Assembly: GCA_021738385.1 (NCBI GenBank)
Contig: JAIPCF010000029.1
Coordinates: 1 to 32,632, forward strand
From: Sulfuritalea sp.
GTDB taxonomy: Bacteria; Pseudomonadota; Gammaproteobacteria; Burkholderiales; Rhodocyclaceae
Reading direction: 5' to 3'
DNA: 32,632 nucleotides
A model generated the notes under the pieces. That model did no database searches. It saw only the letters and a program-made list of their open reading frames with translations, and was not told the origin of the DNA. This document shows, piece after piece, positions 1 to 32,632 of this stretch. The position numbers and the translations under genes are program-made. How positions within the stretch are numbered: position 1 is the stretch's first letter; each line of letters begins with the position of its first letter.

Positions 1-93
1 CTACCACTACCTGCCAGCGACCGCCAGCGTCTGCTCGATATGACTCCCGCCTCCTACATAGGCAAAGCCGCTGAGTTGGCAAAAAGGATTTGA
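1..93 (+). CDS. purB: Adenylosuccinate lyase, C-terminal fragment (partial)
   Basis: The first 30 codons of the window are open in frame 1 and end at TGA 91-93. The gene begins outside the window. The translated tail contains LLDMTPASYIGKAAELAKRI, which matches the conserved end of bacterial adenylosuccinate lyase; from memory, E. coli PurB ends with a similar MTPANYIGRA stretch. The enzyme acts twice in purine synthesis, on SAICAR and on adenylosuccinate, releasing fumarate each time. The stop codon lies one base before the ATG of the next gene, so the two are probably co-transcribed. The catalytic part is not visible, so the call rests on about 20 residues. Confidence 0.72.
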   Translation, partial: LPLPASDRQRLLDMTPASYIGKAAELAKRI

Positions 94-94
94 A

Positions 95-424
95 ATGGCT
101 TTTGCCGACAACCTCAAATCACTCCCTCGAATTTCGCACATCGCGGCGATCCAGCTTCTCGACAGCGATGGCGCAGTTTGCGGGACCATCGAAAACAAGC
201 CAGGACAAACCGGTTCGCTGGCGATCTATAACCACTTGAGTCAGGTGTACGGCGCGATCAACAACGAAGCGGCCAAGAAAGGCCTGGAACTTTTTTCAGA
301 GCACGCTGATGATGCGCGCCAGAACCCTGGTAAACACCCAAATATCGATCGTCTTCTGACACTGCTCGGCAAGGAAAAAGGTCAGCTACGCATCAAACAC
401 ATTTTTGCGACAAGCGTTGATTAA
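95..424 (+). CDS. Small conserved protein, DUF2322-like
   Basis: This is a 109-residue soluble protein with no signal peptide or membrane segment. The start is supported by an AAGGA ribosome-binding site overlapping the end of purB, eight to nine bases before the ATG. Its sequence (AAIQLLDSDG, then GTIENKPGQTGSLAIYNHL, ending with GKHPNIDRLL) resembles what I remember of the DUF2322 family of small proteobacterial proteins of about 100 residues. No function is known to me. The 1-nt gap to purB suggests co-expression with purine synthesis, but that is an inference. The family call comes from memory of the motif and not from a search. Confidence 0.68.
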   Translation: MAFADNLKSLPRISHIAAIQLLDSDGAVCGTIENKPGQTGSLAIYNHLSQVYGAINNEAAKKGLELFSEHADDARQNPGKHPNIDRLLTLLGKEKGQLRIKHIFATSVD

Positions 425-533
425 TCTCCGCGCTCTAGGTGAAGACTCAGGCTGAACTATTGACGGGACAGTTTCAAGACCGGCTCTGTAAGCTGCGCGA
501 AGCGCTCGAACCTCTCAACTGCGCAAGCAATCG

Positions 534-556
534 CCGTGTCACCATCGCCGAGTTTC
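534..556 (+). repeat. Dispersed 23-nt motif, copy 1 (intergenic)
   Basis: This copy matches the window consensus (CCGTNYCR followed by CCAGCGCCGACTTTT) at 20 of 23 positions, with T, G and C at positions 12, 19 and 23. It lies in the 264-base gap between the convergent DUF2322 and secF genes. It shares the CCATCGCCGA variant with the intergenic copy at 23307. I see no convincing gene in the gap. Confidence 0.6.
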
Positions 557-688
557 CGGCCGGCTACCCTGATCGAGCAAACCAAGTCCAACATTTCTGG
601 CTGCCCAAGCCAAGGAGTATCAAGTCGATTACCAGGGCCCAGAGGTATTTTCGCTTTGGGATTGCCCAAGACACCCATGTGCAAGCTG

Positions 689-1639
689 TCAGACAACGGC
701 TTCCTGCTTCTCGACCTTGGGTTGTATGAACTGCTCTCTTGAAACACCCATCCACATCACCAGAGGGCTTGCCACCAGCACGGATGAGTAGATCCCGAAT
801 AGAATGCCGATGGTCAATGCCAGAGCAAAATAGTGCAGTGCCGGGCCACCGAAAATCAACATGGAAGTTACCATCATCTGCGTGCTGCCATGGGTGATGA
901 TGGTGCGAGAAATGGTGCTGGTAATGGCATGATTGAGCACTTCCGGTGTGGTCATGCCGCGCCTCTTTTTAAAGGTTTCACGCACCCGATCAAACACCAC
1001 AACCGACTCATTGACTGAGTAGCCAAGGACCGCGAGCACCGCTGCCAATACAGGCAGCGAGAATTCCCATTGGAAGAAAGCAAAGAAGCCGAGAATAATC
1101 ACCACGTCGTGCATATTGGCAATGATTGCCGAAAGCGCAAATCGCCATTCGAAACGCATTGCCAGATAAAGCATGATTCCAATGACAACCAACAACAAGG
1201 CCAATGCACCGTCCTCAGCCAGTTCCTTGCCGACCTGGGGCCCAACGAATTCGACGCGCTTCAGCTCAAAAGCGGTACCCGACACCGTCCCACCAGTGCC
1301 GACTTTTTCCAGAGAGGCACGGACCTGATCGCCAACCTTTGATGATTCAGCACCTTTCGATAATGGCACGCGTATTAAAACGTCACGAGACGAGCCGAAA
1401 TTCTGTACCTGGGTATCGGTGAAGCCATCCACCTCCAACTGCTTGCGTATCTGCTGCAGATCCGGTGCCTGCGAATAACCCACTTCGATCAGTGTACCGC
1501 CGGTGAATTCAACCGACAGGTGCAATCCCCGACTGGCAAGGAAGAACACGGCGAGCAGGAAGGTAATCAAGGAAATGACATTGAATACCAGCGCATGGCG
1601 CATGAAGGGAATGTCTTTGCGAATACGAAAAAATTCCAT
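689..1639 (-). CDS. secF: Protein translocase subunit SecF
   Basis: SecF is an inner-membrane partner of SecD. Together they use the proton motive force to help the SecYEG channel move proteins into the periplasm. The 316-residue protein has one membrane helix near residues 16-36, a periplasmic domain that opens with the LSVEFTGGTLIEVGY motif (41-55), the FVGPQVG motif at 131-137, and five further helices. The helix-4 region reads GYSVNESVVVFDRVRE, the RND-type signature. Its ATG follows the secD stop after a single base, and the order yajC-secD-secF is the standard operon. Residues 111-119 (EKVGTGGTV) are encoded opposite one copy of the dispersed 23-nt motif, in a variable periplasmic loop. 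Length is normal for the family. Confidence 0.96.
   Translation of the reverse strand: MEFFRIRKDIPFMRHALVFNVISLITFLLAVFFLASRGLHLSVEFTGGTLIEVGYSQAPDLQQIRKQLEVDGFTDTQVQNFGSSRDVLIRVPLSKGAESSKVGDQVRASLEKVGTGGTVSGTAFELKRVEFVGPQVGKELAEDGALALLLVVIGIMLYLAMRFEWRFALSAIIANMHDVVIILGFFAFFQWEFSLPVLAAVLAVLGYSVNESVVVFDRVRETFKKRRGMTTPEVLNHAITSTISRTIITHGSTQMMVTSMLIFGGPALHYFALALTIGILFGIYSSVLVASPLVMWMGVSREQFIQPKVEKQEAVV
1285..1307 (+). repeat. Dispersed 23-nt motif, copy 2 (within secF, antisense)
   Basis: This copy matches the consensus at 22 of 23 positions when position 6 is read as Y; the only change is C to T at position 13. It runs opposite to secF and corresponds to the SecF peptide EKVGTGGTV. Confidence 0.75.
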
Positions 1640-1640
1640 G

Positions 1641-3509
1641 TCAGACTCCCGGTTTCCAGACTTGTCCGATGCTGACCGATGCCAGTTTGCGTCGGCTACC
1701 GTAGATCAGGTTGACAAGTGCTCGCGATACGACCACTGAGCTGAATATCGATGTGAGGATACCCAGACAGTGCACCACGGCAAATCCTCGCACCGGGCCT
1801 GAACCAAAAATAAGCAGCGCCACTCCGGCAATTAGCGTGGTGATATTTGAATCGAGAATCGTTGCCCAAGCGCGTTCATAGCCTGCCGTAATCGCCGCTT
1901 GTGGCGAATTCCCGCCTCGCAGCTCCTCGCGTATCCGTTCGTTGATCAGCACATTGGCGTCAATCGCCATGCCCAGTGTCAGTGCTACAGCAGCAATACC
2001 AGGCAAGGTAAGGGTGGCCTGCAGCAAGGAAAGCAACGCGATCAGAAAAAGCAAATTTGCCGACAGCGCAAAAACTGAAACAACCCCGAACAAAAGGTAG
2101 TACGCCGACATGAATACGGCGATAGCAATAAAACCCCACTGTGTCGAACTAAAGCCTTTTGCAATATTGTCCGCTCCGAGACTGGGACCAACAGTGCGCT
2201 CCTCGATGATTTCCATGGGTGCCGCAAGAGACCCGGCACGCAACAGCAGGGCCACATCGTTGGCTTCCACGGTACTCATGCGGCCAGATATCTGCACCCG
2301 GCCACCACCAATTTCCGTTCGGATAACCGGTGCGGTAACCACCTCGCCCTTGCCTTTTTCGATCAGTACGATCGCCATGCGCTTGCCAACGCTTTCCCGT
2401 GTGACATCCTTGAAAATACGGGCACCTGCTGAATCCAGGGACAAATGCACCGCCGGCTCCTGAGTCTGGCTGTCGAAGCCCGGCTGAGCGTCTGTCAAGC
2501 GTTCACCCGTCAAGACCACCTGCTTTTTGACAAGCAGCGGACTGCCCCCGCGCTCGACAAAATACTCGGTACCAGGCGGGGGCTGACCTCGAGCAGCGCG
2601 CTCGATAATGTCGGGATTGGCACTTGCTTCATCATCCACCATGCGCACTTCAAGTGTCGCGGTACGACCAAGAATGTCCTTAGCCTTGGCGGTATCCTGC
2701 ACTCCAGGCAATTGAACAACAATTCGGTCCGCGCCCTGTTGCTGAATAACCGGCTCGGCAACGCCGAGTTCGTTGATGCGGTTGTGCAAGGTCGTTATAT
2801 TTTGTTTGACCGCGAAAGCCTGAATACGTTTCTGTGCCTCAGGTTTGAGCGTTGCAACCAACTTCAGATTTTCGCCATCCTGCGCCTCTACGAGTTGGAG
2901 ATCAGGTTGATTGTCGATCAAATAGACAAGCGCCTTTTCCCGAGTTTCTGCATCGCGAAACCTTATCGTCACACTTTGCCCATCGCGGGTGATACCGCTA
3001 TGTCGGATGTTCTTGTCGCGCAGCAGACTGCGCAAATCAGCACCCGTTGAGTCAAGACGTTTGGTCAGTGCGCCCTTCATGTCCACTTGCAACAGAAAAT
3101 GCACGCCGCCACGCAGATCGAGGCCGAGGTACATGGGAAGGGCATGCATCCCCGTCAGCCAGTTCGGAGAATCGGACACCAAATTCAGCGCAACGCTATA
3201 GCTCGCGTCGGCAGCGACAGGATTTAGCGCCTTCTCTATGACATCTTTGGCCTTGATCTGGCTGTCCGTATCGGCAAGGCGCACCCGGATGCTGGTCAGA
3301 TCGAGAACAATTCCCTGCGGTGTAATCGACGCCGACTTCAGCACTTCTTCCACTTGCGCCATGAGTTTGGCGTCAACTTTATGTGTCGACTTGACGCTTG
3401 CCACCTGGACGGCAGGCGCTTCGCCGAAAAAGTTGGGCAGGGTATAGAGCAGTCCAAGCACCAAGGCAATCAGCACCGTGGCGTTTTTCCAGAGGGGATA
3501 GCGATTCAT
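1641..3509 (-). CDS. secD: Protein translocase subunit SecD
   Basis: SecD is the large partner of SecF in the proton-driven Sec accessory complex. The 622-residue protein starts with a membrane helix (residues 8-28). A large periplasmic region follows, with the LGLDLRGGVHF motif at 128-138 and a P1-type head. The C-terminal membrane domain carries GMAIDANVLINERIREEL, the conserved helix-4 segment, and ends near LVNLIYGSRRKLASVSIG. The length is that of a typical beta- or gammaproteobacterial SecD. It follows yajC after 45 bases and is one base from secF, so the three are read as one unit downstream of tgt. There are no frameshifts or missing motifs. Confidence 0.97.
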   Translation of the reverse strand: MNRYPLWKNATVLIALVLGLLYTLPNFFGEAPAVQVASVKSTHKVDAKLMAQVEEVLKSASITPQGIVLDLTSIRVRLADTDSQIKAKDVIEKALNPVAADASYSVALNLVSDSPNWLTGMHALPMYLGLDLRGGVHFLLQVDMKGALTKRLDSTGADLRSLLRDKNIRHSGITRDGQSVTIRFRDAETREKALVYLIDNQPDLQLVEAQDGENLKLVATLKPEAQKRIQAFAVKQNITTLHNRINELGVAEPVIQQQGADRIVVQLPGVQDTAKAKDILGRTATLEVRMVDDEASANPDIIERAARGQPPPGTEYFVERGGSPLLVKKQVVLTGERLTDAQPGFDSQTQEPAVHLSLDSAGARIFKDVTRESVGKRMAIVLIEKGKGEVVTAPVIRTEIGGGRVQISGRMSTVEANDVALLLRAGSLAAPMEIIEERTVGPSLGADNIAKGFSSTQWGFIAIAVFMSAYYLLFGVVSVFALSANLLFLIALLSLLQATLTLPGIAAVALTLGMAIDANVLINERIREELRGGNSPQAAITAGYERAWATILDSNITTLIAGVALLIFGSGPVRGFAVVHCLGILTSIFSSVVVSRALVNLIYGSRRKLASVSIGQVWKPGV

Positions 3510-3554
3510 GGCGTGTTAGCCGTGCCGTGTTGAAGCGGCCGGCCTAAATGAAAA

Positions 3555-3896
3555 CTACAGGTTTTTCAGCGATCCCTTGGGCAGCAGCGCGCCCACGGAG
3601 TTCTTCTGCACGGTAATCACTACCGGGCCATCCTTGGCTTCGGCCACTTCAAGACTGAGGTAGTTCTCGCCCACCTTGGAAATGCGACCGGCGATACCAC
3701 CCTGAGTGACAACTTCATCGCCCTTGGCCAGTTCGCTAACCATTTTCTGTTGCTCCTTGGCCTTTTTCATTTGTGGTCGGATCATCACGAACCACAGCAC
3801 AATGAACATCAGGATGATGGGCAGCATACTCATCAGGCCACCCGATGGGTCGGCCCCTGCACCCGCTGCTTGCGCGTAAGCATTTGAAATCAGCAC
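3555..3896 (-). CDS. yajC: Sec translocon accessory protein YajC
   Basis: YajC is a small inner-membrane protein that associates with SecD and SecF. The 113-residue product has a short N-terminus, one membrane helix (about 23-40, MLPIILMFIVLWFVMIRPQ) and the family signature MIRPQMKKAKEQQKMVSELAKGDEVVTQGGIAGRI. The start is a GTG at 3894-3896, preceded by GGAG seven bases upstream (GGAGATTTATAGTG); no better ATG lies nearby. It sits between tgt and secD on the same strand, as in most proteobacteria, and is probably transcribed from the queA-tgt promoter. The residue just before the helix is part of an SNAYAQAAGAGA stretch typical of the family. Confidence 0.95.
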   Translation of the reverse strand: MLISNAYAQAAGAGADPSGGLMSMLPIILMFIVLWFVMIRPQMKKAKEQQKMVSELAKGDEVVTQGGIAGRISKVGENYLSLEVAEAKDGPVVITVQKNSVGALLPKGSLKNL

Positions 3897-3932
3897 TATA
3901 AATCTCCAAATATGTCGGACATAACCGTCGAA

Positions 3933-6069
<2,137 letters not shown>

Positions 6070-6142
6070 CAGAATGGCAGGCGAAAATCAACTGGAGCAA
6101 CGAAGTATTGCTCGGATTTTTGGATCTATGCTTGATTAGCGC

Positions 6143-6841
6143 TCAATCCGCCGCCCTGCTAAAGCCAGTACGTTTGAGTACTGACAGATCAACCAGTATC
6201 AACTGACCATCCTCTTCTTCGATAAGCCCCTGTAGAAGCAGATCACGCATTACTCGACTGACCATTTCGCGCGAAGCACCGATCATCTTCGCGATGTCCT
6301 GCTTGGAAATCTTGTGTGTGACAACCTGGCGTCCATCGACATTTTCCGAGGATTCAAGCAGCAACCTCGCCACACGGCCATACACATCGAGCAAGGCTAA
6401 ACTCTCAATATTGCGGTCCGCCAGGCGCAAGCGCTTGGTCAAATTTCGCATGATGAAGAGGGAGACATCCGGATTCTCGATCAGACACTGCTTGAAATCA
6501 GCTTTGCCGATCATCACTACCTCGCTAGGCTCTACTGCAAGAACCGTCGCAGACCGCGGATGGTCATCGAGAACGCCCATTTCACCGAACAACTCTCCAG
6601 GACCAAGCATTGAGAGGATAACCTCGCGCCCCTCCTGATCGCTCACCTGTACCTTCAGAGCGCCTGACAGAACAAAATAGATGTTGTCCGTGCGGTCACC
6701 ATCATGCAAGACAACTGTGTTTCGTGGGATCTGGCGCAGCATCGCGACCCGGGTCAAGGGTTCGAGACATCCGTCGTCGAGCGTCTCAAAAATCGGTAGT
6801 GCCCGAAGCACCGTAAGCGAAACCCCAGATTTTGCCGACAT
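6143..6841 (-). CDS. Crp/Fnr-family transcriptional regulator, Crp type
   Basis: This 232-residue cytoplasmic DNA-binding regulator has an N-terminal cyclic-nucleotide-binding barrel (about 20-135) and a C-terminal winged helix-turn-helix (about 165-225, KISKQDIAKMIGASREMVSRVMRDLLLQGLI). The phosphate-binding cassette reads GELFGEMGVLDDHPRSATV. It keeps the Arg-Ser pair used by E. coli CRP to hold cAMP, which suggests a cyclic nucleotide ligand. There is no N-terminal cysteine cluster, so it is not an oxygen-sensing Fnr. I chose ATG 6841 because GGAGGG lies nine bases upstream and the frame begins MSAKSGVSL, the usual N-terminus. The frame stays open 44 codons further upstream without family similarity. 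A GTG at 6844 is an alternative start. Targets are unknown; sox or que genes next door may be chance neighbours. Confidence 0.88.
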   Translation of the reverse strand: MSAKSGVSLTVLRALPIFETLDDGCLEPLTRVAMLRQIPRNTVVLHDGDRTDNIYFVLSGALKVQVSDQEGREVILSMLGPGELFGEMGVLDDHPRSATVLAVEPSEVVMIGKADFKQCLIENPDVSLFIMRNLTKRLRLADRNIESLALLDVYGRVARLLLESSENVDGRQVVTHKISKQDIAKMIGASREMVSRVMRDLLLQGLIEEEDGQLILVDLSVLKRTGFSRAAD

Positions 6842-6957
6842 CACAACTTGCCCTCCGTAGAACTGAACAACTACCAAGACTATGTAGTGTAATCCGTAAT
6901 TTCGCCAGCCGTTCCTGTGCGTCCAATGCCGGTAGAAGTGCAAACACCCGAGTTTCC

Positions 6958-6977
6958 CAGGATGTCTGGACATCCTG
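6958..6977. repeat. Perfect 9-bp inverted repeat between tRNA-Leu and the crp-type gene
   Basis: CAGGATGTC (6958-6966) and GACATCCTG (6969-6977) are perfect inverted repeats with a two-base centre. The short centre fits a protein-binding palindrome better than a terminator, and no T-run follows on either strand. It lies about 117 bases upstream of the crp-type start and about 57 bases downstream of the tRNA 3' end. The left arm recurs at 7120-7128, just upstream of the tRNA. Confidence 0.5.
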
Positions 6978-7033
6978 CCTATCCGCTACTACATGTGCGA
7001 TCAGATCGAGCTACGCTGAGATTTAAGCGCTTA

Positions 7034-7118
7034 TGGTGCCGGGGGGGGAAGTCGAATCCCCACGCCTTGCGGCGGCGGTGTTTGAGACCGCTACGTCTAC
7101 CGATTCCGTCACCCCGGC
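7034..7118 (-). tRNA. tRNA-Leu (anticodon CAA)
   Basis: On the minus strand the 85-base gene begins GCCGGGG and ends CCCCGGC-ACCA, giving a perfect seven-pair acceptor stem with encoded CCA. The anticodon stem GCGGT/ACCGC closes the loop CTCAAAC, whose middle triplet CAA reads UUG leucine codons. A long variable arm (CGCC, loop GCAA, GGCG) marks a class II tRNA, as expected for leucine. The T arm is GGGGA-TTCGACT-TCCCC. A good promoter lies upstream. The tRNA explains the GC-rich block here and rules out the short open frames that cross it. Confidence 0.95.
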
Positions 7119-7128
7119 CCAGGATGTC
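7118..7128 (+). repeat. Second copy of CCCAGGATGTC, flanking tRNA-Leu
   Basis: The 11-mer CCCAGGATGTC occurs here and again at 6956-6966, so identical words flank the tRNA gene on both sides. On the tRNA-sense strand this copy puts GACATCCTGGG directly against the mature 5' end. It could base-pair with the trailer arm CAGGATGTC (minus strand, 6977-6969). Confidence 0.45.
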
Positions 7129-7161
7129 GCAGAACGACAATTACTTCACTGCGAGGCGCGC

Positions 7162-7190
7162 ATTATCCGACAAACTTCCTCGTCCGACAA
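7162..7190 (-). promoter_or_regulatory. Promoter of tRNA-Leu
   Basis: On the minus strand, TTGTCG (7190-7185, 4 of 6 to the -35 consensus) is followed by a 17-base spacer and GATAAT (7167-7162, 5 of 6 to the -10 consensus). The next bases are GCGCGCC, a GC-rich discriminator of the kind seen at stringently controlled stable-RNA promoters. Transcription would start near 7155, about 37 bases before the mature tRNA. Confidence 0.65.
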
Positions 7191-7834
7191 TGTCCAAGGA
7201 CTGAAACTGTCGCCACAAAACGTTAATGTCTCTTCGTGAGCAGCGTCACAAGCAAGAAATTCATCCTAATCACAGGACTAAAGTTGGTGGAAACTTACGA
7301 CGTCCCATAAGAAAAGTCGATGGCAAGCTATCCTATTTCCAAAGAATAATTCAATTTGTGGTCGTCAAAATCGCCCCAAATGATGCATAGCAACAGAATT
7401 CGCGATGGCAAATCGCCCCCAACCCAGCGTCTTTTAAATTACCCACGTCACGACTCAAACGTTTGTCTCGATACGATGCAAACGCGGGACGCTCTATGCC
7501 ACTCGAGTACGACGCTACCCTCCAGAACATCCTTTCAAAGCCAAACGATTTGTCATTCCAGTTTACTCTGGTAAATATGAAGTTGAAAAACCCGGTCAAG
7601 GATGGTCATATTCTTTACGATCGAGCGGCATTAAACTGATATTTTTCAGATCTTCGACTCACGCCAACTGCTGCACCGCGACAAAAAAGGCGACGAATTC
7701 CAAAGTAGCTTTATTCCATTGCCTGATTGATTTCTCGAATAGATTTTTCCCATTTACGCTGTTCGGATAGTGTGCAAGACTCGGCTTCTCGATGAACCCT
7801 TGACGCTTTCTTTCTGATCCACAAAGTGTTAGGT
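7191..7834. other. Long intergenic stretch without a recognisable gene
   Basis: This is the largest gap in the window. It lies between the tRNA-Leu promoter on one strand and the sox operon on the other. It is visibly richer in A and T than its surroundings. Open frames here (for example 7351-7599 on the minus strand and 7356-7574 on the plus strand) show no family similarity that I can see, no ribosome-binding sites and no domain features. I find no tRNA, strong terminator or copy of the dispersed motif. It probably contains sox regulatory DNA and could hide a small RNA. Confidence 0.5.
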
Positions 7835-7864
7835 TTGCTCGCGAAACAGCTATAGATCTAAAAT
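7835..7864 (+). promoter_or_regulatory. Possible soxY promoter
   Basis: TTGCTC (7835-7840) and TAAAAT (7859-7864, 5 of 6) are 18 bases apart and lie just before the GGAGG ribosome-binding site of soxY (7873-7877). This would leave a very short leader. An alternative -10, TATAGA at 7851, overlaps it. The -35 is weak (3 of 6), so an activator may be needed or the true promoter may lie further upstream. Confidence 0.25.
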
Positions 7865-7887
7865 AATGATACGGAGGTAAATCAAGC

Positions 7888-8364
7888 ATGGAAATGAACG
7901 TGACTCGGAGAACCGTACTTCGCGGCGCCGGAAGCCTGGGAGCGCTGTCCGCACTCATCGCAGCCGGGGCACTAAAACCTGCAGCGGTCTTTGCGGCTGA
8001 ATGGAACAAGGGGGCCTTTGAAGCGCGTGATTCAGCAGGGGTACTCAAAAGTATCGGAGCGGAATCTGCAACTGAAAACAACAAACTGGTTCTCAAAGTA
8101 CCCGATATCGCGGAAAACGGGGCCGTAGTACCTGTAGAAGTCGTCAGCGGTATTCCCAACACAACATCGATCGCGATTCTGGTTGAGAAAAATCCTTTGC
8201 CACTTTCTGCTTATTTCGACTTTTCCAATGGCGCACTGCCGGAAGTGGCCGTTCGTCTCAAATTGGGACAAACGTCATTGATTAAAGCGGTTGCCAAGGC
8301 GGACGGCAAATTTTTTATCGCGCAAAAAGAAGTCAAGGTCACCGTTGGCGGCTGCGGCGGCTAA
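7888..8364 (+). CDS. soxY: Sulfur-carrier protein SoxY
   Basis: SoxY carries the growing sulfur intermediate of thiosulfate oxidation on a C-terminal cysteine and works as a heterodimer with SoxZ in the periplasm. The 158-residue protein ends GGCGG, the swinging-arm motif, with Cys156 as the carrier. A twin-arginine signal (TRRTVLRGAGSLGAL, residues 6-20) ends near AVFA-AEW, so the folded SoxYZ pair is probably Tat-exported. The ribosome-binding site GGAGG lies ten bases before the ATG; a second ATG two codons later is possible. It is the first gene of soxYZAXB, and the sulfur cycle depends on SoxXA loading it and SoxB releasing sulfate from it. Confidence 0.96.
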   Translation: MEMNVTRRTVLRGAGSLGALSALIAAGALKPAAVFAAEWNKGAFEARDSAGVLKSIGAESATENNKLVLKVPDIAENGAVVPVEVVSGIPNTTSIAILVEKNPLPLSAYFDFSNGALPEVAVRLKLGQTSLIKAVAKADGKFFIAQKEVKVTVGGCGG

Positions 8365-8393
8365 TCAGACCATTAGATTAAGGGGAATACATC

Positions 8394-8705
8394 ATGTCAG
8401 ATCCGATGAAAATTCGCGCCAAGATGAATGGCGATGTCGCAGAAATTAGGGTGTTAATGGGGCATCCGATGGAAACCGGTCAACGCAAAGACGCTGCGGG
8501 CAAACCTATACCACCCCATTTCATTCAGTCAATGACGGTGGAGGTCGGCGGCAAAATGATCGTCGATGGTCAAATTGGCACCTCCGTCTCACGCAACCCG
8601 GTCTTCGGCTTCAAGATGAAAGGGGCCAAGTCAGGCGACAAGGTTGTAATCAGTTGGGTAGACAACAAGGGAGATAAAAGGTCGGACTCCGTCGCAATCG
8701 CTTGA
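8394..8705 (+). CDS. soxZ: Sulfur-oxidation protein SoxZ
   Basis: SoxZ is the immunoglobulin-fold partner of SoxY; together they are the carrier used by the other Sox enzymes. The 103-residue protein has no signal peptide and is expected to be co-exported with SoxY. The start is supported by AGGGGAA nine bases upstream. Family-typical stretches include KIRAKMNGDVAEIRVLMGHPMETGQRKD, IPPHFIQSMTV and SVSRNPVFGFKMKGAKSGDKVVISWVDNKGD. It follows soxY after 29 bases. Length and motifs are normal. Confidence 0.96.
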   Translation: MSDPMKIRAKMNGDVAEIRVLMGHPMETGQRKDAAGKPIPPHFIQSMTVEVGGKMIVDGQIGTSVSRNPVFGFKMKGAKSGDKVVISWVDNKGDKRSDSVAIA

Positions 8706-8772
8706 TCCTATCCGTCACACCCTGCCTAAGCCGGAAACAAGAACCCGGCGGCAAGCCCCTGGAGGAGAAATC

Positions 8773-9582
8773 ATGAAATATCGCATCGCTATCATGGCTG
8801 CGCTCGTGGCAACTTGGACTGGACCCGTTCTGGCCCAGGAAAAAGACCCGACAATCGCTGGCATCGAGAAATACCGCGAGATGCTGGGCGACGACAATCC
8901 CGCCGAACTGTATGAGGCCCGCGGCGAAATTCTTTGGAAAAAAGCCGACGGGCCCAACAGGGTGTCGCTGGAAAAGTGTGACCTTGGTCTAGGCCCAGGC
9001 GTCGTTAAAGGCGCTTATGCGCAGTCACCTCGCTACTTTGCAGATGCTGACCGCGTCATGGATATCGAAACCCGCATCAACTGGTGTCGGGAGAAAATTC
9101 AGGGATTTAGCTCCGCCGACGTCAAGAAAAAGCCTTTTGGCAGCGCAGACAAGCCTTCCCAGATAGAGGATCTGCTGGCCTATGTGGTGACGGCTTCAAA
9201 AGGAATGAAGATCGCACCACCCAACAGCCATCCGAAAGAAAAGGAAGCCTATGAGCTCGGGAAGGCATTGTTCTTTGTCCGGGCCGGCCCTTATGACTTT
9301 TCCTGCGCATCATGCCATGGTGAAGACGAAAAGCGGATACGCCTACAGGGTCTTCCCAACCTGACTACACCGCGAGACACCAAAGCGTCCCATGCGGCTT
9401 GGCCGGCCTATCGCGTTTCAACCAGTCGCCTGCATTCCATGCAGTGGCGTATCAATGACTGCTATCGTCAGCAGCGCTTTCCGGAACCGGGATACATGAC
9501 CGACTCGGTCAACGCGCTCATTACCTACCTTGCAGTTACCGGTGAGGGCGAGTTGTACAAAGGCCCATCACTGAAGCGCTAA
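8773..9582 (+). CDS. soxA: L-cysteine S-thiosulfotransferase subunit SoxA (monoheme type)
   Basis: SoxA with SoxX couples thiosulfate oxidatively to the SoxY cysteine. The 269-residue protein has a Sec signal (residues 1-21, ending VLAQ). The only heme-binding site is CASCH at 178-182. Cys230, in the DCYRQQRF segment, is the expected persulfide-modified active-site heme ligand. The N-terminal half has Cys69 and Cys105 but no CxxCH, so the first heme of diheme SoxA proteins is absent, as in known monoheme SoxA. A strong GGAGGAG lies seven bases before the ATG. It is followed by soxX after 18 bases. Confidence 0.95.
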   Translation: MKYRIAIMAALVATWTGPVLAQEKDPTIAGIEKYREMLGDDNPAELYEARGEILWKKADGPNRVSLEKCDLGLGPGVVKGAYAQSPRYFADADRVMDIETRINWCREKIQGFSSADVKKKPFGSADKPSQIEDLLAYVVTASKGMKIAPPNSHPKEKEAYELGKALFFVRAGPYDFSCASCHGEDEKRIRLQGLPNLTTPRDTKASHAAWPAYRVSTSRLHSMQWRINDCYRQQRFPEPGYMTDSVNALITYLAVTGEGELYKGPSLKR

Positions 9583-9600
9583 CACGGAGGAAAAAAGACC

Positions 9601-10254
9601 ATGAAAAAGATCAATACCCCCTTGCTGGCGATTTCAATGAGCATCGCCGCCGTTCTTGCTGCCGGCTGCGCGACGCAACAAAGCCATAGCATGCATCAAA
9701 CATCGCCCGAAATGATACAAAAGGCTTTCGCAGCGATGAAGCGCGACTTTCATGCGCGAGCGATAGCCACCATGGATCGCCTTGATACGGACAAAGTTCA
9801 GGATGTCTGTAACGCCACAGGCGACGTACCACCCGAAGAGATGGCCGCAAAACTTGAAGCTGAACAAACAGCCACCCTGAAGCTACCAGCTGACGGAAAC
9901 TATATGGGCGACTGGAAAGCCGGTGAAAAAATTGCGCAAAGTGGACGGGGCATGACGTGGAGGGACAAAAAAATGGAGCCCGAAAAGAATGGTGGCAACT
10001 GCTATAACTGCCACCAAATTTCACCACAGGAAGTTTCCTATGGCACGATCGGGCCCAGCCTCCTGGGCTTCGGCAAAATCCGCGGCAATACTGCTGAAAC
10101 ACAGAAGTATGCTTACTCCAAGATCTATAACTCCAAGGCATTCAACGCCTGCTCTACGATGCCGCGCTTTGGCCATGTCGGCGCGTTGAACGAAAAGCAG
10201 ATCAAGGATCTGGTCGCCTTGCTGGTCGATCCCGCATCACCGGTCAACAAGTAG
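9601..10254 (+). CDS. soxX: Cytochrome SoxX, predicted lipoprotein
   Basis: SoxX is the c-type cytochrome that accepts electrons from the SoxA reaction. The 217-residue protein has one heme site, CYNCH at 134-138, and the distal ligand Met187 in CSTMPRFGHVG. The N-terminus (residues 1-23) ends in LAAGC, a good lipobox with Cys23 as the acylation site, so SoxX and perhaps the whole XA complex may be anchored to a membrane. About 110 residues with an extra Cys70 separate the lipobox from the heme domain, making it longer than compact SoxX proteins. GGAGG precedes the ATG by ten bases. A strong terminator follows 17 bases after the stop. Confidence 0.94.
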   Translation: MKKINTPLLAISMSIAAVLAAGCATQQSHSMHQTSPEMIQKAFAAMKRDFHARAIATMDRLDTDKVQDVCNATGDVPPEEMAAKLEAEQTATLKLPADGNYMGDWKAGEKIAQSGRGMTWRDKKMEPEKNGGNCYNCHQISPQEVSYGTIGPSLLGFGKIRGNTAETQKYAYSKIYNSKAFNACSTMPRFGHVGALNEKQIKDLVALLVDPASPVNK

Positions 10255-10271
10255 AGCAAGGTATGGCACCT

Positions 10272-10299
10272 AAGGCCTGACTTCGGTCAGGCCTTTTTT
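10272..10299 (+). terminator. Intrinsic terminator between soxX and soxB
   Basis: AAGGCCTGAC (10272-10281) pairs perfectly with GTCAGGCCTT (10286-10295) around a TTCG tetraloop, and a run of six T residues (10294-10299) follows. This is a textbook rho-independent terminator. It ends 27 bases before the chosen soxB start, so soxB is either expressed by read-through at a lower level or from its own promoter. Confidence 0.88.
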
Positions 10300-10326
10300 A
10301 TGTCTTTCTTTTTCAGAGGTATCACG

Positions 10327-12045
10327 ATGTCCTCAATGAACCGCCGCGAATTTCTGCAAATGCTGGCCGCCGCCTCGGTCGCCGGAGTTGCGCTCGATTC
10401 CCGTTCACTTCTTGCGGCTGAAAACGCCGACGCGTTGTACGAGCTTCCAAAGTTCGGCAACGTGCACTTCATGCACTTCACCGACTGCCACGCACAACTG
10501 CTGCCGATCTGGTTTCGCGAGCCGAGCGTCAATCTAGGTATCGGCGGCGCCTTCGGCAAAGCACCCCATCTGGTTGGCGAACATCTGCTCAAGGCCTTCA
10601 ATATCAAGCCCGGAACACGCGAAGCGCATGCCTTTACCTATCTTGATTTCGCGGAAGCGGCAAGAATCTACGGCAAGGTCGGCGGCTTTGCCCACTTGGC
10701 TACCCTGGTAAAACGCTTGCGTGGCCAGCGCCCCGGAGCACTGCTGCTCGATGGCGGGGATACCTGGCAGGGCTCGGCCACGGCCTTGTGGAGCAAAGGC
10801 CAGGACATGGTGGATGCCTGCAAGCTGCTCGGCGTCGACATGATGTCGGCCCACTGGGAATTCACCCTGGGTGACAAACGCGTGCAGGAAATCATCGATA
10901 AGGACTTGAAGGGCAGAATCGAATTCCTGGCCCAGAACGTCAAAACCACCGATTTCGGCGATCCGGTTTTTCCGCCCTACGCGATGCGCGAAATGAATGG
11001 CGTACAAGTGGCGGTCATAGGCCAAGCCTTCCCCTACACGCCGATCGCCAACCCGCGTTACATGATCCCGGACTGGACCTTCGGTATCCAGGACGAGAAC
11101 ATGCAAAAAATGGTCAACGAAGTGCGCGCTAAAGGCGCAAAAGTCGTAATCGTTCTCTCACACAATGGCATGGATGTCGACCTCAAGATGGCAACGCGTG
11201 TCACCGGCATCAATGCCATCATGGGTGGCCACACCCATGATGGGGTCCCGCAGCCGATCACGGTGAAAAATTCTGGCGGCCAGACGCTGGTTACCAATGC
11301 CGGATCCAATGGCAAGTTCCTCGCCGTGCTCGACTTCGACGTACGCAATGACAAAGTTCAGGACTTTCGTTACAAGCTGCTGCCAGTCTTCTCCAACCTG
11401 CTGCCAGCTGATCCAGGGATGGCGGCCTACATAGACAAGGTACGCGCCCCGCACATTACCAGGCTTGAAGAGCAACTCGCCGTCACCGAAGGCCTGCTCT
11501 ATCGTCGCGGCAATTTCAACGGTAGCTGGGATCAACTGATCCTGGATGCTCTTATGGACGTCAAGGGTGCTGATATCGGCTTTTCGCCAGGTTTCCGCTG
11601 GGGTACCACCTTGCTACCGGGAAGTGCGATTACTTTTGAACATCTGATGGACCAAACTGCTATCACCTATCCTTATGCGACCCTGAACGAAATGAAGGGG
11701 GAGCGAGTCAAGGTAGTGCTGGAAGATATCGCCGACAACCTTTACAACCCCGACCCGTATTACCAGCAGGGCGGCGATATGGTGCGCGTGGGCGGCATGA
11801 GCTACACCTGCGATCCCAATGCAAAAGCCGGAAACCGGATTTCCGACATGCGCCTCAATGGCAAGCCGATAATGGCGGGTAAGACATACAAGGTCGCCGG
11901 CTGGGCGCCGGTAGATCCCACTGCCAAGGGTGAGCCTATATGGGAAGTCGTCGGCGACTGGCTGAAAGACAAGAAAACCGTCAGCGCACGAAAGGTCAAT
12001 GTACCAAAACTGATTGGTATGAAAGGCAACCCGGGAATCGCTTAA
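10327..12045 (+). CDS. soxB: Thiosulfohydrolase SoxB
   Basis: SoxB is the periplasmic di-manganese enzyme that hydrolyses the terminal sulfonate from SoxY, releasing sulfate. The 572-residue protein has a twin-arginine signal at its start (MNRREFLQMLAAASVAGVAL). Metal and active-site motifs are FTDCHAQL (Asp53, His55), LLDGGDTWQGS (Asp145), SAHWEFTLGD, VLSHNGMD (His279) and GGHTHD (His302, His304). I placed the start at ATG 10327, where AGAGGT lies seven to eight bases upstream. The frame opens earlier at ATG 10300, but that codon overlaps the end of the terminator and adds nine residues before the Tat signal. soxCD does not follow; the next gene is an efflux adaptor. Confidence 0.95.
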   Translation: MSSMNRREFLQMLAAASVAGVALDSRSLLAAENADALYELPKFGNVHFMHFTDCHAQLLPIWFREPSVNLGIGGAFGKAPHLVGEHLLKAFNIKPGTREAHAFTYLDFAEAARIYGKVGGFAHLATLVKRLRGQRPGALLLDGGDTWQGSATALWSKGQDMVDACKLLGVDMMSAHWEFTLGDKRVQEIIDKDLKGRIEFLAQNVKTTDFGDPVFPPYAMREMNGVQVAVIGQAFPYTPIANPRYMIPDWTFGIQDENMQKMVNEVRAKGAKVVIVLSHNGMDVDLKMATRVTGINAIMGGHTHDGVPQPITVKNSGGQTLVTNAGSNGKFLAVLDFDVRNDKVQDFRYKLLPVFSNLLPADPGMAAYIDKVRAPHITRLEEQLAVTEGLLYRRGNFNGSWDQLILDALMDVKGADIGFSPGFRWGTTLLPGSAITFEHLMDQTAITYPYATLNEMKGERVKVVLEDIADNLYNPDPYYQQGGDMVRVGGMSYTCDPNAKAGNRISDMRLNGKPIMAGKTYKVAGWAPVDPTAKGEPIWEVVGDWLKDKKTVSARKVNVPKLIGMKGNPGIA

Positions 12046-12091
12046 CATCTGCTTACATGCCTGTTGAAAGGGATCATCTAGAATCGCAGGC

Positions 12092-13645
12092 ATGAAAACA
12101 ATCCCGCGTTTTGGACAGGTATTTGTTGCCTTGGTGGTGGTTGCCGGAGTTGGCTATGGGGCATGGCGTACCTACGGCACACCCGGTGATACGCCCAAGT
12201 TCAAACTGAGCAAAGTTGAAATCGGTCAGTTGACTTCCGCCGTCTCCGCAACCGGCACTTTGAACCCTGTAGTTTCGGTACAAGTTGGCTCGCAAGTCTC
12301 GGGGCAGATCAAGGAAATCCTGGTCGATTACAACTCGTCGGTGAAGAAAGATCAGTTGATCGCCCGCATCGACCCGGAAACTTTCCAGTACCGAGTTCGC
12401 CAGGCCGAGGCCGATGTCGAGGCGACGCGCGCAGCGCTTGGAGTGCAGCAAGCTGAAGTGATGCGTGCCAAAGCGAATCTGGCGGAGTTGCAGCGCGACT
12501 TTGAACGCAAGAAGCTGTTGGTCGAAAAGAACTTCCTTTCATCGGCCGAGCGCGACAAGGCGCAATCGGCATTTGACGCGGGCCGCGCCTCGGTATTGGT
12601 TGCCGAAGCGCAAGCGAGGAACAGTGAGGCACAGGTTCGCCAGCGCCAGGCCCAATTGGCACAGGCACGCATCGATCTCGAACGCACGGCGATCAAGGCG
12701 CCGGTCGATGGCATCGTCGTCAAGCGCAGTATCGAACCGGGACAAACAGTCGCCGCCAGCCTGCAATCTCCCGAATTGTTCATCATCGCCAAGAATCTCT
12801 CTGACATGCAGGTCGAAACGTCTATTGACGAGGCCGATGTCGGACGTATCCACACCGGGCAAAAAGCCAGCTTTACCGTCGACGCTTTCGCTGGGCGTCA
12901 CTTTGAGGGCGAAGTCAAGCAAGTGCGCAAGGCTGCCACCGTGGTTTCCAATGTAGTCACCTATATCGTGGTGGTTTCCGCCGACAATCCCGATCTCACT
13001 TTGCTGCCCGGCATGACCGCAAATGTTCGCATCGTAACGGCGCAAAAGGAAAAAGCGCTAAAAGTACCCAATGCCGCACTGCGTTTCCGCCCACAAAACG
13101 TATCTGGTGAAACAGGAACCAAGACTGCCGTGTCGCCAGCGCCGAGTTTTAGCGGAAGTGGCGCTGGCAGCACTGCAGGTGGCGGTAGCGGTGGACTTGG
13201 CCAACTGCGCGAGCGGCTGGTCGCTGAACTCAAACTCGATGCCGATCAGCAAGGCAAACTTGAAGCTATCTTTGCCGGAATGCGCGACAAATTCCGTGCG
13301 GCTCGCGAACTACCGGATGCAGAGAAAACCCGGGCGCAGGAACGCAATCGTGCTGAAATTCGCGAGAAAATCTCGCTCATCCTCACGCCGGAGCAAAAGA
13401 AGCGCTACGACGAAATGACCAGCGCGGCCCAAGCCGCTCGCGCTGGCAGTGGCGGTGGTAGCGGACGGGTCTGGATCATTGGTCCGGATGGCAAGCCAAA
13501 AGCAATCGATGTTCGCCTGGGGCTTACCGATGGCAGCATGACGGAAATTGTTTCAGGCGAGATCAAGGCCGGCAGTGAAGTCATTGTCGGCCTGCAATCC
13601 GCAAATGGCGCCAAACCCGGGATGCCCGGCCCGCGCCTGTTCTGA
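12092..13645 (+). CDS. MacA-like periplasmic adaptor with inserted Spy/CpxP-like helical domain
   Basis: This 517-residue HlyD/MacA-family adaptor would link an inner-membrane ABC transporter to an outer-membrane channel. Residues 1-27 form a membrane anchor. A barrel-lipoyl-hairpin core follows: VQVGSQVSGQIKEI (63-76), a coiled-coil hairpin (about 100-200) and APVDGIVVKRSIEPGQTV (203-220). The usual beta-barrel and membrane-proximal domain is interrupted at about 352-458 by a Gly/Ser-rich linker, an alpha-helical block (369-450) and a second GSGGGSG linker. The block has two LTxxQ-like motifs, LKLDADQQGKLEAI and LILTPEQKKRYDEM, as in Spy and CpxP chaperones. The domain resumes at VWIIGPDGKPKAIDVRLG. 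Its stop overlaps the ATPase ATG by one base. A copy of the dispersed motif encodes AVSPAPSF at the front edge of the insertion. Confidence 0.9.
   Translation: MKTIPRFGQVFVALVVVAGVGYGAWRTYGTPGDTPKFKLSKVEIGQLTSAVSATGTLNPVVSVQVGSQVSGQIKEILVDYNSSVKKDQLIARIDPETFQYRVRQAEADVEATRAALGVQQAEVMRAKANLAELQRDFERKKLLVEKNFLSSAERDKAQSAFDAGRASVLVAEAQARNSEAQVRQRQAQLAQARIDLERTAIKAPVDGIVVKRSIEPGQTVAASLQSPELFIIAKNLSDMQVETSIDEADVGRIHTGQKASFTVDAFAGRHFEGEVKQVRKAATVVSNVVTYIVVVSADNPDLTLLPGMTANVRIVTAQKEKALKVPNAALRFRPQNVSGETGTKTAVSPAPSFSGSGAGSTAGGGSGGLGQLRERLVAELKLDADQQGKLEAIFAGMRDKFRAARELPDAEKTRAQERNRAEIREKISLILTPEQKKRYDEMTSAAQAARAGSGGGSGRVWIIGPDGKPKAIDVRLGLTDGSMTEIVSGEIKAGSEVIVGLQSANGAKPGMPGPRLF
13128..13150 (+). repeat. 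Dispersed 23-nt motif, copy 4 (within the macA-like gene, sense)
   Basis: It matches 22 of 23 consensus positions; C is replaced by G at position 19. It encodes AVSPAPSF (residues 346-353), directly before the Gly/Ser-rich linker of the adaptor insertion. Confidence 0.8.
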
Positions 13646-14361
13646 TGACCGAAGCGCTGATTCGGGTTGAGGATCTCGCCAAGGAATATCGCATGGGCAG
13701 CACGGTCGTGCCGGCGCTGTGCGGTGTCAGCCTTGATATCGCGGCCGGCGACTTTGTTGCCGTGATGGGTCCCTCGGGGTCGGGAAAATCCACCTTCATG
13801 AACCTGCTGGGTTGCCTTGATCATCCCAGTGCCGGACGCTATTGGCTGGGCGGTCAGGAAGTCTCACAGTTGTCGAGTGACGAGCTGGCGCAGGTGCGCA
13901 ATCGCAAGATCGGCTTCGTTTTTCAACATTTCAATTTGCTCGCGCGAACCTCGGCGCTGGACAATGTTGCCCTCCCTCTGCTCTATCGCGGGATGCCAAC
14001 TCTGGATCGAAAGCAACATGCCGAACAACGCCTCGCCCAGGTTGGGCTGGCTGAACGCATCGACCATCACCCGGCACAACTCTCGGGCGGTCAGCAACAA
14101 CGGGTGGCCATCGCCCGCGCGCTGGCTAATGATCCCCAACTGGTCCTGGCAGACGAACCTACCGGCGCACTCGACTCTCACACCAGCGTCGAGATCATGG
14201 CCCTACTGCAACAACTCAATCGAGAAGGCATCACCATCGTTTTGGTGACCCATGAGAATGATGTCGCCCACTTTGCCAAACGCATCATCAGCTTTAGAGA
14301 TGGCAAGGTCGTCGAAGACAATGCCAACGTTGCCAACGATGCAGCGTCTCTTCTCCAATGA
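13645..14361 (+). CDS. MacB-type ABC transporter ATP-binding protein
   Basis: This cytoplasmic ATPase of the MacB/LolD class powers the exporter formed with the neighbouring adaptor and permease. The 238-residue protein has Walker A GPSGSGKST (42-50), a Q-loop in FVFQHFNLLARTSALDNV, signature LSGGQQQR (146-153), Walker B LVLADEP (166-172) and the switch histidine in VLVTHEND. In E. coli MacB this domain is fused to the permease; here it is a separate gene. The ATG overlaps the adaptor stop by one base and its own stop overlaps the permease ATG by four, so the three are translationally coupled. Substrate (peptide, lipid-like molecule or antibiotic) cannot be inferred. Confidence 0.94.
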   Translation: MTEALIRVEDLAKEYRMGSTVVPALCGVSLDIAAGDFVAVMGPSGSGKSTFMNLLGCLDHPSAGRYWLGGQEVSQLSSDELAQVRNRKIGFVFQHFNLLARTSALDNVALPLLYRGMPTLDRKQHAEQRLAQVGLAERIDHHPAQLSGGQQQRVAIARALANDPQLVLADEPTGALDSHTSVEIMALLQQLNREGITIVLVTHENDVAHFAKRIISFRDGKVVEDNANVANDAASLLQ

Positions 14362-15593
14362 ACTTCGCTGCAACAATCAAGATCGCGCTGCTGGCGCTGC
14401 GGGTGAACAAGATGCGTTCGGCGCTGACCATGCTCGGCATCATCATCGGCGTTGCCGCCGTGATCATCATGATCGCTGTCGGCAATGGCGCCCAGGCACG
14501 GGTGGAAGAGCAGATCAAGAGTCTGGGTTCCAACATCATACTGGTGCTCAATGGTTCAACCACGTCCAGCGGGGCGCGCGGCGGATATGGCTCGCAACCG
14601 ACGATAACTGAAGACGACGCCTATGCCATGAACAAGGAAGTTGCTGAAATTCATGCGGCGGCGCCGAGCCTGAGAGGCTCGGGCCAGGTCGTAATGGGCA
14701 ACACCAACTGGTCCACCACACTATATGGCACGACGCCCGAATATCTGTCGGTGCGAGAATGGCCCATCGTCGAGGGGCGTGGTTTTGAGCAGGCGGAGAT
14801 CAATGGCGCCAGCAAGGTGGCATTGATTGGTCAGACAGTTGCGATAAACCTCTTCGGAGAATCCAACCCCGTCGACCAGGTGGTTCGAGTCAACAAAGTG
14901 CCGCTCACCGTAATCGGCGTCCTCGGCCGCAAGGGCCAGAACATGATGGGGCAGGATCAGGATGACATCCTGTTGATGCCCATCAGCACTGCCAGAAAGC
15001 GCGTGCTGGGTTCCAGTCGATACTCTGCCGGTCGCAACGTCGGTTCGATCATGGTCAAGATCAGGGATGGCGCCAACATGGAAGAGGCGGAGACTCACAT
15101 GCGCGAGCTGATGCGCCAGCGCCACCGATTACAACAAGGTCAGGACGACGATTTCTACGTGCGCAATCTATCGGAGATTCTCTCCGCCCAGGAGGCCTCC
15201 TCGAAAGTAATAACACTGCTGCTGGCAGCAGTCGCTTCCGTTTCGCTACTGGTTGGCGGTATCGGCATCATGAATATCATGCTGGTCTCGGTCACCGAGC
15301 GCACCCGCGAGATCGGTTTACGTATGGCGGTCGGCGCCCGTGGCAAGGACATCCTGACCCAGTTTCTGGTCGAGGCCGTTACCCTGTCGCTGATCGGTGG
15401 AGCCATCGGCATCCTGCTAGGTATTGGAGGGGCGATGGCCGTCGCTGAAATCGCCGGCTGGCGAACCGAACTATCGAGCGCTTCAATCGTCCTCGCGGCG
15501 GGCTTTGCGGGCGCTGTCGGTATTTTCTTTGGCTACTATCCGGCAAAAAAGGCCTCGCGATTACTACCTATCGAAGCGCTACGCTACGAATAG
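14358..15593 (+). CDS. MacB-type ABC transporter permease
   Basis: This inner-membrane permease of the MacB/FtsX mechanotransmission class has 411 residues. It has an N-terminal helix (LTMLGIIIGVAAVIIMIAVGNG), a large periplasmic domain (about 50-280) and three C-terminal helices, the first containing LLVGGIGIMNIMLVSVTERTREIGLRMAVGAR, the family signature. It ends LLPIEALRYE, the usual MacB/FtsX tail (PxEALR). The start overlaps the ATPase gene by four bases. No TolC-like outer-membrane channel is encoded in the window, so that partner must be elsewhere. The three genes start 46 bases after soxB without a visible terminator and may be partly read from the sox unit. Confidence 0.94.
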   Translation: MNFAATIKIALLALRVNKMRSALTMLGIIIGVAAVIIMIAVGNGAQARVEEQIKSLGSNIILVLNGSTTSSGARGGYGSQPTITEDDAYAMNKEVAEIHAAAPSLRGSGQVVMGNTNWSTTLYGTTPEYLSVREWPIVEGRGFEQAEINGASKVALIGQTVAINLFGESNPVDQVVRVNKVPLTVIGVLGRKGQNMMGQDQDDILLMPISTARKRVLGSSRYSAGRNVGSIMVKIRDGANMEEAETHMRELMRQRHRLQQGQDDDFYVRNLSEILSAQEASSKVITLLLAAVASVSLLVGGIGIMNIMLVSVTERTREIGLRMAVGARGKDILTQFLVEAVTLSLIGGAIGILLGIGGAMAVAEIAGWRTELSSASIVLAAGFAGAVGIFFGYYPAKKASRLLPIEALRYE

Positions 15594-15665
15594 AGTGTTT
15601 CCGGCAGGATTTACCGATTCCCAATTGCGGATCGTGGATAATGGAACTTCGATACCGGAAAAATC

Positions 15666-17180
15666 ATGGCCGAAGAAATCGAACTCAAACTGGCACTTGC
15701 CGAGGCCCATCAGTCACGTTTCCTGCGTCACCCGCTATTGAAGCAGGCTACCGAACGCCATACAGAAAACCTCGACAACATCTACTACGACACATCGGAT
15801 CTGTCCCTGCGTCGCCGCGGAGTCGCTCTGCGACTGCGTCGTCAGGGACGAAGCTGGTTGCAAACTGTCAAACTGGCGGGAAATTCCAGCGCCGGACTCA
15901 GTAGTCGGCCCGAGTGGGAAACGCCCTACGCCGGCCATTTTGACTTCTCCCTGATTGATCATGCAGGCGTGCGTGAATGGTTGCAACGACCCCAACTGTT
16001 AAACAGTATTGTTCCTATCTGCGAAACACGCTTTCGCCGCATCACTTGGCGATTTGCCGCCGCGCCTGGCGCGGTTCTAATGACGCTGGACAAAGGTTGG
16101 GTCATTGCCAATGGCCGTAGGCAAGCCATTTCAGAAGTTGAGCTGGAACTGGATGGTGCACCTATTCACGCAATTTTTGGGCTCGCAAATCAGCTCGCAC
16201 AGAATATCGCGCTGGTACCGTCGGTACTGTCCAAAGCCGAACGCGGTTATCGATTGCATACCGGAACGCCGCTGACACCATTCAAGGCCGAAAGTATCGC
16301 ACTGGCTGCGGCAATGCCGCCAGTCGACGCTTTTCATCGCATTGCGATGTCCTGCCTAGAGCATTTGCAGCAGAATCATACCGGCGCACTGAGCAGCGAC
16401 GACCCCGAGTACATTCATCAGATGCGGGTTGCCACGCGCCGACTTCGTGCTGCATTGAGGCTCTTTTCCCCCGTATTGCCCCAGCAGTTTTCGGTCTCCT
16501 CTTTTAGTGCGCCGTTTTCTTCTTTAATGCAACCCTTGGGTAAAGCGCGGGACCTGGATGTGCTGCTCACCGAGATTGTCGATCCGGTACTGAAAGCGCT
16601 GCCGAATGAACCACGACTTCCCGCAATCGCAAGTGATATCACCAACCGACGCTACCGTTCACGTGCCGAAGCAATCACCATGCTCGCCGCACCCGCTTAC
16701 GGACTCACCCTACTTGGCGCACTTGAATCATTGCATGCCCAAGTTCCCAATGGCCCGACAGCAATCGGTCTGCAGGAATTTGCCTCTGAGCGCTTACGTC
16801 GTTTGAAACGGAAGGTTCGACGTCTGGTCCAGGCTGCCAGTGTTGAAGACCCAGCGTCCCTTCACGCCATGCGCATAGGCGTCAAGCGTTTGCGATATGC
16901 CTTGGAGTTCTTTTCACCACTGGCGAACCGGCGATCTTTGCAGCGTGCACTGAAACAGCTTGCTTCCATGCAGGATGTTCTTGGCCAGCTCAATGACCTG
17001 ACCAATGCAGGCGCTTTGCTGATGGATTGTGCTGGCGATGACCCTCGGCTGCGTGAGGCCGTCACACTTATCGGTGGCTGGCATGGTCCACGCTACTCAA
17101 AACTGCTGAAAACCATAGCGCGCGAGCAGCCTCGCCTTACTAAATTGCGCCTGCCAAAGCTTGCCTCAAGGATGGTGTAA
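15666..17180 (+). CDS. CYTH and CHAD domain protein (inorganic triphosphatase-like)
   Basis: The 504-residue cytoplasmic protein joins a CYTH tunnel-fold phosphatase domain (about 3-205) to a CHAD helical domain (about 225-490). The CYTH signature EIELK (4-8) and basic and acidic tunnel residues such as ALRLRRQG and VELEL are present. The CHAD half has the paired conserved histidine motifs HQMRVATRRLRAALRLF and HAMRIGVKRLRYALEFF. In E. coli YgiF the same architecture hydrolyses triphosphate, and CHAD domains bind polyphosphate. A role in polyphosphate or triphosphate metabolism is therefore likely but inferred. It is followed after 52 bases by a SixA-type phosphatase on the same strand. The start gives the usual MAEEIELK N-terminus. 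Confidence 0.92.
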   Translation: MAEEIELKLALAEAHQSRFLRHPLLKQATERHTENLDNIYYDTSDLSLRRRGVALRLRRQGRSWLQTVKLAGNSSAGLSSRPEWETPYAGHFDFSLIDHAGVREWLQRPQLLNSIVPICETRFRRITWRFAAAPGAVLMTLDKGWVIANGRRQAISEVELELDGAPIHAIFGLANQLAQNIALVPSVLSKAERGYRLHTGTPLTPFKAESIALAAAMPPVDAFHRIAMSCLEHLQQNHTGALSSDDPEYIHQMRVATRRLRAALRLFSPVLPQQFSVSSFSAPFSSLMQPLGKARDLDVLLTEIVDPVLKALPNEPRLPAIASDITNRRYRSRAEAITMLAAPAYGLTLLGALESLHAQVPNGPTAIGLQEFASERLRRLKRKVRRLVQAASVEDPASLHAMRIGVKRLRYALEFFSPLANRRSLQRALKQLASMQDVLGQLNDLTNAGALLMDCAGDDPRLREAVTLIGGWHGPRYSKLLKTIAREQPRLTKLRLPKLASRMV

Positions 17181-17232
17181 TACGCGCGCAACACCCTTGA
17201 TCCAGGATTGAGCCACCAATGGAGGATCCGAA

Positions 17233-17694
17233 ATGGACTTGATACTCTGGCGTCACGCCGAAGCCGAAGATGGCGGCGCCACGCTCCCTGATCACAAACG
17301 TCGACTGACAGCGCGTGGCGAGAAGCAAGCCAGACAGATGGCGCGCTGGCTGTGCGCCCACCTTCCGCGCAAGAGAAAAGTTCTTGTCAGCCCCGCAGAA
17401 CGCACACAACAAACAGCACACGCGTTAGATCTGCCCTACGAGATCGTACCCGCACTTGGCATTGGCGCGTCCGCAAAAGACGTACTTCGAATAGCTAACT
17501 GGCCTACCCATAGCGGCACAATCGTGATCATCGGACATCAACCGACGCTGGGACGCGTTGCGGCACTTTTGCTTGGAGGAGTCGAAGACAACTGGCCGGT
17601 CAAGAAAGGCGGTGTCTGGTGGTTTTCGAGCCGAACCCGAAATGACGAGCATCAAACCGTGCTACGCGCCGTCCTGAATCCCGAGTTTGCCTGA
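17233..17694 (+). CDS. SixA-type phosphohistidine phosphatase (histidine phosphatase superfamily)
   Basis: The 153-residue cytoplasmic protein begins MDLILWRHAEAEDG, which contains the RHG-type phosphohistidine motif (Arg7, His8). It has SPAERTQQTA in the middle and a second catalytic histidine in IIGHQPTLG near residue 100. This is the compact SixA form, which in E. coli removes phosphate from histidines of phosphotransfer proteins. GGAGG lies nine bases before the ATG. The gene directly follows the CYTH-CHAD gene; the pairing points to shared phosphate chemistry, though the substrate is not shown by sequence. The gene symbol sixA would be reasonable but is not certain. Confidence 0.9.
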   Translation: MDLILWRHAEAEDGGATLPDHKRRLTARGEKQARQMARWLCAHLPRKRKVLVSPAERTQQTAHALDLPYEIVPALGIGASAKDVLRIANWPTHSGTIVIIGHQPTLGRVAALLLGGVEDNWPVKKGGVWWFSSRTRNDEHQTVLRAVLNPEFA

Positions 17695-17751
17695 ATCACG
17701 CAGTGTCCCTGGCGATTCAAAATTCATATCTGTTGCGGAAAGCAGCCGTTT

Positions 17752-17774
17752 TTGATATTTTAGGCCTTGATATT
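17752..17774 (+). promoter_or_regulatory. Direct repeats TTGATATT upstream of the marR-type gene
   Basis: TTGATATT occurs at 17752-17759 and again at 17767-17774, 15 bases apart, 36-58 bases before the MarR start. The first copy also provides a good -35-like TTGATA; a weak -10 (TAATAG) follows 16 bases later. The pair could be an operator or promoter element. MarR proteins usually prefer inverted repeats, so autoregulation here is only a possibility. Confidence 0.3.
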
Positions 17775-17809
17775 AATAGATCGCGCTTCCCGGCAAGCGC
17801 CCCCCCATC

Positions 17810-18316
17810 ATGTCCAAAAAATTCGCCGCGGCCCCGTCCGATACCGAAACCCGTGCCACATCCGAACATGCGCCCGACCTGAGACTATGGTTGCGCACGC
17901 TAGCCTGCACCAATCTGATTGAGAACCAAATCCGCTCTCGCTTGCGTACGGAGTTCGATATCACCTTGCCGCGCTTCGATCTGATGGCACAGCTTGAACG
18001 TTCCCCGCAGGGCCTGAAAATGGGCGAATTGTCCAAGCGCATGATGGTAACGGGAGGTAATGTGACCGGCATTACCGACCAATTGGTCGCCGAGGGATTG
18101 GTGGTTCGCGAAGATAGCCCGAAAGATAGACGCGCCTATATCGTCAAGCTCACACCTGAAGGTCGTCGCAGTTTTCGCAAAATGGCCGAGGCGCACGAGG
18201 ATTGGGTTGTTGAGCTTTTCGCAGGGATGAGCGCTGCGCAGCGAAGCCAGCTATACGAATTGCTCGCCGTGTTGAAAGCAAGCGCCACCCAGATCACTGC
18301 CAACAGAACGGCGTAG
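17810..18316 (+). CDS. MarR-family transcriptional regulator
   Basis: The 168-residue DNA-binding protein has the MarR winged-helix layout: dimer helix (about 25-50, LWLRTLACTNLIENQIRSRLRTEFDITLPRFDLMAQL), recognition region GLKMGELSKRMMVTGGNVTGITDQLVAEGLV and wing VREDSPKDRRAYIVKLTPEGRR. These proteins repress genes for aromatic-compound degradation, efflux or stress and respond to small ligands. The neighbours are not an obvious target set; the FAH-family enzyme 4 kb downstream is a conceivable but weak link. The first 20 residues are poorly conserved and the true start could be slightly later. TTGATATT direct repeats lie upstream. Confidence 0.92.
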   Translation: MSKKFAAAPSDTETRATSEHAPDLRLWLRTLACTNLIENQIRSRLRTEFDITLPRFDLMAQLERSPQGLKMGELSKRMMVTGGNVTGITDQLVAEGLVVREDSPKDRRAYIVKLTPEGRRSFRKMAEAHEDWVVELFAGMSAAQRSQLYELLAVLKASATQITANRTA

Positions 18317-18486
18317 CAGGAACGCTCGTGATTCGGTAAAGTTCTGCCGTACAATCTGCGCTGGCTCTGGCCGCTGCGCTTAACGCCCATGTTTGCAGAG
18401 AACTGGTTTTCAGTTCCCGCGAGAAAATAAGCGGTCGGCGATGGTCTTTACTGGAGATTGATATCCATTCAACGCCTGCGACAAAT

Positions 18487-18912
18487 ATGAAGCTTTTCTA
18501 CGGTCTGATCCTGCTATTCCTGATTCCCGTGCTTGCCGGCTGCGAACAGCTTGGCTTGGAAACGCCGGCCGCACAGATGGCTCGCGATGAAGCAGAAGGC
18601 AAGGCGATCGGTGGTGGCTGCCGCCAAGCGGGGCGTGGTCTTGAAGACTGCTACCAGGTCAATAGGCGTGCACCAAAAGCCGCCATCTATTCTGGCTGGC
18701 GCGATATGGATGTCTATATGCGCGAAAACAATCTGGGGGTTGCGAGCTCTGAACCTCAGATGCAGCCGCCGCAAGCACCGCCTCAGCCAAAAATCTTGCC
18801 GCAGAGCGCTGTCCAGCCGCCAGAACCTACCCAGGACAACAGTTCTCCGGCGCAAAAGCAATCAACGAGCCGGCCAGCCTCTACTCCCGCGAAACGAGCT
18901 ATCAAGAGCTAG
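18487..18912 (+). CDS. Small proline-rich lipoprotein of unknown function
   Basis: The 141-residue protein has a clear lipoprotein signal (residues 1-19, ending LAGC with Cys19 as the acylation site). A conserved-looking core follows (about 30-80), with two cysteines in GGGCRQAGRGLEDCYQ and then KAAIYSGWRDMDVYMRENNLG. The rest is a Pro/Gln/Ser-rich tail (about 88-141) that is probably disordered and spans periplasm or cell wall. I do not recognise a named family. The spacing of the two core cysteines suggests a disulfide. The ribosome-binding site is weak. No gene partner is evident; it stands alone between marR and a hydrolase gene, with about 170 and 290 bases on either side. Confidence 0.75.
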   Translation: MKLFYGLILLFLIPVLAGCEQLGLETPAAQMARDEAEGKAIGGGCRQAGRGLEDCYQVNRRAPKAAIYSGWRDMDVYMRENNLGVASSEPQMQPPQAPPQPKILPQSAVQPPEPTQDNSSPAQKQSTSRPASTPAKRAIKS

Positions 18913-19200
18913 CCGCACGCAAACTGGTCTGTCCGCTTCCGTTAGGCTTCTGCGATTGGATCGAATAAGGTCTATCGACGCCGATTCGATTCAAATTGCA
19001 CTCTGATTCAGACGAAGACGAATTGCCAATACGAGTCGCTCTCATTGTTCCTGGTGGAGGCAGCAGTAAAAACGGCGCAGGTTGAGGAGCGAAAATGGAA
19101 AGCCACAATCGAGACAGGTGAGTTTGATTGCGGCTTTTCCACTTTTGGGCCTGATGGCGCTATTCTTTGACATAGGGAAGGAAGCACACGGGATCCTAAG

Positions 19201-20049
19201 ATGCTGACACCAGAACAACTTGATCAGGAATACAACGCCCGCGCGGCGATCCCGGATCATTCTCAGATATTTGATCGGTGGTGCGTGGATTCCGCCAAAG
19301 CTCGAAGCGAGCTGCGCTATGAAGCCAATTGCCATTTTGGCCCGTCACCCGCGGAAACGCTTGATCTTTTTACAACCAGAAAACCAAATGCACCGCTCCT
19401 GGTATTTATCCATGGCGGCTATTGGCGCGCCCTGGACAAGCATGACTTCTCTTTTCTCGCGCCGGCCTTTGTGCACGCTGGGGTTGCAGTCGCCATCCCC
19501 AATTATGGATTGGCTCCGGCGACGTCAGTCAAGGAAATGGTCCTGCAAATGCTGCGCGCATTTTCGTGGCTACATCGCAATCTGCCTCGATTCGATATTG
19601 ACAGGCGACGGATCGTAGTTGCCGGGCACTCCGCCGGAGCCCATTTAGCCGCCATGATGCTCGCCGCTGACTGGCCGCGGTGGTCGCATGAGTTGCCCGC
19701 GGACTTGCTCTCCGGTGCTGTATGTATTTCGGGGCTCTATGACCTGCAGCCACTGGCCCGCGCGCCTTTTTTACGTCAAGATCTCAAGCTCAACGACAAA
19801 CAAGCTCGTCTTGTCAGCCCGAATCGCTACCTGCCAAAAGTTGCAGGCCGGCTGGTAACCGCTGTCGGCGGTAACGAGAGTTCCGAGTTCAAGCGCCAGA
19901 ACCGCCTGATAGCAGACGCATGGTCGCACTGTTTCCAACAGGAAGTTCCTTTACCCGGCCGACATCACCTGGCCGCCGTCGAAGCATTGGGCGACTCCAG
20001 TCAGCCGCTATTTGATGTCACGCTAAAACTGCTGGAGACAGTTCGGTGA
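19201..20049 (+). CDS. Alpha/beta hydrolase (arylformamidase/esterase-like)
   Basis: The 282-residue cytoplasmic enzyme has the alpha/beta hydrolase fold of the BD-FAE/kynurenine-formamidase-like group. The oxyanion-hole motif is HGGYW (71-75), the nucleophile elbow is GHSAG (142-146, Ser144) and the likely catalytic histidine lies in PGRHHLAAVEAL near residue 255. The N-terminal segment LDQEYNARAAIPDHSQIFDRW, with an unusual leading stretch before the fold, also fits that group. The substrate cannot be named; no tryptophan-degradation genes are near. Its stop overlaps the GTG of the next gene by four bases, so the two are probably co-translated. Confidence 0.88.
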   Translation: MLTPEQLDQEYNARAAIPDHSQIFDRWCVDSAKARSELRYEANCHFGPSPAETLDLFTTRKPNAPLLVFIHGGYWRALDKHDFSFLAPAFVHAGVAVAIPNYGLAPATSVKEMVLQMLRAFSWLHRNLPRFDIDRRRIVVAGHSAGAHLAAMMLAADWPRWSHELPADLLSGAVCISGLYDLQPLARAPFLRQDLKLNDKQARLVSPNRYLPKVAGRLVTAVGGNESSEFKRQNRLIADAWSHCFQQEVPLPGRHHLAAVEALGDSSQPLFDVTLKLLETVR

Positions 20050-20747
20050 AAAAGCTCCTTGCGATTCTGATCGCTGTTGCTGCCTTCGTCGGCGCCGGTC
20101 TGTTCTGGCTTTCCGGCAACATTGACGGTCTGATCAAGAGCGCCATCACCGACTACGGTAGCGCCATGACGCAAGCCCGCGTCAGTGTTGGCGCAGTCAA
20201 AGTGGATCCAGCCAATGGCAAGGGAATGATCGGTTATCTGCAGATTGGCAATCCTCAGGGTTTCAAGACCGCATACGCCTTGAAGGTAGGCCGGATCGAT
20301 GTCGACATCGACATCGCATCGATTGCCAGCGACGTCATCCACATTCGCCGGATCGCCATTGTGGCGGCAGACGTGATTTATGAAAAAGGCGACACAATGA
20401 CCAATTTCGACGCCATTCAGAAAAACATCGCGAACTATCTGGGTCCGACGAATAACAAGAGTGGAGGTACGAAACTGATTGTTGACGAACTTACCATCCG
20501 TGACACCCATGCTCAGGCGAGCGCTACGTTCATGAATGGAAAAACCGTGGGCCTGCCGCTACCCGCTATTACGCTGAAGAATCTGGGCAAAGCCAAAGGC
20601 GGCATCACGCCCGGCGAACTCGGGCAGGAAGTGACCGGCGCTTTGAAGGCAAAACTGGCCGGCGCATTCAGCTTTGATCGCTTGATAAAATCCACAGGTC
20701 AAGCACTGGAAAAAGCCGGTTCCGCTATCAAAGGCCTGTTCAAGTGA
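20046..20747 (+). CDS. AsmA-like single-pass membrane protein of unknown function
   Basis: The 233-residue protein has an N-terminal membrane helix (residues 3-23). A beta-rich periplasmic region follows that resembles short AsmA-like proteins: VSVGAVKVDPANGKGMIGYLQIGNPQGFKTAYALKVGRIDVDIDIASI, then VIHIRRIAIVAADVIYEKG. A glycine-rich helical tail (about 185-233) is mildly amphipathic. AsmA-like proteins take part in envelope lipid handling, but this short version has no assigned role that I know. Translation starts at a GTG (20046) overlapping the hydrolase stop by four bases. Co-occurrence with the hydrolase might hint at lipid metabolism, but that is speculation. Confidence 0.78.
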   Translation: MKKLLAILIAVAAFVGAGLFWLSGNIDGLIKSAITDYGSAMTQARVSVGAVKVDPANGKGMIGYLQIGNPQGFKTAYALKVGRIDVDIDIASIASDVIHIRRIAIVAADVIYEKGDTMTNFDAIQKNIANYLGPTNNKSGGTKLIVDELTIRDTHAQASATFMNGKTVGLPLPAITLKNLGKAKGGITPGELGQEVTGALKAKLAGAFSFDRLIKSTGQALEKAGSAIKGLFK

Positions 20748-20788
20748 CGCCCGATACGGCCCAAAACGCGGGCGGCGGCCGACTGTAA

Positions 20789-20794
20789 TACAAT
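20789..20794 (+). promoter_or_regulatory. Possible -10 element of the DEAD-box helicase gene
   Basis: TACAAT (5 of 6) lies in an otherwise very GC-rich spacer, 118 bases before the TTG start of the helicase, and is followed by GCGCGCC-type sequence. No matching -35 is visible at 17 bases. The long leader would resemble those of cold-regulated helicase genes, but support is limited. Confidence 0.25.
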
Positions 20795-20911
20795 ACGCGC
20801 CATGCGCGCCCTGCCGGTTGGCGCCAAATTCGGCATCCTGCCGCTTCTCTCTCAAGCGCTTCGCCGCCTGAACCGGTTCCCCGTGAGGGGCAGGCCGATT
20901 CAGGAGTTCAT

Positions 20912-22459
20912 TTGAACGCGACCACAGATAATATTGCCCATTCCGCAGACGCAACCCTAGAAACAAACCTGGATACGACGTCCGACGCCAATCTGGCTGC
21001 CGTCCCACCAGCGCCGACTTTTGCCCAGTTGGGCCTGCTGCCCGAGTTGTTGCGCGCCATCACCGACGCCGGCTACACCACCCCGACGCCGATCCAGTTG
21101 CAGGCAATCCCCATAATCATGGCCGGCAAGGACGTCATGGGCGGAGCCCAAACGGGTACCGGCAAGACCGCTGGCTTCACTCTGCCGCTTCTACAACGAC
21201 TGGCCCGCTATGCCAGCAGTTCGCCTTCGCCGGCCCGCCATCCGGTTCGGGCGCTGATTCTGGCACCAACTCGCGAGTTGGCCATGCAGGTGCATCAAAG
21301 TGTGGTCACCTATAGCAAGCACCTTCCGCTGCGTTCGGTCTGCATCTACGGCGGCGTCGATATCCGGCCACAAATCGCTGAATTGCGCGAGGGCCGAGAG
21401 ATTGTGGTCGCCACCCCGGGGCGCCTGCTCGATCACGTTCAACAGAAAAGCGTCAGTTTCAATGCCGTCGAAGTTCTGGTGCTCGACGAAGCCGACCGCA
21501 TGCTGGACATGGGTTTCATCCCGGACATCAAACGCATCCTTGCCATGCTACCGAAGGAACGCCAGAGTTTGCTTTTCTCGGCGACCTTCTCAAACGAGAT
21601 CAAGAACCTCGCGGACAGCATGCTGAAGGCGCCGCAACTGATCGAAGTCGCACGGCGCAATATGGTGACCGAAACCGTTACCCACCGCGTGTACCCCGTA
21701 GCGTCCGACTTGAAGCGCAGCCTGCTGGTGCATCTGCTGACGCACGACGAAGAGAACGCCAAGCAAGTGCTGGTCTTCGTCGGCACCAAATTCGGCGCCA
21801 GCCGTCTGGCTGTATATCTCGAGCGCCAAGGCATCGCCGCCGACGCCATTCACGGTGACAAGAGCCAGCAGCAACGCACCGAAGCGCTTGATGGCTTCAA
21901 ATTGGGCAAGATCCGCGTGCTGGTCGCGACCGACGTCGCCGCGCGTGGCCTCGACATCGACGACCTGCCGCACGTCATCAACTACGAGTTGCCGCACACG
22001 GCTGAAGACTACATTCATCGTATCGGTCGCACCGGGCGCGCCGGCAAACTGGGCAACGCCACCTCACTGTTCGCCCCCGAGGAAACACCCCGTCTGGCCG
22101 ATATTGAAAAACTGATCAAGCGCAAGATCGAACGGGTCGAGATCACCGGCTTCAATCTTGGCAGTGCTCCGCAGGAACGCGAACGCGGGCGTGAACGAAG
22201 TGGCGGCAGCCATCGGCGAGAGCACGAAGAGCACCGCCGAGAGCGTGAAACCAAGCAACACGATCGCCGACCGCCGCCTCACTTGCCGGCGGCCGCCGCG
22301 CATCTGCCGCGCGTTGATACTCGCTTGCCGAAACTCGATTTCGACCCAAACAAGCCGTATGTCAATAAAACCGCAGCGGGAGTGGGCACCGAAAAAGCCG
22401 CACCAATTCGACCGCAGCGACCCGTCGCCGCACTGCTTGGCGGGCTGGGAAAAAAATAG
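20912..22459 (+). CDS. DEAD-box ATP-dependent RNA helicase, RhlE-like
   Basis: This 515-residue RNA helicase of the RhlE/SrmB type remodels structured RNA, for example during ribosome assembly and in the cold. Motifs in order: Q-motif FAQLGLLPELLRAITDAGYTTPTPIQ, Walker A AQTGTGKT, PTRELA, TPGRLLDH, DEAD, SAT, VLVFVGTKF, ATDVAARGLDID and HRIGRTGRAG. A basic Arg/Glu-rich tail (about 405-515) probably binds RNA. The start is a TTG at 20912 with AGGAG five bases upstream; no better start is present before the Q-motif. Residues 30-37 (AVPPAPTF), in the linker just before the Q-motif, are encoded by a copy of the dispersed 23-nt motif. The stop is directly followed by the GTG of the next gene. Confidence 0.95.
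   Translation: MNATTDNIAHSADATLETNLDTTSDANLAAVPPAPTFAQLGLLPELLRAITDAGYTTPTPIQLQAIPIIMAGKDVMGGAQTGTGKTAGFTLPLLQRLARYASSSPSPARHPVRALILAPTRELAMQVHQSVVTYSKHLPLRSVCIYGGVDIRPQIAELREGREIVVATPGRLLDHVQQKSVSFNAVEVLVLDEADRMLDMGFIPDIKRILAMLPKERQSLLFSATFSNEIKNLADSMLKAPQLIEVARRNMVTETVTHRVYPVASDLKRSLLVHLLTHDEENAKQVLVFVGTKFGASRLAVYLERQGIAADAIHGDKSQQQRTEALDGFKLGKIRVLVATDVAARGLDIDDLPHVINYELPHTAEDYIHRIGRTGRAGKLGNATSLFAPEETPRLADIEKLIKRKIERVEITGFNLGSAPQERERGRERSGGSHRREHEEHRRERETKQHDRRPPPHLPAAAAHLPRVDTRLPKLDFDPNKPYVNKTAAGVGTEKAAPIRPQRPVAALLGGLGKK
21000..21022 (+). repeat. Dispersed 23-nt motif, copy 5 (within the helicase gene, sense)
   Basis: It matches all 23 positions if position 6 is Y (CCGTCCCA, then the perfect 15-nt core). 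It encodes AVPPAPTF in the N-terminal linker of the helicase. Confidence 0.85.
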
Positions 22460-23308
22460 GTGAAACTAGTCCGCTTCGGTGCCAAAGGCCGTGAAAAGCC
22501 CGGCCTGATAGATGCCTCCGGCTGCTTGCGCGACCTGTCCGGCCATATCGCCGACATTGGCTGGAAGGAGCTCTCCTCAGCGGGACAGAAAAATTTGCGC
22601 TCGCTGAATCCAGCTTCGCTACCACTGGTACGCGGCAAACCCCGCTTCGGTGTTCCCTTCACCGGTATATCGAAAATTGTCGGTATCGGTCTCAACTATC
22701 GCGCCCACGCCAAGGAAGCGAAGATGCCGATTCCACTCGAGCCGGTGGTGTTCATGAAGGCTACCACCTGCATTTCCGGACCCAACGATCCCATCCAGCA
22801 GCCGATCGGTAGCAGCAAGCTCGACTGGGAAGTTGAACTCGGTATTGTCATCGGCCGCGAGACGCGCCAGGTCAGCGAGATCAAGGCACTCAATCACGTC
22901 GCCGGTTACTGCGTATTCCATGATGTTTCGGAACGCGCTTTTCAGCTTGAACGGGGAGGTCAATGGGACAAGGGCAAAAGCTGCGACAGCTTTGGACCCA
23001 TCGGCCCCTGGCTGGTCACCAGGGACGAAGTCAAGAACCCGCAGGAACTGCGCCTGTGGCTCGATGTCAATGGAGAACGCATGCAGGACTCCAGCACCGC
23101 CGACATGATTTTTTCCTGCGCCGAGATCGTCAGCTACGTGTCGCGTTTCATGACGCTACTGCCAGGTGATGTGATCTGCACCGGCACACCGCAGGGTGTC
23201 GGCATGGGGCGCGGCCGCTTTCTGAAGATCGGCGACCAGATCAGACTCGGCGTCGATGGACTCGGGGAGCAGGTGCAAACGATCGTTCCTGCGCGCCTGC
23301 CCCGATAA
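22460..23308 (+). CDS. Fumarylacetoacetate hydrolase family protein
   Basis: The 282-residue cytoplasmic enzyme has the FAH fold. A short N-terminal domain (KLVRFGAKGREKPGLIDASG) is followed by the catalytic domain with GIGLNYRAHAKE, PVVFMKATTCISGPNDPI, the metal-binding segment LDWEVELGIVIG, VFHDVSERAFQ, WDKGKSCDSFGPIGPWLVTRDE and TGTPQGVGMG. Such enzymes cleave or isomerise carbon-carbon bonds in 2-oxo acids from aromatic degradation, or act as acylpyruvases or ureidoglycolate lyase-like enzymes; the substrate is not decidable here. A GTG at 22460 begins right after the helicase stop, so translation may be coupled. The stop codon overlaps the edge of an intergenic copy of the dispersed motif. 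Confidence 0.92.
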   Translation: MKLVRFGAKGREKPGLIDASGCLRDLSGHIADIGWKELSSAGQKNLRSLNPASLPLVRGKPRFGVPFTGISKIVGIGLNYRAHAKEAKMPIPLEPVVFMKATTCISGPNDPIQQPIGSSKLDWEVELGIVIGRETRQVSEIKALNHVAGYCVFHDVSERAFQLERGGQWDKGKSCDSFGPIGPWLVTRDEVKNPQELRLWLDVNGERMQDSSTADMIFSCAEIVSYVSRFMTLLPGDVICTGTPQGVGMGRGRFLKIGDQIRLGVDGLGEQVQTIVPARLPR

Positions 23309-23329
23309 AAGTCGGCGATGGTGATACGG
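23307..23329 (-). repeat. Dispersed 23-nt motif, copy 6 (intergenic, end of FAH gene)
   Basis: On the minus strand it matches 22 of 23 positions, with T at position 12. It starts inside the stop codon of the FAH-family gene. A small hairpin (ACGGCG 23326-23331 with CGCCGT 23339-23344) overlaps its 5' arm and could act as a weak terminator between the convergent FAH and panD genes. Confidence 0.8.
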
Positions 23330-23385
23330 CGACCTTAACGCCGTTTCGCGCGAGAAAGAGACAGCCCCTACAGGCAAGTATCCCT

Positions 23386-23769
23386 TCAGGCTGCTGCCTG
23401 TGCCGGAATCTGGCGGCTGTGATGCGTGATGCGGTTTTTTGCGTCAACGTAGACCAGATCGGGTTCGTAAACCTTCAGTTCCGCTTCGTCCAACATGATG
23501 TAGCTGGCAATGATCACCAGATCGCCTGGCGCGGCAAGACGAGCAGCAGCTCCATTGATTGAAATCGTGCCGCTGCCTCGTTCCGCGCTCATGGTGTAGG
23601 TTGAGAAACGCTGGCCGTTGGTCACGTTATAGATATCGACTTGCTGGTACTCCCTAAGGCCCGCGGCCTCAAGCAAGTTTTCGTCGATGGCGCAGGAGCC
23701 TTCATAGTGCAATTCGGCGTGGGTCACGGTGACCCGGTGAAGCTTGGATTGAAGCATCATGCGTTGCAT
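23386..23769 (-). CDS. panD: Aspartate 1-decarboxylase
   Basis: PanD makes beta-alanine from aspartate for pantothenate and coenzyme A synthesis. It is made as an inactive proenzyme that cuts itself between Gly24 and Ser25 to form a pyruvoyl cofactor; the motif HYEGSCAID is present. Other family motifs are [23 protein letters not shown] and [20 protein letters not shown] placed the start at ATG 23769 because AAAGGA precedes it and the product begins [12 protein letters not shown], matching the usual N-terminus. An ATG seven codons upstream gives an unsupported extension. The 127-residue length is normal. It is on the same strand as panC and panB but 111 bases apart. Confidence 0.96.
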
Positions 23770-23880
23770 TGTCGGTCCTTTCTCATGCAAAGGTGGCGGC
23801 CGGGAATGCCTCTAAACGAAGTACTCACTCCCGTCTCGTTCGCTTCTGGCACACCACCGGCATGAGCGCATCGCAGTGAC

Positions 23881-24708
23881 CTAAACTTCCAGATTGTCGA
23901 TGAGGCGCGTGCTTCCCAAACGCGCCGCCGCCAGCACCACCAACCCGGAATCGTGAGCGGATGGCAATTGTAGATCAACTTTTTTGCGCAATGCAACATA
24001 ATCCGGTGTCCAACCCCTGGCCTGCAACTCCGAAACCGCCCCCTGCTCAAGCGCGTAATAGTCCTTGTTGCCTTTGCGCACAGCGTCGACGACGTTACTC
24101 AGTACCCGGAAAAGGTTAGGTGCTTCGGCCCGCTCCTGCTCAGACAAATAGCCGTTACGCGACGAAAGCGCAAGTCCATCATCGGCACGAATGGTTTCGC
24201 CCGGTATGACCTCGATCGGAACGCCAAACTCGCGGACCATATCCGACAAGACCATGAACTGCTGATAGTCCTTTTTGCCGAAAAGCGCCGCTTGAGGTTG
24301 GACTACCGAAAAAAGCTTCATCACCACCGTGGCCACGCCGCGAAAATGTCCAGGGCGAAACTCACCCTCCAGAATATTGGCGTGCTCCGGCGGTGGCTCG
24401 ATTACATAGCGCTGCGGTACCGGATAGAGTTCGTTCTCGTCCGGAGCAAAGAGATGATTCACTCCCGCGGTTCTTAAGCGCTCGCAATCTGCCTCTAGCG
24501 TACGTGGATACTTTTCAAAGTCCTCACCGGGCCGAAACTGCAGCCGATTGACAAATATCGAGGCAACAACACAGTCGCCGTGCTTGCGCGCTTGCCTTAC
24601 CAGGGCAATATGGCCGTCATGAAGATTACCCATGGTGGGTACCAGAACGATACGGCCGGCATTGGCAAGGGCAGCTCGCGTTTCGGCGATAGTGTGGTGA
24701 ATCAGCAT
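23881..24708 (-). CDS. panC: Pantothenate synthetase (pantoate-beta-alanine ligase)
   Basis: PanC joins pantoate and beta-alanine using ATP, the last step of pantothenate synthesis. The 275-residue protein has the nucleotidyl-transferase HIGH-type motif in VPTMGNLHDGHIALVRQAR (24-42), ASIFVNRLQFRPGEDFEKYPRT, the pantoate site FRGVATVVMKLFSVVQPQAALFGKKDYQQ and the KMSKS-like LALSSRNGYLS. One family position reads Arg-Leu where many homologues have Pro-Met or Pro-Thr (FVNRLQF), which is probably tolerated. The start overlaps the panB stop in a TGATG, so panB and panC are coupled. Confidence 0.96.
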   Translation of the reverse strand: MLIHHTIAETRAALANAGRIVLVPTMGNLHDGHIALVRQARKHGDCVVASIFVNRLQFRPGEDFEKYPRTLEADCERLRTAGVNHLFAPDENELYPVPQRYVIEPPPEHANILEGEFRPGHFRGVATVVMKLFSVVQPQAALFGKKDYQQFMVLSDMVREFGVPIEVIPGETIRADDGLALSSRNGYLSEQERAEAPNLFRVLSNVVDAVRKGNKDYYALEQGAVSELQARGWTPDYVALRKKVDLQLPSAHDSGLVVLAAARLGSTRLIDNLEV

Positions 24709-25523
24709 CAGTAACAGTGCTCCGCAGCGGGATAACTGCCGTCCTTGACGGCTGCAACATAGGCTTTGACAGCCCCTTCGATACTTTGCGCCTCGGCCAT
24801 GAAATCCTTGACGAAACGTCCTTTCTTGCCAGGGTAGATACCGAGCATGTCATGCAGCACCAGCACCTGTCCATCGCAATCCTTGCCGGCACCGATTCCT
24901 ATCGTGGCGCACGCGGACAGCATTTTGGTAATTTCGCCAGCCAGATCGGCAGGTACCATTTCCAGCACCATCAGCGCCGCGCCGGCTTGCTCCAGCGCCT
25001 GGGCATCGGCCTTCATGCGCGCACTGGCGGCTTCGCCGCGTCCCTGCACGTGATAACCGCCTAGAGCATGAACTGACTGGGGCGTCAGACCAATGTGTGC
25101 GCATACCGGCACACCGCGCTCGACCAGAAAACGTACCGAGTCCGCCATCACCTCGCCACCTTCGAGCTTGACCATTTCGGCGCCTGCGGCGAGCAATCGC
25201 GCTGCATTGCGCATGGCCTGCTCGCGAGACTCCTGGTAACTGCCAAAAGGCATGTCCGAAACGACCATCGGCCGCTGGGCAATATGGCCGACACACTCGG
25301 TGTGATACACCATCTGCTCCATGGTCACGGGCAGCGTCGAGGTCTTGCCCTGCAGCACGTTGCCCAGCGAGTCGCCGACCAGAATGACGTCGACGCCGCA
25401 GCGATCTTCCAAAGCGGTAAAACTCGCGTCGTAGGCGGTGAGCATGGCGATCTTCTGGCCCTCACGCTTCATTCGCCCCAGTTCGGGCATCGTGATCGGC
25501 TTGTTGCTGGCAAGGTAGGTCAT
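24708..25523 (-). CDS. panB: 3-methyl-2-oxobutanoate hydroxymethyltransferase
   Basis: PanB transfers a hydroxymethyl group from methylene-tetrahydrofolate to 2-oxoisovalerate, giving ketopantoate. The 271-residue protein shows the TIM-barrel motifs [33 protein letters not shown] (metal-binding Asp51), [57 protein letters not shown] and [21 protein letters not shown]. All are intact. It is the first gene of a panB-panC pair, and folK lies 117 bases upstream on the same strand. Folate and pantothenate synthesis are linked because PanB uses a folate cofactor. The ribosome-binding site is weak. Confidence 0.97.
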
Positions 25524-25640
25524 GATTGTCTAGGCATGAAGTAAACGGCCGCTAGGATACACATACCGGCACTTGAGTAGTCATTTTTGCGGCACTCGCA
25601 GCAAACACGCTGCCACAAAGGAAATCAACCATGACACGAA

Positions 25641-26135
25641 TCACGCAGAGACTTCAGGCATTCTGTGAATCCGCTGCGCAGTGCAGTTCCGCAGTAGCTC
25701 GCCAACGAAGCCTTGCCCAGGAATGCTGAGCGATGGCGCGATTTCAGCCAGCGGAGCCAGTACAAAGGCCCGTTCATGCAGGCGCGGATGCGGCAGAGTG
25801 AGTTGCGGATCCTGGCTGAGTTCATCTCCGTAAAGCAACAAATCGAGATCCAGAGTCCGCGGTGCGTTCTTTACACTACGCTGACGGCCGAAGCGCTCTT
25901 CAATCGCAAACAACTGGTCCAGTAAAGTCGGCGCTGGCAAGACGGTGAGCAGTTCAACCACGGCATTGATAAAGTCAGGCTGATGCTTCAGCCCCACGGG
26001 CGCCGTCCGGTACAAAGACGAAGCGGCCATGAATTCAGAATGAGGAAGTTCTTGCAAAGCGAGAATGGCCGCATTGACAGTTGCTACCGGGTCCCCAAGA
26101 TTGGCGCCCAGCGCGATGAAGCATCGCTGGCTCAC
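25641..26135 (-). CDS. folK: 2-amino-4-hydroxy-6-hydroxymethyldihydropteridine pyrophosphokinase
   Basis: FolK transfers pyrophosphate from ATP to hydroxymethyl-dihydropterin in folate synthesis. The 164-residue protein has the HPPK motifs CFIALGANLGDP at the start, YRTAPVGLKHQPDFINAVVEL, the metal-binding PRTLDLDLLLYGDE and LPHPRLHERAFVLAPLAEI. The start is one base after the pcnB stop, the common betaproteobacterial order. Residues 64-71 (TVLPAPTL), in the loop before the helix that leads to the ATP site, are encoded by a copy of the dispersed 23-nt motif. Length is normal. Confidence 0.96.
   Translation of the reverse strand: MSQRCFIALGANLGDPVATVNAAILALQELPHSEFMAASSLYRTAPVGLKHQPDFINAVVELLTVLPAPTLLDQLFAIEERFGRQRSVKNAPRTLDLDLLLYGDELSQDPQLTLPHPRLHERAFVLAPLAEIAPSLSIPGQGFVGELLRNCTAQRIHRMPEVSA
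25923..25945 (-). repeat. Dispersed 23-nt motif, copy 7 (within folK, sense)
   Basis: On the minus strand it matches 21 of 23 positions, with T at position 7 and A at position 23; 14 of the 15 core bases are identical. It encodes TVLPAPTL in FolK, the same frame as in the adaptor and helicase copies. Confidence 0.75.
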
Positions 26136-26136
26136 A

Positions 26137-27486
26137 TCAACTTTCTTTGCCTGCGGGGATCGGACCGCCTTCGTCCACCGACTTTTTCCCGCGAACCCTG
26201 CGGCGCCGCTTCTTGGGTGCGCTGTCAGGTATCAACAGGGCTTCACGACCGTCATGATCGGCCTTTTGGAAATCATGCCACCAGGTCGCCAGTTCCGCAT
26301 CGATTTCTCCACTTTCTGCCCGCAAGGCGAGGAAATCATAGCCTGCACGGAAGCGCGGCAACTCGATCAAGCGATATGGCGTTTTCCCCGCACGCCTCTC
26401 GAAGCGCGGTTGCAGCGCCCAGATATCCTTGATGTCGCCGGCAATGCGACGCGTAATGGCGAGCTTTTCACCCTGCACATTCAATACTTCGTCCATGGCT
26501 TCATACAAGGCTGGAATCGGTATATCGCCCTTGGCCTTGCGCGCCTCCCAGGCGGCCAGCACCTCGTGCCAGAGCAGCGTGGCAAACAAATAACCGGGAG
26601 ACAAGGACTTGCCGGCCTTGACCCGCGCGTCGGTGCTTTGTAGCGCGAGCATGACGAACTTCTCGCCCAGTGGTTGTTCCAGAATCACATCGAGTAACGG
26701 CAGCAATCCGTGATGCAGTCCATCGTCACGCAAGCGCTTTACGCATTCGACAGAATGCCCTGAAAACAGCAGCTTCAGCATCTCGTCGAAAAGGCGTGCC
26801 GGCGGCACATTTTCCATCAGCTCGGCCATCTCGCGGATCGGCGCACGCACCGCCGGGTCAAGCGTCAGATGCAGCTTGGCCGAAAGACGCACGGCGCGCA
26901 GCATGCGCACCGGGTCTTCGCGATAACGTTGTTTGGGCTCGCCGATCATGCGCAGGGTTTTCTGCTGCAAATCGGCGACGCCATGGTGATAGTCGATCAC
27001 CGTCTCGGAGGAAGGATCGTAGTAAAGCGCATTGACCGTGAAATCGCGCCGGGCGGCATCTTCCGCGATCGAGCCGAAAACATTGTCGCGCAGTACCCGG
27101 CCATGCTCGTCCTTGACTGTATCGGCATCGTGCGCAGCGCGAAAAGTGGACACTTCCAGTGTTTCGCCACCCTGCATCACATGCACGATCTGGAAACGCC
27201 GACCGATGATGCGCGCGCGGCGAAACAGAACGCGCACCTGCTCTGGCGTTGCATCGGTTGCAACGTCGTAATCCTTGGGCTCAATGCCTGCGATTAGATC
27301 TCTCACGGCACCACCGACGATGAAGGCCTTGTATCCGGCCTTTTGCAGGGTTTCACAGGTACGACGGGCGCCGAGCGAGACACGCTCGCGGCGAATACCG
27401 TGACGCGCCACGGGAATCATGGCCGGCCCACTGAAAGACGAGGAATCACCGCGACGAAACACGCGGCGCAATAATTTGCGAATCAT
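26137..27486 (-). CDS. pcnB: Poly(A) polymerase I
   Basis: PcnB adds poly(A) tails to RNA 3' ends and so promotes RNA decay. The 449-residue protein has the nucleotidyltransferase motif FIVGGAVRDLIAGIEPKDYDVATDATPEQV, with the catalytic Asp-x-Asp at 72-74, then RRFQIVHVM, RRDFTVNALYYD, RYREDPVRMLRAVRLSAKL and a very basic C-terminal tail (PKKRRRRVRGKK). I chose ATG 27486 because the product then begins MIRKLLRRVFRR, as in other PcnB proteins. The frame stays open 50 codons further upstream but that part has no similarity. The ribosome-binding site is poor. It heads pcnB-folK and is divergent from valS. Confidence 0.94.
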   Translation of the reverse strand: MIRKLLRRVFRRGDSSSFSGPAMIPVARHGIRRERVSLGARRTCETLQKAGYKAFIVGGAVRDLIAGIEPKDYDVATDATPEQVRVLFRRARIIGRRFQIVHVMQGGETLEVSTFRAAHDADTVKDEHGRVLRDNVFGSIAEDAARRDFTVNALYYDPSSETVIDYHHGVADLQQKTLRMIGEPKQRYREDPVRMLRAVRLSAKLHLTLDPAVRAPIREMAELMENVPPARLFDEMLKLLFSGHSVECVKRLRDDGLHHGLLPLLDVILEQPLGEKFVMLALQSTDARVKAGKSLSPGYLFATLLWHEVLAAWEARKAKGDIPIPALYEAMDEVLNVQGEKLAITRRIAGDIKDIWALQPRFERRAGKTPYRLIELPRFRAGYDFLALRAESGEIDAELATWWHDFQKADHDGREALLIPDSAPKKRRRRVRGKKSVDEGGPIPAGKES

Positions 27487-27531
27487 GGAAAAGGTATGGA
27501 AACCCTGCAGAGCCTGCTTCTGGAGGCCGCA

Positions 27532-27596
27532 ATGATAGCCGAAACGCCCGGCCGACGCAGATTTGCGGCAGTCACAGCCTCGCCTTCCGCTAAAAT
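27532..27596. promoter_or_regulatory. Divergent pcnB/valS promoter region
   Basis: The 136 bases between the divergent pcnB and valS starts contain two plausible -10 boxes. TAAAAT on the plus strand (27591-27596) lies 27 bases before valS. TATCAT on the minus strand (27537-27532) lies 46 bases before pcnB. Neither has a clear -35 at 17 bases, so the assignments are tentative. Confidence 0.35.
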
Positions 27597-27622
27597 TGGC
27601 TTTTCCCCGCCTTGTAAGACCT

Positions 27623-30448
27623 ATGGAACTCGCCAAGAGCTTCGAACCTGCCGAAATAGAGCGCCACTGGTACCCGATCTGGGAATCGCGTGGCTACTTT
27701 GCCGCCGGGCTCGACACCAGCAAGACCGAAAATTTCTGCATTCTGCTACCGCCGCCAAATGTGACGGGGACCCTGCACATGGGTCACGGTTTCAACCAGG
27801 CCATCATGGATTCGATGACCCGCTACCATCGCATGCGCGGCGACAATACTTTGTGGCAGCCAGGAACCGACCACGCCGGCATCGCCACACAGATTGTTGT
27901 GGAACGGCAGCTTGACGCCCAGGGAATATCTCGTCACGAACTGGGCCGCGAGAAGTTCCTCGAAAAGGTCTGGGAATGGAAAGCCTTCTCCGGCGACACC
28001 ATCACCAAACAGATGCGCCGCCTCGGTACTTCGCCGGACTGGACACGCGAGCGCTTCACCATGGATGCAGGACTATCCAAGATAGTTACCGAATCTTTTG
28101 TCCGGTTGCACAAGGAAGGCCTGATCTACCGTGGCAAGCGACTGGTGAATTGGGACCCGGTATTGCACACCGCTGTCTCCGATCTGGAAGTGGTGAGCGA
28201 GGAAGAGGACGGATTTCTCTGGCATATCCGCTATCCCCTGAGCGATGGCTCGGGTCATTTGACGGTGGCAACGACGCGCCCGGAAACCATGCTCGGCGAC
28301 ACAGCCGTAATGGTGCATCCGGACGATCCGCGTTATATGCATTTAATCGGCAAGACCGTCAAGTTGCCACTTTGCGAGCGCGAATTGCCGATCATCGCCG
28401 ATGCCTTCGTCGATCTGGAGTTCGGCACCGGTTGCGTCAAGGTAACCCCGGCGCATGATTTCAACGACTACGCGGTGGGGCAACGCCACCAACTTCCCGT
28501 CATTTCTATTCTTACGCTGGACGCCAAGATCAACGATAACGCGCCTGAAAAATATCGGGGCATGGACCGCTTCGACGCACGCAAGCTCATCGTTGCCGAC
28601 CTCGAAGCTCTTGATCTGCTTGAAAAAACCGACAAGCACACGCTCAAGGTACCGCGCGGCGACCGTACTCACCAGATTATCGAACCCATGCTCACCGACC
28701 AATGGTTCGTCGCAGTGAGCAAACCCGGCCACGATGGCAAGAGCATTGCCGGCAAGGCGCTGGAGTGCGTAGCCTCGGGCGAAATCAAACTGGTACCCGA
28801 AAACTGGGTCAATACTTACAACCAATGGCTCAACAATATTCAGGACTGGTGCATTTCGCGCCAGCTTTGGTGGGGCCACCAGATTCCTGCCTGGTATGCC
28901 GACGACGGTCGACTATTCGTCGCCCATGACGAGGCCGAAGCATACGAACTGGCAAAAGCCGATGGCTATGCGGGTGCCTTGACACGCGATGATGACGTGC
29001 TGGACACCTGGTACTCCTCTGCGTTGTGGCCGTTCTCGACCCTGGACTGGACACCGGAATGGCCAGCCAAATCGAACCCCGCGCTTGATCTTTATCTACC
29101 ATCGTCCGTACTGGTTACCGGATTCGACATCATCTTTTTCTGGGTAGCGCGAATGGTCATGATGACCAAGCACATCACCGGAAAGATACCGTTCAAAAAT
29201 GTTTATGTGCACGGCCTGATCCGCGACGCCGAAGGCCACAAGATGTCCAAGTCCAAGGGCAACGTGCTTGACCCGATCGATCTGATCGATGGCATTGGGC
29301 TTGATGACCTGGTGAAGAAGCGCACCACCGGCCTGATGAATCCCAGGGATGCGGCGAAGATCGAAAAGCGCACGCGCAAGGAGTACCCAAACGGCATTCC
29401 TGGCTTTGGCACCGATGCACTACGCTTTACCTTTCTCAGCCTCGCCAGCCCGGGGCGCGACATCAAATTCGACATGCAGCGCTGCGAGGGCTATCGCAAC
29501 TTCTGCAACAAACTGTGGAACGCCACACGCTTTGTACTGATGAATTGCGAAGGGCAGGATTGCGGCCTTGCTGAACACGGATCGGACGCTTGCAACGCCA
29601 CCTATCTTGACTTTTCGCCGGCTGATCGCTGGATCGTCAGCCGCCTGCAACGCGTCGAGCACGAGGTCGAGCAGCACTTCGTCGATTATCGCTTTGATCT
29701 ACTGGCACGCGCCATCTACGAATTTGTCTGGGATGAATATTGCGACTGGTATCTGGAGCTGGCCAAAGTACAGGTTCAGCAGGGCCGCGAAGCGCAGCAG
29801 CGCGCAACGCGCCGCACCCTGGTGCGCGTGCTGGAGACTGTGTTGCGTTTGGCGCATCCGCTGATACCTTTCATCACCGAGGAGCTCTGGCAAACGGTCG
29901 CACCACTGGCCGGTCGGGCCGATGCGCAGGATGAATCCAAATCCTTGATGCTCCAGCCTTACCCGAAGGCCGATCTATCGCGTTGCGATACCAAAGCCGA
30001 AGCCTGGGTGGCCCTGCTGAAGGATATGGTCACCGCCTGTCGCAGCCTGCGTGGCGAAATGAACATCTCCCCTGCCCTGCGCGTACCATTAGTCGGCGCT
30101 GGCGACACGACGACACTGACTGCGTATGCGCCTTATCTGGCGGCATTGGCGAAGCTCTCCGAGGTCACAACCGCTTCAGCGCTGCCCGAGTCGGATGCCC
30201 CTGTGCAGATCATCGGCGAGTTCCGCCTGATGCTGAAAATCGAAATCGACGTGGCTACCGAAAAAGAACGACTCGGCAAGGAACTCACCCGCGTCGAAGG
30301 TGAAATCCTCAAGGCAGAGAAAAAGCTCGCCACAGAAAGCTTTGTCGCCCGCGCCCCGGCTCAGGTCGTTGCGCTGGAGCGCGAACGGCTGGACACCTTT
30401 GCCGCCCTGGCTGGAAAACTCAAAGCGCAAATCGCGCGGCTGGGATAA
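27623..30448 (+). CDS. valS: Valyl-tRNA synthetase
   Basis: This class I synthetase attaches valine to its tRNA and edits threonine mischarging. The 941-residue protein has the HIGH motif as HMGH in [19 protein letters not shown], the editing-domain signature [19 protein letters not shown], the catalytic [20 protein letters not shown], the [10 protein letters not shown] tRNA-binding start and a C-terminal coiled coil (about 870-941). I chose ATG 27623, giving [21 protein letters not shown], the standard N-terminus. The frame extends 20 codons further upstream without similarity. Residues 822-830 (VGAGDT) are encoded opposite a copy of the dispersed motif. A hairpin terminator follows the stop after 15 bases. 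Confidence 0.98.
30088..30110 (-). repeat. Dispersed 23-nt motif, copy 8 (within valS, antisense)
   Basis: On the minus strand it matches 20 of 23 positions: T at position 1 and AA at positions 21-22. The twelve core bases CCAGCGCCGACT are exact. It lies opposite valS and corresponds to VGAGDT, the same frame as the queA and secF copies. Confidence 0.65.
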
Positions 30449-30463
30449 GCCGACACAACAAAG

Positions 30464-30490
30464 CAAAGCCCGGCTCTTGGCCGGGCTTTG
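30464..30490. terminator. Hairpin terminator between valS and the exported-protein gene
   Basis: CAAAGCCCGGC (30464-30474) pairs perfectly with GCCGGGCTTTG (30480-30490) around a five-base loop. It lies between the convergent valS and 30514-31488 genes. The flanking T-rich bases are better on the minus strand (TTTGCTTTGTTG), so it probably serves both genes, the minus-strand one more efficiently. Confidence 0.75.
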
Positions 30491-30513
30491 TCGATGCATC
30501 TAATCGGTTCTGA

Positions 30514-31488
30514 TCATCGCGCGTCTTTCTTGCCCCCAGCGGTCAGCGAAAGCGCCTCGCGAATCGCTTCGGGTGATTTCATGATGTTCATGAAACTGTT
30601 GGCGCCCATCATCGAAAGATCGGGGAAGCTCACCGCTATGCGGAAGCGAGCGTACTGTGCAAAAACCGTATCGCCGGATACCAGAATATCGTAGGGCAGG
30701 TGCGCGGCGGACTTCACGTCCTTGAAGTCGATTTCGCTCATAAGGTAGGCGTCATCCATCATTTTTTTGTCACCCGACCCTTTCATCGCGACACCGAACA
30801 GCACTTCTTTCTTGCCAATGACATCAACGCGATAGACCTTGGTTACGCCATGCTTTCCCGCCGCAAGACCGGCCTCGACGGCCTTCACGGCTTCCTCGTG
30901 GCTGCCGTACTTGACGAACTCGTTCGGCTCGTCGAAATACTCCATGCCAAAAGCGTAGTGGTACTTGCGCAGCTTTTCCGCGGTCAATCCTTCGGCTCCG
31001 TACTCCTCAACCCTGCCAAGAACAGTCTGCAACTTGGTTGCCGTGGCCTTTAGATCGCCATTCATGCGATATGCATTGGCCCAATACGGAGGGTTTGTGT
31101 AGGAAACCTGTACCCCGTCTTTGACCTTGGCAACTGCCACGCGCATCGCGGCACCAAAGCCGCCGTGCTCCGATTTGGAGGCGGTGCTGCGCAATTCCTC
31201 ATTCGTCACCCCCATCACCGTGGTGTTCGCGTAAGGCGAGTAGCTGCCCGCGACAGTGAAGCCAGCCTTCGTCAGCGCGGCCTTGGTGGCTTCGACTTTT
31301 TGCGTCAATTCACCGGCTCCTTTTGACGCCAGTACAAAGGGCTTCAGCACAGCATCCTGCGCAAAAGCTACTGTGGCACTAAGCGCCAGAACTATAAGGC
31401 TCAGGCTTCTCCAGATTTTGGTAACAGCTGCTGCGCCAAACCAAGAAGCGGCCAGCGTTAGCCTCCACTGAAACTCTGTTTTGGACAT
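30514..31488 (-). CDS. Exported protein of unknown family
   Basis: The 324-residue protein has a long N-terminus and a hydrophobic signal segment ending ALSATVAFAQ near residue 44, so it is probably periplasmic. The mature part may contain two alpha/beta halves. The first reads ALTKAGFTVAGSYSPYANTTVMGVTNEELRSTASKSEHGGFGAAMRVAVAKV and the second contains GKKEVLFGVAMKGSGDKKMMDDAYLMSEIDFKDVKSAAHLPYDILVSGDTVFAQYARFRIAVSFPDLSMMGANSFMNIMKSPEAI. This recalls DUF302-like folds, but I cannot confirm that. There are no cysteine pairs or heme sites. A purine-rich GGGGGAGAG precedes the ATG. It lies downstream of a FadL-type gene, from which a strong terminator separates it. Confidence 0.72.
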   Translation of the reverse strand: MSKTEFQWRLTLAASWFGAAAVTKIWRSLSLIVLALSATVAFAQDAVLKPFVLASKGAGELTQKVEATKAALTKAGFTVAGSYSPYANTTVMGVTNEELRSTASKSEHGGFGAAMRVAVAKVKDGVQVSYTNPPYWANAYRMNGDLKATATKLQTVLGRVEEYGAEGLTAEKLRKYHYAFGMEYFDEPNEFVKYGSHEEAVKAVEAGLAAGKHGVTKVYRVDVIGKKEVLFGVAMKGSGDKKMMDDAYLMSEIDFKDVKSAAHLPYDILVSGDTVFAQYARFRIAVSFPDLSMMGANSFMNIMKSPEAIREALSLTAGGKKDAR

Positions 31489-31531
31489 ATCTCTCCCCCG
31501 GGAAAATTGTGTTTTTGAAATTTTGAAACAA

Positions 31532-31565
31532 CAAGGGCTGAAAGCGCTGCCGCTTTCAGCCCTTG
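31532..31565 (-). terminator. Strong terminator of the FadL-type gene
   Basis: CAAGGGCTGAAAGCG and CGCTTTCAGCCCTTG form a perfect 15-pair stem around a four-base loop, 37 bases after the FadL-type stop. On the minus strand the stem is followed by T-rich sequence (TTGTTTCAAAATTTC). This fits an intrinsic terminator for the outer-membrane gene and isolates it from the downstream exported-protein gene. Confidence 0.85.
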
Positions 31566-31601
31566 TCTTGGAACTACTTGACTTTCGGTGCTATCAACCG
31601 A

Positions 31602-32632
31602 TCAGAACTTCATGCCGTAGGCAATACCGATCGCGTTCTGGTGCATCTTCAGGTCGACCGGGTGACCGATTAGCGTGCCTCCCGTACAGCCAGCACCCAA
31701 ATTGTTACACCCACCGTCACCGTTAGCGATACCGTTGATCTTCTTTTCGAACGCGTGCATGTAAGACAGCGTCAACTCGGACTTGTCTGCCAATGTCCAT
31801 GTCGCACCCAGCGTCAGGTGATCTTCAACAGTCGCCGGAGCAAGAATATTGAAGAAGGTTTGAGTCGACCTGAGCGGCATCTTGGCGTGGTTGTATCCTG
31901 CTCGCAGCATCAAGTTTGGCGTGTATTGGTAACTCATGCCAAATTTGTACACCGTTTGGTCTGTCCAACCAAACCCTGAGCCATTTTCTCCACCCAATAG
32001 CGTGCCGGCAACTCCTGGAAATTTGTCACCATTATTGGCGATGGATTTGACACCGCCATAGTTGATTTGCACTATATCGGCCGCCAGCATAAGTTTGTCA
32101 TTTGCCTTGTATGCGACACCAATGCCATAGGTTTCAGGAATATCAAAGCGCCCTTGCTGTGCAAATAGACCCTTGTACTTGTCAAATTTCGACATCTTGG
32201 TCTTGGGTTGATAGGTCGCACCCAGAGTGACGGCAGGCGATACCTGGCCAGTCCAGCCAAATTTCAACCCGAGTCCCCGCGACGTATCCTTGCCGCGATT
32301 GGTAACATTGCCGACTGACGTGGTTTGCGTGGCGACATTAAACGACTCCAGCCCACGTGCTTCAAAACTTTGGAATACCATGTTCAGACTTACGCCGATC
32401 GAGTGGTTCTTGTTTGGCTTCCAGGCAAACGTCGGTGCAATGAACAGCTGTTCCAGGTTGCTGTAGGTATTGCTGGTCGCGCCGGCGATTACGATTTTTC
32501 CGTAATCGGTATTCATTCCACCATTGCCATACACATCAATGCCCACCGCCATATCCCAGCCGAGCATTTTGGTGTAGCCGAATTCGGGAACAGCAAACAA
32601 GTTTTTGCCACTCTTGTAGTCAGTGTTCACTG
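31602..32632 (-). CDS. FadL/OmpP1/TodX-family outer-membrane channel, partial (5' end outside window)
   Basis: This is the C-terminal 343 residues of a beta-barrel of the FadL family, which takes up fatty acids or hydrophobic aromatic compounds across the outer membrane. Alternating strand patterns run through the protein. Family-like segments include FIAPTFAWKPNKNHSIGVSLN, LGLKFGWTGQVSPAVTLGATYQPKTKM, YKFGMSYQYTPNLMLRAGYNHAKMPL, LTLGATWTLADKSELTLSYMHAFEKKING and the terminal HQNAIGIAYGMKF, which ends in Phe as outer-membrane barrels do. Two cysteines (GGCNNLGAGC) near the C-terminus may form an outer-loop disulfide. The frame is open to the window edge, so the start is not seen. The cargo cannot be told. 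Confidence 0.92.
   Translation of the reverse strand, partial: VNTDYKSGKNLFAVPEFGYTKMLGWDMAVGIDVYGNGGMNTDYGKIVIAGATSNTYSNLEQLFIAPTFAWKPNKNHSIGVSLNMVFQSFEARGLESFNVATQTTSVGNVTNRGKDTSRGLGLKFGWTGQVSPAVTLGATYQPKTKMSKFDKYKGLFAQQGRFDIPETYGIGVAYKANDKLMLAADIVQINYGGVKSIANNGDKFPGVAGTLLGGENGSGFGWTDQTVYKFGMSYQYTPNLMLRAGYNHAKMPLRSTQTFFNILAPATVEDHLTLGATWTLADKSELTLSYMHAFEKKINGIANGDGGCNNLGAGCTGGTLIGHPVDLKMHQNAIGIAYGMKF

Follow-up and report, generated by a model that had tools for sequence, protein, structure and literature searches.

The window, by which we mean the whole 32,632-nucleotide stretch of a Sulfuritalea sp. contig that was analysed, raises the question of why one DNA word recurs in it eight times, in unrelated genes and between genes. 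The initial annotation described this word as 23 nt long and proposed for it the role of a DNA uptake sequence, a chromosome-organising or repair motif, or a protein-binding site. All eight strong copies were found at the positions given. The 23-nt word is real, but it is not the full unit: conservation covers two further 5' bases, mostly C then G (the first is T or A in some window copies), which makes a unit of 25 bp, where conservation stops; the flanks of the copies are not conserved. The consensus is cGCCGTNYCR-CCAGCGCC-GACTTTT, a non-palindromic sequence with a two-box layout, in which a 5' box (cGCCGTNYCR) and a 3' box (GACTTTT) enclose an 8-nt middle (CCAGCGCC).

Copies of the word in the window

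The eight copies differ from the 25-bp consensus at one to three positions each. On the forward strand, the copy at 532..556 (3/25 mismatches) lies in the gap between a convergent forward ORF (95-424) and secF (689-1639, reverse strand), and the copy at 1283..1307 (2 mismatches) lies within secF in antisense, with the peptide KVGTGGT. The copy at 5248..5272 (1 mismatch, 15-nt core exact) is antisense within queA (5041-6069, reverse strand), with the peptide KVGAGETA. Two further forward copies run in the same sense as their genes: 13126..13150 (2 mismatches, peptide SPAPSF) within the forward ORF 12092-13645, which by eye we take to be a MacA-type adaptor, and 20998..21022 (1 mismatch, core exact, peptide PPAPTF) near the start of the forward ORF 20912-22459, presumably, again by eye, DEAD-box helicase-like. 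On the reverse strand, the copy at 23307..23331 (1 mismatch) lies in the gap of the convergent ORFs 22460-23308 (forward) and 23386-23790 (reverse), with a 2-base overlap with the stop codon of the former; together with 532..556 it makes up the two copies that had been placed between convergent genes. The copy at 25923..25947 (3 mismatches, peptide LPAPTL) is in the same sense within the reverse-strand ORF 25641-26135, which looks to us folK-like, and that at 30088..30112 (3 mismatches, peptide VGAGDTT) is antisense within the forward ORF 27563-30448, named valS-like by eye as our assumption.

The hand estimate of 0.00006 expected occurrences of an exact 15-mer was right for equal base use, and the number of further copies with a single core mismatch, given as three, is four (1293, 13136, 23307 and 25923). 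Ten sites in the window match the 15-nt core with at most 3 mismatches, compared with a mean of 1.73 and a maximum of 6 in 100 dinucleotide shuffles of the window, of which none reached 10. The reversed 25-bp consensus gave no match in the window within 6 mismatches and one at 7. A weak copy that had been listed at 4959 does exist as a match (4959..4983, reverse strand, within tgt, 5/25 mismatches), but we rejected it as a member of the set: among 16 queA loci from the genus, 5 (the window's own being one) carry a match with 4-5 mismatches at this tgt site, and it is probably conserved coding sequence. A site at 13946, with three core mismatches and no 5' box, looks like chance.

Abundance, position and origin of the copies

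In the window's own genome the core occurs 664 times with at most 2 mismatches (353 forward and 311 reverse), compared with 25 times for the reversed control (15 and 10), and 467 times with at most 1 mismatch, compared with 3. Copies are not restricted to the window: the word was present in all 30 same-genus genomes searched, with 78-700 copies each. Neither of the two outcomes named beforehand as a refutation, a genome-wide count no higher than expected and confinement to the window, was observed. The word is also present in the cultured species Sulfurisoma sediminicola BSN1. A survey of 395 genomes of the family showed that it is abundant in seven genera (g1, g32, g43, g62, g69, g70 and g88), which comprise 58 of these genomes; 56 of the 58 carry 52-649 copies and the remaining two 18 and 2, and the other 337 genomes of the family carry 0-19. 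Among 291 genomes drawn from 50 further families, two had more than 5 two-box matches and the remaining 289 had 0-5. Genera related to the word-rich ones, and similar to them in composition, are without the word, and within word-rich genera it has decayed or been lost in single species (G016, G293, G205 and G136). By k-mer enrichment in samples of 20-166 kb, which are too small for sparse words, no comparable dispersed long word was seen as a replacement in the decayed G016 and G293, nor was one seen in G034, G071, G087, G095, G106, G135, G068, G110, G079 and G120.

The position statistics come from 800 kb of one complete chromosome, which held 143 sites and none for the reversed control. Of these, 51 are not wholly within genes, although such sequence is 11.6% of the total, so that copy density outside genes is about four times that within. 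Forty-eight copies are intergenic, and 14 of the 48 lie in convergent gaps, which are over-used, being 11.6% of gap space. The 92 genic copies occur in both senses; 40 are antisense (VGAG-type peptides) and 22 same-sense (PAPT-type), and six frame/sense classes are used overall. The two dominant frames would suit an over-representation produced by codon usage or by conserved motifs in proteins. The 48 intergenic copies among the 143 already refute this explanation; the six classes, the empty reversed control in 800 kb and the compositionally similar sister genera without the word also speak against it. We give it practically no weight.

Two pairs of close inverted copies (spacer 5-6 bp) occur among the 143 sites. 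Such pairs, the TTTT at the word's end and the over-use of convergent gaps could suggest a function at the level of RNA or transcription, as a terminator or RNA processing signal. However, the genic majority in both senses does not fit such a signal, four sequences of single words showed no folding beyond that of their shuffles (z -0.59 to 0.96), and inverted pairs are this rare; we find a role in RNA hardly credible.

The word shows no replication polarity: 67 copies are on the leading and 63 on the lagging strand (tallied by hand, setting aside 13 sites close to the inferred origin; p 0.79). A hint of polarity in half of the sample, 43 vs 26 on the G-rich strand by local GC skew (binomial about 0.05 by hand), was gone once more of the chromosome was sampled and strands were assigned from ori and ter. 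Counts per 20 kb are near Poisson (mean 3.6, variance 3.8), at a density of about 1 word per 5 kb, and in 40 sampled stretches of the G002 chromosome the copies are spread with no obvious ori or ter focus. These data bear on a further possibility, that a protein which organises, replicates or repairs the chromosome binds the word, as others bind matS, SMC-loading, Chi or KOPS sites. With Chi, KOPS and matS it shares many scattered short sites, and high copy number, wide near-Poisson scatter and enrichment outside genes would all be compatible with a protein site; a specificity change in a DNA-binding protein could equally yield the dialects described below. But the even leading and lagging counts speak against Chi- or KOPS-like sites, no ori or ter focus is apparent, loss in four single species is unlike an essential site, and the word is non-palindromic; it also differs from Chi, KOPS and matS in being clade-limited and longer (25 bp). 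The proposed chromosome-organising or repair role is disfavoured, and we consider a protein site of this kind unlikely.

How copies arise was seen at the queA locus, where 18 of 29 aligned orthologues, the window's copy included, share the word site at 2 or fewer mismatches. The alignment is ungapped between orthologues with and without the word, and no indel falls in the word among the 18 carriers, which shows that the word arises here by substitution in place, not by insertion. Compared with solved QueA chains by phmmer, the word site had no gap against 1vky and a one-residue gap against 1wdi; of the coding copies, which had been described as sitting in loops or linkers, the one in queA was considered in this respect. 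No plasmid match to the queA site was found. A limited clade with hundreds of near-identical copies might also suggest a short mobile or duplicating repeat, spread by insertion or gene conversion. Against this stand the ungapped alignment (indels were examined at queA alone), the solved chains, the unconserved flanks past 25 bp, and the concerted one-letter switch of dialect, which insertions are not expected to give; a mobile repeat is quite improbable.

Dialects and a proposed role in DNA uptake

In three sister genomes a one-letter variant of the word (position 9, G to A) is found in 133 (G001), 164 (G015) and 180 (G027) exact copies, compared with 0-5 in 55 other genomes. The three form one clade in the queA tree (100/99), and all three carry the variant letter at the orthologous queA site. 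In genus g34 the outer boxes and their spacing are kept and the middle differs (..GACT type); the two-box pattern has hundreds of matches there too. With a 7-nt spacer, one base shorter, the pattern has 0-3 matches per genome across all 395. Clade-specific dialects with concerted genome-wide change are what is looked for in a DNA uptake sequence, as are strong enrichment on both strands and an origin of copies by substitution; all three were seen here, the last at the queA locus.

Of the roles proposed, a DNA uptake sequence fits best with substitution origin, dialects, repeated loss, convergent-gap enrichment and absent polarity. We therefore suggest, with a probability of roughly three in four, that the word is the DNA uptake sequence of a Rhodocyclaceae clade (Sulfuritalea, Rugosibacter, Sulfurisoma and relatives), marking kin DNA. 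A surface receptor, for which a minor type IV pilin is the likeliest candidate, would prefer to bind free double-stranded DNA that bears the word; this DNA would be pulled in by the type IV pilus competence machinery, pass through ComEC, be protected by DprA and recombine. Biased transformation would spread the word, which would build up wherever it is tolerated, in convergent gaps and permissive codons, because word-bearing fragments win. A change of receptor specificity would let a genome's words be rewritten over time, giving dialects, and where uptake bias is lost the words would decay.

A check for competence genes had been advised; ComEC and DprA are indeed present in the window's genome, but their presence does not track the word. 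ComEC was found in 60 of 60 genomes and DprA above the cut-off in 57 of 60; the word-rich G125 (a complete genome) has no DprA match and the word-rich G004 a weak one only. Both genes also occur in word-free genera and decayed lineages, and they were dropped as discriminators. The Pfam family ComP_DUS (PF16732) failed as a receptor marker: it matched 75 of 79 genomes whether or not they are rich in the word, decayed lineages among them, and had no match in the word-bearing G098. In the pilin survey, fimT/pilV/pilW/pilE-like sets were conserved with or without the word and no candidate tracked it; the three dialect-switched genomes all have one additional ComP_DUS-type pilin of 180 aa, which looked promising, but the unswitched G018 has a match of that length too. 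Since none of ComEC, DprA and the ComP-like pilins tells word-rich genomes apart from word-free ones, the receptor and the uptake bias, like binding and spread by transformation, are inferred.

According to PMC12616744, self-specific DNA uptake is known from two families only; the signals of both are short. Somewhat less firmly than for uptake itself, we think it probable that a third code for self-DNA uptake has evolved independently in Rhodocyclaceae: a 25-bp two-box word with boxes and spacing fixed across genera and the 8-nt middle as dialect (CCAGCGCC, the A9 variant and the g34 ..GACT type). Gene exchange would then be partly restricted between sister genera whose middles differ, and one switch within a genus would be dated by the tree. 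If true, this third signal would be longer and modular and would belong to free-living freshwater, groundwater and sludge bacteria, and uptake words would be no speciality of host-associated pathogens and commensals. Natural competence would be predicted in organisms with few genetic tools, for which the word might be added to transforming DNA, and the word-rich, switched and decayed genomes would offer a natural series for finding the receptor.

Among 20 of 61 papers matched for the letters GCCGACTTTT, most are eukaryotic or medical ones with chance (primer) matches, judged by title. Known uptake signals are 9-12 nt, and the word is longer at 25 bp. The USS of Pasteurellaceae (AAGTGCGGT, ACAAGCGGT) has genome-wide copies, types that differ between clades and a long footprint with flanking parts, and resembles the word in all of these. 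The USS inner core, given as the four letters GCGG in PMC12616744, is in neither strand of the word consensus, and the word's reverse strand AAAAGTCGGCGC bears, by eye, a mere resemblance to AAGTGCGGT. The DUS of Neisseriaceae (receptor ComP) is alike in its many copies (hundreds to thousands) on both strands, genic and intergenic, in clade-confined one-letter dialects and in family members without the word, as described in PMC3630211. It differs in length (10-12 bp vs a two-box 25 bp) and family, and its receptor is proven, whereas that of the word is predicted. All eight DUS dialects conserve CTG at +6 to +8 (PMC3630211); neither this nor the A at +10 of GCCGTCTGAA-type DUS is matched by the word consensus GCCGTNYCRCC. 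Word density is well below Neisseriaceae counts, N. meningitidis having about 1900 DUS copies (PMC3630211). By eye, the 5' box shares GCCGTCT with GCCGTCTGAA if its variable letters are C and T.

Abundance and anatomy of the word

The eight strong copies of the recurrent word that the initial annotation had listed in the window were all found at its positions. The 15-nt core occurred at 10 window sites at ≤3 mismatches, against a mean of 1.73 and a maximum of 6 in shuffles (n = 100). In the window's own genome (3.34 Mb, 162 contigs, 82% complete), we counted 664 core sites at ≤2 mismatches (353 forward and 311 reverse) versus 25 for the backward pattern, and 467 versus 3 at ≤1 mismatch. Thus, the word exceeds its control genome-wide and is not restricted to the window. 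A local cluster of at least 5 words in 3 kb was noticed at about 7.6-10.6 kb of contig C7 of genome G000 (stretch L010).

Among copies of the window's genome at exact-core places, the 5' part was conserved and nothing was conserved beyond; these 38 sites in 30 loci were picked by the core, so that their core columns are biased. In G002, a same-genus genome with a complete chromosome (3,802,648 bp), 72 sites at ≤5 mismatches in 400 kb gave the consensus CGCCGTNYCGCCAGCGCCGACTYTY, and conservation stopped sharply at both ends. Because of these sharp ends and the conserved 5' part, we define the unit as a non-palindromic word of about 25 bp, in which a middle (CCAGCGCC) separates the 5' box CGCCGTNYCR from the 3' box GACTTTT. 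A version of the two-box pattern with a 7-nt spacer had 0-3 matches in each of 395 Rhodocyclaceae genomes, and is a clean spacing control.

Distribution, dialects and decay

All 30 same-genus genomes searched held 78-700 core sites at ≤2 mismatches. Six further genera of the family held 15-25 (controls, 10-28), and 24 genomes of other families held 1-48, the highest being G043, with a control of 30. In the survey of 395 family genomes, tallied by hand from the survey table at ≤1 mismatch, 52-649 copies were found in 56 of the 58 genomes of seven genera (g1, 23 genomes; g43, 19; g88, 9; g70, 4; g32, g62 and g69, one each). The remaining 337 genomes held 0-19, with G076 and G109 (19 each) and G069 (11) at the top.

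Three same-genus genomes, G001, G015 and G027, had few sites at 1 mismatch and many at 2, and in their word core position 9 is A rather than G. There were 133, 164 and 180 exact copies of this A variant, CCAGCGCCAACTYTT, respectively, and 0-5 in each of 55 other genomes checked. In a tree of queA proteins (28 rows), these three genomes formed a single clade inside the genus (support 100/99), so a single switch was followed by replacement across the genome.

Unsupervised k-mer counting gave the word of genus g34 as CGCCGTGCCGCggGGACTGACTTTT, in which both boxes and their spacing are unchanged and the middle differs, being of the ..GACT type (stretches L312-L314 and L395, genome G063). A part of it, ACTGACTTTT, had 15 sites in 60 kb at ≤1 mismatch versus 2 reversed. 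We surveyed 80 genomes with the two-box pattern CGCCGTNYCR-N8-GACTYTT at ≤1 mismatch. Most of the word-rich genomes run, from g1, g32, g62, g70 and g88, had 163-744 matches, while both switched g1 genomes included had 150-164. Five g34 genomes had 176-369, and the g34 word was confirmed in 5 of 6 genomes of that genus. Representatives of g43 and g69, whose words start with TGCCGT or use CCAGCGTC, had 39 and 44. We regard G076 (g47; 75 matches), G119 (g90; 45) and G109 (g80; 15) as intermediate or young states; the rest of the 80 genomes had 0-8, apart from the decayed G016 (24). Middles were mixed in G076, several ending in RCT before GACTTTC.

Single genomes within word-rich genera were nearly devoid of words. 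G016 (99% complete) and G293 (87%) held 18 and 2 core copies at ≤1 mismatch. Two-box matches numbered 6 in G205 (g34, 98% complete) versus 176-369 in its relatives, and 1 in G136 (g47, 79% complete) versus 75. An eroded copy with 5 mismatches remains in G016 queA.

Placement, origin and putative function

Placement was analyzed at ≤4 mismatches in 40 stretches of G002 totalling 800 kb, with a purpose-written gene caller (738 genes, 88.4% coding). The 143 sites found, versus 0 for the reversed control, comprised 92 within genes, 48 in gaps and 3 straddling gene ends, a density of about 0.55 per kb outside genes versus 0.13 inside (p = 6e-14). Of the 48 gap sites, 14 lay in convergent gaps, which make up 11.6% of gap space (p = 0.0008), and 7 lay in divergent gaps, which make up 21.8% (p = 0.29). 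No strand polarity was found in this sample (leading 67, lagging 63) in a hand tally that placed the terminus at the turn of the skew near 1.85 Mb and left out 13 sites near the inferred origin; a cruder local-skew look at half the data gave 43 versus 26. Counts per 20 kb were near Poisson. Low-GC stretches were poorer in words (Spearman 0.49, p = 0.0014), and none occurred in the lowest, at 1.90 Mb. This fits recent foreign DNA without the word, though composition alone could also cause it. Neisseria terminators hold DUS pairs, and two head-to-head inverted word pairs of G002, 5-6 bp apart (L231:19146-19200 and L235:1774-1829), resemble these.

The orthologue comparison proposed in the initial annotation was run at one locus, queA. 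The word was present at the identical place at ≤2 mismatches in 18 of 29 aligned orthologues, degenerate in 3 (G016, G072 and G025) and absent from 8; G002 queA, outside this alignment, also carries it. G001, G015 and G027 show the A variant at this site, and in G025 (L369) a 9-residue insertion adjoining the site breaks the word. The protein alignment was gap-free across the word among the 18 carriers, and, of the solved QueA chains, 1vky was ungapped there and 1wdi had a gap of one residue. At this locus the word therefore arises by point changes.

One-letter switching in concert, a constant frame around an exchangeable middle, single-species decay, origin by substitution and tolerance-driven placement are the features that biased uptake together with recombination would produce, and DUS dialects of Neisseriaceae show them (PMC3630211). 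At least one tested feature is missed by each of four rivals: polar replication signals, insertion repeats, RNA signals and echoes of protein motifs. The sole rival that could give most of the features is a nucleoid or repair protein with changed specificity. As for the uptake reading, open-licence literature, which leaves most subscription journals outside, yielded nothing relevant on uptake sequences in Rhodocyclaceae, Rhodocyclales, or Sulfuritalea and relatives. The word has the defining core of neither known kind of uptake sequence and is therefore set apart from both; judged from sequence, it would be a variant of this type not earlier described in the literature searched.

The competence genes pointed to by the initial annotation were present, but their presence did not track the word. 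ComEC (PF03772) was found in all 60 genomes searched, and DprA (PF02481) passed its cut-off in 57 of the 60; the genome of the window has both. The three exceptions, with a weak DprA match or none, were G001 (83% complete), G004 and G125. ComP_DUS pilins (PF16732) were found in 75 of 79 genomes, with none in the word-bearing G098, and type IV minor pilin sets occurred in examined regions of word-rich and word-free genomes alike. None of these separates the two groups, so that they allow for uptake but are no proof of it, and none marks out a receptor. In the switched genomes G001, G015 and G027 (L236, L237 and L241), a ComP_DUS-type pilin of 180 aa lies beside a response regulator in a second set of minor pilins; the unswitched G018 has a match of equal length.

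Occurrence in other genomes and viral contigs

Outside the family, the two-box pattern had 0-5 matches per genome in 291 genomes of 50 families, except in G436 (9) and G483 (family f38; 13). Those of G483 include both middles and cluster on few contigs (C5, C34, C45, C67 and others), and are likely foreign (horizontally acquired) or mis-binned DNA. G071, G084, G033 and G075, otherwise word-free, hold one or a few full 25-mers, candidates for DNA from word-rich relatives. Among the matches listed (at least 112 stretches), the named genomes were Sulfuritalea, Rugosibacter and Sulfurisoma (the isolate S. sediminicola BSN1 among the last), beside many MAGs labelled Rhodocyclaceae or Rhodocyclales; exact 25-mers among them on MAG contigs labelled Planctomycetota and Omnitrophota (L088 and L138) are likely due to mis-binning. 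By eye, an ORF run at 7888-12045 of the window resembles soxYZAXB (thiosulfate oxidation), which fits a sulfur-oxidising relative of Sulfuritalea. The exact extended word also occurs in 55 stretches of IMG/VR viral contigs (L151-L205), which may be phages bearing the word of their host or pieces of host DNA, and which hold 105 sites at ≤4 mismatches in 535 kb versus 0 reversed.
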